This document shows positions 1 to 64,000 of a DNA stretch of 64,000 bases, piece after piece. The notes under the pieces were generated by a model, which was given only the letters and a program-made list of their open reading frames with translations, made no database searches and had not been told where the DNA came from. How positions within the stretch are numbered: the stretch's first letter is position 1; every line of letters starts with the position of its first letter. Both the position numbers and the translations under genes were made by a program. The stretch spans positions 62,001 through 126,000 of the forward strand of contig NZ_JASBRG010000005.1 of assembly GCF_029961145.1 (NCBI RefSeq), written 5' to 3'. Source of the DNA: Pinibacter soli. GTDB taxonomy: Bacteria; Bacteroidota; Bacteroidia; Chitinophagales; Chitinophagaceae.

Positions 1-557
1 ACACACCGAGCGGCCGCAGTATTCAAAAACCTTACACGCATGATGGCAATGGCGATTACGGTAATGATCTGTTGAAACGCTATCAACATGGCGAACTTGT
101 AAATGCGGATAGCAATAAAGTTCAAAACGGAAAGGCCTACCAAACGAAGAGTGGACGCACCGTTTACGGCGGCGGTGGCATTATGCCGGATGTGTTTGTT
201 CCTTTTGATACAAGTGTGGTTTCTGCAAGCGTGAACAAAGTACTGAGCCGTACAACTGTGAGCAATTTTGTTTACCAATATTATGTACAAAATAAAAATG
301 AGCTGACGGCTTATCACTCCGGTGTTGAGTTTGCACAAAAATTCAATAAGGACGAAGATTTGTGGAATGCGTTTGCAAATTTTGCTTCAAAAGACTCGCT
401 GGCTGTAAATAGTATTTCTGCTAAAGACAAAGACTTTTTGAAAGATCATCTGAAAGCTTTGCTGGGAAGACAGATCTGGCGCAACGAGGGCCTTTATGAG
501 ATACTGAACGCGGATGACGAAATGATTAAGAAAGCGCTGGAAGCAGTGAAGAAATAA
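1..557 (+). CDS. S41 family C-terminal processing (tail-specific) peptidase, 3' part only
   Basis: This is the C-terminal end of a carboxy-terminal processing protease, a periplasmic serine/lysine peptidase. The reading frame is open from base 3, so the gene starts outside the window. About 184 codons are visible. The early part reads TPSGRSIQKPY, then SGRTVYGGGGIMPDVFVP, which is the conserved end of the S41 catalytic domain in CtpA-like proteins. The rest is the helical C-terminal region of this family. The catalytic Ser/Lys dyad and the PDZ domain would lie upstream and cannot be seen. The first in-frame start-like codon in the window (TTG at 72) is internal and is not the real start. Confidence 0.9.
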   Translation, partial: TPSGRSIQKPYTHDGNGDYGNDLLKRYQHGELVNADSNKVQNGKAYQTKSGRTVYGGGGIMPDVFVPFDTSVVSASVNKVLSRTTVSNFVYQYYVQNKNELTAYHSGVEFAQKFNKDEDLWNAFANFASKDSLAVNSISAKDKDFLKDHLKALLGRQIWRNEGLYEILNADDEMIKKALEAVKK

Positions 558-566
558 ACTATGTTT

Positions 567-652
567 GATGTACGGTGTTCGAAGTACGAAAGTCATTGGG
601 ATGTAGCTCTCTAAAGAATTTCGTATACCGTACATCGTACTTCTTACGACTC
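567..652. repeat. Imperfect inverted repeat of GTAC-rich words
   Basis: The left arm (567-594) contains GATGTACGGT and GAAGTACGAA. The right arm (622-650) contains ACCGTACATC and GTACTTC. The arms can pair around a spacer of about 27 bases. The repeat lies directly after the protease stop codon. It is one of a series of word-built palindromes in this window. The rest of 558-775 shows nothing else I can name. Confidence 0.6.
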
Positions 653-775
653 CTCATCCTCTCTCCGTACACTTTTTGTTCGAAATCGAACACTTGATTC
701 AACTCCTCAAAACACAAAACCCTAGAAATCAAGCATCTACAGTTTGGCATTAGCTTGGCCTTCTGATAAGCACTT

Positions 776-1153
776 ATGCTTATCACTTACTTTAAAATAA
801 CACTGCAAAACTTATCGGGAAGTAAACTCATTTCGGGTATTGACCTTTTCGGCGTAGCCATTGCAACGGCCTGTTGCCTGATAATGTTGTTGTACATTTT
901 AACTGAGTTGTCTTTTGACAAACATCAAAGCAACACCAAGGACATTTATATTATTCGATCTGAAAATTATTGGAGGCTAAGCAGAAAAAAAAGCGTTGCT
1001 ATTGTGCGCCTTTCCACCTCCAGACTAAAGACGGACATACAAAATGCTACGTGGACGCTTAATATGAACGTTGCTAAAACGTCATTACAAATAAAGGAAG
1101 GAAAGGATTGTCAATACCAGAGTGCATGCATGAAGAGACTGAAAACAGAATGA
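776..1153 (+). pseudogene. Truncated MacB/FtsX-type ABC transporter permease
   Basis: The 125-residue frame begins MLITYFKITLQNL and continues with a hydrophobic segment (GIDLFGVAIATACCL) and ELSFDKHQ. This is the standard N-terminus of Bacteroidota MacB/FtsX-like permeases: a cytoplasmic lead-in, TM1 and the start of the periplasmic MacB-PCD domain. Intact family members are about 780-810 residues, so only the first tenth or so survives. After roughly residue 65 the sequence no longer resembles the family (RLSRKKSVAIVRLSTSR), and the frame then stops. I read it as a decayed fragment. A small functional protein cannot be excluded, but no partner ATPase is nearby. Confidence 0.7.
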
Positions 1154-1160
1154 TAAAAAA

Positions 1161-1226
1161 ATCAGAAATTAGGAACTGACCACAGAAGGCATCCCAATCC
1201 CTAATCCCTGATTTCTAATTCCTGGT
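1161..1226. repeat. Inverted repeat of AATTAGGAA-type words
   Basis: ATCAGAAATTAGGAACT (1161-1177) is matched by the reverse complement in CCTGATTTCTAATTCCT (1207-1223). The repeat lies between the permease remnant and the stop codon of the DUF6249 gene and could act as a bidirectional transcription end. Confidence 0.55.
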
Positions 1227-1594
1227 TATGCGGCATTTTTAATCTCACGTTGCTGATCCAATACTTCTTTCTTCTCTATTTTGTAAGAGTAGACAAGTCC
1301 GATACCGCCGCCTATAGCGATGAAAGCGAACCAGAGCGCAGGATTGTCAGTTTTTAAGATGTGTTGGGTTACGACGTAAGCGAGCGCCAATCCGATGCCG
1401 GAACCGATGAGCAACAGACCCCATTTCAGGCTGCGGTAAGGAGCAGGAATGTTGGCGAATTCTTTAGGGTTTATGCCTCTGTCAATCAAGGCCATGTTTT
1501 CTTTATTTACGAGGTAGCGCCATCCAAATATCATTGCAAAGCCGCTTACGAACGATATGATTAACCAGAGTATTGCTAATTGACCTGTTTCCAT
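1226..1594 (-). CDS. DUF6249-type small membrane protein
   Basis: This 122-residue protein has a predicted N-terminal membrane helix (about residues 5-26, LAILWLIISFVSGFAMIFGW). A short cytosolic stretch (VNKENMALIDRGINPKEF) follows, then two further hydrophobic segments near 55-75 and 87-107, and a charged tail. The pattern matches the DUF6249 family, which in Bacteroidota often lies next to an ECF sigma factor, as here. The two genes are divergent across 360 bases. The function is unknown. A role in membrane stress sensing tied to the sigma factor is inference from context only. Confidence 0.65.
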   Translation of the reverse strand: METGQLAILWLIISFVSGFAMIFGWRYLVNKENMALIDRGINPKEFANIPAPYRSLKWGLLLIGSGIGLALAYVVTQHILKTDNPALWFAFIAIGGGIGLVYSYKIEKKEVLDQQREIKNAA

Positions 1595-1742
1595 TTTAAA
1601 GGTTTTAATGAATTTATAATTAGTTTTTTATGAGTTTCTTTCTTGTCAGACTAACCTTTTGTTTCTGAGGTTACATCTTTCAGGATTTTTTTTCAACCGG
1701 TTTCAAAGTATCAGACTATGGGTGAGGGGAAAAGGTTACAAC

Positions 1743-1911
1743 AATTAGGAACTAAGAATTAGGAATTAGGAATTTAGGGTGCTGCAGTATCAGGCGTATC
1801 CGGCCTTGTCTTTATTATAGCAAGGAATTTGCATCCAATTTTAATGCAACACAGAAAGAATTCTTAATTCTTAATTCCTAATTCTTAATTATTAATTATT
1901 AATTATTAATT
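1743..1911. repeat. Long inverted repeat of TTAATTC/GAATTAGG words
   Basis: The left arm (1743-1777) is a run of AATTAGGAA and AAGAATTAGG words. The right arm (1858-1911) is a run of TTCTTAATT, TTAATTCC and ATTAATT words. About 80 bases lie between them. The repeat fills most of the 360-base gap (1595-1954) between the DUF6249 gene and the sigma factor gene. I see no clear -7 element for the sigma factor in the remainder. Confidence 0.65.
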
Positions 1912-1954
1912 GTCCCTGTAACCTCAACCCTTCCAAAGTCGTCAAACAATACCA

Positions 1955-2536
1955 ATGACAACACAACCTTCAGACAATGATCTAATTGCACAGGTGCTTC
2001 GGGGCAATCAACAGGTGTTTGCGGAGTTGGTGAAACGATACCAGAATTTCGTTTTTACCATTACGCAGCGATATGTTGACAGCCGCGAAGATGCGGAAGA
2101 AATTTCGCAGGATGTTTTCGTTAAAGCTTATCGTAGCCTGCGAGATTTTCGCGGCGATAGTAAGTTCAGCACATGGCTTTATACAATTACTTCTACTACT
2201 TGCATTACTCATTTAAGACGTAAAAAACAGGATGTGTTTTCTCTTGACCAGGAAAACGTATTTGCAAGAGCTGAGAATTTAAATTCCGGTTTTAATGCAA
2301 ATGAAGTGGAACAAAAATCTAAAATCAATATGGTGAACAGTGCCATTGCGCTCCTTTCGCCGGATGATGCGCAGGTGATCACGTTGTTTTACAAAGCAGA
2401 GCAGAGCCTGGATGAAATAGCTAATATTATGGGACTGGAAACAAACACTGTGAAAGTGCGCTTACACAGGGCAAGGCAACGACTGAAAGAAAAAATGGAA
2501 AAACATTTCGTGGCTGAACTAAACGATCTGAGGTAA
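1955..2536 (+). CDS. RNA polymerase sigma-70 factor, ECF subfamily
   Basis: This is a 193-residue alternative sigma factor with the two-domain ECF layout. Sigma region 2 (about residues 22-95) contains the DAEEISQDVFVKAY core-binding motif and STWLYTI. Region 4 (about 130-185) has LSPDDAQVITLFY followed by a helix-turn-helix (LDEIANIMGLETNTVKVRLHRARQRL). ATG 1955 gives the normal family N-terminus. The next gene, 59 bases downstream on the same strand, looks like its membrane-bound anti-sigma partner. The regulon cannot be read from the sequence. Confidence 0.93.
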   Translation: MTTQPSDNDLIAQVLRGNQQVFAELVKRYQNFVFTITQRYVDSREDAEEISQDVFVKAYRSLRDFRGDSKFSTWLYTITSTTCITHLRRKKQDVFSLDQENVFARAENLNSGFNANEVEQKSKINMVNSAIALLSPDDAQVITLFYKAEQSLDEIANIMGLETNTVKVRLHRARQRLKEKMEKHFVAELNDLR

Positions 2537-2595
2537 TTTTAAGAATCCCCTGATTACAACTCGGAATTTCGATCTTATACTTTATAAAACGCATT

Positions 2596-3132
2596 ATGAT
2601 GGACACAAATAGCAATATTGAAGAAAGATTATGGGACTACGTTGACGGTATTTCCAGTGCCCATGAAAAAAATGTGATTGAAAAATTACTGGAAACCAAC
2701 AGCGAATGGCGCCATAAATACAAAGAGATTTTGAAGGCCAGCATTCTTTTGCAGGAAAGCATTGAGATCGATGAGCCTTCTATGCGCTTTACGCAAAATG
2801 TAATGGAAGAAATAGCCAAATATAAAATCGCTCCGGCAGCTTCTACCTATATCAACAAGAAGATCATCTACAGCATTGCAGCTGTGTTTTTAACCATTAT
2901 TGTCGCCATGTTTGTGTATGTTTTTGCAAACGTTGATTGGGCCCCTGCAGGATCTGGCGGTGGTATACCATTTGATATTTCTAAAATTAACTACGGCAAA
3001 ATATTCAACAGCACATATGTAAACATATTCCTGATGTTGAACGTGATCATTGGCCTTGTATTTTTAGATAAGTATTTTTCAGTTAAGAAGAAGAAATTAC
3101 TGGAACGGGATTTAACAAATACATCCATTTAA
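2596..3132 (+). CDS. Probable anti-sigma factor (single-pass membrane protein)
   Basis: This 178-residue protein follows the ECF sigma gene. The N-terminal part (about residues 1-85) is charged and helical (ERLWDYVDGISSAHEKNVIEKLL), with the WDYVDG...E style seen in Bacteroidota anti-sigma-like proteins. A transmembrane helix follows (about 90-112), then a glycine-rich spacer, a second hydrophobic segment (about 140-160, VNIFLMLNVIIGLVFLD) and a basic tail. No HxxxCxxC zinc anti-sigma motif is present, so the role rests on gene order and topology. ATG 2596 and ATG 2599 are equally possible starts. Confidence 0.6.
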   Translation: MMDTNSNIEERLWDYVDGISSAHEKNVIEKLLETNSEWRHKYKEILKASILLQESIEIDEPSMRFTQNVMEEIAKYKIAPAASTYINKKIIYSIAAVFLTIIVAMFVYVFANVDWAPAGSGGGIPFDISKINYGKIFNSTYVNIFLMLNVIIGLVFLDKYFSVKKKKLLERDLTNTSI

Positions 3133-3241
3133 CCGTTTAATCAGTTAAACTTACATTATTTAATAAGGTCGAATCAGCTAATTTTGCTGTTTAGTTATAA
3201 ATCAGCACTGTTCAACATTTTGAACAAAGGATATAGACCTA

Positions 3242-4471
3242 TTGATACAGAATCTTTTAATAACACTCACATTTATAATTTGCGGAGTTTTCTCCGCAAA
3301 TGTTTTTGCACAGGATACATCCATCATAAGACAGTTTAAACGAACGACAGATACCAACCGGGAAGAAGTATCTGAAAAAGATCTGATCGACGTAATGCAT
3401 TCTTTGCAAAAAAATAAACCAGCAAAAGTCGCTGACACATCGATACAGCCACATAAGTTTCTTTACTCTGTTGTACCGGCCATTGGCTATACGCTTTCCA
3501 GTGGTTGGACGGCTATTCTCAGCGCGAATGTTGCGACGTATTTAAGCGACCCCAAAACAACCAATATTTCCAGTCTTACGGTAAGCGCCAATTATACCCA
3601 ATACAACCAGTTAACGCTTCCTGTTTTTTTAACGGTCTGGACAAAAGACAATAAATGGAACATTTCGGCTGACTGGCGATTTTACAAATACCCGCAAGAC
3701 ACATACGGGCTAGGTGGGCACAGCCAAATTGAAAATGCAGATAACATAGATTACTATCACTTGCGACTGCATCAATCCGTTCAAAAGAGAGTAACAAATT
3801 CACTATACCTGGGGTTAGGATATTTTCTGGACTACCATTGGGATATAGATGAAAAAGGATACAACAAGGATGTTGCAGAATATGGCCTGCCGACAAAAAC
3901 ACTTGCCTCCGGCCCGGTTGCAACCGTACTGTTTGACAGCCGAAAAAATTCGATCAATCCTTCACAGGGCTTTTTTGCAAATGTTGTTTACAGACCCAAC
4001 CTCACTATTTTTGGAAGTGACAACAACTGGCAGTCGTTAACAATTGACGTTAGAAAATACATCAACTTCCCAAAAGGCAGCAAGAACGTTTTGGCGTTCT
4101 GGAACCTTGACTGGCTTACGCCTTCTGGTAAACCACCTTATCTCGATCTGCCAAGTACGGGCTGGGATGCGTTTAACAACACCGGCCGTGGATATATACA
4201 AGGACGCTACAGAAGCTATAACATGCTGTATCTCGAAAGCGAATACCGCTTTCAGATCTCGCGTAACGGACTTTTCGGCGGCGTGGTATTTGCCAATGCG
4301 CAAAGCTTTTCCAACGGCCCTGGTCTTCACTTCGACAATGCTGCTCCCGCCGCAGGACTTGGCCTCCGCATTAAAGTGAACAAAATCTCCAAAGCAAATA
4401 TTGCTATCGACTACGGCTTCGGACTAAATGGATCGAGAGGTCTGTTCGTGAATTTGGGAGAAATCTTCTAG
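3242..4471 (+). CDS. BamA/TamA-like outer membrane beta-barrel protein (surface antigen D15 family)
   Basis: The 409-residue protein has an N-terminal signal peptide (LITLTFIICGVFSANVFAQ). After an unstructured stretch the rest is a beta-barrel: alternating strands, SGPVATVLFDSRKNSINPSQGFFANVVYRP typical of the Omp85 C-terminal barrel, and a barrel-closing end in aromatic residues (NLGEIF). There are no POTRA domains, so it is a short barrel-only member, common in Bacteroidota and of unknown cargo. The start is TTG at 3242. The only in-frame stop upstream is TGA at 3221, no ATG lies between, and AAAGG sits about 12 bases before the TTG. Confidence 0.8.
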   Translation: MIQNLLITLTFIICGVFSANVFAQDTSIIRQFKRTTDTNREEVSEKDLIDVMHSLQKNKPAKVADTSIQPHKFLYSVVPAIGYTLSSGWTAILSANVATYLSDPKTTNISSLTVSANYTQYNQLTLPVFLTVWTKDNKWNISADWRFYKYPQDTYGLGGHSQIENADNIDYYHLRLHQSVQKRVTNSLYLGLGYFLDYHWDIDEKGYNKDVAEYGLPTKTLASGPVATVLFDSRKNSINPSQGFFANVVYRPNLTIFGSDNNWQSLTIDVRKYINFPKGSKNVLAFWNLDWLTPSGKPPYLDLPSTGWDAFNNTGRGYIQGRYRSYNMLYLESEYRFQISRNGLFGGVVFANAQSFSNGPGLHFDNAAPAAGLGLRIKVNKISKANIAIDYGFGLNGSRGLFVNLGEIF

Positions 4472-4518
4472 AAATGTACGAAGTACGAAGTACACAATTG
4501 AAGCTTCGTGAAATTAAA

Positions 4519-4541
4519 AAGACGCGGCAATGCCGCGTCTC
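4519..4541. terminator. GC-rich palindrome between convergent genes (REP-like hairpin)
   Basis: AGACGCGGC (4520-4528) and GCCGCGTCT (4532-4540) form a perfect 9-bp stem with loop AAT. An A-run precedes it and CTCTAC runs through its right end. On the minus strand a T-run follows, so it can terminate tex transcription and may also block read-through from the barrel gene. The CTCTAC tail is shared with the hairpin at 62070-62092. Confidence 0.6.
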
Positions 4542-4562
4542 TACAGGATTACCCTGATTTTA

Positions 4563-6839
4563 TTAATCATTGAACTTTTTCTTCAGATCCATCAGTTTCG
4601 CCTGGAACGGATTCAATGGCTGTGGCTTGCCGCCGCCCTGTTGTGGCTTTTTGATGTTTTGATTACCGCCACTTCTTTGGCCCTGCTCTTTGTTATCTCT
4701 TGCAGGTTTGCTGCCATCCTTCATGCTAAGGCCAATACGCTTTCTTGCTACATCTACTTCGGTTACCGTTACCATTACTTTTTGCTGCAATTTCACCGCT
4801 TCATTTGGATCGCTGATGTAAGAATTGCTAAGTTGAGAAATGTGTACCAAACCATCTTGTTTTACGCCTATGTCAACAAAAGCACCGAAGTTCGTAATGT
4901 TTGTAACTATACCAGGCACAGTCATTCCAACTTTCACATCTTCGATCGCTTTGATGGTTTCATCAAAGCGGAACTCTTCGATCTGTGCACGTGGGTCACG
5001 GCCTGGCTTTTCAAGCTCTTTCAAAATATCGTCAATGGTGAACTCACCTACTTTTTCAGATACATATTGCTTGCGGTTGATCTGTTTGCGCAAGTCATTT
5101 TGTTTGATCAGATCTTCTACGGAACAATTAAGATCTTTGGCCATTGCTTGTACCACTGAATAACTTTCAGGGTGCACGGCACTGTTGTCAAGCGGATTTT
5201 CAGCATTGCGAATGCGAAGGAAGCCCGCGCATTGTTCGAATGTTTTTGGCCCCATCAAACTCACTTTCTTCAGCTCGTCACGAGTTTTGAAAGCACCATT
5301 TTTTGCCCTGTATTCAACAATATTTTTTGCCAGTGTTGCACTCAAGCCAGAAACATAGTTCAGCAAATGTTTACTTGCAGTATTCAAATCAACACCTACG
5401 TGGTTCACCGCACTTTCAACTACTTTGTCAAGACTTTCTTTCAAACGCGTTTGGTTTACATCGTGCTGGTACTGACCAACGCCTATTGACTTAGGATCGA
5501 TTTTTACCAACTCACTCAGCGGATCAAGCAAACGACGACCAATGCTGATGGAACCACGAACGGTTACGTCCTGATCAGGAAATTCTTCACGTGCCACTTC
5601 TGATGCAGAGTAAATAGACGCACCACTTTCATTTACCATGAAAATGCTCACGTGTTTGCCAAAGTCAATGTTTCGGACAAGTTGCTCCGTTTCACGACCC
5701 GCGGTACCATTACCAACACCAATTGCTTCAATATCGTATTTGTTTACCAGATATTTCAATTCATGAATCGCTTCATCAGTTTGATGTTGCGATAGCGTGA
5801 AGATGGTTGAATAGTGCTGAAAATTACCTTGCTCATCCAGGCAAACCACTTTACAACCTGTACGGTAGCCCGGATCTATTGCCATTACACGTTTTGAGCC
5901 CAGCGGAGATGCCAGCAACAACTGACGAAGATTTTCTGCGAATACTTTTATAGCTTCTTCATCCGCGTCTGTTTTACTAAGCAGGCGGTATTCATTTTCG
6001 ATCGATGGTTTCAGCAAACGATCGAATGAATCATCAATTGCTTTCTTCACTTCGCCCGCAGCAGGGTTGCTTGCTTTTACAAATATTCTTTCAAGATCTT
6101 CTACACCGGTTGTTTTGTCGATGTTCAGATCCATGATCAGGAAGCCTTCTTTTTCACCGCGACGAATCGCCAGAATCCTGTGTGAAGGACTTTGTGAAAG
6201 CGGTTCATTGAATTCAAAATAATCGCGGTACTTCTGTGCTTCAGGATCCTCTTTTTTGCTCGACAAAACTTTTGCCTGCAATACAGATGTTTCTTTAAAT
6301 ATCTGGCGCACTTTGTTTCTCGCCTGCTCATTTTCACTCACCCACTCTGCAATGATATCTCTTGCACCTTGTAGTGCCTCTTTATTGTCTTTTACAAGAT
6401 CGTTCAGGTATTTTGCCGCTTCTTCATCAGGAATTTCATTGCCTTGTTCGAAAAGTAATTTTGCCAAAGGCTCCAAACCTTTTTCAATGGCTTGCGTAGC
6501 TCTTGTTTTACGTTTTGGTTTGTAAGGCAGATAAATATCTTCCAGTTCAGTTGCGTCATAGCAATCGTCAATACGTTGTTTAAGCTCCGGTGTTAATTTA
6601 CCCAGACCCTCGATCGTTTTGATAACTGTTTCTTTACGTTTCTCAAGCTCGTTGAAATATTTAATTTCTTCCACCACGTTATTGATCATCACCTCGTCGA
6701 GGTTTCCGGTAGCTTCCTTTCTGTATCGCGCCATAAATGGAATGGTTGCCCCTTCTGCATTCATGTCGTGAATATTGGTGATCTGCTTGATTGATAAGCT
6801 TAGTTTTTCAGCAGCTTTTTGTACGTACTTCGGTTCCAT
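4563..6839 (-). CDS. tex: Tex family RNA-binding transcriptional accessory protein
   Basis: This is a 758-residue cytoplasmic RNA-binding protein of the Tex/YhgF family. Domains in order are the Tex N-terminal helical region (1 to about 190), a YqgF/RNase H-like domain (near 320-450, VMAIDPGYRTGCKV), helix-hairpin-helix repeats (near 490-560, VGVDLNTASKHLL, GLSATLAKNIVEY) and a C-terminal S1 domain (near 645-715, GIVTNITNFGAFVDIGVKQDG). A basic Gly/Gln-rich tail follows. The ATG at 6839 was chosen because it starts the conserved MEPKYVQKAAEKL. The frame is open further upstream only from a TTG. A TACATTTG promoter element lies 51 bases upstream. Confidence 0.93.
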   Translation of the reverse strand: MEPKYVQKAAEKLSLSIKQITNIHDMNAEGATIPFMARYRKEATGNLDEVMINNVVEEIKYFNELEKRKETVIKTIEGLGKLTPELKQRIDDCYDATELEDIYLPYKPKRKTRATQAIEKGLEPLAKLLFEQGNEIPDEEAAKYLNDLVKDNKEALQGARDIIAEWVSENEQARNKVRQIFKETSVLQAKVLSSKKEDPEAQKYRDYFEFNEPLSQSPSHRILAIRRGEKEGFLIMDLNIDKTTGVEDLERIFVKASNPAAGEVKKAIDDSFDRLLKPSIENEYRLLSKTDADEEAIKVFAENLRQLLLASPLGSKRVMAIDPGYRTGCKVVCLDEQGNFQHYSTIFTLSQHQTDEAIHELKYLVNKYDIEAIGVGNGTAGRETEQLVRNIDFGKHVSIFMVNESGASIYSASEVAREEFPDQDVTVRGSISIGRRLLDPLSELVKIDPKSIGVGQYQHDVNQTRLKESLDKVVESAVNHVGVDLNTASKHLLNYVSGLSATLAKNIVEYRAKNGAFKTRDELKKVSLMGPKTFEQCAGFLRIRNAENPLDNSAVHPESYSVVQAMAKDLNCSVEDLIKQNDLRKQINRKQYVSEKVGEFTIDDILKELEKPGRDPRAQIEEFRFDETIKAIEDVKVGMTVPGIVTNITNFGAFVDIGVKQDGLVHISQLSNSYISDPNEAVKLQQKVMVTVTEVDVARKRIGLSMKDGSKPARDNKEQGQRSGGNQNIKKPQQGGGKPQPLNPFQAKLMDLKKKFND

Positions 6840-6890
6840 GAGTAAATATTTTAAAAGAAACGATTTTCGCTTTTTTGGGAAAGCGGGGAG

Positions 6891-6898
6891 CAAATGTA
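6891..6898 (-). promoter_or_regulatory. -7 promoter element for tex
   Basis: The minus strand reads TACATTTG, a full match to the Bacteroidota -7 consensus TAnnTTTG, 51 bases before the tex ATG. No convincing -33 element is visible. Confidence 0.5.
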
Positions 6899-6953
6899 AG
6901 GTATGAATTGAAAGAAAAAACTTTGATTTTTAATCCGGAAAGACGTATAAAAA

Positions 6954-7033
6954 AGAAGTGAAAAGTAAAAGTAAAAAGTAAAAAAGGGAGCCTAATTTTC
7001 GGGGTCCCTTTTTACTTTTTATTTTTTACTTTA
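6954..7033. repeat. Inverted repeat of AAAAGTA words with a terminator core
   Basis: The left arm (6954-6990) repeats AAAAGTA and ends AGGGAG. The right arm (7004-7033) begins TCCCT and repeats TTTTTACT. The GGGAG...TCCC core plus the T-run makes a plausible intrinsic terminator for the thioesterase gene on the minus strand. Confidence 0.6.
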
Positions 7034-7036
7034 TTT

Positions 7037-7552
7037 CTAGTCTTTAATAAACAATGCCTTCAGTTCTTTTGCATCGTCTGGCTTCATTTTACCTCCCAAA
7101 ATCAGGCGAAGCTGACGTCTGCGCAAAGCGCCTTCAAAAAGTAATTTTTCTTCGTCCGTTTCCGCCACAAAACCCGGGACAGTTGTAGGTTTATTGTTTT
7201 CATCAAGGGCTACAAACGTATAATATGCTTCGTTGCTTTTGTATTTTACCCTTTTCGCCAGATCCTCTCCCCAAATTCTTAAATGCACCTCCATAGAAGT
7301 GGTAAATGCACGACTCACCTTAGCTTCAATATGCACTACGTTGCCCAATTTAATAGGCGATTCAAAGGAAATATTGTCAACGGAGGCCGTTACAACAGGC
7401 ATATTGCAATGTTTTTGTGCAGCCAGTGCCGCTGCGATGTCCATCCAATACATTAAGCGACCTCCCATAAGGTTATTGAACAGGTTAGTATCATTGGGTA
7501 GCACCAACTCCGTCATTGTGATTGCGCTTTCTGCTGCTTTTTTTACGTCCAT
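7037..7552 (-). CDS. Acyl-CoA thioesterase, hotdog fold
   Basis: This 171-residue cytosolic enzyme hydrolyses acyl-CoA thioesters. The sequence has the YciA/BACH-type hotdog signature: ELVLPNDTNLFNNLMGGRLMYWMDIAAALAA, with the N...GG...D active-site region in the first 50 residues. A beta-strand part follows (VHIEAKVSRAFTTSMEVHLRIWGED), and KSNEAYYTFVALDE follows that. The length fits a single hotdog domain with a short C-terminal helix. A TAGTTTTG promoter element lies about 22 bases upstream, giving a short leader. The physiological substrate cannot be read from the sequence. Confidence 0.88.
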   Translation of the reverse strand: MDVKKAAESAITMTELVLPNDTNLFNNLMGGRLMYWMDIAAALAAQKHCNMPVVTASVDNISFESPIKLGNVVHIEAKVSRAFTTSMEVHLRIWGEDLAKRVKYKSNEAYYTFVALDENNKPTTVPGFVAETDEEKLLFEGALRRRQLRLILGGKMKPDDAKELKALFIKD

Positions 7553-7574
7553 ATTTAATTTTTATAATATGGCG

Positions 7575-7582
7575 CAAAACTA
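7575..7582 (-). promoter_or_regulatory. -7 promoter element for the thioesterase gene
   Basis: The minus strand reads TAGTTTTG, a match to TAnnTTTG, 22 bases before the start codon. Confidence 0.5.
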
Positions 7583-7589
7583 GGTGGAA

Positions 7590-7750
7590 TAATTTGAAAA
7601 TTTGAAAATATGCTAATTTGAAAATTCTTTTTGGGCAGCTTTCCTTTTTTTCATTTACTCCTCAAACATTTTAGAACCAGCAATAAATGGCGAAAGTAGC
7701 ACCTGAGGCATTTTCAAATTTTCAATCTTCAAATTTTCAAATTAATATGC
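7590..7750. repeat. Inverted repeat of TTTGAAAAT words
   Basis: The left arm (7590-7628) holds three AATTTGAAAAT words. The right arm (7710-7746) holds ATTTTCAAA words in reverse complement. About 80 bases lie between. The stop codon of the dipeptide epimerase (7737) is inside the right arm. Confidence 0.65.
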
Positions 7751-8840
7751 TCTCCAGGTTTTTTAAAAAATCAACGTCTACGTCAGCGCCAATCCCCGGT
7801 TCTTCTGGAACGGTAACAGAAAAATTGTTGAAGGAAAGGCCTCCTTTTACAGGGTCGAGTTTATGGCCGAGCATACAGGTGTCCATATCGTAAAAACGAA
7901 TATTGTCGGTCGCTTTGGCGAAATGAGCAAAGGCTGTAAGGGCAAGTCTGCTCTCCAGCATGCCGCCCATCATACAGGGGATGTTACCTTGTTTGCAGAC
8001 CTCACTTATTTTTATCGCTTCAAGAATGCCACCGCTTTTGGCAAATTTTATATTTACATAATCACAAGCCTTTGCAGCAATAAGGCGCTTGGCATCATGA
8101 TGATCAAACACGCTTTCATCCGCCATTATTTTTACCGGAGAATTTAAAACAAGTTCTGGTAAAACAGGATCATGATGTCTGCGCATCGGCTGTTCGCAAA
8201 ATTCAACGTCATAGCGACTGATCTCGTTCAACGCAAACTCAGCATCAGCGTAGCTCCAGCCCTGGTTCGCATCTACACGCAGCGTAATGAAAGGATGAAC
8301 AGCTTCCCTTATTTGTTTTACTCTTTCCACATCTTCAGCAGGATGTTTGCCCAACTTTATTTTAATGATCTGTACGCCACGCTCAATGAATTCTTTCGCT
8401 TTTGCGGCCATATTTTCCGGTGTGTCTATGCCGATTGTAAGATCGGTGATCATTTCTTTTTGCTTTGCATTTGGATTAAGAAATGAATACAACGGTTTGC
8501 CCACCTGCTTTGCAGCAATGTCGTACAGCACCATATCAAACGCACTTTTAATGGTTGCGTTATAAGCAGTAAATGCATGTAATTCACTCATCCTTGCGGC
8601 AATGTCCAGCGCATCTTTGTCCTTCCACAACTGCGCAAAATCTTTTGCCATTACAAAACAAGTCTCCTGTGTTTCACCAACGATCATTGGAAACGCAGAG
8701 CACTCCCCTACTCCAACAATGTTCTCGTTTGTGTAAGCCTTTATGAAAATGTTTTGTGCAAAATTCATTGTTCCCGTTGCGATCGTAAAAGGATGCATGG
8801 GAATGCTGTATTTGTATATTTCGAATGCTGTAAAAATCAA
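7737..8840 (-). CDS. Dipeptide epimerase, enolase superfamily
   Basis: This 367-residue cytosolic enzyme probably epimerises L-Ala-D/L-Glu or a related dipeptide, as in murein peptide recycling. Superfamily marks are visible: the capping domain with VGVGECSAFP (near 40-50), the catalytic pair KIKLG (near 160), the metal ligands in RVDANQGW, CEQP and ADES, the second catalytic lysine in KFAKSGG, and the C-terminal YDMDT motif of dipeptide epimerases. The start is uncertain. TTG 8840 restores the normal N-terminus (FTAFEIYKYSIPMHPF), whereas the first ATG is 14 codons in and would cut the first strand. The gene ends inside a repeat arm. Confidence 0.85.
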   Translation of the reverse strand: MIFTAFEIYKYSIPMHPFTIATGTMNFAQNIFIKAYTNENIVGVGECSAFPMIVGETQETCFVMAKDFAQLWKDKDALDIAARMSELHAFTAYNATIKSAFDMVLYDIAAKQVGKPLYSFLNPNAKQKEMITDLTIGIDTPENMAAKAKEFIERGVQIIKIKLGKHPAEDVERVKQIREAVHPFITLRVDANQGWSYADAEFALNEISRYDVEFCEQPMRRHHDPVLPELVLNSPVKIMADESVFDHHDAKRLIAAKACDYVNIKFAKSGGILEAIKISEVCKQGNIPCMMGGMLESRLALTAFAHFAKATDNIRFYDMDTCMLGHKLDPVKGGLSFNNFSVTVPEEPGIGADVDVDFLKNLESILI

Positions 8841-8923
8841 GATATGTGTTTTGAGTTTTAAGTTTGTGAGCGGTAATAACCGTTCGGTTTTGACTTTTGA
8901 TTTTTGACTTTTGGGCTTCCACC

Positions 8924-9688
8924 TTACTTCCCCATTGCCTTAAAAATCGCCAGTGTTTTCGCGCCCTCACGGAGTTGCAATTCATCTCCTACTATAAAAT
9001 AATTATTGGTAGATTGTATGTAGGCAAACAGTTTTGTTTCCACAGCATTAATTTCAGGAGCACACATTTTTTTGGTGCTTGCAAGGTGGTTCATTCTTAA
9101 CGAAGCAATGCCTGTTTTATAGTTACCTCGTATAAAATTACATCCTCCGTAACCGGTAAATTTTAAGCCCGTTGTATCAAATTGTATATAAGCACTGTCG
9201 CTGATTAATGTGCCATCCATTCTCGTAAGTTTCCATTTCGCATCAGTTAAGGCAACATTAGGCATGTTTTGCTTTCTGTAAATTGTCCGTACGCTGCGTT
9301 TTGGCATCGTCGTAGTGACAAGCGAATCGCTGCTTACATTCAACGCTATCATTGTATCACGCACCATTGTTGCAGGAGCGTTGCCCATATTGCTTTCAAT
9401 TACGAATACAAGTGTGTCGCCAGCGAGCCACCATTTTTTATAATCCAGCGTTGGTGTGTTAATGGATTCTGCAACGCTGTCTTCCTTTAATTTGAAACCT
9501 TCCACCTGCCCTACCTTGCCGGGCTTCTGACAAATCCATGCGCCAATAAATTTGCCCGCATCGGGATTTACCTTTTTCGCTTTCACCGCTGCAATAGTGT
9601 CTTTGCCTTCATTTTTCGATTGTGACGCATTGTTACATGCGCTCATGAATATCAAAGCAAGAAACAGTACTCCGATAATATTTTTCAT
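8924..9688 (-). CDS. Lipoprotein with lipocalin-like and META/HslJ domains
   Basis: The 254-residue protein starts with a lipoprotein signal (MKNIIGVLFLALIFMSAC, lipobox Cys18). The middle part (about 45-145) resembles a lipocalin-like beta domain (WWLAGDTLVFVIES). The C-terminal 100 residues are a META/HslJ domain: LTDAKWKLTRMDG, FDTTGLKFTGYGGCNFIRGNY and LASTKKMCAPEINAVETKLFAY, with the conserved GGCN and MACP-like Cys. META domains occur in envelope stress proteins. The exact role here is unknown. Confidence 0.8.
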   Translation of the reverse strand: MKNIIGVLFLALIFMSACNNASQSKNEGKDTIAAVKAKKVNPDAGKFIGAWICQKPGKVGQVEGFKLKEDSVAESINTPTLDYKKWWLAGDTLVFVIESNMGNAPATMVRDTMIALNVSSDSLVTTTMPKRSVRTIYRKQNMPNVALTDAKWKLTRMDGTLISDSAYIQFDTTGLKFTGYGGCNFIRGNYKTGIASLRMNHLASTKKMCAPEINAVETKLFAYIQSTNNYFIVGDELQLREGAKTLAIFKAMGK

Positions 9689-9990
9689 CTGTCAATTTTT
9701 TTATTGTTTTTAATGGTCAGAGCCCGCCCGAATTGTTCAGAATAATATCATGCCTTAACTGGAAAAGTTCATAGGGTAACCCGATCAGCAATTTATAAAA
9801 CTGTTTATATATTATTCTTAATAAAAAAAGAACTTATATATATTTTACAAGTCTCTTGCCAATTTGATGCATTTTAACAAATAACCCAATTTATTTAAAA
9901 ATAACTATTGCCCTTCTATTTTTCTACACTTCAGTTCACTAATCAATCGATTGTGTCATTTTTATTTAAAAAATACTTACCGGTAAAGGG
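9689..9990. other. Gene-free, A/T-rich stretch between divergent genes
   Basis: About 300 bases separate the lipoprotein gene (minus) and proline dehydrogenase (plus). The stretch is A/T-rich with no palindrome, repeat word or open frame that I can support. The only site I recognise is the -7 element at 9997-10004, just to its right. Confidence 0.5.
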
Positions 9991-9996
9991 TTTCCG

Positions 9997-10004
9997 TAAT
10001 TTTG
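9997..10004 (+). promoter_or_regulatory. -7 promoter element for proline dehydrogenase
   Basis: TAATTTTG matches TAnnTTTG, 26 bases before the ATG at 10031. No clear -33 TTG is seen at the usual distance. Confidence 0.5.
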
Positions 10005-10030
10005 CTCATTCATTTTTTTAAAATGTCACT

Positions 10031-11260
10031 ATGAATACACTCCCCAAAATTTCTTTTGACAATACGGCTAACGCATTTGAGTACAAGTCCGACAAACTCC
10101 TGAAGAAAGCTCGCTTCCTTTTCTCTTGCATGAAAAATAATTTTCTTGTAAAAGCAGGTATAGCCCTTACTCCATTGGCGATCAAATTAAGACTGCCAGT
10201 GAAGGGTCTGATCCGTAGTACTATTTTCCAGCAGTTTGTTGGTGGTGAAACACTCGAACAAACAAAATCTGTTGCGGAAACATTAGGCAAATATCATGTC
10301 CAGGTTATTCTCGACTATGGTGTGGAAGGCGGCGACGACGGCGAACACGGATTTGATCACGCGACAGAAGAATTTCTGCGCGTTATCAACTATGCCGCTA
10401 CGCAAAAAAATATTCCGTTCATGAGCATTAAAGTAACAGGTCTTGCAAGATTTGAGTTACTGGAAAATATCAATGCTTTAATGAACAAACAACGAGGTGA
10501 TCTGCTACAGTGCTATGAAAAAGCCCTCCTACAATTAAGCGCTGAAGAAAAGGCAGAATGGCAAAGAGTTGTGGAGCGTGTTCAAAAAATCAGCCAGGCA
10601 GGTTATGAAAAAAATGTCGGCGTTTTGGTAGATGCCGAGGACTCGTGGATACAAGAACCTGTAGATGCACTGACAACGAAAATGATGGAAAAATTCAATC
10701 ACAAGTCAGTTATTATCTACAATACACTGCAAATGTACAGGCATGATCGTTTGTCGTTCCTGGAAGAAGCATTGCAAATGGCCGTTGAAAGAAAATATGT
10801 TCTGGGTGCAAAAATTGTTCGTGGTGCTTATATGGAAAAAGAAAGAGACCGCGCCGAAGAAATGGGCTACCCTTCTCCTATACAACCCAATAAAGAAGCG
10901 ACGGACAGAGATTACAATGCAGCTGTGGATCTTTGCATCGACAATATCAACAATGTTGCTTTGATAGTTGCTTCGCACAATGAATACAGCAATCTGTTTG
11001 TTACCGAACAACTACTTTTAAAAGGCTTCGAATTGGATCATCCTCACGTGCACTTTTCACAATTGTACGGCATGAGCGATAACATCACTTTCAACCTTGC
11101 AAAAGCAGGCTGCAGCGTTAGTAAATATTTGCCTTTCGGCCCTATCAAAGATGTAGTGCCTTACCTGATGCGCCGTGCAGAGGAAAATAGCTCACTAAGC
11201 GGACAAACAGGAAGAGAGTTGAGTTTGATCGAGAAAGAAATAAAACGGAGAGCCAATTAA
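10031..11260 (+). CDS. Proline dehydrogenase (FAD-dependent)
   Basis: This 409-residue enzyme oxidises proline to pyrroline-5-carboxylate and passes electrons to the quinone pool. It is a monofunctional PRODH. Family marks are the TIM-barrel segments with ILDYGVEGGDDGEHGFD (near 95-110), VDAEDSWIQEPVD, YNTLQMYRHDRL, KIVRGAYMEKER (near 260) and the substrate-binding YLPFGPIKDVVPYLMRRAEENSS (near 375-395). Arg-Arg in the last motif binds the proline carboxylate. The partner P5C dehydrogenase is not in the window. ATG 10031 gives a normal family N-terminus. Confidence 0.93.
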   Translation: MNTLPKISFDNTANAFEYKSDKLLKKARFLFSCMKNNFLVKAGIALTPLAIKLRLPVKGLIRSTIFQQFVGGETLEQTKSVAETLGKYHVQVILDYGVEGGDDGEHGFDHATEEFLRVINYAATQKNIPFMSIKVTGLARFELLENINALMNKQRGDLLQCYEKALLQLSAEEKAEWQRVVERVQKISQAGYEKNVGVLVDAEDSWIQEPVDALTTKMMEKFNHKSVIIYNTLQMYRHDRLSFLEEALQMAVERKYVLGAKIVRGAYMEKERDRAEEMGYPSPIQPNKEATDRDYNAAVDLCIDNINNVALIVASHNEYSNLFVTEQLLLKGFELDHPHVHFSQLYGMSDNITFNLAKAGCSVSKYLPFGPIKDVVPYLMRRAEENSSLSGQTGRELSLIEKEIKRRAN

Positions 11261-11401
11261 TAATTAATAATTAATAATTGATAATTAATAAGGCCGCATT
11301 CAGTATTGAATGCGGCCTTTGTTTAGATACAACTATAGCTATGTTATTCTCGTATTCGATGCGACACCTATTAGTTCTTAATTATTAATTATTAATTTTC
11401 T
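11258..11401. repeat. Inverted repeat of TAATTAAT words around a terminator
   Basis: The left arm (11258-11291) is a run of TAATAATT words. The right arm (11376-11401) is a run of TTAATTATT words. The stop codons of both convergent neighbours touch or fall inside the arms. A separate perfect hairpin lies within (11290-11319). Confidence 0.6.
11290..11323. terminator. Intrinsic terminator between convergent genes
   Basis: AAGGCCGCATTC (11290-11301) pairs perfectly with GAATGCGGCCTT (11308-11319) around loop AGTATT, followed by TGTTT. It ends the proline dehydrogenase transcript. The core CGCATTC-N6-GAATGCG recurs in the hairpin at 16983-17016. Confidence 0.8.
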
Positions 11402-12605
11402 TCAAATTGGGTAAAAAGCCCGTCAACAATCCTATCAACGGTAAAAAAGCACATACCTGGTACACATGCTGAATGCTTGTCTGATCTGCGAGCTTTCCCA
11501 ACAGTGCGGAACCAATACCTCCCATACCAAAGGCGAAACCAAAGAACAAACCTGCAATAGTACCCACTTTGCCGGGAATTAGCTCTTGCGCATACACTAA
11601 GATAGCTGAGAATGCAGAGGACAATATCAAGCCGATAAATACGCTTAAAATGCCTGTCCAAAAAAGATTAACGTGAGGCAGCAAAAGTGAAAATGGCGCT
11701 ACGCCAAGTATAGATATCCAGATTACATATTTACGACCGATCTTATCGCCCAAAGGCCCGCCCAGAAAGGTTCCTGCAGCAACAGAAAACAGGAATACAA
11801 AAAGATAGATCTGTGCACTTTGCACTGATACATGGAACTTATCGATCAGGTAGAAAGTGTAGTAGCTTGTCATGCTGGCCATGTAGAAATATTTGGAGAA
11901 AATAAGCACCAGCAAAATGATTACAGACAGTACAATTTTTGATTTTGGCAAATGATTGTCTGTATTAATTATTATCGATTTTTTACTCTTAATGCGATTG
12001 GTGTTTTGCTTATACCATTTCCCGATATTTATCATAATTACTATCGCTACCAAAGCAGCTAAAGAAAACCAGATAACATGTCTTTGTCCTAACGGCACAA
12101 TGATCGCAGCCGCTAACAATGGACCTAACGAACTACCTGCATTTCCGCCCACCTGAAACAGCGATTGCGCCATGCCATGTTTGCTTCCCGCAGCCATGTG
12201 GGCCAGTCTCGAAGCTTCAGGATGAAATATTGACGAACCAATTCCAACCAATGCCACCGATACAAGGACCATTGGAAAAGTTGAAGCGAAAGATAAACAG
12301 ATCAATCCGCTTAATGTAAAGCTCATGCCTATTGCTAAAGAAAATGGCTGCGGTTTTTTATCGGTGTATAAGCCAACAATTGGTTGTAGTAAAGAAGCCG
12401 ATAATTGAAACACCAACGTGATCAATCCTATTTGTGTAAAGTTGAGTTTAAGCGATTCCTTTACCAGCGGATAGATTGCCGGAATTAATGATTGCAATGT
12501 ATCATTCAATAAATGCGAAACGCTTAAAGCAATGAGCACCGAATAAACGGTTTTCTCTGCTAGTTCCTGTGCAACTGTTACCGAAGGTTGTTCTATTGTT
12601 TTCAT
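11385..12605 (-). CDS. MFS transporter, fosmidomycin-resistance (Fsr) type
   Basis: This 406-residue inner-membrane protein has about 12 predicted helices. It fits the Fsr-like branch of the major facilitator superfamily: SVSHLLNDTLQSLIPAIYPLVKESLKLNFTQIGLI at the N-terminus, GSSIFHPEASRLAHMAAG near 125-142 and FLGGPLGDKIGRKYVIW at the central loop A-type motif. E. coli Fsr exports fosmidomycin, but substrates of homologues are mostly unknown. A FadR-type GntR regulator gene ends 20 bases upstream on the same strand, so the pair is probably a regulated export operon. The final codons lie in a repeat arm. Confidence 0.85.
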   Translation of the reverse strand: MKTIEQPSVTVAQELAEKTVYSVLIALSVSHLLNDTLQSLIPAIYPLVKESLKLNFTQIGLITLVFQLSASLLQPIVGLYTDKKPQPFSLAIGMSFTLSGLICLSFASTFPMVLVSVALVGIGSSIFHPEASRLAHMAAGSKHGMAQSLFQVGGNAGSSLGPLLAAAIIVPLGQRHVIWFSLAALVAIVIMINIGKWYKQNTNRIKSKKSIIINTDNHLPKSKIVLSVIILLVLIFSKYFYMASMTSYYTFYLIDKFHVSVQSAQIYLFVFLFSVAAGTFLGGPLGDKIGRKYVIWISILGVAPFSLLLPHVNLFWTGILSVFIGLILSSAFSAILVYAQELIPGKVGTIAGLFFGFAFGMGGIGSALLGKLADQTSIQHVYQVCAFLPLIGLLTGFLPNLKKINN

Positions 12606-12625
12606 TACCTGGTCAATTTGTAAGA

Positions 12626-13294
12626 TTACTTTTTATGGGTTGCTATACTCTTTGAAATCTTCAAGGCACTCTGCAAATCCTTATCAGCAAAGGCTTTCAG
12701 GAGTTGCTCATGCATATCTTGTGTTTCCATGAAAACTTCTGTGCTTTCAAATTTTTCCAAAAACATATTCTTTAAGTGCATGGCGACAGTTTGATAAATC
12801 TCCACCATAATACTATTGGCCGATGCCTCCGCAATGACAATATGAAAATCAATATCGGCCTGGATACAAGCCGGAAGATTTTGCGCCTGCGCATATTTTC
12901 TTCGCAATAAAACCGCTTGTTTCATTTTCATCACATCCGCCTCGGACCTACGCACCACAGCCATCTCCACGATCTTTTCTTCTATTGCAAGACGCACTTC
13001 ATTTACTTCATCGAATTTCGCTCTCATCAATCTTTGCGATAAGGGCTCACCAAAGCCTGTTTTGGAAACAATGGTCGTTCCTGTGCCTTGTCTCACTTTT
13101 ATAAATCCATCATTTGTGAGAATTCTTATCGCCTCTCGTATCGACGAGCGGCCCACGCCAAACTGCTCCATTAGTTCAGGCTCCGTTGGCAGTTTTTCGC
13201 CCACTTCGTACCTATCAGAACTGATCAGTTCCTTTAGTCGTCCAGCAACTTCTTCTGCAAGACTCAATTTGCTTATTTTGGCTGCATTCATCAT
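12626..13294 (-). CDS. FadR/GntR family transcriptional regulator
   Basis: This 222-residue DNA-binding protein has an N-terminal winged helix (about residues 8-75, with the GEKLPTEPELMEQFGVGRSSIREAIRIL recognition region and VRQGTGTTIV wing). An all-helical FCD ligand-binding domain follows (about 90-215, EVRLAIEEKIVEMAVVRR and DIDFHIVIAEASANSI). Asp and His residues in the second motif are the usual FCD metal or ligand site. The gene lies immediately upstream of the Fsr-type transporter, so control of that transporter is the likely role. The effector is unknown. Confidence 0.88.
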   Translation of the reverse strand: MMNAAKISKLSLAEEVAGRLKELISSDRYEVGEKLPTEPELMEQFGVGRSSIREAIRILTNDGFIKVRQGTGTTIVSKTGFGEPLSQRLMRAKFDEVNEVRLAIEEKIVEMAVVRRSEADVMKMKQAVLLRRKYAQAQNLPACIQADIDFHIVIAEASANSIMVEIYQTVAMHLKNMFLEKFESTEVFMETQDMHEQLLKAFADKDLQSALKISKSIATHKK

Positions 13295-13465
13295 ATCATC
13301 AGATGTTTACAAAGCTAAAAGTTTGGCTTGTCAAATCATAATTACTTCGGCCTGTTTTGGGGGTAGTTTTCCACAAGCCTAAAATTACGCTGCTATTCAA
13401 GCAAAAGTGCCGATTAAAAGGCCCTATCCTGCGGCCAGTATTCAGCTGCTTTCAGCTCAATGCCT

Positions 13466-13473
13466 TAACTTTG
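13466..13473 (+). promoter_or_regulatory. -7 promoter element for the PLP enzyme gene
   Basis: TAACTTTG matches TAnnTTTG, 42 bases before ATG 13516. Confidence 0.5.
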
Positions 13474-13515
13474 CTCTTATTTTTTTTAAAAAACCCATAA
13501 TCCACATTTTTTAAT

Positions 13516-14772
13516 ATGGCAGATGTTTTTGAAAAACTAGTGAAGGACGGTGGTCCGATAGGTCAGCACATGAAAAGAGCACATGGTTATTTTGCGTTTC
13601 CAAAGCTGGAAGGTGAACTGGGGAGCAGAATGACATTCAGAGGAAAAGAAAGAATCGTTTGGAGCTTAAACAACTACCTTGGACTCGTAAACCATCCTGA
13701 GGTGAGAAAAGCGGATACAGAAGCTGCTGCAAGATGGGGAATGGGTTACCCGATGGGAGCCCGCATGATGAGTGGTAACACAAAATATCATGACCAACTT
13801 GAAAAAGTTTTAGCCGGCTTTACAAAAAGAGAAGACGCGATGTTGCTGAACTTCGGCTACCAGGGTATCATGAGTTGTATTGACGCTTTGGTAAACAGAA
13901 GAGACGTTATCGTATACGATGCAGAATGTCACGCTTGTATTGTTGACGGCGTTCGCTTACACATGGGCTATAGCTACACTTTCAAACATAACGATATTGA
14001 AGATTGCGAAAAGCAATTGCAACGTGCCGCTAAAATGGTTGAAAAAACCGGTGGCGGTATTTTGTTGATCACAGAAGGCGTATATGGCATGAGCGGCGAT
14101 CAGGGTAAATTAAAAGAGATCGTTGACCTTAAAAAGAAATATGAGTTCCGCATTTTGATCGATGATGCGCATGGTTTTGGTGCAATGGGTAAAACTGGCG
14201 CCGGTACAGATGAAGAACAAGACGTACAGGATGAAATCGACCTTTACTTCTCTACATTCGTAAAATCCATGGGTAGCATTGGCGCATTTATTTCCGGCCG
14301 TAAAGATGTTTTGGCTTACTTGCGCTACAATACAAGATCTCAGATCTTCGCTAAAAGTTTACCGCTTATTATCGTGGAAGGGATGTTGAAACGCATGGAA
14401 ATGCTGCAAACAATGCCTGAATTGAAAAACAGATTGTGGGATGTTACCAATAAACTTCAAAACGGCCTTCGCGAAAGAGGTTTTGATCTTGGTAAAACCA
14501 ATACAATGGTTACACCGGTGTATATGAAAGGCGACGTTCCCGAAGCAACTGCAATGGTACTGGATCTGAGAGAAAACTACAATATTTTCTGCTCGATTGT
14601 AGTTTATCCGGTTATACCTAAGGGGCACATTATCTACAGACTTATTCCTACAGCTGCTCATACAGATGAAGACATCGAATTAACATTGACTGCATTTACT
14701 GAAACGAAAAAGAAGCTGGATGAAGGACAATACCGTGTTGCGGAAATTCCAGACATGGCAGAGGCTTTATAA
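13516..14772 (+). CDS. Alpha-oxoamine synthase family PLP enzyme, probable serine palmitoyltransferase
   Basis: This 418-residue enzyme condenses an amino acid with an acyl-CoA and releases CO2. The fold-type I PLP features are clear: NNYLGLVNHPEV, GARMMSGNTKYHDQLE, LNFGYQGIMSCIDAL, the DAHGFGAMGKTGAGT cofactor motif (Asp and His near 218-220) and the Schiff-base lysine in STFVKSMGSIGAF (near 255). This subgroup is common in Bacteroidota, which make sphingolipids, so serine palmitoyltransferase is the favoured activity. 2-amino-3-ketobutyrate CoA ligase and 8-amino-7-oxononanoate synthase are related alternatives. No other lipid genes adjoin it, and it is terminated by a strong hairpin. Confidence 0.75.
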   Translation: MADVFEKLVKDGGPIGQHMKRAHGYFAFPKLEGELGSRMTFRGKERIVWSLNNYLGLVNHPEVRKADTEAAARWGMGYPMGARMMSGNTKYHDQLEKVLAGFTKREDAMLLNFGYQGIMSCIDALVNRRDVIVYDAECHACIVDGVRLHMGYSYTFKHNDIEDCEKQLQRAAKMVEKTGGGILLITEGVYGMSGDQGKLKEIVDLKKKYEFRILIDDAHGFGAMGKTGAGTDEEQDVQDEIDLYFSTFVKSMGSIGAFISGRKDVLAYLRYNTRSQIFAKSLPLIIVEGMLKRMEMLQTMPELKNRLWDVTNKLQNGLRERGFDLGKTNTMVTPVYMKGDVPEATAMVLDLRENYNIFCSIVVYPVIPKGHIIYRLIPTAAHTDEDIELTLTAFTETKKKLDEGQYRVAEIPDMAEAL

Positions 14773-14797
14773 TCTTACTTTAATATAAATTTCAAAT

Positions 14798-14831
14798 AAA
14801 AAGAGTAGTTCGGCGAACTACTCTTTTTTTA
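14798..14831 (+). terminator. Strong intrinsic terminator
   Basis: A 14-bp perfect stem (14798-14811 with 14815-14828, AGAGTAGTTC/GAACTACTCT core) with loop GGC is followed by a T-run. It lies 26 bases after the PLP enzyme stop codon. Confidence 0.9.
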
Positions 14832-14850
14832 TAACTAGTTGTGAATGAAC

Positions 14851-14934
14851 AAAAAAAATCCCGCCTGTTGGGCGGGATGCACTAATCAAATACCATTAAC
14901 CATTAAACCTTATCCTATGAAAATTCAAATATAA
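14851..14934. other. Hairpin plus 5-codon ORF module, copy 1
   Basis: An A8 run is followed by the perfect hairpin ATCCCGCC-TGTTG-GGCGGGAT (14858-14878), an A/T-rich stretch, then CTTATCCTATGAAAA. The ATG at 14917 opens a 5-codon frame (MKIQI, stop 14932). The same arrangement recurs at 15070-15138. On the minus strand the hairpin is followed by T8 and would be an intrinsic terminator, so the direction of the transcript is open. The function is unknown. Confidence 0.45.
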
Positions 14935-15069
14935 GATGTTGAAATGATAACTTTAGTTGCACTTGTAATTTTTTTTGCAACTTTGATACTTTATTGATCG
15001 AAATCAAATCCATTCAGGAAATATAATATATAACCCGAGTACTTCTACTTAATCCCCAGGGTTTAGTGC

Positions 15070-15138
15070 AAAAAAAAGGGCCAGGATAGAAATCCAGCCC
15101 AAATTTTAATCCAATATCCTATGAAAAACCTAAACTAA
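15070..15138. other. Hairpin plus 5-codon ORF module, copy 2
   Basis: An A7 run is followed by an imperfect hairpin (GGGCCAGGAT-AGAA-ATCCAGCCC, 15078-15100), then CAATATCCTATGAAAA. The ATG at 15121 opens a 5-codon frame (MKNLN, stop 15136). The TATCCTATGAAAA block matches copy 1, whereas the hairpin sequences differ. The rest of the 557-base gap (14773-15329) holds only the terminator at its left end and A/T-rich sequence. Confidence 0.45.
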
Positions 15139-15329
15139 AGACAACACGGCGTATTGATATGTTGCATATGTTTTCAAATAATTTTAAGATTTTATTTAGA
15201 CATCATTGCAAATTTCACATTTAATAATTTTACAGATTTCCTTTTCCCGGATTCGCTGGTTTTCTGTGATTATTTATGCAATCAGACAATGATTCCTCTA
15301 TAATTTTGATATTAGAAAAAAAGGGAACA

Positions 15330-15896
15330 ATGGCAAAAAACAGAATAGTTATAGCAGTAACTGGCGCAAGTGGTTCTATCTACACGAAAATATTGATGGA
15401 CAAACTCATGCTTTTAAAAGAGCAATGGGAAGAGGTAGGCGTTGTAATGACAGAAAATGCCAAAATAGTCTGGAACACCGAACTCGGAAATGAAGATTAT
15501 AAAAAGTATCCTTATAAATTTTACACGCAACAGGATTTTTTCGCACCTTTTGCTTCCGGTTCCGGGCAATATAACGTTATGATAATAGTTCCCTGCTCTA
15601 TGGGCACGCTGGGCCGGATTGCCCAGGGAATTTCAAATGACCTCATTACGAGAGCCGCAGATGTAATTCTAAAAGAAAGAAGGAAGCTCATTTGCGTTGC
15701 CAGGGAAACACCCTACAACCTTATCCATATTCGTAACATGGAAACAATTACGCTTGCCGGAGGAATTATTTGTCCCGCTACCCCTTCGTTTTACAGTAAA
15801 CCCACAACTATAGAAGAAGCCGCAGCAACGGTTGTAGACAGGTTAATTGACCTGGCCGGACTATCTCTGACAACTTTTCGCTGGGGAACGAACTAG
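15330..15896 (+). CDS. UbiX family flavin prenyltransferase
   Basis: This 188-residue enzyme transfers dimethylallyl to FMN and supplies prenyl-FMN to UbiD-type decarboxylases. Seen are IAVTGASGSIYTKILMDKL at the N-terminus (FMN-binding TGASG), VPCSMGTLGRIAQGISNDLITRAADVILKERRKLI (near 100-135, the family signature) and RETPYNLIHIRNM. The start was placed at ATG 15330 because MAKNRIVIAVTG is the conserved N-terminus and AAGGGA lies 4-9 bases upstream. An earlier in-frame ATG (15276) would add 18 unrelated residues. No UbiD partner is in the window. Confidence 0.92.
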   Translation: MAKNRIVIAVTGASGSIYTKILMDKLMLLKEQWEEVGVVMTENAKIVWNTELGNEDYKKYPYKFYTQQDFFAPFASGSGQYNVMIIVPCSMGTLGRIAQGISNDLITRAADVILKERRKLICVARETPYNLIHIRNMETITLAGGIICPATPSFYSKPTTIEEAAATVVDRLIDLAGLSLTTFRWGTN

Positions 15897-15931
15897 TTTA
15901 AACGCATAATTGTTATTATATTCAACAAAAC

Positions 15932-16933
15932 TTGTTTGCTTTGTTTAAGTTTGAATATACCACCACCGACTACCGAACCTTTCTGCAAGACTTTGCCGCT
16001 GCTTTGGGAACAACTGTTATAAATGACCGCATTGTGTTTCCGGAGCATATAGGTCACGGTTTTATGCAACTGATAGAATTGCCAAACGGTTTGCAAGCTA
16101 TCATTTCCGACTATACTATTCATGGAACTTACTGCATCAGGCGACTGAAAACGCATGACGATTACTACACATTGCGATACGAGGAGATAACGATCAACGA
16201 CAACTTCACTTTTCTGATCGATGCGGACGAGCATAAGGAAACAGCCGACAAGCATTCCGCCATATATCTGACAAGCACAATTTTCGATATATCGTATCTC
16301 GTAACAAAAGGTGGATCATTAAAAGGTCTCAACGTTATTTTTAATAAAGAATGGTTGGGCAAACATCTGGGTATTACCGACTCCGATGATGTGTTGGGAG
16401 CATACATAAATTTAAAAACAGCCAGCAGCAACATAGAACCGCTGGATGCAGAATATAAAAGGCTATTCAACGAGATCATGGAAACCGGCCACGACAACCC
16501 TCTCTGGCTCGGTATCGTGCAGAATCGCGTGATGCTGATAATTGAACGTTTCTTTACGCGTTTGTACGACAAGAACCAATCGCTCACAAAGCATGTGCGC
16601 ATATCCAAGCACGATATTTCAAGCCTGCAGGAAGTGGAAGAGATTCTTACAAAAGATGTGACCGTCTCACCGCCTACTATAGAGGAACTGGCAACTACGG
16701 TGGCAATGAGCCCTGCCAAATTAAAGCGCATTTTCCGCGAGGTTTACGATAGCGGCATTTATTCCTACTATCAAAAACAAAGGATGGTAAAAGCGAGGGA
16801 AATGCTGTTAACCGGTGATTATTCAGTGAAGGAAGTGGGCATGCACGTTGGTTACTCCAATCTGAGCAACTTTGCCACAGCTTTTAAAAAGGAATTTGGG
16901 ATTTTGCCGGGAACACTGAAGCACGCGGGGTGA
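15932..16933 (+). CDS. AraC family transcriptional regulator
   Basis: The protein is 333 residues. The N-terminal two thirds (1 to about 225) is an AraC-type sensor region with no closer identity that I can name. The C-terminal 100 residues hold the two helix-turn-helix units (TIEELATTVAMSPAKLKRIFREVYDSGIYSYYQKQRM and DYSVKEVGMHVGYSNLSNFATAFKKEFG). The start is uncertain: no ATG occurs before codon 45, so TTG 15932 or TTG 15941 is used. The gene begins 35 bases after ubiX on the same strand and may be co-transcribed. The effector is unknown. Confidence 0.85.
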   Translation: MFALFKFEYTTTDYRTFLQDFAAALGTTVINDRIVFPEHIGHGFMQLIELPNGLQAIISDYTIHGTYCIRRLKTHDDYYTLRYEEITINDNFTFLIDADEHKETADKHSAIYLTSTIFDISYLVTKGGSLKGLNVIFNKEWLGKHLGITDSDDVLGAYINLKTASSNIEPLDAEYKRLFNEIMETGHDNPLWLGIVQNRVMLIIERFFTRLYDKNQSLTKHVRISKHDISSLQEVEEILTKDVTVSPPTIEELATTVAMSPAKLKRIFREVYDSGIYSYYQKQRMVKAREMLLTGDYSVKEVGMHVGYSNLSNFATAFKKEFGILPGTLKHAG

Positions 16934-17090
16934 TCAGGAATTAGAAAATAAAAAACGCCATTGCAGTAATTGATAAAAACTGAAAGGGGCGCATTCGTTA
17001 CTGAATGCGACCCTTTGCTTTATATATTTGAAGGTCGGAATCACCTTTCTAATTTCTAATTTCTAATTCCTAACTCCTGATTCCTGGTCT
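16934..17090. repeat. Inverted repeat of AATTTCTAATT/GAATTAGAA words
   Basis: A short left arm (ATCAGGAATTAGAAA, 16933-16947) is mirrored by a longer right arm of TTTCTAATT and TAATTCC words ending CTGATTCCTG (17045-17086). The C-terminus and stop codon of the acyltransferase (17063) lie in the right arm. Confidence 0.55.
16983..17016. terminator. Bidirectional intrinsic terminator
   Basis: AAAGGG (16983-16988) and CGCATTC (16990-16996) pair with GAATGCG (17003-17009) and CCCTTT (17011-17016) around loop GTTACT, with one G/A mismatch. It separates the convergent AraC and acyltransferase genes. Confidence 0.75.
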
Positions 17091-17869
17091 TTAATTCCCA
17101 ACCTCTCCCTGTGATGCGCTCCTTTCAACATATGCGTCTTGCTTTGCTCAATCGCGTCCATCACTTTTTCAAGAATGTTTTCGGTAGTATCGTTATAATC
17201 AATCTCCATGGGTTCTTTAAACCTTACGGTTAGCAAAGACCCCTTCTTTTTAAAGCGCAATCCTTTCTTATCAAAGGCACGCCAAAATCCGCTGATGACC
17301 ACAGGCACTACAATTGGTTTTGTCTGCTTAATCACCAATGCAGTTCCTTTTCGTCCGGGCGCATAAGCTTTGGTTGTTCCTTGCGGAAAAGTGATTACCC
17401 AACTGTTGTCCAAAGCTCGTAATATCTTCCTGGTATCGGATGGATCGAGGCCCTTACGAACTTCTTTTTTATCTTTTTCAACCCATGTGCGTTTTACCGT
17501 TATAGCACCTGCAAGCGCGAAAAAACGACTCACCCAATTGGCTTGCATTGTTTCTGCGGCAGACACGAAGTATACATTGGTGAATGGATTGAGCAGATAA
17601 TATGGAATACCCAGCGTGTTTTTATAACGTCCCCATTTGGATGCGCAAAAAATATGAAGGAACGCAATTACATCAGCAAAATATGTTTGGTGATTGCTCA
17701 CAAAAAGCACATTGTTCCGGGGAAGAGCTTTAAGATGCTCCACGCCCTCAATTCTAAACTTGTTTACCCACACAAATCTTGGATATGAAAATAGACCAAC
17801 AATTGTGTAAACTACTTTACGAACAATATTCAAATTTTTCAAGCGAGCAATTATTGGTTGTGAACTCAT
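17063..17869 (-). CDS. PlsC-like 1-acyl-sn-glycerol-3-phosphate acyltransferase
   Basis: This 268-residue membrane-associated acyltransferase belongs to the phospholipid-synthesis type. A hydrophobic N-terminal segment (about 17-30) precedes the PlsC domain. The catalytic motif reads NHQTYFAD (near 60-67), with five residues between His and Asp where the usual motif has four. The block III motif is FPQGTT (near 168), then VVPVVISGFWRAFDK. The final residues (IKDQESGVRN) are encoded by repeat-arm sequence rather than conserved coding sequence, so the original stop may have been lost or moved. The substrate is inferred from the family. Confidence 0.8.
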   Translation of the reverse strand: MSSQPIIARLKNLNIVRKVVYTIVGLFSYPRFVWVNKFRIEGVEHLKALPRNNVLFVSNHQTYFADVIAFLHIFCASKWGRYKNTLGIPYYLLNPFTNVYFVSAAETMQANWVSRFFALAGAITVKRTWVEKDKKEVRKGLDPSDTRKILRALDNSWVITFPQGTTKAYAPGRKGTALVIKQTKPIVVPVVISGFWRAFDKKGLRFKKKGSLLTVRFKEPMEIDYNDTTENILEKVMDAIEQSKTHMLKGAHHRERLGIKDQESGVRN

Positions 17870-17937
17870 CTCATGCGTTAATTTTATTCGAAAACAGCGT
17901 GCAATTTAAGCGTTTTGAACAATTAATTTACGGAAAA

Positions 17938-18043
17938 AGTTTTGAGTCATGAGTTTTGAGTAGTAAGTTTTGAATAATAAATTGTAAGATTATTGATTAC
18001 ACACAGCAACTTAAAACCCACTACTCAAAACTCAAAACTTCCC
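17938..18043. repeat. Inverted repeat of TTTTGAGT/ACTCAAAA words
   Basis: The left arm (17938-17979) carries AAGTTTTGAGT, ATGAGTTTTGAG and TAAGTTTTGAA. The right arm (18010-18040) carries CTTAAAACCC, ACTCAAAACTCAAAACTT. About 30 bases separate them. It lies between divergent genes, just upstream of the HAD promoter element. Confidence 0.65.
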
Positions 18044-18046
18044 CCC

Positions 18047-18054
18047 TATCTTTG
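18047..18054 (+). promoter_or_regulatory. -7 promoter element for the HAD phosphatase
   Basis: TATCTTTG matches TAnnTTTG, 19 bases before ATG 18074. The usual -33 region falls in the right arm of the repeat just upstream. Confidence 0.55.
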
Positions 18055-18073
18055 CGGCACTTAAACACTTAAG

Positions 18074-18730
18074 ATGCTGAACACCGTTATTTTTGATATG
18101 GATGGCTTGTTGATCGATTCTGAACCTTTGTGGGAGAAAGCCGGCATTGCTACCCTGGCGCAATACAATGTGGCAATCACACAAGATGAATATCACAAAA
18201 CAACGGGTTTGCGCACACAAGAGTGGATCGAATACTGGTTCAGGCATTTTAGCATAACCGCACCAGCAAAACCCGCCGTTGACATCATTATTGAAAAGGC
18301 AATCGATTCAATAAGAGAATTTGGCAAACCAATGCCTGGCGTTGAATATATTTTCAACTATTTCAGCGAACGGGGATTTAAAATTGGTTTGGCAACTTCG
18401 TCTCCAAAAAGTCTGATTGATGTTGTTGTTGCAAAGCTCAATATTGGTCACTACTTGCAAGCCATCACTTCTGCCGAGCATTTGCCTTACGGTAAACCAC
18501 ATCCCCAGGTGTTCCTTAACTGCGCCGAAGCCCTAAATTCATCTCCTTTGGAATGCATATGCTTCGAAGATTCTTTTAATGGTATGATCGCCGCAAAAGG
18601 CGCACGCATGAAATGTGTGATCATTCCTGCTCCTCAGCAAAGAAACGAACACAAGTGGGAAGCCGCAGATCTTAAGCTTTCATCATTGTTAAACTTCAAC
18701 GATCTGCTGCTTGAAAGACTAGGTAAGTAA
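18074..18730 (+). CDS. HAD superfamily sugar-phosphate phosphatase (HxpB/YniC-like)
   Basis: This 218-residue cytosolic phosphatase is a HAD subfamily IA member. Motif I is FDMDGLLIDSEP (Asp8 nucleophile, Asp10 acid), motif II is ATSSPKSL (near 115), the lysine is in YGKPHPQVF (near 144), and motif IV is CFEDSFNGMIAAKGARM (near 163). The helical cap lies between residues 18 and 90. LLIDSEPLW and the overall pattern resemble the hexitol/2-deoxyglucose-6-phosphate phosphatase group, but the substrate is not certain. It is a single-gene transcription unit with its own -7 element. Confidence 0.85.
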   Translation: MLNTVIFDMDGLLIDSEPLWEKAGIATLAQYNVAITQDEYHKTTGLRTQEWIEYWFRHFSITAPAKPAVDIIIEKAIDSIREFGKPMPGVEYIFNYFSERGFKIGLATSSPKSLIDVVVAKLNIGHYLQAITSAEHLPYGKPHPQVFLNCAEALNSSPLECICFEDSFNGMIAAKGARMKCVIIPAPQQRNEHKWEAADLKLSSLLNFNDLLLERLGK

Positions 18731-18753
18731 GCACTGTCGAAATGAAACCTTTA

Positions 18754-20688
18754 CTACCTCTTCCTTTGACCGCGTGCTATCTTGTTCAATCTTCCCTTGA
18801 ATTGACTTCTACCATTCATGAATACTTCAAGGATGATTCGTCCTACGGGTAAGTTCGACAGGCTATAAACATAATCTCCGCTTTTCACATTTTGATATTC
18901 GTGCGTTTCGTAGATCTTGCCATCAACCGTGATTTCTACCCGCATATTGCTCGTTGTGTTGGACACAAAATTCAGTTCGGTATTTTCCGCCGTCAATCGT
19001 GGATATAGCGAGAAAGCGTACTTACCCTGAACGGTATCATTTACAAATTTTGAAGATGAGCGAAAGGCAAGCTTTTCACCGTCACCGCAATCACTTTCAA
19101 AAGCATGAATCAAAGTGCCTTTCATATCAAACAACCGTAAATATCCATCACCATTCTGAGGCTCGGCCCAAAACTGCAACCCATCCCCTCCTTTATCATT
19201 AAGACACAGTTCATAGAACCCATCTTTTAGTTTAACCGTATCAGTGATAACAACATTGGAATCTTTTGATGCCGGTTTTATCTTCAAAAGCGTATCAGAA
19301 AGGTTTGTCAAATAAATTTCATTATCAGCAGGTTTGTTGTTCGTTTTTAACTGCATTACAAATTCGTTGGGAAGATTTTTGGGGGCATTGAAATTCGTCG
19401 TCATTTCATTATCTCCCATCCACGCGTCTGTTTTGCCATTGGGTTTGGAAAGCGTCACTGTAAATGTGTTTTTGCCTTCCTTCATTTGAATTTCACCAGG
19501 AAGAATTATTTCGGTAGTTTGATCAAACTTCAAGTTTCCTTTCCAATTATAAACCTTTTTTGCAAAGCCGTTAGTTCCGTAAGTTATAGTAACCGAGTGA
19601 AGGTCCTCGGAGCCCAAATTACGGATAGAGAAACGTGGATCAAAACTCGCGGGGTTTAGTCTAAAAAAACGCTGCTCATCGTTCGGAACTAAAACCTTAT
19701 CAATAGCTACATCATTCTTATGCAAAGGTTTTGAGTAATGAAAAAGATAAGCTGAAATATCTTCCACGGCCTGCACATTATCCGTAGCCGTGTAAGGCTC
19801 CATTGTAAGATTAACCTTATGTTCGCCCGGTTTGACAAATTCATCAATTACATCAGGCTCCTGCAAATCGCCCGGGCACCAATATGCCCTATGATAAATC
19901 CAGGTTCCACCCTGCGGATAAAGCGCGTTGTTTCCGCAGTCTTTCCACATATCGCGGCGATCAACCAGCTTGCCATCAAGTCTCAATTCACGCCAGCGTT
20001 GGCAAAATTCGCTGCATCCCTTCGGCTTGTCCATGCCATGCCCGGTATGCTGGATCCTGATGCGGTTCAATGCCGTTCCAGCGGGAGACTGATATGTAAC
20101 GGGCAGCAAACTATCTTCAATTTTTGCTTTGGCATCACCATATTTGTATCCTTTGTTCCAAAGAGGAGTAACACCAAGCGGAGTAACAACCGGCGGCCCT
20201 TGTGTAATTTCAAAATTGATGGTTAATGACCATCCGACATTTGCAGATTCATAGCCCGAATGAACATATACAATTTCAACACTGTCGCGGAGAAATGTTG
20301 CAAAATCTGTCACATCAACTTTCCATTGCCAACTCCAACCTTTGTCATAAATACTTCCATATGGCGTAAGCATTCTGCCCAGCTCATAATTAATTGTTTC
20401 ACCATTTACACCACCCTTCTTCCGAAGCATAATATGGTCGAGATAATCCCAATGCGCAGTTGTCATGCTATCGGGCAACGGGCTTCCCAAAGTAACATTC
20501 ATGATTATTTTTCGAACTGAAAAACTGCCGGCGGGAAATACGCCCCATTGAGGATATGGATTGGATCCTGTTTTAACATTACAAACAATGGTGGTACGAT
20601 TGTGTGTAGTAACATCCACAACCACGGGCTTTTGAGCAAAAGCTGGTATGACCACACAGGCAAGAATCGCTAAGATTAAATACTTCAT
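18754..20688 (-). CDS. Secreted PNGase F-like peptide-N-glycosidase with long C-terminal extension
   Basis: The protein is 644 residues from ATG 20688, with signal peptide MKYLILAILACVVIPAFAQ. The N-terminal half (about 22-320) matches the two jelly-roll domains of peptide-N4-(N-acetyl-beta-glucosaminyl)asparagine amidase F, which cuts N-glycans from protein. Matching blocks are WDYLDHIMLRKK (catalytic Asp region, 80-91), YELGRMLTPYG, WKVDVTDF, GHGMDKPKGCSEFCQRW (Glu227, flanked by cysteines) and HRAYWCPGD. The last 320 residues are further beta-rich modules not in the classic 350-residue enzyme. They end in a basic tail (RGQRKR). The frame extends 7 codons upstream, but ATG 20688 fits the signal peptide. 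Confidence 0.85.
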   Translation of the reverse strand: MKYLILAILACVVIPAFAQKPVVVDVTTHNRTTIVCNVKTGSNPYPQWGVFPAGSFSVRKIIMNVTLGSPLPDSMTTAHWDYLDHIMLRKKGGVNGETINYELGRMLTPYGSIYDKGWSWQWKVDVTDFATFLRDSVEIVYVHSGYESANVGWSLTINFEITQGPPVVTPLGVTPLWNKGYKYGDAKAKIEDSLLPVTYQSPAGTALNRIRIQHTGHGMDKPKGCSEFCQRWRELRLDGKLVDRRDMWKDCGNNALYPQGGTWIYHRAYWCPGDLQEPDVIDEFVKPGEHKVNLTMEPYTATDNVQAVEDISAYLFHYSKPLHKNDVAIDKVLVPNDEQRFFRLNPASFDPRFSIRNLGSEDLHSVTITYGTNGFAKKVYNWKGNLKFDQTTEIILPGEIQMKEGKNTFTVTLSKPNGKTDAWMGDNEMTTNFNAPKNLPNEFVMQLKTNNKPADNEIYLTNLSDTLLKIKPASKDSNVVITDTVKLKDGFYELCLNDKGGDGLQFWAEPQNGDGYLRLFDMKGTLIHAFESDCGDGEKLAFRSSSKFVNDTVQGKYAFSLYPRLTAENTELNFVSNTTSNMRVEITVDGKIYETHEYQNVKSGDYVYSLSNLPVGRIILEVFMNGRSQFKGRLNKIARGQRKR

Positions 20689-20792
20689 TTGGCAATTGAA
20701 TTCAAGCAAATGTCGAAATTAACCTCATCTCAACAAAGTCCTGAATTGACAAAGTACTCCATAATAGTAACACATACACATCTGGAAAGCTA

Positions 20793-21419
20793 TCACCATT
20801 GGCCAATATAATTGTAGAAATGAGGCATTGACGGCACGAGTAAATCAAACCTACCGTTTTCCAGTTCAACTTTGTTTCCGTTTAGTATACCGGTCATTTC
20901 GAATGTGCCTGAGATAATAGTGCCCATTTTCTTCTTATCTAAAATCAAACTGCGAACACTGGAAAAATTAATACTTCCTGACTGGGCATTAATGACCGTA
21001 CTCCCTATTCTTATTTTGACTGAGTCTCCTTTCAAATTGAAGGACCGTTTACCAAATATCACAAGATCGTCGTCACTAACTATTACATTTTTAGTAATAA
21101 GAAAGTCAATTTCCAAAGGTTGGTTTGTGTAATCATTGCCTTTAAAATGAATGACGGTGGAGTCGTTAAATGTTCCTACGATAAACTCAGCATCGGATGA
21201 GATATTGTTTTGGTTTTTTGACGAAACCCAGATCTTTGAGTTATAATACGCTCCGAATGTATTGTAGCCCAATTCCGAGGAAATAGGCAAACCAGGATTG
21301 TCCACATCATTAATGAAAACAGGCTTTTGAAAATTCTGCTCGGTTGTATCCCTATAACAACCTGTACAAAGAGAAATTGTCATGCAAAATATTATTACTG
21401 CAGAAAGGTTCCGGCTCAT
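20793..21419 (-). CDS. Hypothetical lipoprotein
   Basis: This 208-residue protein has a lipoprotein signal (VIIFCMTISLCTGC, lipobox Cys21). The mature part is beta-rich and opens with TFGAYYNSKIWVSS, a pattern seen in Bacteroidota DUF6252-like proteins. That match is from memory of the pattern only. I see no catalytic motif. The ATG overlaps the stop codon of the upstream barrel gene by 4 bases, so the two are translationally coupled and probably work together at the outer membrane. Confidence 0.6.
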   Translation of the reverse strand: MSRNLSAVIIFCMTISLCTGCYRDTTEQNFQKPVFINDVDNPGLPISSELGYNTFGAYYNSKIWVSSKNQNNISSDAEFIVGTFNDSTVIHFKGNDYTNQPLEIDFLITKNVIVSDDDLVIFGKRSFNLKGDSVKIRIGSTVINAQSGSINFSSVRSLILDKKKMGTIISGTFEMTGILNGNKVELENGRFDLLVPSMPHFYNYIGQW

Positions 21420-22174
21420 TTTGAATGTTTTATTTTTTTACTTAAAGGATAATACAATGTTCCACTAGCCATTATTCCCGCACGAAGCCTATATGCACCC
21501 GCAGTACTGGTGAACGGTACGGGCACTCCAACTTCCATTCTACCATTCAAATGTTCAAGCCTTCCAATACGAAATCCCATACCCGCGTACCCGCTACAGA
21601 AAACATCCCGTGTGTTGTCATAATGTTTCGGAAGACTTATACTGCCGCTATAAGCAGAACTATCACTCATTGTAATCTCCGTCAAAGACTTTCCAACGGC
21701 AAACTGAGTGGTGATACTTGCCTTAAGATAAAATGCGCCGTTCTTCGGATGAGGAGGTTCGAACCTCACTTCTAAAGGAACACCCAAATATTTTCTAACG
21801 GTATAAATGCGATCTACTGAAGCATATTCAACCTGGTTTTGATTTTTATTTACCAGAGCATAAAAAGGATAGCTTCCAATACCAGATTGATTAAATGTAG
21901 ATGTTTGAAACTGCGAAAAAGAAATTCCAGAGCTCACAAATAAACGCTTGTTCAACGCCCTTTCTACACTGCCTCCAACACTCCATTGGAAGGCATTCGA
22001 CGAAATTGCGTCCTCGGCACCTGTACTCACTGCGCGGATAAAATTTCCATTATTTGCTTTTGGGTTAAATGCTAACACATTGGTATATGCGCCGACCTGC
22101 CAGAGTCCTCTGTTCTGAGCATTCAGAGAAAAAAATGAAGTAAGTAAAGCTATTGCCAACAAAATTCGGTTCAT
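21416..22174 (-). CDS. Outer membrane beta-barrel protein, uncharacterised
   Basis: This 252-residue protein has a signal peptide (MNRILLAIALLTSFFSLNAQ). It continues as alternating beta strands with glycine and aromatic residues (WSVGGSVERALNKRLFVSSGISFSQF, GYAGMGFRIGRLEHLNGRMEVGVPVPF), consistent with an 8-10-strand porin-like barrel. No specific family is recognised. It is first in a two-gene unit with the lipoprotein, with which it overlaps by 4 bases. Confidence 0.65.
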   Translation of the reverse strand: MNRILLAIALLTSFFSLNAQNRGLWQVGAYTNVLAFNPKANNGNFIRAVSTGAEDAISSNAFQWSVGGSVERALNKRLFVSSGISFSQFQTSTFNQSGIGSYPFYALVNKNQNQVEYASVDRIYTVRKYLGVPLEVRFEPPHPKNGAFYLKASITTQFAVGKSLTEITMSDSSAYSGSISLPKHYDNTRDVFCSGYAGMGFRIGRLEHLNGRMEVGVPVPFTSTAGAYRLRAGIMASGTLYYPLSKKIKHSK

Positions 22175-22256
22175 GGGTGGTGAATTGATCTGAAAAAGAC
22201 TCTACCTGTGACAACAAAACGACGAAGATTGTGGCTTCACTAAATGTTAAAAATTA

Positions 22257-22286
22257 AAAAGCCCTCCGCTTAGCGGAGGGCTATAT
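22257..22286 (-). terminator. Intrinsic terminator for rpsA
   Basis: GCCCTCCGC (22261-22269) pairs with GCGGAGGGC (22273-22281) around a 3-base loop. On the minus strand a T-run follows. It lies 27 bases after the rpsA stop codon. Confidence 0.85.
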
Positions 22287-22308
22287 AAAGATTAGATGAT
22301 AATCTTAA

Positions 22309-24195
22309 TTACTGAGCAGCTTCGTCGCCACCTTCCATTTTCTTTTTCAACTCTGCCAATACACCAAGGTCACCTAGAGTAGCTTTCTCTACTTTACCTT
22401 GAATGTTCTTAACAGCTTTCTTCGTTTTATCAGCTTCAGCTTTTGCTTCTTTTCTAGCAGCGTCTTTTTCGCTAGCTTGAGCTTGCTCCCAAATACGAGC
22501 GTGAGAAAGAACGATACGTTTTTCGTTGCGGTCGAACTCGATAACCATGAACTGTGCAGTTTCATCTGCAGTCACAGTTTTGCCGTCTTCTTTTCCAAGG
22601 TGACGAGCAGGAGCGAAACCTTCTAAACCGTAAGGTAATTGAACGATAGCGCCTTTGTCATCTTTACGGATAACAGTTCCTTCGTGCAGTGTACCAACAG
22701 CAAATGTGTCTTCCAATGCATTCCAAGGATCTTCTTCCAATTGTTTATGACCAAGTTGCAATTTGCGGTTTTCTTTGTCGATACCAAGGATGATGATGTC
22801 GATGTGCTCACCAACTTTAGTGTACTCAGATGGGTGATTGAAACGTTTCAACCAGCTCAAATCGCTGATGTGGATCATACCACCGATACCTGGCTCAAGT
22901 TCAACAAATACACCGTAAGGAGTGATGTTTTTCACCAAACCTTTGTGTTTGCTGTCAACTGGATATTTAGTTTCGATCTCGTTCCAAGGATCTGGAGTCA
23001 TTTGCTTGATAGACAAGCTCATTTTTCTGCTATCCTTGTCAAGAGTTACGATCTTAGCTTGATGCTCATCGCCTAATTTGAAGAATTCTTTAGCGTTGAT
23101 TGGAGTGTTAGCCCATGTAATTTCACTTACGTGAACCAGACCTTCAACACCTGGCAAAATTTCAAGGAAAGCACCGTAATCTTCGATGTTTACGACTTTA
23201 CCTTTTACAACTTCACCTTCTTTAATTGCTTCAGGCAACACATCCCAAGGATGAGGAGTCAATTGTTTCAAACCAAGGCTGATACGTTTTTTGTCGTCGT
23301 CGAAATCCAATACTACAACGTTCAGTTTTTGGTCCAGTTTCAACACCTCTGAAGGGTGTGTGATACGTCCCCAGCTGATGTCTGTGATGTACAACAAACC
23401 ATCTAAGCCGCCAAGGTCCATAAATGCACCAAAGTCTGTGATATTTTTGATTGTACCTTCCAACACCTGACCTTTCTCCAGTTTGCTCATGATCTCTGCA
23501 CGTTGTGCTTCGATATCGCTTTCGATCAAAGCTTTGTGAGAAACTACAGCATTTTTAATTGCTTCGTTTACTTTCACTACTTTGAACTCCATGGTCTTGT
23601 TAACAAACTGATCGTAGTCTGTAACTGGTTTAACGTCAATTTGAGAACCTGGTAAGAATGTTTCCATGCCAAACACATCAACGATCAAGCCGCCTTTGGT
23701 TTTGCTGGTAACAGTACCGGTAACAATTTCGCCAGTTTTGTGAACTTCCACAATTCTTTCCCAAGCACGAGTAATACGAGCTTGTTTGCGGCTAAGGTGT
23801 AAATTACCTTCTCTGTCTTCTTTTTCAACTACCATAACCTCAACTTCATCACCTACTGAAAGGTTTTGAAGATCGCGGAATTCGTTGAAAGAAACCAATC
23901 CGTCGCTTTTAAAGCCAATGTTGATAACAACATCAGTTTTAGTCAATGCTACAACAGCACCTTTAACCAATTCACCGTCAGTGATTGTTACAAAAGTATT
24001 GTCGTAAACTTTGTCGTACTTTTCTTTTTCAGCCTGGCTGTAAGTAGAAACGTTACGTTTGTCAATGCTCCAGTCGAAATCGTCGTGAGCAGTTTGAACA
24101 GGTACATTTGTTGTCGCTGTAGCTACTTCTGCAGGTTGTGCAGCAGCAGACTCCTGTCCTTCAGCGTTTGAGTTAATAATTTGATTTTCAGACAT
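22309..24195 (-). CDS. rpsA: 30S ribosomal protein S1
   Basis: This 628-residue protein binds mRNA on the small ribosomal subunit. An N-terminal extension (1 to about 70) rich in Ala, Glu and Thr is followed by six S1 repeats, each recognisable: GELVKGAVVALTKTDVVINIG, GEIVTGTVTSKTKGGLIVDV, GQVLEGTIKNITDFGAFMDLG, GEVVKGKVVNIEDYGAFLEI, HKGLVKNITPYGVFVELEP and LHEGTVIRKDDKGAIVQL. The C-terminus is lysine-rich and charged. MSENQ at 24195 was chosen over an upstream ATG 4 codons earlier. The choice between the two is not certain. Confidence 0.95.
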   Translation of the reverse strand: MSENQIINSNAEGQESAAAQPAEVATATTNVPVQTAHDDFDWSIDKRNVSTYSQAEKEKYDKVYDNTFVTITDGELVKGAVVALTKTDVVINIGFKSDGLVSFNEFRDLQNLSVGDEVEVMVVEKEDREGNLHLSRKQARITRAWERIVEVHKTGEIVTGTVTSKTKGGLIVDVFGMETFLPGSQIDVKPVTDYDQFVNKTMEFKVVKVNEAIKNAVVSHKALIESDIEAQRAEIMSKLEKGQVLEGTIKNITDFGAFMDLGGLDGLLYITDISWGRITHPSEVLKLDQKLNVVVLDFDDDKKRISLGLKQLTPHPWDVLPEAIKEGEVVKGKVVNIEDYGAFLEILPGVEGLVHVSEITWANTPINAKEFFKLGDEHQAKIVTLDKDSRKMSLSIKQMTPDPWNEIETKYPVDSKHKGLVKNITPYGVFVELEPGIGGMIHISDLSWLKRFNHPSEYTKVGEHIDIIILGIDKENRKLQLGHKQLEEDPWNALEDTFAVGTLHEGTVIRKDDKGAIVQLPYGLEGFAPARHLGKEDGKTVTADETAQFMVIEFDRNEKRIVLSHARIWEQAQASEKDAARKEAKAEADKTKKAVKNIQGKVEKATLGDLGVLAELKKKMEGGDEAAQ

Positions 24196-24227
24196 GATAA
24201 TTCCCAATGGTTTTTTATTTGGGATTG

Positions 24228-24235
24228 CAAAGATA
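24228..24235 (-). promoter_or_regulatory. -7 promoter element for rpsA
   Basis: The minus strand reads TATCTTTG, matching TAnnTTTG, 32 bases before the rpsA start. Confidence 0.55.
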
Positions 24236-24352
24236 GATTAAAATAACGACCTGACAAGGTTTTCAGCCTTTTTACGCATAATTTTTCCCTTGATCAACAC
24301 CGCCAAAATAAAATGTTATCAGATTGATACTCATCTATTTGCAGTATTAACA

Positions 24353-24376
24353 AAAAGGAATGCCTGATGGCATTCC
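24353..24376 (-). terminator. Intrinsic terminator
   Basis: GGAATGCC (24357-24364) and GGCATTCC (24369-24376) form a perfect 8-bp stem with loop TGAT. The minus strand continues in T5. It ends the transcript of the 153-residue membrane protein gene. Confidence 0.75.
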
Positions 24377-24437
24377 CTGTGGTTTTAGATATCGAAATTG
24401 GATTTCAGCGTTAAGCTGCAAAAATTACGTTGTCATG

Positions 24438-24899
24438 TTATCTAAACGGCCTGATTTTCTTAATGTACAGCGCTTTTTTAGTTTGAGGTAACCAGTGTAC
24501 TTCTATCCAATCCCACATTTGTATCTGATCGCTATGTTTTGAGCTAATAGCTCCGCCAAAAAACACTTTTTGACCGTCCAGGGTAAAGTAGGAATTGTTC
24601 AGAAATTGATTTTTTCTCGAAAATTTATCGGTAATGATGCCAGCGTAGACATACTTGTTGCTATTCATCATACTTCTATGATAGTCAACGTATGCATTTA
24701 TCATGGCAAGCGGAAGTATGCTTGCTATCATACAAATTAATACCTCACCGATTGACCAATTATTATTTTGAATAAAGAAAAATACAAGCACTGACAGGAA
24801 AGCTATTGTTACAAAAAGTGTAACTAAAAACGCTATAGTCATATTTCTCGACAATATCCTTTTGTCAGTAGTATCTAGCGGAAGTTTTTTGGTGATCAT
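24438..24899 (-). CDS. Hypothetical membrane protein, two helices
   Basis: This 153-residue protein has two predicted transmembrane helices (about 20-44 and 52-70), followed by a roughly 80-residue soluble domain with YVYAGIITDKFSRKNQFLNNSYFTLDGQKVFFGG. The soluble part is beta-rich and basic at the end (KKIRPFR). I do not recognise the family. It is a single gene with its own terminator. The spacer to the upstream flavoprotein gene has no supported feature. Confidence 0.5.
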   Translation of the reverse strand: MITKKLPLDTTDKRILSRNMTIAFLVTLFVTIAFLSVLVFFFIQNNNWSIGEVLICMIASILPLAMINAYVDYHRSMMNSNKYVYAGIITDKFSRKNQFLNNSYFTLDGQKVFFGGAISSKHSDQIQMWDWIEVHWLPQTKKALYIKKIRPFR

Positions 24900-25035
24900 G
24901 GTAATGTTAGTTTATAAAACGAAAAACTGTTTCCGGTTCGTTAGCTAGATCGCTAACATGAAAACAAAGTTCAATTTGTTTTATAAATTCGCTTTCTACA
25001 TTTCGTCAAAAAACTATCGAAAAAAGGCAAGAATT

Positions 25036-26265
25036 CTACTGCACCTTTGCAATTGCATTTCCGGCAATAAAACCAGTTGTCCATGCATTCTGAAAGTTAA
25101 ACCCACCCGTAATGCCATCTACGTCAATTATTTCGCCTGCAAAAAAAAGGTTGTTTACTTTTCGGCTCATCATGGTATTGCTGTCAATTTCACTAAGATT
25201 AATGCCTCCTGCTGTAACAAACTCTTCTTTGAAAGTTGTTTTGCCATTTACAATATGCTCCTGGGCGCAGATATTTTTGATCAATTTGTTTTGCTCTTTT
25301 GTGGGAAGGTCTGCCCAATTAATATTTGCTTTTACTTCTGATTGTTCTAGCAAATACTCCCACAAACGCTGAGGTAATTGGAAAGGATTTTTATTTATAA
25401 TTTTTTGTGAAGCTTTTTCAAATCTGTATTGCTGAATAAATTCTCTCAAAGAATTTTCATTGTATTCCGGAACCCAGTTTACAACAATTGAAAACGAATA
25501 ATTTTTCTCGGCAAACTCTCGTGCACCCCATGCACTAAGCTTCAAAACTGCAGGGCCACTCATCCCCCAATGCGTTATCAAAAGAGGGCCTTGTTGTGAA
25601 AGCTTTGAACCAACGATTTTCACCAATGCATTCTCAACACTAATGCCCATGAGGTTCGTTATCTTATTACCTGGCATATTGAATGTAAATAAAGAAGGTA
25701 AAGGCGAAATGATGCCGTGCCCAGTTTCTTTGAGCCAATCAAACATTGAAAGTTTTGGGAAACCTCCACATGCAATGCATATAAAATCCGATTCAAAATT
25801 TCTGCCATCTGCAAATTGCAAAAGAAAAGTATCGCTTGCAGTTTCAATCTTTTTTACATCAGCATTTAGAAGAATCTGAATCTTATGTTTATTAGCTTCA
25901 CGAAGCAGGCAATCAATAATTGTTTGAGAAGAATCTGTCACCGGAAACATTCTGCCATCTTCTTCAGTTTTTAGTTCAACGCCCCTTTGTTTAAACCACT
26001 CGATCGTGTTTGTTGTAAAAAAATGATGAAAAGTTTTCTTTACAAAATTTCCTCCACGAGGATATTTTTTTGTCATTTCTGCTATCGAAAAACACGCATG
26101 CGTAACATTACATCTTCCTCCACCACTAACCTTCACTTTGCTAAGAAGTTTACTGCTTTTTTCTACAATTATTACCTCCAGTAAAGGGTTTGCAATTGCT
26201 GCATTAATGGCACAAAAAAAACCGGCCGCCCCGCCTCCGATAACGATAAGTCTTTTTCTTTTCAT
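25036..26265 (-). CDS. FAD-dependent flavoprotein, YhiN/BaiN (HI0933) family
   Basis: This 409-residue oxidoreductase has a dinucleotide-binding motif at the N-terminus (LIVIGGGAAGFFCAINAA). Family marks follow: KSSKLLSKVKVSGGGRCNVTHA (near 36-57), ACGGFPKLS, THWGMSGPAVLKLSAWGAREFA, FVTAGGINLSEI and FAGEIIDVDGITGGFNFQNAWTTGFIAG at the C-terminus. The HI0933 family's reaction is poorly defined. The start is ATG 26265, which begins MKRKRLIVIGGG. A TACATTTG promoter element ends only 5 bases upstream, so the mRNA is probably leaderless. Confidence 0.88.
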   Translation of the reverse strand: MKRKRLIVIGGGAAGFFCAINAAIANPLLEVIIVEKSSKLLSKVKVSGGGRCNVTHACFSIAEMTKKYPRGGNFVKKTFHHFFTTNTIEWFKQRGVELKTEEDGRMFPVTDSSQTIIDCLLREANKHKIQILLNADVKKIETASDTFLLQFADGRNFESDFICIACGGFPKLSMFDWLKETGHGIISPLPSLFTFNMPGNKITNLMGISVENALVKIVGSKLSQQGPLLITHWGMSGPAVLKLSAWGAREFAEKNYSFSIVVNWVPEYNENSLREFIQQYRFEKASQKIINKNPFQLPQRLWEYLLEQSEVKANINWADLPTKEQNKLIKNICAQEHIVNGKTTFKEEFVTAGGINLSEIDSNTMMSRKVNNLFFAGEIIDVDGITGGFNFQNAWTTGFIAGNAIAKVQ

Positions 26266-26270
26266 CGTGT

Positions 26271-26278
26271 CAAATGTA
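26271..26278 (-). promoter_or_regulatory. -7 promoter element, nearly abutting the start codon
   Basis: The minus strand reads TACATTTG (TAnnTTTG). It ends 5 bases before the flavoprotein ATG, so the expected start of transcription is at or beside the A of the ATG. Confidence 0.5.
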
Positions 26279-26397
26279 TGCGACAATTCACTAAAATAAA
26301 AGACTGTCGTATTACCGACTCTCAATTATTTATCAAAAGAAGGGGCTCTTTTTGTTTCCCCATTTTTTTACATCTAAATAGTCTGCTAATTTTTAAA

Positions 26398-26802
26398 TCA
26401 GATTTTCCCCTGCCACTCATCTCTCTCAGCTCTTCGCACAACAGCATCGGCCTGTAGTTTCTTGTTGTAGTACCCACCATATAAAATGGCAATGACAACG
26501 AGATTGTACATAAAAAGAATTGATGCGACCAAAGAAAATAATCCCGAAATCAATAACGACAGCAGTGCTACCAGCGACAACCCTAATTCTATTGTCAGAA
26601 CTAACGGCGCACTTGATCTTAATCGTGCAAGGAGCACGTAAGCTATTATTGCAAAAATGTAAACGGCCATTACGAATACATGTATGAAGTGAAATCCTGC
26701 CATCAAAACCAGAAGTTGAATTAAACAGGTGGAAGATAACATCGCTCCGCCGATACCAAAGTAAAGACAGGTATCTTGTTGGGATTGGGTAAGGGTGCTC
26801 AT
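26398..26802 (-). CDS. Hypothetical four-helix membrane protein
   Basis: This 134-residue protein has four predicted transmembrane segments (about 13-35, 38-58, 64-86 and 88-108), with a short charged C-terminal tail (RRAERDEWQGKI). No catalytic or metal motif and no family is recognised. It lies between methionine aminopeptidase and the flavoprotein on the same strand. A terminator hairpin separates it from map. Confidence 0.5.
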   Translation of the reverse strand: MSTLTQSQQDTCLYFGIGGAMLSSTCLIQLLVLMAGFHFIHVFVMAVYIFAIIAYVLLARLRSSAPLVLTIELGLSLVALLSLLISGLFSLVASILFMYNLVVIAILYGGYYNKKLQADAVVRRAERDEWQGKI

Positions 26803-26862
26803 AAGATATGTGTTATTCTAAATTTCGGCCAAGATAATACTTCATCAACTTCAATCAAAAAA

Positions 26863-26892
26863 CAAAAGCCACAAATGTCATTGTGGCTTTTG
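26863..26892. terminator. Intrinsic terminator after map
   Basis: CAAAAGCCACAA (26863-26874) pairs perfectly with TTGTGGCTTTTG (26881-26892), loop ATGTCA. The minus strand continues in a T-run, so it ends the map transcript. Confidence 0.85.
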
Positions 26893-26957
26893 AAATCAAT
26901 TTCAATCAGATAGTCATCTAAATATAAAAACTAGATCCTACCCTGACTGCTTAATAT

Positions 26958-27761
26958 TTAAAAGTAACTTGAATCCAAATGTGGATTTGCTTTCTCATTC
27001 TTTTCAATTTCAGTGAAGGAAGAAAGGACATCCGGGGTTCCTTTTCTGATACAAACATTGTGCTCGTAGTGCGCGGATGGAAGACCATCTTTTGTTCGAA
27101 CTGTCCAGCCGTCATCATCATAGTAAACTTCTTTTTTACCAAGATTAATCATTGGTTCAATAGCGATCACCAATCCATCACGAAGTTTCTGTCCACTGCC
27201 CCTCTTACCATAGTTAGGCACTTGAGGGTCTTCATGTAAACTTTTCCCGAGGCCATGCCCAACCAACTCACGAACCACCCCGTATTTATGTTTCTTCTCT
27301 GTGTACTCCTGAATAGCAAATGAAATATCACCTACGCGATTATTAGTAATTGCTTTTTCAATTCCAAGATTCAACGATTCTTTTGTTACCCGAAGCAACT
27401 GTTTTACTTCATCACTTATCGAACCGATTGCAAAAGTATAGGCACTGTCCCCGTGAAATCCATTCTTATAAACCCCAACATCTACGGATACGACATCGCC
27501 GTTCTTTAACGGGACATCATTTGGAAAACCATGCACAATAGCATCGTTAACTGAGATACAGGTAGCAAAAGGGTATCCTTTATAGTTCTTGAAATTAGGA
27601 ACAGCTTTATTATCTAGTATAAACTTTTCTGCGATGGCGTCAACCTCCAAAGTAGTCATTCCAGGCTTAAGGATTCTAGCAACTTCTGCAAGAGTAGCAC
27701 TTACCAGTAAACTGCTTCCTCTCATCAATTCTACCTCCGCCTGCGTCTTATAATAAATCAT
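26958..27761 (-). CDS. map: Type I methionine aminopeptidase
   Basis: This 267-residue cytosolic metalloprotease removes the initiator methionine. The pita-bread fold marks are visible: CISVNDAIVHGFPNDVPLKNGDVVSVDVGVYKNGFHGDSAYTFAIG (metal ligands Asp in DVG and DSA), LVGHGLGKSLHEDP (His ligand), IAIEPM (Glu ligand) and SAHYEHNVCI (Glu ligand). The start was set at ATG 27761 (MIYYKTQAEVELM). The longer frame adds 13 residues with no homology. It follows secY in the usual spc order, but a terminator-like hairpin lies between them and the alpha-operon genes do not follow. Confidence 0.94.
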   Translation of the reverse strand: MIYYKTQAEVELMRGSSLLVSATLAEVARILKPGMTTLEVDAIAEKFILDNKAVPNFKNYKGYPFATCISVNDAIVHGFPNDVPLKNGDVVSVDVGVYKNGFHGDSAYTFAIGSISDEVKQLLRVTKESLNLGIEKAITNNRVGDISFAIQEYTEKKHKYGVVRELVGHGLGKSLHEDPQVPNYGKRGSGQKLRDGLVIAIEPMINLGKKEVYYDDDGWTVRTKDGLPSAHYEHNVCIRKGTPDVLSSFTEIEKNEKANPHLDSSYF

Positions 27762-27786
27762 ACGTTTATCTATTTTTCCTCTTAAA

Positions 27787-27820
27787 AAAAAACCTGACAA
27801 GTCTTTTCACTTGCCAGGTT
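27787..27820 (-). terminator. Intrinsic terminator at the end of the S10-spc operon
   Basis: AACCTGACAAG (27791-27801) pairs with CTTGCCAGGTT (27810-27820) with one mismatch. The minus strand then reads nine T. It lies 24 bases after the secY stop codon and separates secY from map. Confidence 0.8.
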
Positions 27821-27843
27821 AAATATCATTCGGTAACAAAAGA

Positions 27844-29178
27844 CTAAATTACTGAGGTCTGAGTCGCTTGACGACCTTGTATGCGGCCTGTATTCATCAA
27901 GCCATCATACTGCCTCATCAATAACTGAGTTTCTATTTGTTGCAATGTATCCAGAATTACGCCTACCATGATCAATAATGATGTGCCTCCGAAAAATGAA
28001 GCAAACCCTTGTGTGACACCGGCCCACTGAGCAAATCCTGGCAGAATACCAGCGATAGCTAAGAAAACCGCTCCTGGTAATGTTATTCTGTCCATAATAG
28101 CTCCGATATAATCCGCAGTTGGTTGACCAGGTTTTACACCAGGAACAAAACCGTTATTACGTTTCAAATCTTCTGCTATTTGTTTAGGGTTAAAGATCAG
28201 GGCCGTATAAAGAAAGGTAAATGCAATAACAATTACAGCGTAGATGATCATGTGCCAGCCGTTCTTCGGATCTGCAAATATTTTTGCAATACCTGCTTTA
28301 TTCTCAAAGTTAGAATAAGAAATCAAAGTTGGTAAGAACATGATTGCCTGAGCAAAGATGATAGGCATTACACCAGCACCGTTCACCTTTAAAGGCAAGA
28401 ACTGACGAGCTCCTCCAAATTGCCGATTTCCAACAATTTGTTTAGCATATTGAACAGGAACTTTTCTAACACCTTGAACTAACACGATCAGCCCCATTAT
28501 GATTGCGACAAGCACCATAACTTCAAGCAAAAAGATGAGTAGTCCCCCGCCACCTCTAACATTTTGGTGGTCCCACTCTTGCATCAACGCTTGTGGAAGG
28601 CGCGCAAGGATACCAACCATGATGATCAAAGAAGTACCATTACCCAATCCTTTATCGGTAATTTTCTCGCCCAACCACATTACAAACAATGTACCTGCAG
28701 TTAGAACGATCATTGTTGAAACCCAAAAGAATTCTTTATAGGACTCAAATAAAGCGCTAGAGTTAGTTTGGCGCAAGTATGCTACATAAGCACCAGCTTG
28801 TACCATTGTAACACCAACAGTAAGATATCTTGTCCACTGGTTAATTTTCTTACGGCCACTATCTCCGTCTTTTTGGATCTTTTGCATCTGAGGAACAAGA
28901 ATCGTCATCAATTGCATAAAGATAGAAGCAGAGATATAAGGCATGATACCAAGAGCGAAAATAGAAGCTTGAGAAAACGCTCCACCCGCAAAGGCATCAA
29001 TTAAACCCAATGCACCGGATTTAGCACCGGCTAAGTTAATTTTGTTAGGATCCAATCCTGGCAATACAATGTGCGCACCCAGTCTGTAAATTAATATAAG
29101 AAGTAAAGTAGTGATGATTTTGCTTCTCAACTCTTCTATACTCCAAATATTTTTCAGGGTCTGTATGAGTTTCTTCAC
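27844..29178 (-). CDS. secY: Preprotein translocase subunit SecY
   Basis: This 444-residue protein forms the channel of the Sec translocon in the inner membrane, with ten predicted helices. Seen are LLLILIYRLGAHIVLPGLDP (TM1), the plug region with GGAFSQASIFALGIMPYISASIFMQL, GNGTSLIIMVGIL, and the cytosolic loop QGVRKVPVQYAKQIVGNRQFGG. Later helices include IPNPKQ-like FNPKQIAEDLKRNNGFVPGVKPG. It is the last gene of the S10-spc operon, 178 bases after rplO, with a hairpin in that gap. Confidence 0.95.
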   Translation of the reverse strand: MKKLIQTLKNIWSIEELRSKIITTLLLILIYRLGAHIVLPGLDPNKINLAGAKSGALGLIDAFAGGAFSQASIFALGIMPYISASIFMQLMTILVPQMQKIQKDGDSGRKKINQWTRYLTVGVTMVQAGAYVAYLRQTNSSALFESYKEFFWVSTMIVLTAGTLFVMWLGEKITDKGLGNGTSLIIMVGILARLPQALMQEWDHQNVRGGGGLLIFLLEVMVLVAIIMGLIVLVQGVRKVPVQYAKQIVGNRQFGGARQFLPLKVNGAGVMPIIFAQAIMFLPTLISYSNFENKAGIAKIFADPKNGWHMIIYAVIVIAFTFLYTALIFNPKQIAEDLKRNNGFVPGVKPGQPTADYIGAIMDRITLPGAVFLAIAGILPGFAQWAGVTQGFASFFGGTSLLIMVGVILDTLQQIETQLLMRQYDGLMNTGRIQGRQATQTSVI

Positions 29179-29225
29179 GGATTCAAGAAGTTTTTTAAAT
29201 TAAAATTCTTTTTTTCAAAAACCAA

Positions 29226-29274
29226 AAACAGGTTTGCCAATACGATTAAAAATCTTTCGCATGCAAACCTGTTT
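29226..29274 (-). promoter_or_regulatory. Long-loop hairpin between rplO and secY
   Basis: AAACAGGTTTGC (29226-29237) pairs perfectly with GCAAACCTGTTT (29263-29274) around a 25-base loop. The minus strand continues CTGTTTTTGGTTTTT, so partial termination or an RNA-processing point that lowers secY output is plausible. Confidence 0.5.
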
Positions 29275-29356
29275 CAAAGTTAAGTAATCAATTTATTAAT
29301 ATCACTTAAGTCAGTCGCATATTTGTAAATATATGCAATAACTCAAGATTCAGAAA

Positions 29357-29806
29357 TTATTTTACCACTTCTACGGAACCGCCAGCAGCTTCGATTGCAG
29401 CTTTTGCTTTCTCACTAACAGCGTTTACTTTGAAAGTAGCCTTAGCTTTCAACTCACCGTTTCCAAGAACTTTCACTTTGTCAGTTTGTGCAATCAAGCC
29501 GTTCATGTACAAATTCTCCAAAGAGAATTCAGTTATACCATATTTCTCAACCAACTGGTCAATTTGACCTAAGTTAAATACTTTGTATTCAACACGGCTG
29601 ATATTTTTGAAACCACGTTTTGGAACACGTCTTTGAATAGGCATCTGACCACCTTCGTGAGCCATTTTGCTTTTGTAACCAGCTCGGCTTTGACCACCTT
29701 TGTTACCTTTTGTTGAAGTTCCACCTTTACCGGAAGCTTCACCACGTCCAAGACGTTTTTCTTTATGAGTAGCACCTTTTGCAGGTCTAAGAGTATGTAA
29801 TTTCAT
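29357..29806 (-). CDS. rplO: 50S ribosomal protein L15
   Basis: This 149-residue large-subunit protein has the typical Gly/Lys/Arg-rich N-terminus (LRPAKGATHKEKRLGRGEASGKGGTSTKGNKGG), a QMPIQRRVPKRGF block and an alpha/beta C-terminal domain ending in AAGGSVEVVK. Its normal neighbours are rpmD upstream and secY downstream. A word-type inverted repeat fills the gap to rpmD. Confidence 0.96.
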   Translation of the reverse strand: MKLHTLRPAKGATHKEKRLGRGEASGKGGTSTKGNKGGQSRAGYKSKMAHEGGQMPIQRRVPKRGFKNISRVEYKVFNLGQIDQLVEKYGITEFSLENLYMNGLIAQTDKVKVLGNGELKAKATFKVNAVSEKAKAAIEAAGGSVEVVK

Positions 29807-29839
29807 CTTTCTTGATTTTAAACTTAACGGGGAATCGCC

Positions 29840-29960
29840 CCTCGCATTATAATTTGAAAATTTGTGAATTTGAAAATTTGAAAATTAATATGAATCAACT
29901 TTTAGAACTGGGTATTGTGACCCAATTTTCAAATCACCATATTTTCAAATTTTCAAATTG
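29840..29960. repeat. Inverted repeat of TTTGAAAAT words inside the spc operon
   Basis: The left arm (29850-29887) carries AATTTGAAAATTTG words. The right arm (29921-29960) carries AATTTTCAAAT words. About 34 bases lie between. It is located between rpmD and rplO, so it is co-transcribed as a long stem-loop inside the ribosomal mRNA. Confidence 0.65.
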
Positions 29961-29961
29961 C

Positions 29962-30141
29962 TTAAGCTTCTTCCACTTTCAACATATGGCTAACTTTTCT
30001 AACCATACCCAAGATTTGAGGAGTAGCTTCTACTTCTTTAGTAACATGCAATTTGTTTAACCCTAAAGCTTTCAAAGTTAATTTTTGACGCTCCGGTCTG
30101 TCAATTGCACTTTTAATTTGTGTTATTTTAATCTTTTTCAT
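29962..30141 (-). CDS. rpmD: 50S ribosomal protein L30
   Basis: This 59-residue protein was read directly from the minus strand: MKKIKITQIKSAID..., then RPERQKLTLKALGLNKLH, and ending MLKVEEA. The K-I-x-Q-x-K-S-x-I-x-R-P pattern and GLxK box are the L30 signature. Length and position between rpsE and rplO are as expected. The stop codon TAA directly adjoins the repeat arm. Confidence 0.93.
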   Translation of the reverse strand: MKKIKITQIKSAIDRPERQKLTLKALGLNKLHVTKEVEATPQILGMVRKVSHMLKVEEA

Positions 30142-30207
30142 GTTAAACCAGTTAAGGTGTAAGGCGTAAATCCTAAAGAAAATTCTCTATTCTTTACTCC
30201 TCAACAT

Positions 30208-30726
30208 TTATCCATTAAATACTTTCTTAAGTCCTACTGTACGAGTTTTAGCAACCTGGATTGGTTCTCTCAATAAAGCCAAAGCTTTTACTGTTGCTTT
30301 AACCACGTTGTGTGGGTTAGCAGAACCAAGAGATTTAGCCAAAACGTCAGTGATGCCTGCACTTTCCAATACAGCACGCATGCTACCACCTGCGATCACA
30401 CCAGTACCATGAGCAGCTGGTTTAATCAATACTTTAGCAGCACCTTCTTTTGCAAGCTGATCATGAGGAATAGTACCGTGCATTACAGGAACTTTAATCA
30501 AGTTCTTTTTTGCATCTTCAATTCCTTTAGTGATAGCTTCTTGTACTTCTTTAGCTTTTCCAAGACCGTGACCAACAACACCACCTTCGTTACCTACAAC
30601 AACCAAAGCGGAGAAGCTGAATGCACGACCACCTTTTGTAGTTTTTACAACACGGTTGATTGCAACTACCTTTTCTTTTAATTCCAGGTCGCCGGCTTTT
30701 ACTTTATTTGCGATTACTTTAGACAT
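30208..30726 (-). CDS. rpsE: 30S ribosomal protein S5
   Basis: This 172-residue small-subunit protein has an N-terminal double-stranded RNA-binding-like domain ([46 protein letters not shown]). The C-terminal domain contains [43 protein letters not shown]5 contributes to decoding fidelity. Its position between rplR and rpmD is normal. Confidence 0.96.
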
Positions 30727-30762
30727 TATTTCAATTTGAAATTCGAAATGTAAAAAATTAAA

Positions 30763-31116
30763 TTAGAATTGTAAGCCTCCCTCACGTGCTCCGTCAGCTA
30801 CAGCTTTAACACGACCATGGTATAAATAACCACCACGATCAAATAAAACTTCTTTTACACCTAATTCAGTTGCTTTACGTGCAATAGCAGCACCAACCAG
30901 TTTACTTTTTTCAACTTTAGGAGCTTTTTGCGCTGCGATATCTTTATCTCTAGATGAAGCAGATGCTATTGTAGTGCCAGTTTGATCGTCGATAAGCTGA
31001 GCATAAATGTCTGCGTTGCTTCTAAAAATCGCCAAACGAGGTTTAACAGTAGTACCAGCAACTTTTTTACGGATGCGGTATCTGATCTTCTGGCGCCTGA
31101 TAACTTTAGTATCCAT
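30763..31116 (-). CDS. rplR: 50S ribosomal protein L18
   Basis: This 117-residue protein binds 5S rRNA. It has the basic N-terminus RRQKIRYRIRKKVAGTTVKPRLAIFRSNADIYAQLIDDQTG and the C-terminal VKEVLFDRGGYLYHGRVKAVADGAREGGLQF, both diagnostic for L18. Confidence 0.96.
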   Translation of the reverse strand: MDTKVIRRQKIRYRIRKKVAGTTVKPRLAIFRSNADIYAQLIDDQTGTTIASASSRDKDIAAQKAPKVEKSKLVGAAIARKATELGVKEVLFDRGGYLYHGRVKAVADGAREGGLQF

Positions 31117-31153
31117 TGTTTTTTATTTTGTTCCTCCGATGCTGCCGGAGGCT

Positions 31154-31259
31154 AATTTGAAAATTTATGAATTTGAAAATTTGAAAATGTGCTGCGTAAT
31201 TTTTCTTTTAAGGTTAGAACCAAAATTTTCCAACTACCACATTTCCAAATTTTCAAATC
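31154..31259. repeat. Inverted repeat of TTTGAAAAT words between rplF and rplR
   Basis: The left arm (31154-31189) and the right arm (31221-31259, TTTTCCAACTACC and CAAATTTTCAAAT words) can pair around a 30-base spacer. It is the second such structure inside the ribosomal operon. Confidence 0.6.
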
Positions 31260-31263
31260 AATC

Positions 31264-31818
31264 TTATTTACCAGCTGATTTACCAGCTTTCTTACGTACA
31301 ACTTCATTGCTGTAGCGAACACCTTTACCTTTGTAAGGCTCTGGCTTACGCAAGCTGCGGATTTTAGCTGCAACCTGACCAAGCAATTGTTTATCGCTTC
31401 CTTCCAAAGTGATTTTAGGGTTTTGACCTTTTTCAGTAATAGTTACTACTTTAATTTCACTTGGAACTTCAATCAAAATGTTGTGAGAGTAACCTAATGC
31501 AAGATCAAGCATGTTACCTTGATTAGCGGCTTTAAAACCAACACCCACTAACTCAAGTTCTTTCTTAAATCCATCAGTTACACCTTTTACAAGATTAGCA
31601 ACTAACGCACGGTACAAACCATGCATAGCGCGGTGACGGATCTGATCTGTTGGACGAGTAATGATTACTTCGCCATCTTTCACTTCAACTTTGATATCCC
31701 TGTCAATTGGTTGCTTCAATTCACCTTTAGGGCCTTTAACTGTGATAACGTTATCAGCGCCAGCAGTAATTGTAACACCTGCAGGAACTTTAATCGGTTG
31801 TTTACCTATACGAGACAT
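31264..31818 (-). CDS. rplF: 50S ribosomal protein L6
   Basis: This 184-residue protein has two repeated alpha/beta domains near the factor-binding site. Seen are SRIGKQPIKVPAGVTI, the first-domain VKGPKGEL, and the second-domain GVGFKAANQGNMLDLALGYSH, then PEPYKGKGVRYSNEVVRKKAGKSAGK at the end. All match L6. Confidence 0.96.
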   Translation of the reverse strand: MSRIGKQPIKVPAGVTITAGADNVITVKGPKGELKQPIDRDIKVEVKDGEVIITRPTDQIRHRAMHGLYRALVANLVKGVTDGFKKELELVGVGFKAANQGNMLDLALGYSHNILIEVPSEIKVVTITEKGQNPKITLEGSDKQLLGQVAAKIRSLRKPEPYKGKGVRYSNEVVRKKAGKSAGK

Positions 31819-31917
31819 GATAGTTAATTTGTCTGCTTGTTTATGAATACTGCTAATCGGTCAGCTTAGTATAGTTCAGCTTAATGTATCAGCAGCTGGT
31901 TGTTATATATAGTCAAA

Positions 31918-31943
31918 ATTGCAAACCCGTTAAGGTTTGCAAT
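31918..31943 (-). promoter_or_regulatory. Perfect hairpin between rpsH and rplF
   Basis: ATTGCAAACC (31918-31927) and GGTTTGCAAT (31934-31943) form a 10-bp stem with loop CGTTAA, 9 bases after the rpsH stop. On the minus strand only TTTTG follows, so it is a weak terminator at most. mRNA stability or processing is an alternative role. Confidence 0.5.
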
Positions 31944-31952
31944 AATTATGTA

Positions 31953-32351
31953 TTAGTATATGTTGCACAATACTTCACCACCTACATTCTGTGATTTCGC
32001 CTCTTTATCAGTCATTACGCCTTTAGAAGTACTGATGATAGCAATACCTAAACCGTTTTTAACTCTGTTAAATTCATTTGGTTTAGCATATTGACGCAAA
32101 CCAGGACGGCTTACTCTTTCCAAAGATTGGATAGCAGGCTGTTTAGTAGAAGGATCATATTTCAAAGCGATTTTGATAACACCTTGTTTGTTATCATCTT
32201 CGAATTTGTATTTCAAAATGTATCCTTTGTCGTAAAGAATTTCGGTAATGCGTTTTTTCAAGTTAGATGCAGGGATCTCAACTAAACGATGACCTGCCAT
32301 CTGAGCATTACGGATTCTTGTCAGAAAATCTGCTATAGGATCAGTTACCAT
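31953..32351 (-). CDS. rpsH: 30S ribosomal protein S8
   Basis: This 132-residue protein binds 16S helix 21. It starts TDPIADFLTRIRNAQMAGH and contains RVSRPGLRQYAKPNEFNRVKNGLGIAIISTSKGVMTDKEAK, the S8 signature, near the C-terminus. S8 is the translational repressor of the spc operon in E. coli. Whether that applies here is not visible. Confidence 0.96.
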   Translation of the reverse strand: MVTDPIADFLTRIRNAQMAGHRLVEIPASNLKKRITEILYDKGYILKYKFEDDNKQGVIKIALKYDPSTKQPAIQSLERVSRPGLRQYAKPNEFNRVKNGLGIAIISTSKGVMTDKEAKSQNVGGEVLCNIY

Positions 32352-32435
32352 TTTTTATTCAATTAAAATTGTGTTCACAAATTGTTTTAATGGGGATGCG
32401 TGATATCCATACCCGCATCACTCAATATTTTTTTC

Positions 32436-32705
32436 TTACCAGCTTGCTTTTTTAACACCTGGTATTTTACCTGCCAAAGCCATGTCGCGGAAAGTTACCC
32501 TTGACAAACCGAAGTAACGGATGTAACCTTTAGGACGGCCTGTTAACTGGCAACGATTTTTCAAACGCACAGGAGAAGCATTTTTTGGCAATGAGTCCAA
32601 TGCCTGATAGTCTCCAGCTGCTTTCAATGCTGCTCTTTTTTCAGCAAATTTCGCAACCATTGCTTCTCTTTTCCTTTGTCTGGCTTTTACTGATTCTTTC
32701 GCCAT
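32436..32705 (-). CDS. rpsN: 30S ribosomal protein S14 (zinc-free type)
   Basis: This 89-residue protein is the long S14 form. It carries only one cysteine in the region where the zinc type has CxxC pairs ([28 protein letters not shown]), so it does not bind zinc. Position between rplE and rpsH is normal. Confidence 0.95.
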
Positions 32706-32717
32706 AGTGGTTTTTGA

Positions 32718-33293
32718 TTAGTTGTTGTCTTTTTTAATATTTTTAAAAGGCATACCCAATTCTTTCAAAAGTTCGTATGCTTCTTCGTTTGTATTGGCAG
32801 TAGTCACGAAAGTGATATCCAAACCAGTAATTTTGTTTACTTTATCGATATCGATTTCCGGGAAAATGATCTGCTCAGTTACGCCCAAAGTGTAGTTACC
32901 ACGACCATCGAAAGATTTTTCGTTGATACCTTTAAAGTCACGTACACGAGGTAATGCAACTGCAATTAAACGATCAAGAAACTCATACATTCTTTCACCG
33001 CGTAAAGTAACTCTTGCGCCAATTGGCATGTTCTTACGCAACTTGAAGTTTGAGATATCTTTTTTAGATGTAGTCGCTACTGCTTTTTGACCAGTGATAT
33101 TACTCAGCTCATCAACAGCGATATCAACTAATTTCTTGTCGTTTACTGCTCCGTTAACACCACGGTTCACGCAAATCTTTTCCAATTTGGGAGCCTGCAT
33201 TACAGTGCTGTAACCGAATTTCTTCATTAAGGCAGGAACCACTTCTTTAGTGTATTTGTCTGCCAAACGCGGAGTGTATTTTACTGTGCTCAT
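32718..33293 (-). CDS. rplE: 50S ribosomal protein L5
   Basis: This 191-residue 5S rRNA-binding protein has [41 protein letters not shown] at the N-terminus, and [25 protein letters not shown] and [29 protein letters not shown] in the body. Its ATG overlaps the stop codon of rplX by one base (TAATG), giving tight translational coupling. Confidence 0.96.
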
Positions 33294-33631
33294 TATTTAA
33301 TTACCTCCCCTGATTTTTTTGAAATACGAACTAGTTTACCATTGTCCCTGGTACGTTTTACTTTCGTTGGCTCGCTTTTTTTAGCGTCCCAAAGCATTAC
33401 ATTGGAAATGCTAAGAGCAGCTTCAACTTTTACGATACCACCTTTTGTATTTTGGGCAGATGGTTTAGTGTGTTTGGTAACGATGTTAACACCTTCTACG
33501 ATTACTTTACCTTTATCAACAATCACTTCCAAAACCTTACGAGGTTTCTTCAGATCTTTATCGTCACCAGCGATCACAACTACTGTATCGCCCTTTTTTA
33601 TGTTGTATTTCGGTTTGAATCTTGTACTCAT
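33293..33631 (-). CDS. rplX: 50S ribosomal protein L24
   Basis: This 112-residue early-assembly protein has a KOW motif ([43 protein letters not shown]) and the C-terminal block [19 protein letters not shown]. It overlaps rplE by one base. Confidence 0.96.
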
Positions 33632-33701
33632 TGAGATTCTATTTATGCTTAATTAGCTACTTTTTATTGATATGCGTCCCAATCGGGGCGCAAAGGTACG
33701 A

Positions 33702-34070
33702 TTATAATACTTCCGGAGCAAGAGAAATTATTTTCATATATCCCTTGTCGCGCAATTCTCTTGCAACTGGTCCGAAAATACGTGTACCTCTTGGTTCATC
33801 CGAGTTGTTCAACAACACCACGGCGTTGTCATCGAAACGGATATAAGAACCATCTTTACGACGCAACTTGCTTTTTGTGCGTACGATAACTGCTTTTGCA
33901 ACAGTACCTTTTTTAATACCGCCAGCTGGAATTGCATCTTTCACAGTAACCACAATCTTGTCGCCAATGTGGGCGTTATTCTGGCCACTGTTACCTAATA
34001 CACGAATACATAGTACCTCTTTGGCACCACTGTTATCAGCTACATTCAGTCGGCTTTCTTGCTGAATCAT
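33702..34070 (-). CDS. rplN: 50S ribosomal protein L14
   Basis: This 122-residue protein has the standard L14 N-terminus ([25 protein letters not shown]) and the signature [25 protein letters not shown]. It ends [24 protein letters not shown]. Length is exactly the family norm. Confidence 0.97.
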
Positions 34071-34113
34071 CTTTAATTAATTTAAATCGTGTTTATAATG
34101 TAAAACAGAGGGA

Positions 34114-34371
34114 TTATTTCACTTTTTCTACCACTTCAACCAGTCTCCAGCGTTTTGTTTTGCTAAGAGGACGAGTTTCCATGATTTTTACAGTGTCACC
34201 AATGCTGCACTCGTTCTTTTCGTCGTGTGCATGAAAACTGGTAGTTTTTTTCAGGAACTTACCGTAGATAGGGTGCTTAATTTTTCTTTCAACCGCAACA
34301 GTGATGGTTTTTTCCATTTTATTGCTGGTTACCACCCCAATCCTTGTTTTACGTAAATTTCTTTCAGCCAT
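34114..34371 (-). CDS. rpsQ: 30S ribosomal protein S17
   Basis: This 85-residue OB-fold protein starts [41 protein letters not shown] and continues [27 protein letters not shown], the S17 signature. Confidence 0.96.
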
Positions 34372-34461
34372 TGTTATTCAAATTTTAGCTTTGAGCTCTC
34401 AGCGAATGCATCGAGCAACTTTATTTTTATGCCTTTGCTTTTTAGCCAAGGCTCACAGCTT

Positions 34462-34671
34462 TTACGCTTCTAATTCTCTTTTTCTCAATTCTGTTTTCAA
34501 ACGTGCTACATCTCTTCTCAAAGAGCGGATGCTTACCGGGCTCTCCAATGGAGTGATAGCATGAGCAAATTCAAGCTTTTTCAAGCGAAGCTCATCTTCC
34601 TGTATCTTGGCTTTCAGATCTTCTTTAGTAAGATCTTTAAGTCCTTTTACAAAGTCTATTCTGTTTGACAT
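34462..34671 (-). CDS. rpmC: 50S ribosomal protein L29
   Basis: This 69-residue two-helix protein includes LTKEDLKAKIQEDELRLKKLEFAHAITPLESPVSIRSLRRDVARLKTELRKRE. The LxxLxF...PLEN-like block and the R-DIAR-like helix are diagnostic for L29. Confidence 0.95.
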   Translation of the reverse strand: MSNRIDFVKGLKDLTKEDLKAKIQEDELRLKKLEFAHAITPLESPVSIRSLRRDVARLKTELRKRELEA

Positions 34672-34702
34672 CGTTATTACGATTTATAATGTTTGCAAAT
34701 GA

Positions 34703-35122
34703 TTAGGCTTGCAGGTCTCTGCGAACCACAAATTTTGTTTTGATCGGCAATTTCTGCGCTGCTAATTCAAAAGCTTCTTTTGCCAATTGAACAGGAATAC
34801 CATCTGCTTCAAACAAAATTCTTCCTGGTTTTACAACAGCTGCCCAATGATCAGGGTTACCTTTACCTTTACCCATTCTCACCTCTGCCGGCTTCCTTGT
34901 AACTTGTTTATCAGGGAAAATACGGATCCACACGCTACCTTCACGTTTCATGTGACGGGTCATTGCCTGACGAGCAGATTCAATTTGTCTGTCGGTCATC
35001 CAAACTTGTTCCAAAGCTTTCAAACCGAATGAACCAAATGAAAGTGTAGTACCTCTTTTAGCGTCGCCTTTCATGCGACCCTTCTGCATCTTCCTATGTT
35101 TCGTTCTTTTAGGTTGTAACAT
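34703..35122 (-). CDS. rplP: 50S ribosomal protein L16
   Basis: This 139-residue protein lies near the tRNA elbow. It shows [19 protein letters not shown], the [41 protein letters not shown] signature and a C-terminus rich in Lys and Arg. It lies upstream of rpmC as usual. Confidence 0.97.
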
Positions 35123-35136
35123 CTTTTTTAGTTTTT

Positions 35137-35215
35137 GAGTTGCCGGCTATCAGTTTTCTGGTAGCAGCTTATCAACTATTTTTTATTATAACCGGCAACT
35201 GCTGATCAGTAACCG
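35137..35215. repeat. Imperfect inverted repeat between rpsC and rplP
   Basis: GAGTTGCCGGCT (35137-35148) and ACCGGCAACT (35191-35200) are reverse complements. Related TATCAG/CTGATCAG words lie beside them. This is another word-built palindrome inside the operon, G/C-richer than the others. Confidence 0.5.
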
Positions 35216-35226
35216 AAAACAATTAA

Positions 35227-36018
35227 TTATGCTTTTCTTTCTCTTCTATCTCCACCACCGCGGTTGTCTCTTCTATCTCCACCTCTTCTGTCGCCACCAC
35301 CTCTTCTGTCATCTCTTCTGTCGTCTGTTCTTTCTCTTCTTTCACCGCCTTCTTTACCGCTTACCAGGTTTGGATTCAAATCTCTCTTAGCCAAAACTTC
35401 GCCTTTAGAGATCCAAACTTTGATACCGATTTTACCGTAAACAGTTAGTGCGAATACGCTAGCATAATCGATATCCATACGGTATGTATGCAAAGGCACA
35501 CGCCCTTGTTTGATCTCTTCGCTACGAGCGATCTCAGCACCACCCAAACGACCGCTAACTTTTACTTTGATACCTTCTGCACCCATACGAAGTGCTGAAG
35601 CGATCGCCATTTTAATTGCGCGTTTGTAATTGATACGGTTTTCGATTTGTTTCGCAATGGTGTCACCAACGATGTTGGCATCCAATTCAGGACGACGAAT
35701 TTCCAGGATATTGATCTGAACGTCATCTTTTCCAGTGAGTTTTTTCAACTCTTCTTTAATCCTGTCAACTTCGTTACCACCTTTTCCTATAATGATACCA
35801 GGTTTAGAAGTGTGAATTGTAACGATCAATTTACCCAATGTACGCTCAATAACGATTTTAGAGATACCACCTTTATTGATACGTGCATTCAGATAAGTGC
35901 GGATTTTGTGATCTTCGATCAACTTAGTTGAGTAATCTTTTTTATTACCATACCAGTTGCTCTCCCATCCGCGGATGATGCCTAACCTGTTACCAATAGG
36001 ATTTGCTTTCTGACCCAT
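35227..36018 (-). CDS. rpsC: 30S ribosomal protein S3 with Arg/Gly/Asp-rich tail
   Basis: This 263-residue protein lines the mRNA entry site. It has the N-terminal domain ([23 protein letters not shown]), a KH domain with [18 protein letters not shown], and the C-terminal domain with [31 protein letters not shown]. After KAEV-type core sequence ends near residue 222, a roughly 40-residue tail of RRGGDRR and DDRR units follows. Typical bacterial S3 ends at 210-235 residues, so the tail is an added disordered basic segment. Confidence 0.95.
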
Positions 36019-36046
36019 ATGTTTGGTATATTAAGTTTACGTTTGA

Positions 36047-36382
36047 TTATTTAGTGTCTACAATTACAGTTACGTGGTTGCTACGTTTGCGTACACGGTA
36101 ACCACGGCCTTGTGGTGCAGGACGCATACGTTTTATCGTTCTAGCTCCATCAACAAAAATGGTTTTTACAATCAGTGTTGATTCATCGCCACCTTCGTTC
36201 TTTTGTTTCCAGTTGCTGATAGCGCTAACTACCAGTTTACGCAAAGGAACTGCAGGGTGTTTTGGATTGTGTTCCAATTGTGCCAATGCTTTTTCCACTT
36301 CCATGCCGCGAATCATATCTGCCAGCAAGCGCATTTTTCTTGGCGATGTAGGGTAATTGTTAAGTTTAGCTACTGCTTCCAT
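36047..36382 (-). CDS. rplV: 50S ribosomal protein L22
   Basis: This 111-residue protein lines the exit tunnel. It starts [33 protein letters not shown] and ends with the [16 protein letters not shown] hairpin region, with MRPAPQGRG before it. The start is ATG 36382. The frame runs 5 codons further upstream only to a TTG. Confidence 0.95.
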
Positions 36383-36439
36383 TTTATTTAGTTTCAAGTT
36401 CCGAGCTTTTGATTTTACTCTTCTGCTCTTTACTGATTA

Positions 36440-36709
36440 TTACATTTTTTTACTTGAGTGTCCTTTGAAGTTACGAGTTGGTGCAAATTCACCTAGTTTG
36501 TGACCAACCATAAATTCAGTTACGTATACCGGGATAAACTTGTTACCGTTGTGTACCGCAAATGTGTGACCTACAAAATCTGGAGAGATCGTAGAACGAC
36601 GGCTCCAGGTTTTGATAACACCTTTCTTTGCTTTGCCTTCGTTTATTGCTACCACTTTGCCCTCAAGTTTGGTGGCGATGTAAGGACCTTTTTTAATTGA
36701 ACGAGCCAT
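36440..36709 (-). CDS. rpsS: 30S ribosomal protein S19
   Basis: This 89-residue protein has [18 protein letters not shown] at the start and [52 protein letters not shown], the full S19 signature. Confidence 0.97.
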
Positions 36710-36732
36710 GCTATTTTATTTATCGTTTATTT

Positions 36733-36754
36733 GTCCCGGTCCGAAGACCGGGAC
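36733..36754 (-). promoter_or_regulatory. UUCG-tetraloop hairpin between rplB and rpsS
   Basis: GTCCCGGTC (36733-36741) and GACCGGGAC (36746-36754) form a perfect 9-bp G/C-rich stem. On the minus strand, the coding strand for the operon, the loop reads TTCG closed by C-G, the extra-stable UUCG tetraloop. No T-run follows, so it is not an intrinsic terminator. RNA processing or stabilisation is more likely. Confidence 0.6.
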
Positions 36755-36771
36755 CATTTTAACTATTACAA

Positions 36772-37611
36772 TTATTTAGAGATTTTTTTACCGTTGCTAC
36801 GTTGGATGATCAGTTTGTCGCTTCCTTTTCCTCTCGTACGAGTTTTCAGACCTCTTGATTTTTGACCAGTTCTAGAACGAGGCTGACCACCTGAAGCTCT
36901 ACCTTCACCACCACCCATTGGGTGATCTACAGGGTTCATAGCTACACCACGAACACGAGGGCGAATACCTTTCCATACATTTCGACCTGCTTTACCCATG
37001 CTCTGCAAGTTGTGATCGCTGTTAGATACAACACCTACTGTTGCGTAACAATTGATCAATACTTTTCTCAATTCACCTGAAGGCATTTTCAACACTGCGT
37101 ATTTCTCTTCTTTAGCGTTCAATTGAGCTGAAGTTCCAGCGCTTTTCGCCATTTTACCACCCTGACCTGGTTGCAATTCGATGTTGTGAACATTAGTACC
37201 CAAAGGCATGTTCTTCATCATAAGTGCGTTACCAATCTCAGGAGCAACTGCATCACCACTGATCACTTTCGTTCCAACCTGCAATCCCTGAGGAGCAATG
37301 ATGTAACGTTTTTCACCATCAGCATAGCTCAACAATGCGATGAATGCTGTACGGTTTGGATCGTATTCAATAGAAACTACTGTAGCTTCGATATCTTTCT
37401 TGTTACGTTTGAAATCTACCAGACGATATTGTTTTTTATGACCGCCTCCAATGTAGCGCATTGCTCGTCTACCCTGGAAGTTTCTACCACCAGTACGCTT
37501 CATTGGCTCCAGCAAACTTTTCTCCGGAGTGTCGCTTGTGATTTCTGCGTATGCATTTCCTACTCTCCAGCGTGTGCCGGCTGTCATAGGTTTATATTTT
37601 CTAAGTGCCAT
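36772..37611 (-). CDS. rplB: 50S ribosomal protein L2
   Basis: This 279-residue protein supports the peptidyl-transferase centre. Seen are [65 protein letters not shown] and the C-terminal [28 protein letters not shown] block with the conserved His of DHPMGGGEG. Confidence 0.97.
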
Positions 37612-37630
37612 TTTCTGTTTTAACTTTTGC

Positions 37631-37644
37631 GGCAGTTAACTGCC
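37631..37644. promoter_or_regulatory. 14-base perfect palindrome between rplW and rplB
   Basis: GGCAGTTAACTGCC is fully self-complementary. It lies in the 59-base gap between rplW and rplB and might be an RNA hairpin (5-bp stem, 4-base loop) or a protein-binding site. Confidence 0.35.
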
Positions 37645-37670
37645 ATTCTTAATTTAATTAGATTCAACTA

Positions 37671-37970
37671 TTAAATTGCGCCATAAAGGTCGATTGATTC
37701 GCCTTCAGCGATCGTAATCAAAGCTTTTTTATAAGCAGGCTTGCGACCTTGTATATAACCAGCTTTTGTAAAACGACTTTTAGCTTTGCTTGGAACAACA
37801 GCAGTATTCACATCAATTACAGATACACCGTAAAATTCTTCAACTGCTTTCTTAATTTCCAATTTGTTAGCCTTTCTGTTAACTTTAAAAGCATATCTTC
37901 TCAGCTTTTCTTGCTGCGCGTTTGCTTTTTCTGTCAAAATAGGCTTTACTAATACTTCAGAAAGTTTCAT
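37671..37970 (-). CDS. rplW: 50S ribosomal protein L23
   Basis: This 99-residue protein forms the docking site for trigger factor and SRP at the tunnel exit. It shows KLSEVLVKPILTEKANAQQEKLRRYAFKVNRKANKLEIKKAVEEFYGVSV, the L23 signature, and a basic central loop. Confidence 0.96.
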   Translation of the reverse strand: MKLSEVLVKPILTEKANAQQEKLRRYAFKVNRKANKLEIKKAVEEFYGVSVIDVNTAVVPSKAKSRFTKAGYIQGRKPAYKKALITIAEGESIDLYGAI

Positions 37971-37997
37971 TTCTTTCTTATTTATATTTTAATTCAA

Positions 37998-38636
37998 TTA
38001 TGCATTTACTTCAGCTTCGTCTTCAGAGAAGATTTTCGCTGTTGTTTCACTCAGTACAAGAACATCTGCGTTTACGATGTCGTAAGTGTTGATGTCGCTC
38101 AAAGTAACTCCTTCAACACCTGGGATGTTTCTCAAAGACAAGTAAACATTATCAGTGTATTCAGGAAGAACAAACAATGATTTTTTATCATTGATGCTAA
38201 GTGCTTTTAATGCACCAGCGAAGTCCTTTGTTTTTGGAGCGTCAAGCTTAATGTCTTCAACAACAACGATAGCGTTAGCTTTCGCTTTGTATGCAAGAGC
38301 AGACATTTTAGCAAGGTCTTTCACTTTACGGTTCAATTTGATGTCGTAAGCGTGAGGTTTAGGTCCGAAGATTGTACCGCCACCTTTGTATAGAGGGTTA
38401 CGGATGTTACCTTTACGGCTACCACCAGTACCTTTTTGTTTGTGAAGTTTACGGCTTGCACCCTTTACTTCTGCACGAGTTTTTACTTTGTGTGTACCTT
38501 GACGCTGAGCAGCAAGGTATTGTTTCACAGCAAGATAAATAACGTGATCATTCGGTTCAATTCCGAAAATTTCTTCGGGCAATTCAACCGTTCTGCCGGT
38601 TTTTTGTCCTTTTATATTTAAAATATCTACTTGCAT
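37998..38636 (-). CDS. rplD: 50S ribosomal protein L4
   Basis: This 212-residue protein extends a loop into the exit tunnel (VKTRAEVKGASRKLHKQKGTGGSRKGNIRNPLYKGGGTIFGPKPH, about 56-102). The globular domain follows. In E. coli L4 also represses its own operon through an S10 leader. The short leader of rpsJ here does not show that structure. Confidence 0.96.
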   Translation of the reverse strand: MQVDILNIKGQKTGRTVELPEEIFGIEPNDHVIYLAVKQYLAAQRQGTHKVKTRAEVKGASRKLHKQKGTGGSRKGNIRNPLYKGGGTIFGPKPHAYDIKLNRKVKDLAKMSALAYKAKANAIVVVEDIKLDAPKTKDFAGALKALSINDKKSLFVLPEYTDNVYLSLRNIPGVEGVTLSDINTYDIVNADVLVLSETTAKIFSEDEAEVNA

Positions 38637-38655
38637 CTTTTTTCAGATTAAAAGT

Positions 38656-39273
38656 TTACTTCTGGATTAAAACAATAGAACCGTTATGGCCTGGTACAGA
38701 TCCACTAACGAGGATGTAATTTTTATCAGCAAAAATTTTAAGGACTTTCAAGCCTTTCATTTTTACTCTGTCACCACCCATGCGGCCTGCCATGCGCACA
38801 CCTTTCATTACACGGGAAGCATCAGAAGAGTTACCCAGAGAACCTGGAGCTCTTTGACGATCGTGCTGACCGTGAGAAGCGCCGCCAACACCACTGAAAC
38901 CGTGACGTTTAACAACACCCTGGAAACCTTTACCTTTTGTAGTACCAACTACTTCAACATTTTCACCTTCAGTGAAAATATCTACGGTAACTGCTTCACC
39001 CAGAACTTTTTCTATTGAATAATCGCGAAACTCTTTTACGAATTTTTTAGCGCTTGTGTTAGCTTTTGCGAAGTGATTGATTTCGGCTTTAGGAGCGTGT
39101 TTTTCTTTTTTGTCGCCGAACGCTAATTGCAGGGCATCGTAGCCATCTGTCTCTTTTGTTTTAACCTGCGTAACAACGCAAGGACCAGCTTCAATGATGG
39201 TACAAGCTGTCTGCTTGCCATCAGGACTGAAGATGCTGGTCATGCCAATCTTTTTACCAATAATCGCTTTCAT
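38656..39273 (-). CDS. rplC: 50S ribosomal protein L3
   Basis: This 205-residue protein starts [19 protein letters not shown]. It carries the long extension toward the peptidyl-transferase centre ([49 protein letters not shown]). It is unusual in lying 330 bases after rpsJ. Confidence 0.97.
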
Positions 39274-39603
39274 GTTCTTTGTTTGCGCTGCAAGGTTGAA
39301 AGGACAATCTTTTATAGTAGTACCGGAGAGGTATCTAATATTAGGACTTCAATCCCCGTTTAGCAACCGACCTTTTCCGTTTTGCGACTGAACTTAGAGT
39401 ATAATGTCGCTGGAAGTACCGGCAGTAAACAAACCCTGAACAGCTTGTTTATATTTTTTTTTCGCTGATCAAAGCAATAGGCTTTGATCAATATTTTTAC
39501 AATCAGAGCTCTTTTCTCCTTACCAAGTAGTGAGGATTGAGAGATAATTTTATTTTAAGAACTTTATTTCCCGCTAACCGGGACTGTCAAACGAATCCGA
39601 CGA
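39274..39603 (-). promoter_or_regulatory. Long untranslated gap between rpsJ and rplC with hairpins
   Basis: These 330 bases hold no open frame that I can support. Read on the minus strand, they carry a hairpin just after rpsJ (TCCCG/CGGGA, 39569-39583) and a perfect 10-bp stem-loop (TGATCAAAGC/GCTTTGATCA, 39466-39490, loop AATAG on the plus strand). A region up to rplC with no strong terminator follows. It is probably a leader or attenuator acting on rplC-rplD, or a second promoter region. No TAnnTTTG match was found near the rplC start. Confidence 0.45.
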
Positions 39604-39909
39604 TTACGCTTTGATTTCAACTTCCACACCAGAAGGCAGATCAAGTTTAGAAAGAGCATCTACAGTTCTTGAAGAAGAAGTATAGATATCTAATAAACGT
39701 TTGTGAGTACACAATTGAAACTGCTCACGTGCCTTTTTATTTACGTGTGGGGAACGCAAAACTGTAAAGATCTTCTTATGAGTAGGTAAAGGAATTGGAC
39801 CTGTAACTACTGCTCCTGTGCTACGAACTGTTTTTACGATTTTTTCAGCAGATTTATCTACCAGATTGTGATCGTAAGATTGTAATTTAATTCTGATTCG
39901 CTGTGACAT
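39604..39909 (-). CDS. rpsJ: 30S ribosomal protein S10
   Basis: This 101-residue protein, first in the operon, also serves as the NusE antitermination factor. It shows [73 protein letters not shown], the complete S10 signature. It is not preceded by fusA or tuf. Confidence 0.97.
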
Positions 39910-39938
39910 ACGTAAAATCCAACTTTTAATTGGGAGTG

Positions 39939-39946
39939 CAAAGGTA
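39939..39946 (-). promoter_or_regulatory. -7 promoter element of the S10 operon
   Basis: The minus strand reads TACCTTTG, matching TAnnTTTG, 29 bases before the rpsJ ATG. The predicted leader is about 25 bases, too short for an E. coli-type S10 leader. Confidence 0.6.
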
Positions 39947-40162
39947 AGAGGATGTCATATAACATCAAAATATTTTGAAAACATTTTTTAGTATTCAGCC
40001 AATTAAATGACGGCTTTTAACAAAATTTGCCTTCATTTTATTTATCCACCTGCCTTCCCTTTGGTTAAAAAAGTTACGCAAGTTACAAATATAATATGAT
40101 TTGGAGCTGGTTATTTTTAGAAAAAATAACTGTTAACTAATTGAATATAAACTACTTAAAAA

Positions 40163-41062
40163 GTGAAGTATCAAACTTTAGGAAAATCAGGTTTGTCGGT
40201 TAGCAAAATCGCCTTTGGCTGCATGTCTCTGGAAAAAGGTAACTACGCCGAGAATGAAAAATTATTGCTGGAGGCGTTCGAAAAAGGAATTATTCTTTTT
40301 GACACGGCTGATTTATATGATAATGGCGAAAACGAGATAACTCTTGGAAAAGCTTTGAAGCCGATTCGGGAAAAGGTAATTATTTCTACTAAAGTAGGTA
40401 ATCAAATGCGGCCAGATGGAAAGACTTGGGATTGGAATCCAACTAAAAACTACATTCTGGCGGCGGTTGAAAATAGCTTAAAAAGGCTGCAAACGGATTA
40501 CATCGATTTGTACCAGTTGCACGGCGGTACAATTGACGATCCGATTGACGAGACCATTGAAGCGTTCGAAATATTAAAGCAACAGGGAAAAATTCGATTT
40601 TACGGAATCTCGTCTATCAGGCCTAATGTAATCAGGGAATATGTAAAAAGATCTGACATTGTGAGTATTATGATGCAATATAGTGTTTTGGACCGCAGGC
40701 CGGAGCAATCCTGTTTTCCACTTTTACAAGAAAATAATATCGGTGTTTTGGCGAGAGGTTCCCTGGCAAAGGGTATTCTGCCAGGCAAATCTGCTGATGC
40801 TTATCTCGATCGTAATCAATCGGAAATCAGCAAGGCCGTGGAATGTATTAAAGCTTTTTCGGCTGATGGCCGAAGTCCTGCAGAAACGGCTATTCAATTT
40901 GCATTGCATCACCCTGCAGTTTCCAGCGCTGTTGTGGGAATCCGCACTGAACGGCAATTAAATGACGCAATCAGTGCGGTGGAAAAGCCAATGCTATCCG
41001 AGCTCGATTACCTACAAATCGCCGGTTCGATTCCTGTGAATTATTATAAGGAACATCTCTAA
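40163..41062 (+). CDS. Aldo/keto reductase
   Basis: This 299-residue NAD(P)H-dependent oxidoreductase has an (alpha/beta)8 barrel. The catalytic residues are visible: Asp and Tyr in FDTADLYDNGENE (near 46-58), Lys in VIISTKVG (near 76) and His in LYQLHGG (near 120). The C-terminal nucleotide-binding segment has AVVGIRTERQL (near 258-268). The start is GTG 40163. No ATG is available before residue 21, and an in-frame upstream ATG is not present. Its stop codon abuts the stop codon of rlmB on the other strand. The substrate is unknown. Confidence 0.88.
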   Translation: MKYQTLGKSGLSVSKIAFGCMSLEKGNYAENEKLLLEAFEKGIILFDTADLYDNGENEITLGKALKPIREKVIISTKVGNQMRPDGKTWDWNPTKNYILAAVENSLKRLQTDYIDLYQLHGGTIDDPIDETIEAFEILKQQGKIRFYGISSIRPNVIREYVKRSDIVSIMMQYSVLDRRPEQSCFPLLQENNIGVLARGSLAKGILPGKSADAYLDRNQSEISKAVECIKAFSADGRSPAETAIQFALHHPAVSSAVVGIRTERQLNDAISAVEKPMLSELDYLQIAGSIPVNYYKEHL

Positions 41063-41830
41063 TTATAAGCGCTGCTTCATCACTTCATAAAGGATCATGC
41101 CAGTTGCAACTGACACGTTTAAGGATTCAAAGTTGCCTGCCATAGGGATATTGAAGTTCTGATCGCAGATCTTCATGAGCGCAGGTGTTACGCCCTTATC
41201 CTCGCTCCCCATTACGACCGCGCAAGGTTCTGTAAAATCAAGTTCAAAGACCCTTGATGAAGCCGTCATCTCGCTGACAAATACTTTTATGCCATTTAAG
41301 TGAAGTTCGTCGACCGCTTTCATCAGGCTATTTACACGGCACACCGCAATTTTTTCAAGTGCACCAGCTGAAGTTGTGATGGCATCTTCGTTTAAGGCTC
41401 CAACCCCTTTGTCTGGAATTATTATTGCCTGTACTCCGCAGCAGTAGGCGGTTCTGGCGATTGCACCAATATTACGGATATCCGTAACGCCGTCTAGTAT
41501 TACAAAAAGCGGTGTTTGACCTTTGTCAACTATAAATGAAATTACCTGCTGAAGATCCTGGTATTGTATTTTGGAAATTACAGCTACACAACCTTCGTGG
41601 TTTTGAATGTTAAACCCGTTCAGTTTTTCAACGGGCACTTTGTTTATTGGAACATTATGTTGTTGAGCCAACTTAACTATATCACCTGCTGCCGCAGCAC
41701 CCAGTGTTTGTTGCAAATAAATGCGCTCTAACTGTTTGCCCGTTTTCAATGCGTTGATAACGGCTTCTCTACCTATAACCAAAGAACTCTTCTTGGGTCT
41801 GCTTTGTTGCTGCTGTCTGAAATTTTTCAC
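41063..41830 (-). CDS. rlmB: 23S rRNA (guanosine-2'-O)-methyltransferase RlmB, TrmH/SpoU family
   Basis: This 255-residue enzyme methylates the ribose of G2251 in 23S rRNA in E. coli. It has an N-terminal substrate-binding domain (about 18-90, SSLVIGREAVINALKTG) and a SPOUT knot domain with DGVTDIRNIGAIARTA (motif 1), CAVVMGSEDKGVTPAL (motif 2) and NFESLNVSVATGMILYEVM (motif 3). The start is GTG 41830, with a TACTTTTG promoter element ending 5 bases upstream, so the mRNA is probably leaderless. The N-terminal Gln-rich stretch is a little longer than usual. Confidence 0.9.
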   Translation of the reverse strand: MKNFRQQQQSRPKKSSLVIGREAVINALKTGKQLERIYLQQTLGAAAAGDIVKLAQQHNVPINKVPVEKLNGFNIQNHEGCVAVISKIQYQDLQQVISFIVDKGQTPLFVILDGVTDIRNIGAIARTAYCCGVQAIIIPDKGVGALNEDAITTSAGALEKIAVCRVNSLMKAVDELHLNGIKVFVSEMTASSRVFELDFTEPCAVVMGSEDKGVTPALMKICDQNFNIPMAGNFESLNVSVATGMILYEVMKQRL

Positions 41831-41834
41831 GGTG

Positions 41835-41842
41835 CAAAAGTA
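41835..41842 (-). promoter_or_regulatory. -7 promoter element abutting the rlmB start codon
   Basis: The minus strand reads TACTTTTG (TAnnTTTG) and ends 5 bases before GTG 41830, predicting a leader of 0-3 bases. Confidence 0.5.
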
Positions 41843-41933
41843 GGATTTAAGTGGGGAGTTGAAAATTGAAAGTTGAAAATGAGTAGTTTTTATGGGTGTT
41901 TTGTTGCTTGTTTACAACTACAATAACTAAAAA

Positions 41934-41962
41934 AGAAGCAGGCTATTTAAGAGCCTGCTTGC
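41934..41962 (-). terminator. Intrinsic terminator after the TonB receptor gene
   Basis: AAGCAGGCT (41936-41944) and AGCCTGCTT (41952-41960) form a perfect stem. On the minus strand it is followed by a T-run. It lies 6 bases after the receptor stop codon. Confidence 0.8.
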
Positions 41963-41965
41963 TTT

Positions 41966-44125
41966 TTAAAGTCGCAGTTTGATGCCTCCGTTTACGACGA
42001 AGCCATCCAGGGGTGCATATATGTCCCTAAAGTTGGGATCAGTACGTGGACCCGTATAAATCGTATCAAACCTGGTTTGTCTTGTATCTGTGAAGTTTTC
42101 AAAATTTACGAACACAGAGAACTTCTCCCATATTTTCTCCGCCATTGCACCAAAGGTCCAAAATGCTTTTCCCGTTGCGCCGTCATTCAAAGGTTGCTTA
42201 CCCGTATAATAAGCTTCGAGACCAATTTTGAAATTGTCTTCCACTTCGTAAATGAGTACGTTGTTCAACTTGTGCTTCGCTGTGAGCGGATTTGGTATTT
42301 TACCATGGTCCGTGTGCAGCAGCGCATCGGTAAATGTATAGCCAATGAATAGACTGAAATCGCCGTAAGTGAGTTTTACATTGGTTTCCCAGCCGCGACT
42401 ATCAAGATGGCCGGATGCATTCCGGAGTTTGTAAAGATTTGCTGCCAACGTATCCAACATCAACGGATGATTGATGCGTGTGATAAAAAAAAGCTGATTG
42501 ATACTCATCTTCACATCTCCAATGGCGGTCCGATAATTTACATCTGCGTTGATACCATATGATTTTTCAAGTTCATTGGTTGAGCCCGACACCGGCAATA
42601 CACCTTTGTATTGCATTCTTTCTGTTTCTTCTGTAAAGATGGTTGGTGTTGTGTAACCAAACCCAGCCCCCACACGCGATGTAAGCCTGGGAGAAAACTT
42701 AAACAGCGCCGCAGCACGTGGAAGCAGCACCGGCCCATAATTGGCTACATAGTCTCCCCTCAATCCCAGTTCAGTATTCAGCCAGTTCGTTGCGTTCCAG
42801 GATTGCTGAATGAATAATCCTGCGGTTTGCTGAACATAATCCCTTTTTGGAAAGGAATCTTTAGGGTGCTCACGGAAATTGTCGGTATAATAATTTAAGC
42901 CTATGATCCAATCTGATTTTTGGCCCGTACGACTGTATGTTCCTTCTGAATAAGAGGACCATTGTGTACCATCAAAAGCATAACCTGGAGTTTTGATGGT
43001 GCGACGAAAACAGCTGATGGCGTTCTTGAACTTAAAGGCGCTATGCTCGTTTAGTTTATGATCCAACGCCAGCTGGCTGGAAACGCGGTTGCTGTTGTTG
43101 TTTTCGAAATAACTATGTAGACTATCGCCATGTCCTTTGATGTATTGAATGTCGCCTCCCTCCCTTTTTTCGAAAGCCGAACTAAGGCCAACAGTGATGG
43201 TCGTTTTCGGATTGAAATAAAGGAACAACTTTGGGTTGAATACGTATCGTTCAGTCTTTGGTATGGCTGTAAAACCCGTTGATGAAGGATCATAAGGTTT
43301 GCTGCTGTTGCGGGCAGCATATAATGTAAGACCCGCTTTCCCAAATCGCTGACTATAGAATCCATCTAAATCAAGGCCGCCTGCGGAGGTGCCGTTGATC
43401 ATAAAGCGAAGATCTTTCTCCTTTTTGGGTGTTTTAGAAATCAGGTTCACGAGCCCGGCAATTGCACCTCCTCCATAGAGTGTGGAACTGGCGCCCTTGA
43501 TGATCTCCACCTGCTTTAAATCCAGGGGTGGCGTTTGTAATAATCCCAACCCGCTTGAGAAGCCAGAAAACAAGGGAAACCCATCTTTCAATAATTGGGT
43601 GTATCTGCCGTCCAAACCTTGTATTCGAATGCTTGAGTTGGCTGAGGTTGCGGACACCTGCTGCGTTTGAATACCGGTACTCTCGCTAAGCATCATGCGA
43701 ATGTCACCCGGCTTCATGTTTGCTTTTTCCTCTAATTCTTCTCCGCTAACAAACTCGACGCGTGTAGGCATGTTCCGGATGGTGCGTGTGCTCCGGGTTG
43801 AGGAGACCACTACTTCATTCATATTCTCTGTATCAGCCTCCAGTTTTATTGTTAAACTGTCTCCTGGTAACGGAATAGTAAATGCTTGAGAAAATTCCTT
43901 ATGACCGACAGAACGTATTTGCAGTAAATGTTTGCCTGCAGGCACATTGTTAAACAAAATCAATCCTGTTGTATCTGTTGCAGCTGTTTTGCCTGCCAAT
44001 GTAACCGTTGCTGATACCAACGGTTCATTTGCATCTGCATCTTTTACACGAACAGCTAACTTATGTTGGGCGCGACATATCACCCCCAAACAAAGGAATA
44101 GCCATAGGCAAATTGCCTTTTTCAT
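41966..44125 (-). CDS. TonB-dependent receptor, probably metal or siderophore type
   Basis: This 719-residue outer membrane transporter has a signal peptide (MKKAICLWLFLCLGVICRAQ). A carboxypeptidase-regulatory-like domain follows (about 22-95, ANEPLVSATVTLAGKTAATDTTGLILFNNVPAG), then the plug (about 115-215, NEVVVSSTRSTRTIRNMP, IRIQGLDGRYTQLLKDGFP, SSTLYGGGAIAGLVNLISK) and a 22-strand barrel ending VVNGGIKLRL. It has no SusD partner and so is not a SusC-type glycan receptor. The gene upstream encodes a Cys-rich DUF6660-like protein, which suggests metal uptake such as copper or zinc. The ligand is inference. Confidence 0.88.
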   Translation of the reverse strand: MKKAICLWLFLCLGVICRAQHKLAVRVKDADANEPLVSATVTLAGKTAATDTTGLILFNNVPAGKHLLQIRSVGHKEFSQAFTIPLPGDSLTIKLEADTENMNEVVVSSTRSTRTIRNMPTRVEFVSGEELEEKANMKPGDIRMMLSESTGIQTQQVSATSANSSIRIQGLDGRYTQLLKDGFPLFSGFSSGLGLLQTPPLDLKQVEIIKGASSTLYGGGAIAGLVNLISKTPKKEKDLRFMINGTSAGGLDLDGFYSQRFGKAGLTLYAARNSSKPYDPSSTGFTAIPKTERYVFNPKLFLYFNPKTTITVGLSSAFEKREGGDIQYIKGHGDSLHSYFENNNSNRVSSQLALDHKLNEHSAFKFKNAISCFRRTIKTPGYAFDGTQWSSYSEGTYSRTGQKSDWIIGLNYYTDNFREHPKDSFPKRDYVQQTAGLFIQQSWNATNWLNTELGLRGDYVANYGPVLLPRAAALFKFSPRLTSRVGAGFGYTTPTIFTEETERMQYKGVLPVSGSTNELEKSYGINADVNYRTAIGDVKMSINQLFFITRINHPLMLDTLAANLYKLRNASGHLDSRGWETNVKLTYGDFSLFIGYTFTDALLHTDHGKIPNPLTAKHKLNNVLIYEVEDNFKIGLEAYYTGKQPLNDGATGKAFWTFGAMAEKIWEKFSVFVNFENFTDTRQTRFDTIYTGPRTDPNFRDIYAPLDGFVVNGGIKLRL

Positions 44126-44192
44126 ATTTAAAATAAAAGATAATGTGAAATAATAGATGCCTTAAAGGCACCAAAACCAATACTAATATGTA

Positions 44193-44504
44193 CTAGCATT
44201 TGGGAGGCTGCCATATGGATGGCAAATTGCGCGACACAAGATTATCGTGATAAAAGAATTTGTACACTACAACTTCATGTTGTTCCACAACAGAAAATCT
44301 GAATACTTGTGGAATGATAACGCCGTTGCAGGCTGCACAAGCGAAGAACGGTGAGCAGGGTGCGCTTGGTTTGGAAGTTTCTTTGGAATGATTGGTTTGT
44401 ACTGATGTGTTTTGCTCATTCGCGCAGCAATCATCATCCGCACAGCAGGGTACGGCTGACAGTAACAATACGTAAAATGAAAGAATGTAGACAAACCACT
44501 TCAT
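44193..44504 (-). CDS. DUF6660-like small Cys-rich exported protein
   Basis: This 103-residue protein has an N-terminal signal-like helix (YILSFYVLLLSAVPCCA). Cysteine clusters follow: CCADDDCCANE and CSPFFACAACNG. A C-terminal WQPPKC ends it. The pattern matches the DUF6660 family, found beside TonB-dependent receptors in Bacteroidota and presumed to handle metals. It is upstream of the receptor by 67 bases, on the same strand, so probably co-transcribed. A TATCTTTG element ends 5 bases before its ATG. Confidence 0.7.
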   Translation of the reverse strand: MKWFVYILSFYVLLLSAVPCCADDDCCANEQNTSVQTNHSKETSKPSAPCSPFFACAACNGVIIPQVFRFSVVEQHEVVVYKFFYHDNLVSRNLPSIWQPPKC

Positions 44505-44508
44505 GAGC

Positions 44509-44516
44509 CAAAGATA
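44509..44516 (-). promoter_or_regulatory. -7 promoter element abutting the DUF6660-like start codon
   Basis: The minus strand reads TATCTTTG (TAnnTTTG) and ends 5 bases before ATG 44504. It probably drives a leaderless transcript for this gene and the receptor. Confidence 0.5.
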
Positions 44517-44629
44517 GAACGTAGATGATTACGATTTGATATGATTTTTTGAATTGAGATTTAATCGATTCGTTTAAACTCAAATCATCACAGATCATGA
44601 AAACCTGCGTTCCGATTTCTTCAATAAAA

Positions 44630-44655
44630 AATCCCTTTGCCTGCGCAAAGGGATT
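44630..44655 (-). terminator. Intrinsic terminator of metK
   Basis: AATCCCTTTGC (44630-44640) pairs perfectly with GCAAAGGGATT (44645-44655). The minus strand continues in T6. It lies 23 bases after the metK stop. Confidence 0.85.
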
Positions 44656-44677
44656 CTAAGTTTATCAGCTGATTCGA

Positions 44678-45931
44678 TTATTTCAAACCGAACTCTTTTT
44701 TAACTTTTGCTACGTGGTCAAGTTTTTCCCATGTGAACAATTCAACTTTCACATTTTTCTCTTTACCATCCGGAGTTTTGAAAGTTTTAGTAACAACTTC
44801 CGGTTTGCGGCCCATGTGTCCGTACGCAGCAGTTTCGCTGTAGATCGGCGTACGCAATTTCAAGCGCTGTTCGATAAAGTAAGGACGCATGTCGAACAGT
44901 TTAGAAACGCGTTTAGCGATTTCGCCGTCAGACAATTTTACTTTAGCTGTACCGTATGTGTTTACGTAGATGCTTGTTGGTTGAGCAACACCGATCGCAT
45001 AAGAAACCTGTACAAGTACTTCGTCGCAAAGACCAGCAGCTACAAGGTTTTTAGCGATGTGACGAGTTGCGTATGCAGCAGAACGGTCAACTTTAGAAGG
45101 ATCTTTACCGCTGAACGCACCACCACCGTGAGCACCTTTACCACCGTAAGTATCTACGATGATTTTACGACCAGTCAAACCTGTATCGCCGTGTGGTCCG
45201 CCGATTACGAATTTACCAGTTGGGTTGATGTGGTATTTGATACCGTCATTAAACAACTTAGCGTATTTCTTATATTTAGCTTTTACGCGGGGGATCAGGA
45301 TTGAAATGATATCTTTCTGGATCTTGTCCTGCATTTTAGCTTCTGTATCGAAGTCATCATGCTGAGTAGATACAACGATCGCGTCGATGCGAACGGGTCT
45401 GTTTTTGTCATCGTACTCAAGAGTCACCTGGCTTTTTGCATCAGGGCGCAAATATTTGATTTGCTTGTTTTCTCTTCTCAATGCAGCAAGCTCAAGCAAG
45501 ATCTTGTGTGCTAAGTCAAGTGCCAAAGGCATGTAGTCTTCAGTTTCGTTTGTTGCGTAACCGAACATCATTCCCTGGTCACCAGCACCTTGTTCTTCTT
45601 TTTTCTTTTTGTCAACGCCCTGGTTGATGTCAGAAGATTGTTCGTGGATAGCAGAGAACACGCCGCAGCTGTTAGCTTCGAACATGTATTCGCTTTTTGT
45701 GTAACCGATTTTACGGATTACACCTCTTGCGATTTCCTGCACATCGAGATAAGCTTTTGATTTTACTTCTCCGGCCAATACTACTTGTCCGGTTGTAACC
45801 AGCGTTTCGCAAGCCACTTTAGAGTTTGGATCGAAGGCTAAAAAGTTATCTATCAAGGCATCTGAGATCTGATCGGCCACTTTATCCGGATGGCCCTCTG
45901 AAACGCTTTCAGAAGTAAACAAATAAGGCAT
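44678..45931 (-). CDS. metK: S-adenosylmethionine synthetase
   Basis: This 417-residue cytosolic enzyme makes S-adenosylmethionine from methionine and ATP. The hallmark motifs are present: [21 protein letters not shown] (methionine and ATP site), [16 protein letters not shown] (the central hexapeptide GAGDQG) and [20 protein letters not shown] (P-loop-like). The protein is a little longer than the E. coli enzyme, with a charged insert at DKKKKEEQG. It has its own promoter element 88 bases upstream and a hairpin in the leader. Its product feeds methylation reactions whose waste product is recycled by ahcY, also in this window. Confidence 0.96.
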
Positions 45932-45962
45932 GATTCTAATTTTGTTGGTTATTTATTAATGC

Positions 45963-46004
45963 AAAATCCATTAATCATCGAGCAAGCAACAATTAATGGA
46001 TTTT
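45963..46004 (-). promoter_or_regulatory. Stable hairpin in the metK leader
   Basis: AAAATCCATTAAT (45963-45975) pairs perfectly with ATTAATGGATTTT (45992-46004) around a 16-base loop. It lies between the -7 element and the ATG, so it is in the 5' leader RNA. It does not match the SAM riboswitch cores I know. Confidence 0.5.
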
Positions 46005-46018
46005 TTATAAAATCGGGA

Positions 46019-46026
46019 CAAAGATA
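46019..46026 (-). promoter_or_regulatory. -7 promoter element for metK
   Basis: The minus strand reads TATCTTTG (TAnnTTTG), 87 bases before the metK ATG, giving a leader of about 80 bases. Confidence 0.55.
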
Positions 46027-46182
46027 GTCGCCAGTTTGATATTTAAGAATTTTAAACGTCAATTTAATAGTAAAATATACGTTATCAAATAGATTATGCC
46101 TCTCAAACATACTTAAAAACCACGAAACCAAAAGTCTATAAAATTAATAGAGTTGTAAATTGTCTTCAAAAAAATCAATAAA

Positions 46183-46208
46183 AAAGCCTGTTTTGGCAAA
46201 CAGGCTTT
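46183..46208. terminator. Intrinsic terminator after the GT5-like gene
   Basis: AAAGCCTGTTT (46183-46193) and AAACAGGCTTT (46198-46208) form a perfect 11-bp stem with loop TGGC. The minus strand continues in T. It lies 21 bases after the stop codon of the GT5-like gene. Confidence 0.85.
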
Positions 46209-46229
46209 GAATATATTCTATAGAAACTT

Positions 46230-47042
46230 CTATTTTGTAAGATCTGTATACAATTGCAAGTAATCTGTAAGATCTGATTCTGCATTGTACTGTAATACTT
46301 TTTTACCACGCACTTTACCAAACTCTTCAACTAATTTTTTGTCCACTTTCTCGGAACCAAACGTAATAGCATCTGCACTTAGAGCTCCACCTCTGAACAT
46401 ATCTATATTGCCCGGGGCCTTAAACGGCTCAAGATCTTTCTCTTTTATAGTAGCATGGATGTTAGCAAATTTTGCAAAATCTGCACCCAGCTTTTCTTTA
46501 AAAGTGGTCTGCCCTACTGTGTAAATAACCTTGCTGTGACTGAAAACAGGTTCTTTTTTGTACGCAGTTTTCAAATACATTGGGATCAAACCAGTCATCC
46601 AGCCGCTGCAATGGATGATGTCTGGAGGCCAACCGAATTTTTTTACAGTCTCCAATGCGCCTTTACAGAAGAAAACAGTTCTTAACCCATTGTCGTCAAA
46701 CCACTTTTCATTCTCGTCTGTAAAAACAAATTTTCTTTTAAAAAGGTCTTCGTTATCAAGAAAGTATATCTGCAAACGTGCATTTGGCAGAGATGCCACT
46801 TTGATCTGCAACGGGTAATCGTCGTTATCAACCGATACATTTATCCCAGATAAACGTACCACTTCGTGAAGCCTGTGACGTCTTTCATTGATGGTCCCAA
46901 ACCGCGGCATAATACAACGCACTTCGAAATTATTGTCATTTGCTTTAATTGCCAGCCTGTTCACAATTTCAGAGAACTCTGTCATTTCCAGGTATGGAGA
47001 CATTTCGTTGGCAATGAATAAAATTCTTTTCTTTGTTGACAT
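46230..47042 (-). CDS. Glycogen/starch synthase N-terminal (GT5) domain protein
   Basis: This 270-residue protein matches only the N-terminal Rossmann half of GT5 glycogen synthases: ILFIANEMSPYLEMTEFSEIVNRLAI (matching the VAAEVAPFAKVGGLADVV region), VRCIMPRFGTINE, and PDIIHCSGWMTGLIPMYLK (matching the HAHDW region). The C-terminal half, which binds ADP-glucose, is missing, so normal synthase activity is not expected. The family-wide position beside panC in Bacteroidota is conserved. The role is unknown. A TACCTTTG promoter element lies 42 bases upstream. Confidence 0.75.
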   Translation of the reverse strand: MSTKKRILFIANEMSPYLEMTEFSEIVNRLAIKANDNNFEVRCIMPRFGTINERRHRLHEVVRLSGINVSVDNDDYPLQIKVASLPNARLQIYFLDNEDLFKRKFVFTDENEKWFDDNGLRTVFFCKGALETVKKFGWPPDIIHCSGWMTGLIPMYLKTAYKKEPVFSHSKVIYTVGQTTFKEKLGADFAKFANIHATIKEKDLEPFKAPGNIDMFRGGALSADAITFGSEKVDKKLVEEFGKVRGKKVLQYNAESDLTDYLQLYTDLTK

Positions 47043-47084
47043 TATCGGTATCGGTTATGAAAAAAAGGAACTGAAAATAGTGTG

Positions 47085-47092
47085 CAAAGGTA
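47085..47092 (-). promoter_or_regulatory. -7 promoter element for the GT5-like gene
   Basis: The minus strand reads TACCTTTG (TAnnTTTG), 42 bases before ATG 47042. It lies in the divergent gap with panC. Confidence 0.55.
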
Positions 47093-47150
47093 AGGCTTTT
47101 TACCCAAAATAGGCTACTATACTAATTTTCCGCTCATAAAAGCTCAAAAA

Positions 47151-47996
47151 ATGACTATAATCAAGGGAATTTCGGCATTGCAGGAAAATGTTAATTTTCT
47201 GAAAAACAACGGTAAAACCATCGGATTTGTACCAACAATGGGTGCTTTGCACGATGGTCATATTTCGCTTATTACTGCGTCCAAGGCTGAAAATGACATA
47301 ACGGTCTGCAGCATTTTTGTCAATCCAACTCAGTTCAACGATCCGAAAGATTTCGAGAAATACCCCATAACTATTGAGGCGGATATTGAAAAACTGGAGC
47401 TTGCGGGCACAAATATTCTCTTTTTACCTTCTGTTACAGAAATGTACCCCGATGGATTTGACAAGGTACCTCATTATGACCTGGGCGTTATTGAAACCAT
47501 TTTGGAGGGCAAATTCAGACCCGGCCATTTCCAGGGAGTTTGCCAGATCGTCCACAAGCTTTTGAAAGCTGTACAGCCACATAACTTATATATGGGCCAA
47601 AAAGATTATCAGCAATGTATGGTAATCAACAGATTGATACAGATTGAAAACCTGGGTGTAAAGCTTCATACAAGGCCCACTCTTCGCGAAAAGGACGGGC
47701 TCGCTATGAGCAGCCGCAATATGCGCTTGAACGAAGAAGAGAGGAAAAACGCACTCACTATTTATCGCGTTCTCAACTATTTGAAAGATCACATTGAAAA
47801 AGAAAGCATCGCCTATTTGCTGGACAGAAGCAATTTAATGCTCACGGATAATAATTTCCGGCCGGATTATGTTTCTATCGCCGATGCGGAAACACTTGTC
47901 CCAGTTGAAAATTGGGATGGGCATCAAAAAATTGTTGCTTTAATCGCGGCATATCAGAATGAAGTGAGGCTGATTGATAACATGGCGCTTGATTAG
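47151..47996 (+). CDS. panC: Pantoate-beta-alanine ligase
   Basis: This 281-residue cytosolic enzyme joins pantoate and beta-alanine to make pantothenate. It has the nucleotidyltransferase signature GFVPTMGALHDGHISLI (HxGH), then FVNPTQFNDPKDFEKYP, GKFRPGHFQGVCQIVHKL, MGQKDYQQCMVI and the second signature RPTLREKDGLAMSSRNMRL. The panD gene follows 109 bases downstream on the same strand, so the two probably act in one pathway operon. Confidence 0.95.
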   Translation: MTIIKGISALQENVNFLKNNGKTIGFVPTMGALHDGHISLITASKAENDITVCSIFVNPTQFNDPKDFEKYPITIEADIEKLELAGTNILFLPSVTEMYPDGFDKVPHYDLGVIETILEGKFRPGHFQGVCQIVHKLLKAVQPHNLYMGQKDYQQCMVINRLIQIENLGVKLHTRPTLREKDGLAMSSRNMRLNEEERKNALTIYRVLNYLKDHIEKESIAYLLDRSNLMLTDNNFRPDYVSIADAETLVPVENWDGHQKIVALIAAYQNEVRLIDNMALD

Positions 47997-48105
47997 TTGA
48001 AAATTGAAAGTTAATTGCAGAACCGGGTACTCCTGGCAACTGTACGTTTTTCCCAAATTCTTCTTAGCTTGCACCCCGCTAAAAAGCGGTTTTAATTAAA
48101 CAAGC

Positions 48106-48450
48106 ATGGACATCGAAATTTTAAAATCAAAGGTGCACAGAGCCGTAATCACGGAGGCTAACTTACATTACGTTGGTAGTCTTACGCTTGATGAGGATCT
48201 GATGGATGCAGCGAATATGATCGAGAATGAGAAAGTGCAAGTTGTGAATGTTAATAATGGTTCCCGCATTGAAACGTACCTTATCAAAGGAAAAAGAGGT
48301 TCGGGCGTATGCTGCCTTAACGGACCTGCTGCCAGACAAGGTGCTGCCGGCGATATCGTGATCGTTATTTCTTACGCACGTATGTCATTCGACGAAGCCA
48401 AACAATTCAAGCCCTGGATTGTTTTCCCAAAAGACGGAAATAAACTTTAG
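48106..48450 (+). CDS. panD: Aspartate 1-decarboxylase precursor
   Basis: This 114-residue proenzyme makes beta-alanine from aspartate. It is cleaved at Gly24-Ser25 ([14 protein letters not shown]) to form the pyruvoyl cofactor. [16 protein letters not shown] precedes the site, and [33 protein letters not shown] follows. Length matches the family. It pairs with panC immediately upstream. Confidence 0.95.
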
Positions 48451-48451
48451 T

Positions 48452-48546
48452 TAATTGAAAATTGAAAGTTGAAAATTGAAAATGGTATAACCGAGAGTCT
48501 TTTCGAATAAAACCATTTTCAATTTTCAACTTTCAATTTTCAATTA
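48452..48546. repeat. Inverted repeat of TTGAAAATTGAAAG words
   Basis: The left arm (48452-48486) repeats TTGAAAATTGAAAGTTGAA. The right arm (48513-48546) is its reverse complement (CAATTTTCAACTTTCAA words). About 27 bases lie between. It fills the gap between panD and the flippase-like gene. Confidence 0.7.
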
Positions 48547-48576
48547 TCACCTATCTTTAAGGCCAAACCAACCTGT

Positions 48577-49590
48577 ATGAAGAAAAAGGTGTTTCAGTGG
48601 CTTCAGTATGCGTTTTTTTTAGCTTTGGCAATATTTTTAGTTTGGTGGTCGGTCGGTAAGATTAAGGGGCATGACTGGGAGGAAATGAAAGGAGCACTTC
48701 GTACTACAGACTATTGGTTACTTGTGCCTGTTGTATTAATTTTATTGGCCAGTCATTACAGTCGCGCATTAAGATGGAAAATTTTAATGCAACCCCTCGG
48801 ATACTCCCCTTCTACTCTCAATACTTATTTTTCCGTACTTATTGGATATCTCGCAAATCTCGCCGTACCAAGGCTGGGAGAAGTATTGAAATGCACTGTT
48901 CTTGCCCGTTATGAAAAAGTGCCCGCAAATAAACTCGTGGGAACTATTGTAGCGGAAAGAGCTTTTGACCTTATATGTTTGTTGATCGTTTTTGCCGTTA
49001 GTATATTTTCCCAGATTGATATTATTGGAAAATTTGCAATGGACAAGATCAAAAAAATAGTCAGTACCGAAACCGGCGACATTGACTGGCTCAAGATTGC
49101 AGTTGTTGTTGGTGGTTTGTTAATTGTTTTACTGGTTGTAAGATTTATCATGCACAAGTTTGCGCACATTCATGTGATTGGTAAAATAAAAGAATTTATG
49201 AGGGGAATCTGGCAGGGATTGATCAGTGTGCGATATGTAAAAAACAAAGGCTGGTTTTTCTTTCATACCATTATGATCTGGGTAGGTTATTTACTAAGCA
49301 TACAAATGGGATTTTATGCAATGCAGGCCACCAGCGGATTAGGAATTAAAGCATCATTATCTGTACTTTCTCTTGGCAGTATAGGTATGATTGCAACGCA
49401 GGGGGGAATTGGCGCTTATCCTTTTCTGGTACAGGAAACAATGATGCTATATGGAATTACAGAAAACGTCGGGAGAGCATTTGGCTGGCTCTTGTGGCTG
49501 GTTCAATTTTTCCTGGTTATTGTATTTGGATTTTTAAGCATAGGATTATTACCAATAGTTAACAGAAAAAAAAGTTTACAACATGCGTAA
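48577..49590 (+). CDS. Flippase-like (LPG synthase TM domain, UPF0104) membrane protein
   Basis: This 337-residue inner-membrane protein has about eight predicted helices. It matches the lysylphosphatidylglycerol synthase transmembrane family: SHYSRALRWKILMQPLG (near 60-76), YLANLAVPRLGEVLKCTVLARYEKVPANKLVGTIVAERAFDLICLL (near 90-135) and GSIGMIATQGGIGAYPFLVQETMMLYGI near the C-terminus. The C-terminal catalytic synthase domain is absent. A role in lipid transport or modification is inferred from the family. It overlaps the heptose adenylyltransferase gene by 8 bases. Confidence 0.8.
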   Translation: MKKKVFQWLQYAFFLALAIFLVWWSVGKIKGHDWEEMKGALRTTDYWLLVPVVLILLASHYSRALRWKILMQPLGYSPSTLNTYFSVLIGYLANLAVPRLGEVLKCTVLARYEKVPANKLVGTIVAERAFDLICLLIVFAVSIFSQIDIIGKFAMDKIKKIVSTETGDIDWLKIAVVVGGLLIVLLVVRFIMHKFAHIHVIGKIKEFMRGIWQGLISVRYVKNKGWFFFHTIMIWVGYLLSIQMGFYAMQATSGLGIKASLSVLSLGSIGMIATQGGIGAYPFLVQETMMLYGITENVGRAFGWLLWLVQFFLVIVFGFLSIGLLPIVNRKKSLQHA

Positions 49591-50074
49591 CTCAGACGTA
49601 ATCGAAAAGAAAATTTATGAACCAATAGCACTGGAAGAACAAGTTTACCGTTGGAAATTTCTTGGGCAAAAAATAGCTTTCACGAATGGCTGTTTTGATA
49701 TACTTCACAAAGGGCATATCGCATCTCTTAGCCAGGCGGCTAAAGAAGCAGATGTACTTGTCGTTGGCCTGAACTCAGACGCTTCTACCAAAAGATTGAA
49801 AGGTGAAGGCAGACCGGTTAACAACGAACAGGCAAGGGCAACCGTTTTAGCATCACTTTTAATGGTAGATGCTGTTATTCTTTTTGATGAAGACACTCCT
49901 CTTGAACTTATAAAGAAAGTAATGCCCGATGTTATCGTGAAGGGTGGCGATTACACTCTTGACCAGATTGTTGGCGCTAAGGAAGTAATGGCCCATGGCG
50001 GCCGGGTTGTGATCAATCCAATTGTGGAGGGTTACAGTACCACGGGTATTTTGGGCAAGATCGCTGCGCTGTAA
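49583..50074 (+). CDS. D-glycero-beta-D-manno-heptose 1-phosphate adenylyltransferase (RfaE2/HldE C-domain type)
   Basis: This 163-residue enzyme has the nucleotidyltransferase signature FTNGCFDILHKGHIASLSQA (HxGH), GLNSDASTKRLKGEGRPVNNEQARATVLASL and VKGGDYTLDQIVGAKEV, as in the second domain of HldE. It would activate heptose-1-phosphate for LPS core synthesis. The kinase domain is separate and not in the window. It overlaps the upstream flippase-like gene by 8 bases, which supports an envelope-related operon. Confidence 0.88.
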   Translation: MRNSDVIEKKIYEPIALEEQVYRWKFLGQKIAFTNGCFDILHKGHIASLSQAAKEADVLVVGLNSDASTKRLKGEGRPVNNEQARATVLASLLMVDAVILFDEDTPLELIKKVMPDVIVKGGDYTLDQIVGAKEVMAHGGRVVINPIVEGYSTTGILGKIAAL

Positions 50075-50106
50075 AAAGAAGTAAAAATCGCATCAGCATG
50101 GCATTG

Positions 50107-50114
50107 TAGCTTTG
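50107..50114 (+). promoter_or_regulatory. Orphan -7 element in a gene-free stretch
   Basis: TAGCTTTG matches TAnnTTTG. It lies 281 bases before lpdA with no recognisable gene directly behind it. The 320-base gap (50075-50394) also holds a stretch with CAACGGAGCGTCGCAACGA (50177-50195) that I cannot assign, and an AAAAAGTAAAA-type word run at 50257-50278. Confidence 0.3.
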
Positions 50115-50394
50115 TGCATAGGACTTTTCAGGTGGATCCCCAGTGCCATTAAAATGCTCCATAATGTTACTACAGTTCAACGGAGCGTCGCAACGACTGT
50201 TTTATCGTAGTACAATTGTTGGTCCCATAAAAAATGCGGCTGCACCGTTTTTACTTTTAATTTTTTACTTTTTACTTATAGAAATAACCACTTTTGGCTA
50301 TTTCCTCATTGTAAAGTAGCTTCGCACATCTCAAAAATTAATCATCCAATAACCTTGTACTTATTTTATTGCAAGGCATTTAAAATCAAAACAT

Positions 50395-51798
50395 ATGGCA
50401 TACGATGTTCTGGTGATAGGTAGTGGACCCGGCGGTTATGTAGCTGCGATCCGTGCCTCACAACTAGGCTTTAAGACAGCAATTGTAGAAAAGGAGAGTC
50501 TTGGCGGTATCTGTTTGAACTGGGGTTGTATTCCTACAAAAGCGTTATTGAAAAGTGCTTCGGTACTTGAATCTATAAAGCACGCAGAGGCTTACGGTCT
50601 GAAAGCTAGTGGTGAAGCGGATTTTGCTGCTGTTATCAAACGCAGCCGCGGTGTAGCCGACAAAATGAGCAAGGGCGTTCAGTTTTTGATGAAAAAGAAC
50701 AAGATCGATGTGATCATGGGCTTTGGTGTGTTGAAAGCTAAAGGCCAGGTAGAAGTTACCAAAGCTGATGGTGCTAAAGAAGTTGTAGAAGCGAAACACA
50801 TCATTCTTGCAACTGGTGGCCGCAGCCGTGAATTGCCTAATCTGAAACAAGATGGTAAAAAAGTTATCGGTTACCGCGAAGCAATGGTTTTGCCTGAGCT
50901 TCCAAAATCTATGATCGTTGTAGGTTCTGGCGCGATAGGTGTTGAATTTGCTTACTTCTACAATGCAATGGGAACGAAAGTTACCATCGTTGAGTTCCTT
51001 CCTCGTGTAGTACCGGTTGAAGATGAAGACATTTCTAAAGAACTGGAAAAACAATACAAGAAAAACGGCATCGACATCTTGGTAAATGCCTCTGTTGAAA
51101 GCGTTGATGTTAGCGGAAACGGCGTTAAAGCAAACGTGAAAAAAGCTGACGGAAATGTTACCCTGGAGGCTGACATCGTGTTGAGCGCTGTAGGTGTTTC
51201 TTCAAATATTGAAGGCATCGGTCTTGAGCAAGTTGGTGTTAAAACTGACAAAGGCAAAATCGTTGTTGACAAATTCTACCAAACAAATATTCCTGGTGTT
51301 TATGCGATCGGCGACTGCGTTCCTGGTCAGGCATTAGCACACGTTGCGAGCAAAGAAGGCATCATTTGCGTGGAAAACATCGGTTACAACGAGAAAAAAT
51401 ACAATCACCAGCCTGAAGCTCTGGATTACGGCAATGTACCAGGTTGTACTTATTGCACACCAGAAATCGCTTCTGTTGGTTTAACTGAAAAAGCTGCTAA
51501 AGAAGCAGGTTACGAAATTAAAGTAGGTAAATTCCCATTGAGCGCAAGCGGTAAGGCTTCTGCGGCAGGTGCTACTGAAGGTTTTGTAAAAGTGATCTTC
51601 GACGCTAAATACGGCGAATGGTTAGGTACGCACATGATCGGTTACAATGTAACTGAATTGATCGCTGAGACTGTAGTTGCCCGCAAACTGGAAACTACTT
51701 ATCACGAAGTACTGAACAGCATTCACCCGCACCCAACTATCAGCGAAAGCATTAAAGATGCGATTGAAGTAGCTTATGGTGAAGCGATTCACTTGTAG
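50395..51798 (+). CDS. lpdA: Dihydrolipoyl dehydrogenase (E3)
   Basis: This 467-residue flavoprotein reoxidises dihydrolipoamide for pyruvate and 2-oxoglutarate dehydrogenase complexes. Visible are the FAD site (DVLVIGSGPGGYVAAIRASQLG), the redox disulfide GGICLNWGCIPTK, the NAD site (VVGSGAIGVEFAYFYNAMG), YAIGDCVPGQALAHVA and the catalytic His-Glu at the C-terminus (HPHPTISE). ATG 50395 is the first codon of the conserved MAYDVLVIG. It is followed by a terminator. The E1 and E2 genes are not in the window. Confidence 0.95.
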   Translation: MAYDVLVIGSGPGGYVAAIRASQLGFKTAIVEKESLGGICLNWGCIPTKALLKSASVLESIKHAEAYGLKASGEADFAAVIKRSRGVADKMSKGVQFLMKKNKIDVIMGFGVLKAKGQVEVTKADGAKEVVEAKHIILATGGRSRELPNLKQDGKKVIGYREAMVLPELPKSMIVVGSGAIGVEFAYFYNAMGTKVTIVEFLPRVVPVEDEDISKELEKQYKKNGIDILVNASVESVDVSGNGVKANVKKADGNVTLEADIVLSAVGVSSNIEGIGLEQVGVKTDKGKIVVDKFYQTNIPGVYAIGDCVPGQALAHVASKEGIICVENIGYNEKKYNHQPEALDYGNVPGCTYCTPEIASVGLTEKAAKEAGYEIKVGKFPLSASGKASAAGATEGFVKVIFDAKYGEWLGTHMIGYNVTELIAETVVARKLETTYHEVLNSIHPHPTISESIKDAIEVAYGEAIHL

Positions 51799-51854
51799 TT
51801 TTGAGTAATGAGTTGTGAGTTCTGGGTTTTTCGGAGCAAGCAGCTAAAAAATAT

Positions 51855-51885
51855 AGGACTGTCGGAAATGGCAGTCCTTTTTTGT
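51855..51885 (+). terminator. Intrinsic terminator of lpdA
   Basis: AGGACTGTC (51855-51863) and GGCAGTCCT (51870-51878) pair with one wobble around a loop of about 6 bases, followed by TTTTTT. It lies 57 bases after the stop codon. Confidence 0.85.
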
Positions 51886-51887
51886 TG

Positions 51888-52152
51888 GCACACGGATGAC
51901 ACTGATTAGACTGATTTACACGGATTGTTACTATTTTGCAACCATGAAAACAGGAGATTTAAACACTAAAAAACTGCAGGCTGTTGATATTGATCCTTCT
52001 CTTTGAAAAGTATAGGAATGAAACTCTTTTTCCTAAAAAACTGGAAAAAGCAAACGAGCATCTTAAAACAGCAAAGTTGCCTGATAGAAAAGGCAAATAA
52101 CCCCAAGTACAATCAGCGCAAATCAGTCCAATCAGCGTTATCTGTGTGCTAA
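51888..52152. mobile_element. Inverted-repeat (MITE-like) element, copy 1
   Basis: The left end (51888-51927) reads GCACACGGATGAC... and contains ACTGATTAGACTGATTTACAC. The right end (52112-52152) contains AATCAGTCCAATCAGCG and TCTGTGTGCTA, the imperfect reverse complement. The two ends are about 40 bases each with clear similarity along their length. The interior holds a frame-shifted small ORF. A second copy with the same ends lies at 56336-56499. Confidence 0.65.
51944..52100 (+). pseudogene. Degenerate small ORF inside the inverted-repeat element
   Basis: ATG 51944 opens MKTGDLNTKKLQAVDIDPSL and stops at 52004. Shifting frame by one base there restores LFEKYRNETLFPKKLEK and ANEHLKTAKLPDRKGK, ending at TAA 52098-52100. 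The two parts read as one coherent lysine-rich protein with a single-base lesion. I do not recognise the family. Confidence 0.4.
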
Positions 52153-52254
52153 TCGCATTTACATACATTTCCCAATTGTTAATGGCTTAAATTCATCCAA
52201 CTTCCGTTAAACCTCGGGCGTTATCACATATCCAATAGAAAATTATTGGTGACT

Positions 52255-52977
52255 ATGAAACCACAACGCAGTTTCCTTTTAATATTTACCGCATTACTTT
52301 GCACACTTGCCTCTGAAGCTCAGCACGGTTATAACCCGGCACCTCCGCCCCCACCGCCTCCCGGTTATTATTACTATGGACCCCGCATGGGCGGCGGTGT
52401 ATATATGCACCCGGCACCCCCACATTATAGGCAGCGAAAACCACAGCAACCTAAATTACCCCCTTTTGAACCGGCTTTACATCTGAATTTAGGCTACGGC
52501 TTTCCTAATCTTGACCAATATTATATGGCGGACTTTTATGGCGCCTACAAAGGAAATCCCAGCCAGGTTGGGCCGATGAATGCGTCTCTCGACTATCAAT
52601 TTAGCCGATATATGAGTCTGGGCATTATGGGGATGTATGGCAAAGTGAATATGCCGTATTATGATTACAATACCTATGGCACTGCCATGCGAGGTACGCT
52701 GGAAGGCTGGACCATTATGGCCAATATGATGAGCTATATTCCTGCGGGGCCGCACGTTACACCGTATTTGCGTGTAGCCATGGGCGTGAATATCTGGAAC
52801 CAGAATTATGTAGATTATGATGCTGGCACTAAAATCAATTACGTTCAACACCCGCCTGATTTTGCCTATCAGTTCAGCTTTGGCTGTAAGTTTAATGTAA
52901 GCGAGCATACTGGTCTTTTTATCGAAGGCGGATATGGCAAATACATTATGAATGCAGGACTTTCATTTAAGCTATAG
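52255..52977 (+). CDS. Outer membrane beta-barrel protein with proline-rich N-terminus
   Basis: This 240-residue protein has a signal peptide (KPQRSFLLIFTALLCTLASEAQ). A Pro/Tyr/Gly-rich stretch follows (about 24-60, PPPPPPPGYYYYGPRMGGG), then a small beta-barrel of OmpA/OprF-like porin type (LHLNLGYGFPNLDQYYMADFYG, DYQFSRYMSLGIMGMYGKV, PYLRVAMGVNIWNQNYVDYD, GLFIEGGYGKYIMNAGLSFKL). There is no OmpA peptidoglycan-binding domain. The start is ATG 52255. The frame extends 3 codons upstream to a TTG. A terminator follows 44 bases downstream. Confidence 0.7.
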   Translation: MKPQRSFLLIFTALLCTLASEAQHGYNPAPPPPPPPGYYYYGPRMGGGVYMHPAPPHYRQRKPQQPKLPPFEPALHLNLGYGFPNLDQYYMADFYGAYKGNPSQVGPMNASLDYQFSRYMSLGIMGMYGKVNMPYYDYNTYGTAMRGTLEGWTIMANMMSYIPAGPHVTPYLRVAMGVNIWNQNYVDYDAGTKINYVQHPPDFAYQFSFGCKFNVSEHTGLFIEGGYGKYIMNAGLSFKL

Positions 52978-53020
52978 CAAGCATGTCGGAATATATAGTT
53001 ACAAACCTTATCACTTTTGT

Positions 53021-53051
53021 AAAGGGTCGTTTTTCGTAAACGACCCTTTTG
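53021..53051 (+). terminator. Intrinsic terminator
   Basis: AAAGGGTCGTTT (53021-53032) pairs perfectly with AAACGACCCTTT (53038-53049), loop TTCGT, followed by T-rich sequence. It ends the barrel gene. Confidence 0.85.
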
Positions 53052-53108
53052 CATTTGAACGAATGAATTCTTTGTTTTAAATTTCTCTATCAATTCAAAA
53101 ACAATCAA

Positions 53109-54245
53109 ATGCAACAAGCTTCCATTTGGGAAAAAGAAAGCTTTTTTGCGCACCAGGATGTTATCATAGTTGGCAGTGGCTTTACAGGATTGTGGAGCGC
53201 ATTTTACTTAAAAAAACACCACCCCAGACTGAAGGTCCTTATCCTGGACAGAGGCATTGTACCTTATGGCGCGAGCAGTCGCAATGCGGGTTTTGCATGT
53301 TTTGGCAGCATTACAGAACTACTCAACGATGCAAGAAAAATGGGTGAGGAAAAAATGCTGCACCTGGTGGAAATGAGATATGAAGGATTGAAGTGCATTC
53401 GCAAAACATTCAACAAAAAAGATATTGAGTTTGAAAAACTTGGCGGCTATGAATTGATTACGCCGAAACAATATGAAAAAGAAAAACAGCTGAAAAATGA
53501 CGTTGGCTGGATGAACATTTTGTTAAGAAAATCGCTGAAAGAAGAAAAGGTCTTCAAAATAGCGGATAAAAAAATTTCAAACTTCGGTTTTGCCAACGTT
53601 AGCCATTTGGTTGAAAACAGACTGGAGGGTCAATTGCACTCCGGAAAGTTGTTGCAGCAATTATTGCAAAAAGTGCAATCGCTTGGCGTCTCCGTTCTGC
53701 CAAATATAGAAGTAAACGGTTATGAAAAAAACAACGGAAAAGTTTTCCTGCACAGCAATTTACCTGTTACTTTAACCTCCGATCAATTGCTGATATGCAC
53801 AAATGCATTTGCAAAGGAACTATTACCAGAACTCAATGTGGAACCAGTTCGCGGGCAGGTGTTAGTTACTTCCCCTATTAAAAAATTGAATTTTACCGGT
53901 ACATTTCACTACGACGAGGGCTATTACTATTTCCGCAATATCGGTGACAGAATTCTTCTCGGTGGAGCCCGCAACAGTGATTTTTCTGCGGAAGCAACGA
54001 ACGAGTTCAATACAACAGAATCGATCCAGGACATATTGGAAAACTTCCTCAAAGAAAATATTATCCCCGGTAAAAAATTCTCGATCGACTATCGCTGGAG
54101 TGGCATCATGGGTATGGGAAAAGACAAAATGCCGATTGTGAAAAAGGTGAAACCAAATATCTTTTGTGCAGTTCGTTTGAGTGGTATGGGTTTGGCATTG
54201 ACGCCGGTGGTAGGGGAAAATATTGCGAAGATGATGACTGAGTAA
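53109..54245 (+). CDS. FAD-dependent amino-acid oxidase-type oxidoreductase (DAO family)
   Basis: This 378-residue enzyme has an N-terminal FAD-binding motif (DVIIVGSGFTGLWSAFYLKKHHPRLKVLILDRG) and the DAO-family blocks GIVPYGASSRNAGFACFGS (near 57-76), LLICTNAFAKELLPEL, VEPVRGQVLVTSP, YYFRNIGDRILLGGARN and WSGIMGMGKDKMPIV (C-terminus). The family includes glycine, sarcosine and D-amino acid oxidases, and the substrate here is unknown. The next gene downstream is a convergent Lrp regulator, separated by an inverted repeat. Confidence 0.85.
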   Translation: MQQASIWEKESFFAHQDVIIVGSGFTGLWSAFYLKKHHPRLKVLILDRGIVPYGASSRNAGFACFGSITELLNDARKMGEEKMLHLVEMRYEGLKCIRKTFNKKDIEFEKLGGYELITPKQYEKEKQLKNDVGWMNILLRKSLKEEKVFKIADKKISNFGFANVSHLVENRLEGQLHSGKLLQQLLQKVQSLGVSVLPNIEVNGYEKNNGKVFLHSNLPVTLTSDQLLICTNAFAKELLPELNVEPVRGQVLVTSPIKKLNFTGTFHYDEGYYYFRNIGDRILLGGARNSDFSAEATNEFNTTESIQDILENFLKENIIPGKKFSIDYRWSGIMGMGKDKMPIVKKVKPNIFCAVRLSGMGLALTPVVGENIAKMMTE

Positions 54246-54307
54246 CTGAATAACTGAATAGTTCTAGCGCAAGTTTATTCAATTATTCAGTTACTCAGTT
54301 ATTCAAT
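54240..54307. repeat. Inverted repeat of TAACTGAATAACTGA words
   Basis: The left arm (54240-54262) reads GAGTAACTGAATAACTGAAT. The right arm (54278-54307) is the reverse complement (ATTCAGTTACTCAGTTATTCAAT) around 15 bases. Both flanking stop codons fall in or at the edge of the arms (convergent genes). It could terminate transcription both ways, although neither arm has a T-run. Confidence 0.65.
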
Positions 54308-54803
54308 ACACCAATTTATGCGTTTGCTTAATCACGCCCATCACAAACACACTCTGCGTTTGGCCCACGTTGTCGATATTGCTTAATTTGTTTACATGGA
54401 AATTGTAGTACGCATCCATGTTTTCGACTGCAACTTTTAGCATGAAGTCAAATTCGCCCGAGATGTTGTAGCATTCTATCACTTCGTGAAGCTCTTGTAT
54501 AGCTTTGATGAAAATAGTTCCCGCCTTTTTACTGTGTTGTTTTAATGACACATAGCAAATAACCATCAGCCCTCTTTTTACTTTTGCCTGATCCACCAAA
54601 GTCACATATTGTTTAATCACTCCTGCATCCTCCATTCGCTTTATCCTATCGTGGACAGGCGTTGGGCTTAAATGGACCAAATTGGATATTTCGCGTACCG
54701 TTATCTTTGCATTTTCCTGCAGCAAACGAAGGATCGACATGTCCTTTTCATCGAGGACAAGATTCTGGGTAGTTAAATCTTCTTTTTCTTTCTTTTCTTC
54801 CAT
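54303..54803 (-). CDS. Lrp/AsnC family transcriptional regulator
   Basis: This 166-residue protein has a winged helix-turn-helix (about residues 16-70, MSILRLLQENAKITVREISNLVHLSPTPVHDRIKRMEDAGVI) and a RAM/Lrp ligand-binding domain (about 75-160, MVICYVSLKQHSKKAGTIFIKAI, SGEFDFMLKVAVENMDAYYNFHVNKL). Lrp proteins sense amino acids. The gene is divergent from ahcY across about 145 bases, so control of ahcY is possible. The ligand is unknown. Confidence 0.9.
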   Translation of the reverse strand: MEEKKEKEDLTTQNLVLDEKDMSILRLLQENAKITVREISNLVHLSPTPVHDRIKRMEDAGVIKQYVTLVDQAKVKRGLMVICYVSLKQHSKKAGTIFIKAIQELHEVIECYNISGEFDFMLKVAVENMDAYYNFHVNKLSNIDNVGQTQSVFVMGVIKQTHKLVY

Positions 54804-54894
54804 GTCAAACTGCGTATTTGTTCTTCAAAAATATTAAATTCAGGGCATTTTTTCTGTTTTTGACATATCAGACATTATTTTATCCTGCAAAGTA

Positions 54895-54902
54895 TAGCTT
54901 TG
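54895..54902 (+). promoter_or_regulatory. -7 promoter element for ahcY
   Basis: TAGCTTTG matches TAnnTTTG, 47 bases before ATG 54950. A TTTTTG tract lies 33 bases upstream, too far for a standard -33 element. Confidence 0.5.
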
Positions 54903-54949
54903 CACGTTGTTCGTTTTTTAAAAAAAGACACTAACAAAATAAAAAAGAT

Positions 54950-56275
54950 ATGTCTACAATTTCATCTACCATCGACTTCAGCCTTAAGAATAAGGTTGCT
55001 GACATGAGCCTTGCAGAATGGGGCCGCAAAGAAATCAGACTTGCAGAAGCAGAAATGCCAGGTTTGATGTCTTTAAGAGCAGAATACGGTGCTTCTCAGC
55101 CTTTGAAAGGTGCACGTGTTGCTGGTTGTTTGCACATGACAATTCAAACTGCCGTGTTAATCGAAACTTTGATCGCTCTTGGTGCAGAAGTTAAATGGAG
55201 CTCTTGCAACATTTTCTCTACGCAAGATCACGCTGCTGCTGCTATTGCTGCTGCAGGTATCGGCGTATTTGCATGGAAAGGCCAGTCTTTGGAAGAAGCT
55301 GACTGGTGCATTGAGCAAACTTTGTTCTTTGGCGCAGCTGATCGTCCTTTGAATATGATCCTTGATGATGGTGGTGATTTGACAAACATCGTGTTTGATA
55401 AATACCCAGAACTGATCCAGAACATTAAAGGTCTGAGTGAAGAAACTACAACTGGTGTTCACCGTTTGTACGAGAGAATGGCGAAAGGTACTTTGCCTAT
55501 TCCTGCGATCAACGTAAACGACTCTGTAACTAAATCTAAATTCGACAACAAATACGGTTGTAAAGAATCTTTGGTTGACGCTATCCGTCGTGCTACTGAC
55601 GTTATGTTGGCTGGTAAAGTGGCTGTAGTTGCAGGTTACGGTGATGTGGGTAAAGGTTCCGCTGCTTCTCTTGCTGGTGCAGGTTGCCGCGTGATCGTTA
55701 CAGAGATCGATCCTATCTGTGCTTTGCAAGCTGCTATGGACGGTTTCGCAGTTAAGAAAATGACTACTGCTATTAAAGAAGCTGATATCGTTGTTACTAC
55801 TACAGGTTGCCGCGACATCATCACTGGCGAGCATTTCAAACTGATGAAAGATAAAACCATCGTTTGTAACATCGGTCACTTCGATATCGAAATCGACGTT
55901 GCTTGGTTGAATACAAACTATGGTCACACAAAAGATACAGTTAAACCTCAGGTTGATATTTACAACGTTGATGGTAAAGACATCATTCTTTTGGCTGAAG
56001 GCCGCCTTGTTAACCTTGGTTGCGCTACAGGTCACCCATCATTTGTAATGAGTAACTCATTCACTAACCAAACTTTGGCTCAAATTGAACTGTGGACAAA
56101 CAGCTCAAACTACGAGAACAAAGTATATGTGTTACCAAAACACCTTGATGAGAAAGTTGCTCGTTTGCACCTTCCAAAAATCGCGGTTGAATTGGATGAA
56201 CTTTCTGATGCACAGGCTTCTTACCTGGGTATTCCTAAAGAAGGTCCGTTCAAACCAGAGCACTACCGTTACTAA
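54950..56275 (+). CDS. ahcY: Adenosylhomocysteinase
   Basis: This 441-residue enzyme splits S-adenosylhomocysteine to adenosine and homocysteine using tightly bound NAD. Marks are [68 protein letters not shown], the NAD-binding [17 protein letters not shown] (near 230-246), [11 protein letters not shown] and the C-terminal [11 protein letters not shown]. It works downstream of metK in the methyl cycle. The terminator hairpin lies 27 bases after the stop. Confidence 0.96.
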
Positions 56276-56301
56276 GAGAGCTTTGTTTTTTGATGAATAT
56301 G

Positions 56302-56331
56302 AGCCGCTTCATTTTTTGGAGCGGCTTTTTT
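56302..56331 (+). terminator. Intrinsic terminator of ahcY
   Basis: AGCCGCTTC (56302-56310) and GGAGCGGCT (56318-56326) pair with one wobble around a 7-base loop, then TTTTT. It lies 27 bases after the ahcY stop codon. Confidence 0.85.
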
Positions 56332-56335
56332 ATTA

Positions 56336-56499
56336 TAGCACGCAGATGACACTGATTGGACTGATTTACACTGTTTTTTTTTAATAACTGAATAACTGAA
56401 ACTTTAAGTTTAATAGAGGCCTTATCATTAATCCATAAGTTTAGTCAGTTAACGAAAAATCCGTGCGAATCAGTCCAATCAGTGTCATCTGTGTGCTAA
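56336..56499. mobile_element. Inverted-repeat (MITE-like) element, copy 2
   Basis: The left end (56336-56372) reads TAGCACGCAGATGAC... and contains ACTGATTGGACTGATTTACAC. The right end (56460-56499) contains AATCAGTCCAATCAGTG and ATCTGTGTGCTA, its reverse complement. The interior (about 85 bases) has no ORF but includes AATAACTGAATAACTGAAA, one of the intergenic words. It has the same ends as the element at 51888-52152. Confidence 0.65.
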
Positions 56500-56529
56500 A
56501 AGCTAGCTGTGTCACTAAATTTATTAATC

Positions 56530-56537
56530 TATCTTTG
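56530..56537 (+). promoter_or_regulatory. -7 promoter element for the OB-fold protein gene
   Basis: TATCTTTG matches TAnnTTTG, 18 bases before ATG 56556. It lies just outside the right end of the inverted-repeat element. Confidence 0.5.
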
Positions 56538-56555
56538 ACGCTATCAAATGTTATC

Positions 56556-57284
56556 ATGAGTACAGCAACAAGAGGGAAAATCAGTTTTATTCAGCACGAC
56601 AAACAGTATGCTACGATCGAATATATGGTGAATGGAAAGAAGAAATCCATTAACGGCATTGTATCGGAATTCGAGCAAAAAAAGTTGAAGGAACTTAAGC
56701 TGATAAAAAAAATCCACCACTTTCACGTGGGTGATGAAGTGAGTTTTGTGATTGATAAATCTCCGCGTGGCGATAAAATGGTTGCTACGAAAGTCCAGTA
56801 TATTACTAACAATGAACTGGCCAATGTTCTTTACAAGGCATCGCTTGACAATAAATTAGTAGGGTATTTGAAAGAAGTAGACGGTAAACTCTTTGTAAAA
56901 GAAACGAGCACCCATTTTTTCTTTCCGCTTGTTCTTTCTCCATGGGAACATGAGCCATCTTCACAATTCGTCAACGAACACATATTATTTTCCTTAGACA
57001 ATATAGAAAACCCTGAAAAGGTTACTGCGCGCCTGTTTAAACCACATTACATTCCCGAGTTTAAAACAGCTCAGCAACTTTACAAAAACAAGGCTGTTAT
57101 AGAAGCTCCTGTATTTAAGGTAACACAACACGGCATTTATGTAAATATCGTTGGCGAAAATATTCAGGGGAAATTGCCTGTAGCAGAGGCAGATGAAAAA
57201 CAATTACCTAAAGAAGGTGACAAAATAAAAGTGCGCATTAGCTATTTAAGTCCGATGCGCATTGTGGTGGAAAGACTGAATTAA
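56556..57284 (+). CDS. Probable RNA-binding protein with cold-shock-like and S1-like OB folds
   Basis: The protein is 242 residues from ATG 56556. The longer open frame upstream runs into the inverted-repeat element and is not conserved. Residues about 7-65 (GKISFIQHDKQYATIEYMVNGKKKSING, then VGDEVSFVID) look like a cold-shock-type OB fold with aromatic residues. A middle beta-rich region follows. The last 65 residues (VFKVTQHGIYVNIVGENIQGKLPV, then GDKIKVRISYL) resemble an S1-type OB fold. The domain reading is by pattern and the function is unknown. Confidence 0.6.
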   Translation: MSTATRGKISFIQHDKQYATIEYMVNGKKKSINGIVSEFEQKKLKELKLIKKIHHFHVGDEVSFVIDKSPRGDKMVATKVQYITNNELANVLYKASLDNKLVGYLKEVDGKLFVKETSTHFFFPLVLSPWEHEPSSQFVNEHILFSLDNIENPEKVTARLFKPHYIPEFKTAQQLYKNKAVIEAPVFKVTQHGIYVNIVGENIQGKLPVAEADEKQLPKEGDKIKVRISYLSPMRIVVERLN

Positions 57285-57379
57285 CAACAGAACGCAGATT
57301 TTCATGATCGTCATGATTTGTCAAGATTTTTTTGATCTGAAAATAAAAATCATCAAGAAGTTAAAAACAGCAGGCAGCT

Positions 57380-58063
57380 CTGCAAGGCTTGTAGCCTTGC
57401 AGATTTATACTGTTGCCTTTGGCAACTTCAATGCAGCAAGTCCACTTCTATTAGCCCTCTTTTTCCTTCATAATTGGAGGCGCTACTATACAAATAATCC
57501 GATGGATTCTGCACAAGGGCTGCCCTCACCGGATTGTTATGAATGTAATCAAGCTTGGTCTTCATAAAATCGAAGCTATGTATTATTTCAGGATGATTGT
57601 TGCCTGACCATAACTTGTATTTATCATTCGCGTTGGTTCTTTTTCCAAAGAATTCAAACATATATAACAACCACTCACGCCTGCTTTCGACTTCTCCTTT
57701 ATCTGCAATCGATCTCAAAATTTCTTTGCTGGTGAATGTTTTGAAATCACGCATAACATCGCTGAGCGATTTTTCAGTAGCGGTCCAAATGACATGCACA
57801 TGATTTGACATAATCACGTAAGCATGTAGTCGCAGGCCTTTTTTGGCGATGCAAAATTTAAAGCTTTCCAGGATAATATCACGGTAGCGTTGTCGCGAAA
57901 AAATATCTATCCAACCTTCAACTGTAAATGTGAGAAAATGGGTTGCGAATTGATCGCGGATTCTAAATCCTTCTGTAAACATATTTTTCATAAGGTATAA
58001 GGTGTTAAAACATTTTGTCGCCAGAGGCGACAGTATAAGGCTGCAAGGCTGGAAGCCTTGCAG
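57380..58063. mobile_element. REP-RAYT unit: transposase gene flanked by mirrored REP pairs
   Basis: The RAYT gene (57428-57991) is enclosed by two two-hairpin blocks in inverted orientation. Left: CTGCAAGGCT-TGT-AGCCTTGCAG (57380-57402) then GTTGCC-TTT-GGCAAC (57412-57426). Right: GTCGCC-AGA-GGCGAC (58017-58031) then CTGCAAGGCT-GGA-AGCCTTGCAG (58041-58063). The long stems are identical. The short stems differ by compensating changes. The spacer ATTTATACT or AGTATAAG is also mirrored. Confidence 0.8.
57428..57991 (-). CDS. REP-associated tyrosine transposase (RAYT, Y1_Tnp family)
   Basis: This 187-residue single-strand DNA transposase is of HUH type. The histidine motif is MSNHVHVIW (near 61-69). 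The catalytic tyrosine is most likely in the KLDYIHNNPVRAAL block (near 146-159) or the nearby PSDYLYSSA. The N-terminus has HFLTFTVEGWIDIF. RAYTs move or maintain REP sequences in bacterial genomes. The protein is full length with no frame damage, so activity is possible. It stands between two genes unrelated to it. Confidence 0.88.
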   Translation of the reverse strand: MKNMFTEGFRIRDQFATHFLTFTVEGWIDIFSRQRYRDIILESFKFCIAKKGLRLHAYVIMSNHVHVIWTATEKSLSDVMRDFKTFTSKEILRSIADKGEVESRREWLLYMFEFFGKRTNANDKYKLWSGNNHPEIIHSFDFMKTKLDYIHNNPVRAALVQNPSDYLYSSASNYEGKRGLIEVDLLH

Positions 58064-58105
58064 AGCACCTAATAGACTTGATCACAGGATTACAGGTTGC
58101 AGCTT

Positions 58106-58525
58106 CTAAAAATTCTTCTTATCATCACCCACCATTGCTTTCACTGCTGCTTTCGCATCCCTTGTATTCTTTTGCACAGCAATGGCGCCGAATACGCTAA
58201 GCAAGAATGCAAACGCATAAAAACCTTTCTCGCTTGGAAGCAATGTAGCATTCCACAAACCAACGATCAACAGGACCATCGTCAGGAGGATCGAAAACCA
58301 ACTTAATCCGTAGTAGATTTCTGTAACAGGAATATTTTCTAATTTATCGCGTACACATTTTTGAACAGATACCGCGGAGAACAATGCGTACATTAAAACA
58401 GTGAAGTAATAGCCTTTTTCATTTAGCTGCATGCCGGAGTTCCAAAGACCAATATTAAAACCCAGCACACCAATAAATAATGCAACCCATGAGGCCGAAA
58501 CAAACGCGATAGACGGTTTTTGCAT
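58106..58525 (-). CDS. YiaA family inner membrane protein
   Basis: The protein is 139 residues with four predicted helices arranged as two repeats of a two-helix unit: [49 protein letters not shown] (about 12-60) and [48 protein letters not shown] (about 77-124). The duplicated GLWN...EKG(F/Y)Y motif is the YiaAB two-helix signature. The function is unknown. It lies 43 bases from the RAYT unit. Confidence 0.85.
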
Positions 58526-58622
58526 AAACGCAATTTAGGTTAGGAATAAAAACGGATTAAAAATATGCGAACCGCCAATATGATGTATAAACGAGAACCT
58601 AAATTAACGTTTCGTGTAACAA

Positions 58623-59546
58623 CTATTTTCTTTGCAATAAAGCTATTCTTCTGGCAAGTTCTTGTGTAGAAATATCGTAGTGATAAATGCCGGCATGTTC
58701 GCCTTCGCCTGTTATAAAGTAACTCTTACCATCAGGTGAAAAACAAATTGCCTCTTCTTGTCCGTGTTGTGTATAAGATAGTTCAAGAGGCGTACGTTGC
58801 ATTGTTTTGTAAATGGACTCATTGCCTTGTCTCTGCCAGTAATAAACCTTTTTCATACTCTTTAGCATTACCTGTTTGCCGTCTCTTGAAATGCTTCCGG
58901 AAACGATCCATTTTTCTTTTTTCTTTCCATCAAAATACAATTTGCAAACTTCACGCAGCATGTAAGTCTTTTTATCGTTCAGATCAAGTGGTGCCGTGTA
59001 CACAATAACAGAATCTTGTCTCTTGGAAACGATATACAGCAACCTTTCTGTGGGATCAATCATTATGGTCTCAGCATCCTGTGCACCATTTGGATAGGTG
59101 AGTGTAAACATTTGCGAACCGACTGTTTTTACAACTCCCGAATCCGCACCAGGCTCTTCTATTCTGAAAATCCGGACATCTAATCTTCTTGCGGCATTGT
59201 CGCCGATATCTGCGAGGTAAATGTATTCCTTGCCTGCGTCCGGCCCAGAACCAATTGTAATATCTTCGCAATCATTCACCCCTGAAAACGAAACTTCGTC
59301 GCCTTTGAAATAATAGATTCCCTTCAATTCTCCTTTTTCATTCACCGCAAAAAAACGACTCGTATCACCACTGTCATTATGAACATAAAACGTATTGGGA
59401 TGCACTCTTGACGCAGCCATTCCCGAAACCTCTCTCAACGCTGTATTCAAGTATCTTCCGGTCATGAATCCACCGTCATCCTGTGCTTTGGTTTGGACAG
59501 CAAAAAATGAGATTGCAATAAACAGTATCGAAAATTTTATACACAT
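58623..59546 (-). CDS. Secreted protein, beta-propeller-like
   Basis: This 307-residue protein has a signal peptide (ILFIAISFFAVQTKAQ). Its body contains repeated strand patterns such as REVSGMAASRVHPNTFYVHNDSGDTSRFFAVNEKGEL, CEDITIGSGPDAGKEYIYLADIGDNAARRLDVRIFRIEEP, DAETIMIDPTERLLYIVSKR, GSISRDGKQVMLKSMKKVYYW and EEAICFSPDGKSYFITGEGEHAGIYHYDI. That is the usual form of a five- or six-bladed propeller. No catalytic residues are recognised. Confidence 0.65.
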   Translation of the reverse strand: MCIKFSILFIAISFFAVQTKAQDDGGFMTGRYLNTALREVSGMAASRVHPNTFYVHNDSGDTSRFFAVNEKGELKGIYYFKGDEVSFSGVNDCEDITIGSGPDAGKEYIYLADIGDNAARRLDVRIFRIEEPGADSGVVKTVGSQMFTLTYPNGAQDAETIMIDPTERLLYIVSKRQDSVIVYTAPLDLNDKKTYMLREVCKLYFDGKKKEKWIVSGSISRDGKQVMLKSMKKVYYWQRQGNESIYKTMQRTPLELSYTQHGQEEAICFSPDGKSYFITGEGEHAGIYHYDISTQELARRIALLQRK

Positions 59547-59747
59547 ACTTTCAGTATTACATCAATTAATGTTCCTTGCGTAATTGAGGCACTGAAAATA
59601 TTTGCGGTACGTTATTTCAATATTTCAGCAACAATAAATTTGGGTTAATTATTGGGGCAATTGAAAGAAGTCAGAAGTCAAAAAAGTCTCGAATTATCGG
59701 CGTGTTCTCTTTTGAATTTTTACTTTTAAATTTCTATTTTAACCTAA

Positions 59748-61007
59748 CTACGATTGAAGTATTTTCCGGGCCGTTTCCTGCCCATTCACCAGTGCCGCTT
59801 CTACGGTACCGGGTGCGCGACCTTCATATAACGCTTCACCGGCAAAAAAGATCGTATTGTCAAGAGGCATTCTTAATAATTTTCTCACTGTCTCGCTTTG
59901 CAATGTGCTATAGCTGTAGCCTCCCATACTCCACTCTTCTTTTGTCCAATGTATTGCCTTCGATGCCACAAGTATAGTTCGCAGTTTCTTTTTTTCGATG
60001 CCGTAAATATTAGACAGTGATTGAAGTCCCATATCTATAATCTCTTCCTCCGAAACAGTAATCAATGGCATTACCTCAGGACCGCCGAGCCAACCGGTTA
60101 GCAAACAATTTTCTTTATCGGACTGCGTCCACCACGTTGGTATATTCTGATCGCTCACTACAAAGCCCGTGTTCTTTTCATGCTCTTGCCAAAATGGTTC
60201 TTCAAACTGTAAGAAAACCTTGATCACAGATCCGAATCCAATTTGTGACAAATCGTTCAAATAACCGTCCAGCGCCGGATTGAACTTTATTTTTACATCC
60301 TGCAAAACGCGAGGCGACACCGTAACAACGAGTTTGGTTCCCTCAAATTGTTGTCCGTCAGCCGTAAAAACCGTTACTTCATTTTCCATCCATTTCACTT
60401 CATTTACAGCTGTGTTATGATGTATTTTTCCGCCGTACTTTTCAATTAAATGATGCAAATGTTCTGCAAGTTTGCGATACCCTCCCGCGATCCTGTATTG
60501 CTGGCCATGCTCATTTTCCCATTCTGCTTTTAATGCGAAAACACTTGCCTGGGCTATATCTGCCAAATCAAATCCTTCGGCAAAATCCTGAATGATAAAT
60601 CGCAACTCCATGTGTTGGTCGTCGCTATAATGCTTCTGAAGAAATGCAGCGAGCGTCATATCCTCGTTAAGACTATCCATCTTTTGTATAATGCCATCCC
60701 AGTCGGGGATCATTTCACCCTGAGTACTCCATTTTCCTTTGCGATTATTAAGCATTTTACCTTTCACCGGTTTGTAAGCAACGCCGGCTTCTTTTAAAAG
60801 TGCCAGTGTAATAGGCTGCTCGCCATGTACAAACTCTGCGCCTAGTTCAAGCGGCTGCTCAAAGCCATCACAAACTGCAGTATACATCCTTCCCCCTATG
60901 CGCTCAGATGCCTCCAGTACAATTACTTTTTGCCTTGCTTTCGCAAGCTCATACGCGGCCATTAAACCGGAAGCCCCAGCTCCAATAATGATTATCTGTT
61001 GGTTCAT
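59748..61007 (-). CDS. Flavin monoamine oxidase family protein
   Basis: This 419-residue FAD enzyme starts with the nucleotide-binding region (IIIGAGASGLMAAYELAKARQKVIVLEASERIGGRMYT). It ends with the C-terminal FAD block (TIFFAGEALYEGRAPGTVEAALVNGQETARKIL), both typical of the amine oxidase family. QYRIAGGYRKLAEHLHHLIEKYG and VVTVSPRVLQDVKIKFNP lie between. The family deaminates amines to aldehydes, but the substrate is not predicted. The usual flavin-linking cysteine is not obvious, so FAD is probably non-covalent. Confidence 0.88.
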   Translation of the reverse strand: MNQQIIIIGAGASGLMAAYELAKARQKVIVLEASERIGGRMYTAVCDGFEQPLELGAEFVHGEQPITLALLKEAGVAYKPVKGKMLNNRKGKWSTQGEMIPDWDGIIQKMDSLNEDMTLAAFLQKHYSDDQHMELRFIIQDFAEGFDLADIAQASVFALKAEWENEHGQQYRIAGGYRKLAEHLHHLIEKYGGKIHHNTAVNEVKWMENEVTVFTADGQQFEGTKLVVTVSPRVLQDVKIKFNPALDGYLNDLSQIGFGSVIKVFLQFEEPFWQEHEKNTGFVVSDQNIPTWWTQSDKENCLLTGWLGGPEVMPLITVSEEEIIDMGLQSLSNIYGIEKKKLRTILVASKAIHWTKEEWSMGGYSYSTLQSETVRKLLRMPLDNTIFFAGEALYEGRAPGTVEAALVNGQETARKILQS

Positions 61008-61222
61008 AGTGCTTTTCTGTTGCGAATTTCGTTCCTTAAGGAGTTGTTGGTTGTTAGTTATTTGGCTTGGTGTTCAACCGCTTCGTCTAACAACCAACAA
61101 CACTCAACTAAATTAATACGGTTTAACAAGGCAATTTGTTCACAAACGGCAGTTAACAAAAACTTCTTTTATAGTTAATTTGTTTACCTGAAATTTGCCA
61201 CTTATTATCTAAAACATACAAC

Positions 61223-62026
61223 ATGAAGAAACACTCCTTTACCGGTTTGAAAATCTGTATGCTGACTATAGCAATTTTTGCCTTTCAATACACTTTTGCC
61301 TGGGGCGTAACAGGACACAGAGTAGTGGCAGAAATTGCGCAGCGCCACTTATCCAAAAAAGCAAAAGCTGAAATAAAAAAACTGATTGGCGATCAAAGCC
61401 TTGCTTATTGGGCAAACTGGGCGGACTTTATAAAATCCGATACTACCCACGCTTATGACCAGATTTCCAAGTGGCATTATGTTGATCTTCCGGGAAATAT
61501 TGCAAAGGATTCTTTTGTAAACACGATTCACCGCATGCCGGGAGAAAACCTCTACACGCAAATTCAGGCGATGCAGCACGAATTGAGTGACAAAGCTTTA
61601 CCAATTGAAAAAAGAAGAATGGCGCTTATTATGTTGATACATTTGGTGGGCGATCTTCACCAGCCTTTGCACGTAGGAAGAGATGAAGATCAGGGTGGAA
61701 ATAAAATTTCAGTTTACTGGTTCAACGAAAAAACAAACCTGCATTCTGTTTGGGACACTAAACTTGTAGATTTTTCCCAGTACAGCTACACAGAATATGC
61801 ATCTGCACTTGATGTGGCAGCTAAGGATTCAATGAACGCTTACACCGGCACATCTTTAGATGACTGGTTCTTCGAATCACATGTACTATCTGACAAAGTA
61901 TATGCTCAATCTCCAGCGGAAGCCAAACTCGGCTATAAATACAACTATATTTTCCAGAAGGATCTTGATGATCAGTTATTGAAAGGAGGTTTGAGATTAG
62001 CGAAATTGATCAACGAGTCGTTTTAA
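61223..62026 (+). CDS. Secreted S1/P1-type zinc nuclease
   Basis: This 267-residue secreted nuclease cleaves single-stranded nucleic acids. A signal peptide (MKKHSFTGLKICMLTIAIFAFQYTFA) ends immediately before WGVTGHRVVAEIAQRHL. The N-terminal Trp of the mature enzyme is a zinc ligand in this family. More ligands are in WHYVDLPG, HLVGDLHQPLHVGRDEDQGGN (two His and Asp) and HSVWD. The family uses three zinc ions. The gene stands alone. Confidence 0.92.
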   Translation: MKKHSFTGLKICMLTIAIFAFQYTFAWGVTGHRVVAEIAQRHLSKKAKAEIKKLIGDQSLAYWANWADFIKSDTTHAYDQISKWHYVDLPGNIAKDSFVNTIHRMPGENLYTQIQAMQHELSDKALPIEKRRMALIMLIHLVGDLHQPLHVGRDEDQGGNKISVYWFNEKTNLHSVWDTKLVDFSQYSYTEYASALDVAAKDSMNAYTGTSLDDWFFESHVLSDKVYAQSPAEAKLGYKYNYIFQKDLDDQLLKGGLRLAKLINESF

Positions 62027-62027
62027 T

Positions 62028-62121
62028 TGAAAATTGAAAGTCGAAAATTGAAAATGAATTTCTTTTATTAGAGGCGAATTCGATTCGCCTCTACCATTTT
62101 CAACTTTCAATTTTCAACTCC
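62028..62121. repeat. Inverted repeat of TTGAAAATTGAAAG words around a GC-rich palindrome
   Basis: The left arm (62028-62059) repeats TTGAAAATTGAAAG. The right arm (62095-62119) is CATTTTCAACTTTCAATTTTCAACTCC. A separate perfect hairpin lies inside at 62070-62092. Both convergent stop codons flank it (62026 and 62121). Confidence 0.65.
62070..62092. terminator. Palindrome between convergent genes (REP-like)
   Basis: AGAGGCGAAT (62070-62079) pairs perfectly with ATTCGCCTCT (62083-62092) around TCG. It carries the CTCTAC tail shared with the palindrome at 4519-4541. It may act as a bidirectional terminator or as a dispersed palindrome family. Confidence 0.6.
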
Positions 62122-63263
62122 TAAAGCACCCCTTTCGTGCTTGGCAAATAATTGCTTAGCGGATCCCGTTTAATGGCCATTTTTATTGCTTTTGCGAAGG
62201 CCTTAAAGATGGCTTCTATCTTATGATGCTCGTTGTATCCTTTACATTCGATATTCAGGTTACATTTAGCCGCATCGCTGAACGATTTAAAGAAATGAAA
62301 AAACATTTCAGTTGGCATCTCTCCTATTTTTTCTCTCTTGAATTCCGCATTCCAAACGAGCCAGTTTCTTCCGCCAAAATCAATCAGAACCTTGGCTTCA
62401 GCTTCATCCATTGGTAAAGCAAAACCATATCTTTCCATTCCGCGTTTGTCGGTAAGAGCTTGCGCAAATGCTTCTCCAAGTGCAATGCCGGTATCTTCTA
62501 TCGTGTGGTGTTCATCTATGTGCAGATCGCCTTTTGTTACAATGTTGAGATCCATTTTTCCATGTCTTGCGATTTGATCCAGCATGTGATCAAAAAAACC
62601 AAGGCCTGTAGCGATGTTTGCTTTGCCGCTTCCGTCAAGGTTTACTTCTACATGAATTTTTGTTTCGCTTGTGTTGCGGTCGTGTGTAACAACCCGCTGA
62701 CCAAGTTTTAAAAACTCATAGATCTTACTCCAGTCGGTTGATTCCAACGCAACCGTTGTTTTGCGAAGATCTTCCGCTTTATCATTTATTTCAGCTCCGC
62801 CCAAATTCGCATCTTCATTTAGCCAGATCGCTTTACAGCCAAGGTTTTTCGCCAGTTGTACATCTGTTATCCTATCACCTATTACAAATGAATTAGCAAT
62901 GTCGTAAGCAGGATTGTTCAAATACTCTGTCAGCATTCCTGTGCCTGGTTTGCGTGTTGGCGCATTGTCGGCAGGAAAAGTTTTGTCGATGTGCACTTTC
63001 GAGAAATGAATGCCTTCTCCTTCCAAGCTTTTCATCACAAAATTATGCAACGGCCAAAAAGTGTCTTCGGGAAAAACCGGCGTTCCCAAACCATCCTGGT
63101 TTGTTACCATCACCAGTTCATAATCCAGCTCACGGGCAATGCGTCCCATAAATTCAAACATCTTCGGATAAAAAGTCAGTTTGTCAAACGAATCAAGCTG
63201 ATAAGTAGGCGGCGCCTCGTTTATAAGCGTTCCATCACGATCTATAAAGAGAATAGGCTTCAT
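62121..63263 (-). CDS. hisB: Bifunctional histidinol-phosphatase/imidazoleglycerol-phosphate dehydratase
   Basis: This 380-residue enzyme fuses two histidine-pathway activities. The N-terminal HAD phosphatase (about 1-160) has [13 protein letters not shown] (nucleophile Asp9), [13 protein letters not shown] and [17 protein letters not shown]. The C-terminal dehydratase (about 190-380) has [32 protein letters not shown] and [17 protein letters not shown], the metal-binding His-rich motifs. No other his genes flank it, so it is detached from any histidine operon in this window. Confidence 0.94.
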
Positions 63264-63320
63264 GGAGAGAAACTAAAAAGTTAAAAATAAAAAGTAAAAA
63301 TAGGTTTGCGATAATGCTTG

Positions 63321-63414
63321 GTGACTGAATAACTGAATAATTGAATAACTGAAGTTTATACTCGATTAGTCACGTAGACCTTTAGCACTCAGTTATTCAA
63401 TCATTCAGTTATTT
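63321..63414. repeat. Inverted repeat of TAACTGAATAACTGA words
   Basis: The left arm (63321-63354) repeats TGACTGAATAACTGAATAA. The right arm (63387-63414) is ACTCAGTTATTCAATCATTCAGTT. About 33 bases lie between. The stop codon of the cytochrome c gene (63409) is inside the right arm. The same word family builds the repeat at 54240-54307. Confidence 0.65.
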
Positions 63415-63816
63415 CTTCGGTCTTGCGGCTTTAACCTCTGCCACTGTTACCGCAGAAGCCTTGTTGCCAAAGCTGTTTCGTACATAGGTAAGGACATCTG
63501 CGATTTGCTGATCGGTTAAAAAATTGTGTGGCGCCATTACGTTGCTGTAATCTTCGCCTTCCACTTCCACGCCAGAAAGACCATTCATTACAATGCCAAT
63601 AAGTTTTTTCTTGTCGCCCAATACAAATTTCGTTTTGATCAAAGGCGGGTTCATGCGTGGCGCACCGCCGCCATCCTGCATGTGGCAGGCAAGGCAGTAT
63701 GTGTCGTACACAATTTTACCGCGATCTTTTGATGCCTTTAAGCCAGACTGCTGGGGTAGGGTGAATGCGCACAGTGAAAGAGCCAGTAAGCAAAAAATTC
63801 CTACAATAAGTTTCAT
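63409..63816 (-). CDS. Periplasmic c-type cytochrome
   Basis: This 135-residue protein has a signal peptide (MKLIVGIFCLLALSLCAFT). It has one haem-binding motif CLACH (near 41-45), with the axial methionine probably in SNVMAPHNF (near 95). LTDQQIADVLTYVRNSFG near the end is the standard C-terminal helix of class I cytochromes c. The partial gene upstream on the same strand looks like a PQQ-type sugar dehydrogenase, so the cytochrome is its likely electron acceptor. The stop codon is inside a repeat arm. Confidence 0.88.
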   Translation of the reverse strand: MKLIVGIFCLLALSLCAFTLPQQSGLKASKDRGKIVYDTYCLACHMQDGGGAPRMNPPLIKTKFVLGDKKKLIGIVMNGLSGVEVEGEDYSNVMAPHNFLTDQQIADVLTYVRNSFGNKASAVTVAEVKAARPKK

Positions 63817-63827
63817 TACGATTCAAT

Positions 63828-63919
63828 TAAAAATTCAAAAGTCAAAAGTCAAAAAAGTAGCAGCGTGCTAAAATCAGGAGCAACCCTTTTGACTTTTGAA
63901 TTTTTGAATTTTGACTTTA
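63828..63919. repeat. Inverted repeat of TTCAAAAGTCAAAAG words
   Basis: The left arm (63828-63861) repeats AATTCAAAAGTCAAAAG. The right arm (63885-63919) carries CTTTTGACTTTTGAATT. About 23 bases lie between. It separates the cytochrome c gene from the partial dehydrogenase. Confidence 0.65.
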
Positions 63920-63931
63920 AGTATTTCGGTT

Positions 63932-64000
63932 TTATTTCTTATATGTTATTCTCCAAATTCTTCCCTGGTTGTCATCGGAAATGTACAATGATCCGTCAGG
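63932..64000 (-). CDS. Probable PQQ-dependent sugar dehydrogenase (sorbosone-type), C-terminal end only
   Basis: Only the last 22 codons are inside the window: PDGSLYISDDNQGRIWRI then TYKK and TAA at 63932-63934. The PDGSLYISDD...GRIWRI pattern closes the beta-propeller of soluble PQQ-type aldose/sorbosone dehydrogenases. The gene enters from the right edge on the minus strand. It is followed by the cytochrome c gene, which supports an electron-transfer pair. Confidence 0.7.
   Translation of the reverse strand, partial: PDGSLYISDDNQGRIWRITYKK

Follow-up and report, generated by a model that had tools for sequence, protein, structure and literature searches.

The window analysed here, a stretch of 64,000 nucleotides from contig NZ_JASBRG010000005.1 of Pinibacter soli (positions 62,001 to 126,000), carries between its genes palindromes whose arms are built of short tandem words. 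Fifteen such junctions had been listed in the original prediction, and each was rescored at the coordinates first proposed, for inverted arms and for tandem structure, against 200 dinucleotide shuffles of itself. The inverted score exceeded every shuffle at 14 of the 15 junctions and the tandem score at 11, tandem arms failing at those beginning at 567, 1161, 7590 and 62028. The junction at 1161-1226 is no different from chance (inverted score 8.0, shuffled maximum 8.5); its RNA fold has a z of -0.44 and its orthologous gap is not alignable. The palindrome at 567-652, composed of GTACGAA/TACGATG words, starts 9 nt past the stop at 557. Taken alone it is weak (inverted score 12.0 against 10.0 for shuffles); its orthologs support the palindrome, and its spacer is inverted with respect to both same-genus relatives, here labelled G1 and G2, with scores of 21.0 and 18.5 against shuffled maxima of 8.5 and 8.0.

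At 1740-1911 the arms (1740-1777 and 1863-1900) consist of 7-nt AATTAGG/AATTAAG words, the right array reaching 1911, and the G1 ortholog is made mostly of AATTAAT words. The 7-nt word AAAAGTA forms the arms 6962-6984 and 7009-7032 of the palindrome at 6962-7032, where the relatives have AAAAGTC-type words, with the spacer inverted in G1. The 8-nt word TTTGAAAA is found at 7591-7743 (arms 7591-7625 and 7710-7743), where the G2 ortholog has TTGAAAA plus TTGAGAG words in both arms, and at two sites within one ribosomal-protein operon: the S5/L15 gap (29851-29959), retained in G1 and decayed in G2, and the L6/L18 gap (31155-31258), present in all three genomes and with an identical word in G1 and G2. 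Convergent stops lie on either side of 11255-11397 (AATTAAT, 7 nt), the spacer of which contains a terminator-like hairpin at 11290-11319, and convergent genes flank 16936-17071 (AATTAGA/AATTAGG, 7 nt), with an inner GC hairpin in its sequence. A divergent gap is occupied by 17937-18040, with a TTTTGAGT-type word in arms 17937-17969 and 18008-18040. Perfect 35-nt arms of the 7-nt word TTGAAAA make up 48452-48546, directly past the stop at 48450 (RNA fold -47.2 kcal/mol, z -11.9; TTGAGAA-type words in G1), and the same word fills the convergent gap at 62027-62117, at the hisB 3' end. Another convergent gap is filled by ACTGAATA (8 nt) at 54234-54302, overlapping a stop codon, for which G1 has GC-richer GCGTTGAGC-type words; this word recurs at 63328-63413, overlapping the stop at 63409, a site that in G2 holds a short AGACAAGGCA hairpin. 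The palindrome at 63825-63910 uses AAAAGTC (7 nt), and both relatives carry a GTAGGGGCGAATCGC palindrome there instead. A further palindrome, absent from the original list, lies at 56333-56501 with 47-nt arms of GCAGATGACACTGATT type and AATAACTG words in its interior at 56383-56400.

Elements of this kind were then sought without supplied coordinates, using a tandem lag of 6-10 and an inverted partner within 170 nt, with thresholds chosen after the window had been viewed. The detector, which missed the element at 56333-56501, found 12 inverted elements in the window against 1 direct-orientation counterpart, and 76 against 7 in the whole 567-kb contig (C9). Three intergenic shuffles of C9 gave 1, 1 and 0 inverted elements, so the class withstood the shuffled-genome control. 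Together, P. soli and two same-genus genomes yielded 485 elements in 2.76 Mb, and extrapolation from 158 elements in 1.17 Mb gives about 800 for P. soli, or 135 per Mb. The period is 7 nt in 318 of the 485, 8 in 126, 9 in 37 and 10 in 4, and the arms, built of tandem words, are about 27 nt long. Between co-directional genes lie 323 of the 485 elements; of these, 233 overlap the upstream stop or start no more than 10 nt from it. For 63 of the 92 convergent elements neither stop is more than 15 nt away. Genes were called as longest ORFs of at least 90 aa, so that distances to starts are approximate and small genes escape the calls.

The words had been described as specific to each locus, which does not hold, since about a dozen recur across loci. 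In the window alone, TTTGAAAA serves at the junctions listed at 7590, 29840 and 31154, TTGAAAA at 48452 and 62028, ACTGAATA at 54240 and 63321, and AATTAGG-type words at 1743 and 16934. An exact 24-mer is found again at another locus of the same sequence for 35/76, 47/85 and 81/124 elements, and GC-rich words, for example CCGGCTA, are also present in the relatives. Of the 26 seven-letter words in this recurrence count, 25 were used in a further step, AAAAATT being left out by oversight. Exact 20-mers are shared between paralogous elements almost equally within a genome (3.2%) and across genomes (2.5%), and genome-specific homogenisation is therefore weak. Frequent words retain a single polarity. 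The purine-richer arm is 5' in 432 elements and 3' in 44, with 9 ties. Arms read inward (n=570) have stops in a mean of 2.34 frames, compared with 1.80 in shuffles and 1.23 outward, and the orientation kept is the stop-richer one in 22 word families, the poorer in 5 and neither in 24. Stop-codon content was rejected as a general cause of polarity: AAAAGTC is stopless inward and has stops outward, yet keeps the same polarity by 13:0. A common spacer motif was also rejected: most of the top-ranking 8-mers in 285 spacers are pieces of the words, and nothing is clearly shared.

In the relatives, 214 of the 245 orthologous gaps that could be tested still contain a palindrome (of 319 elements 74 dropped out, 72 for an unmapped flanking gene and 2 for a gap out of range), and the class thus also survived the comparison with close relatives. 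In 72 of the 214 pairs both arms carry a new word, so that the predicted constancy of architecture under changing words extends to orthologous junctions. Within these swapped pairs, arm complementarity is higher within than between genomes in 72 of 72 (0.805 vs 0.362), a result that is partly built in because palindrome detection was required in both genomes. Among 108 pairs with similar arms, 15 matched double changes were counted against 0.8 expected; eight of them are transversions and so lie beyond what one G-U step can explain. One-sided changes in these pairs number 106, and the right arm at C9:162025 has about ten word copies and no matching left arm, indicating that correction is not immediate. 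In 32 of the 72 swaps the old and the new word belong to one class of similar words, where 9.2 would be expected and 2000 reshuffles reached at most 17; the classes had been drawn after the changes had been seen. G-U and A-C mismatches occur in equal numbers in convergent gaps (39:39) and in divergent ones (41:41), which fits a DNA-level process. In co-directional gaps there is a slight G-U excess (208:155, p 0.006), a hint of selection on the RNA or of mutation with a strand bias.

Spacers also change orientation. Of 196 element pairs, 11 are inverted, 76 direct and 109 without detectable homology (18 of the 214 ortholog pairs, with spacers below 18 nt, were excluded), compared with 2, 224 and 55 among 281 ordinary control gaps. 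The inverted share of homologous spacers is accordingly 11/87 (95% CI 6-21%, between species) against 2/226 (Fisher p 2e-5), short spacers being less powered than the 67-nt control pieces; random locus pairs gave 2/600. The count is pairwise, and since G1/G2 211618 and C9/G1 68962 are one locus, it represents about 10 loci, to which 567-652 adds a case outside the detector set. In a few pairs with swapped arms the spacer is still homologous, for example G1/G2 78259 (direct) and 202594 (inverted), implying that arms can change in place, while 55 of the 65 testable swapped pairs lack detectable spacer homology and could reflect whole-element replacement. Both the inversions and the matched double changes lend support to the earlier suggestion that one arm's words are copied to the other. 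Inversion alone does not distinguish template switching from arm recombination.

What is observed, then, are palindromes at stop codons that draw on a shared lexicon, change words jointly in both arms and at times invert their spacers, and we consider it probable that these gene-end hairpin elements evolve with their two arms in concert at the DNA level. Words would arise and expand within an arm through mutation and replication slippage in steps of 7-8 nt; a polymerase template switch between the arms, or recombination of the arms as inverted repeats, would then copy the new word to the other arm and occasionally flip or remake the spacer. Elements may persist next to stop codons because harm is small there, a modest function of the RNA hairpin, as a soft terminator or in protecting 3' ends, may contribute to their retention, and word arrays may also move between loci. 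Arm homogenisation and spacer inversion are both named as results of template switching (Abraham and Hazkani-Covo, PMC8604942). Here, arms are kept alike (72/72, partly conditional on detection; 15 double changes against 0.8, beside 106 one-sided) and some spacers are inverted (11/87 vs 2/226, as well as 567-652). More tentatively, one may envisage an inherited, genome-wide pool of 7-9-nt words. Arrays of these words would move from one gene end to another, unrelated one through template switches between register-compatible arrays, no transposase being needed, and the opposite arm would then receive a copy. The hairpin would stay while its words are reassigned, and the heritable unit would be the fold at the stop codon together with the word pool rather than the local sequence.

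A different account, which we regard as rather unlikely yet as a serious rival, is that MITE- or REP-like mobile cassettes with different words insert repeatedly at permissive gene ends while old ones are deleted, mimicking swaps. Dispersed word families of fixed polarity, class-specific spacer lengths, one-arm remnants, a nested element at C9:49109 and the 55 of 65 swapped pairs without detectable spacer homology are in its favour, as is a clean gain at G2:308549, flanked by a 7-nt GACACTA duplication and lacking in both relatives; at the clean insertion C16:420310 no target-site duplication is evident, both sites having been read by eye. Yet the shared internal sequence that marks MITEs is scarce, spacer pairs aligning over at least 30 nt numbering only 1, 6 and 0 (of 125, 168 and 105 spacers) in a scan that covered roughly one fifth, one seventh and one tenth of the respective genomes. 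Since loci so rarely share spacers, the idea that elements disperse whole, spacer included, was rejected. Empty-like sites are few (23, beside 23 shortened and 502 filled, among the 548 of 770 comparisons with both flanks mapped, in which the same locus may count several times), and several retain an arm. An element is present at 72 of the 103 sites that lack similarity by descent (72 swapped plus 31 element-free, with 34 one-arm-similar pairs set aside), against 55 of 311 gaps empty in a relative (three of four comparisons). Y1 transposase matches number 3, 6 and 3 in the element-rich genomes and 0-9 in 36 others searched; copy number of PF01797 does not track element density, which does not favour a transposase as the driver. 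It is likewise unlikely, to a slightly greater degree, that the arms record ordinary compensatory mutations under selection for an RNA hairpin that ends or protects transcripts. Stop-adjacent position (233/323 co-directional, 63/92 convergent), the 432 vs 44 bias of the purine-richer arm and the co-directional G-U excess would suit such selection. Stepwise compensation, however, predicts neither whole-word changes nor spacer inversions, a GC stem with a T-run is missing from most spacers, and two elements lie within the ribosomal-protein operon, that between L6 and L18 in all three genomes. Polarity is unexplained by stop-codon content (AAAAGTC, 13:0, the wrong way), and almost no elements occur in the nearest named relatives.

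Recombinase-driven invertible switches (invertons), a subject of gut-bacteria studies (PMC11892184), would suit inverted repeats whose spacers are inverted between relatives, as seen here. This explanation is very improbable: the 11/87 inverted (CI 6-21%) is far below the half expected from a fast switch, the elements lie mostly past stops, and because the word differs among arms they lack a site in common. Chance in A/T-rich intergenic DNA is consistent with 1161-1226 and is refuted for the class as a whole, with next to no probability left to it, by 76 elements against 0-1 per shuffled contig and by 145/166 orthologous gaps observed against 0.05/166 in shuffles.

Several known systems resemble parts of the proposed concerted arm evolution. 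Heptanucleotide repeats in P6b of the Nostoc tRNA-Leu(UAA) intron were reportedly treated by Costa et al. in 2002. That P6b stem is described as degenerate 7-nt repeats pairing into a hairpin, with a copy number that varies by genotype and a named repeat-motif class (PMC3488679). The mutual pairing is alike, but the stem is a single intron position, whereas here hundreds of gene-end sites show a shared lexicon, swaps and spacer inversions. Intergenic heptamers, among them TAACTGA direct repeats (MacGregor 2015, PMC4679880, which also cites Mrazek 2007 for long simple sequence repeats), have a patchy distribution in Bacteroidetes, Cyanobacteria and Beggiatoaceae, and in Microcystis some sets lie between stop codons. 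The present units, intergenic, tandem, mostly 7 nt and including TAACTGA, are heptamer tandem repeats (STRR/LSSR) in this sense. The heptamers of that text are described as direct repeats, with one indirect set, and in the main genome most of them closely precede start codons, whereas the units here pair to form palindromes located at stop codons. Inverted repeats subject to template switching (Monttinen and Loytynoja 2022, PMC8794818; PMC8604942) likewise have homogenised arms, inverted spacers and several bases changed simultaneously, although the switches described there involve short arms and few bases, against tandem-word arms of about 27 nt here. REP elements with RAYT transposases are small dispersed intergenic palindromes near gene ends (PMC3733652) that, like these, are able to supply stop codons; unlike them, the present elements have variable arms, unshared spacers and no RAYT dosage link, and no GTAG- or CGTC-tagged conserved stem was seen by eye at the 15 listed window junctions. 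Among the matches listed, the open-access literature held no description of such word palindromes. The comparable sites amount to hundreds of natural replicates for inverted-repeat evolution, with which bacteria offer a direct test of whether paired arms change together through copying or through selection. They also caution that hairpin covariation here is by itself no proof of RNA function, and raise the question of why gene ends are colonised.

The idea of a phylum-wide class of transcript ends was not borne out. Density is patchy, with 2 elements in 458 kb from 26 loci of the nearest named relatives (our own grouping) and the AATTRRD pattern in 54 of 296 phylum genomes; 323 of 485 elements stand between co-directional genes, and two are inside the ribosomal-protein operon. 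Because of those two, and because high density is confined to some lineages, a dedicated terminator role is doubtful. A common terminator role was rejected, as window positions 1-20000 hold 22 terminator-like sites where shuffles give 20.4, no excess, and in no word class do more than 8% of elements have a GC stem with a T-run (strictly, a perfect 7-bp stem) in the spacer. Rfam gave 0 matches at gathering score across the window. Single elements, such as that at 11255-11397, do contain a terminator-like hairpin.

Palindromes built from tandem words had been claimed at 15 intergenic junctions of the window (567-652 through 63828-63919). The inverted-arm score exceeded all 200 shuffles of each junction at 14 of the 15, and the tandem words did so at 11; the remaining four include 1161-1226, which failed in both scorings and is not above chance. 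Elements were collected by a detector based on a tandem array with a period of 6-10 and an inverted partner no more than 170 nt away, with 12 found inside the window. On contig 9 of the 5.9-Mb Pinibacter soli genome (G000), of which the window is part, 76 elements were obtained, followed by 85 on contig 4 of the same-genus relative G001 and 124 in 640 kb of a second such relative, G002. Contig 11 of G000 added 82 over 600 kb and contig 16 of G001 a further 118 over 589 kb, which makes 485 in 2.76 Mb. Direct-orientation counterparts in these five stretches numbered 7, 13, 16, 9 and 16, respectively. In a control set beforehand, shuffling of the intergenic parts of contig 9 left 1, 1 and 0 inverted elements versus the 76 real ones, a result that does not refute the original claim.

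Regarding anatomy, the period is 7 in 318 elements, 8 in 126, 9 in 37 and 10 in 4. In the first three sequences (contig 9, G001 contig 4 and G002), arms have a median length of 27 nt and spacers one of 67 nt. The purine-richer arm is located 5' in 432 of the 485 elements and 3' in 44, with 9 ties. Frequent words of the first three sequences show absolute polarity (37:0, 32:0, 28:0, 23:0, 21:0, 17:0, 15:0, 13:0 and 13:0), and one further frequent word displays 0:8 plus one tie. Gene contexts were taken from our own longest-ORF gene calls. Between co-directional genes, the upstream stop is closer than the next start in 258/323 elements, and 233/323 start within 10 nt of the upstream stop or overlap it. 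In 63 of 92 convergent elements neither edge is more than 15 nt from its stop, and divergent gaps hold 70. A ribosomal-protein operon is interrupted twice: the L6/L18 element is found in G000, G001 and G002, and the S5/L15 one persists in G001 and has decayed in G002 to the point of escaping detection.

The one-way ortholog test covered 319 elements, and for 245 of them the two flanking genes could be mapped within range. As predicted, the relatives carry an element in 214 of these 245 gaps, with none in 31. In the first data set, 145/166 orthologous gaps held an element, compared with 0.05 expected from shuffled gaps; among all gaps 80 nt or longer, 81/299, 103/228 and 138/342 were occupied, and gaps empty in one genome held an element in the other in 55/311 (three comparisons). 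The claim that architecture is kept while words change was also supported, since 72 of the 214 orthologous pairs have different sequences in both arms. Complementarity in these swapped pairs is 0.805 within a genome and 0.362 across genomes, the former being favoured in 72/72, which reflects joint change of the arms rather than a measured rate because palindrome status in both genomes was required for comparison. Both arms are similar in 108 pairs (60 favour within-genome and 34 cross-genome complementarity), and one arm in 34 (28 and 6). Swaps inside one class of similar words amounted to 32/72 versus 9.2 expected, with classes drawn after the swaps had been seen. Changes confined to one side numbered 106 among the 1,927 base pairs followed in the 108 similar-arm pairs, and double changes from one Watson-Crick pair to another numbered 15, 8 of them transversions, against 0.8 expected with independent sides. 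The ratio of G-U to A-C mismatches was 208:155 for co-directional elements, and the two kinds were equally frequent in convergent (39:39) and divergent (41:41) ones.

For 196 element pairs with spacers no shorter than 18 nt, spacer homology was direct in 76, inverted in 11 and undetectable in 109 (78, 11 and 107 with another seed). The middle 67 nt of 281 element-free gaps gave 224, 2 and 55, so that elements exceed these controls in inversion (p 2e-5) and homology loss (p 6e-16), short spacers having less power; 600 random locus pairs gave 2 inverted and 3 direct matches. The spacer at 567-652 is inverted against both G001 and G002, which match each other; that at 6954 is inverted in G001, its match to G002 being no higher than the shuffled maximum, which it equals. 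According to Abraham and Hazkani-Covo (PMC8604942), template switching makes arms alike, inverts spacers and changes several bases together, and Monttinen and Loytynoja (PMC8794818) argue that RNA hairpins arise and are maintained in this way. The elements display the features listed in the former, and template switching between arms would homogenise arms, invert spacers and alter several bases at once. Recombination between arms could also flip spacers, and the data fit either route. Movement of elements as mobile units is still a real rival, because spacer homology is undetectable in 55 of 65 testable swapped pairs. The hairpin may be of benefit at stop codons. The individual features are already known: tandem repetition of heptamers (PMC4679880), heptamers that pair with one another in the tRNA-Leu intron of Nostoc (PMC3488679), palindromes at gene ends (PMC3733652) and template switching. 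Among top-ranked matches in one open-access library no account was found of heptamer words, pairing, gene-end palindromes and template switching combined.

About a dozen words, out of 55 types, make up the majority of elements in the first three sequences. Of the seven-letter words, 24/25 lie within one letter of another word (mean 12.4 and maximum 20 for letter-shuffled words, 200 runs). An exact 24-mer is common to another locus of the same sequence in 35/76, 47/85 and 81/124 elements, mixed-word orders included; unlike these, spacers are seldom shared between loci. Median spacer length by word class is 28, 41, 47, 50, 82 and 86. Sharing of 20-mers by non-orthologous loci reaches 2.5% across species versus 3.2% within, and is found in 75/293 detected orthologs. 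The word pool looks stable and word-to-site assignment fluid; words may be born by slippage and pass from locus to locus. At G000:C9:162025-162142 the right arm has expanded and carries some ten copies of TTTTTAC, more than in G001, with the left arm unmatched, which is one-sided slippage. The G002 ortholog of 7590-7750 has composite arms ordered A B spacer A' B', not mirrored (TTGAAAA and TTGAGAG words).

The HisB-like protein of the window is 98% identical to its G001 and G002 counterparts; Flavihumibacter, Segetibacter and records labelled Chitinophagaceae are among its named best matches, so the genome probably belongs to that family. The hisB neighbourhood was scanned in 80 named loci totalling 1.51 Mb: the group we defined as nearest (26 loci, 458 kb) held 2 elements and the other 54 (1,055 kb) held 23, falling to 0 and 1 after one whole-locus shuffle. 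Words vary with lineage. An element lies within about 60 nt 3' of hisB in 6/80 loci from several genera with differing words (L124, L135, L140, L144, L146 and L161), and likewise in the window (62027-62117). The pattern AATTRRD x3 + AATT occurs 256, 508 and 591 times in the three same-genus genomes, counting overlapping matches, versus 106, 181 and 64 for the backward-read control. Only 45/147 genomes of the family and 54/296 of the phylum contain it, usually in low numbers; two other family members are among the exceptions, at 85 and 44.

Gains and losses were surveyed in 770 pairwise comparisons, in which loci may count repeatedly; 548 had both flanks mapped in range, yielding 502 filled, 23 shortened and 23 empty-like sites, several of the last retaining one arm or bearing another palindrome. 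Read by eye, G2:308549 (joined 640-kb stretch, G002:C1) is a clean gain with the 7-nt GACACTA on both sides; the element is absent in G000 and G001, and contig 9 has a single GACACTA copy. At C16:420310, on G001 contig 16, an element has inserted cleanly at a stop codon, likewise read by eye, with duplication not evident. Some elements are replaced in relatives by other palindrome types, including the short palindromes GTAGGGGCGAATCGC and TGTCATCCCGACGAAGGAGGGATCT. A short GAGACGCGGCATTGCCGCGTCTC-type hairpin at 4518-4542 of the window is of a different, REP-like kind. An IS200-like Y1 transposase domain is encoded at 57428-57991 on the minus strand (PF01797, scoring 29.4 bits against a cut-off of 23), and the corresponding places in G001 and G002 also give matches; it could be a domesticated RAYT.
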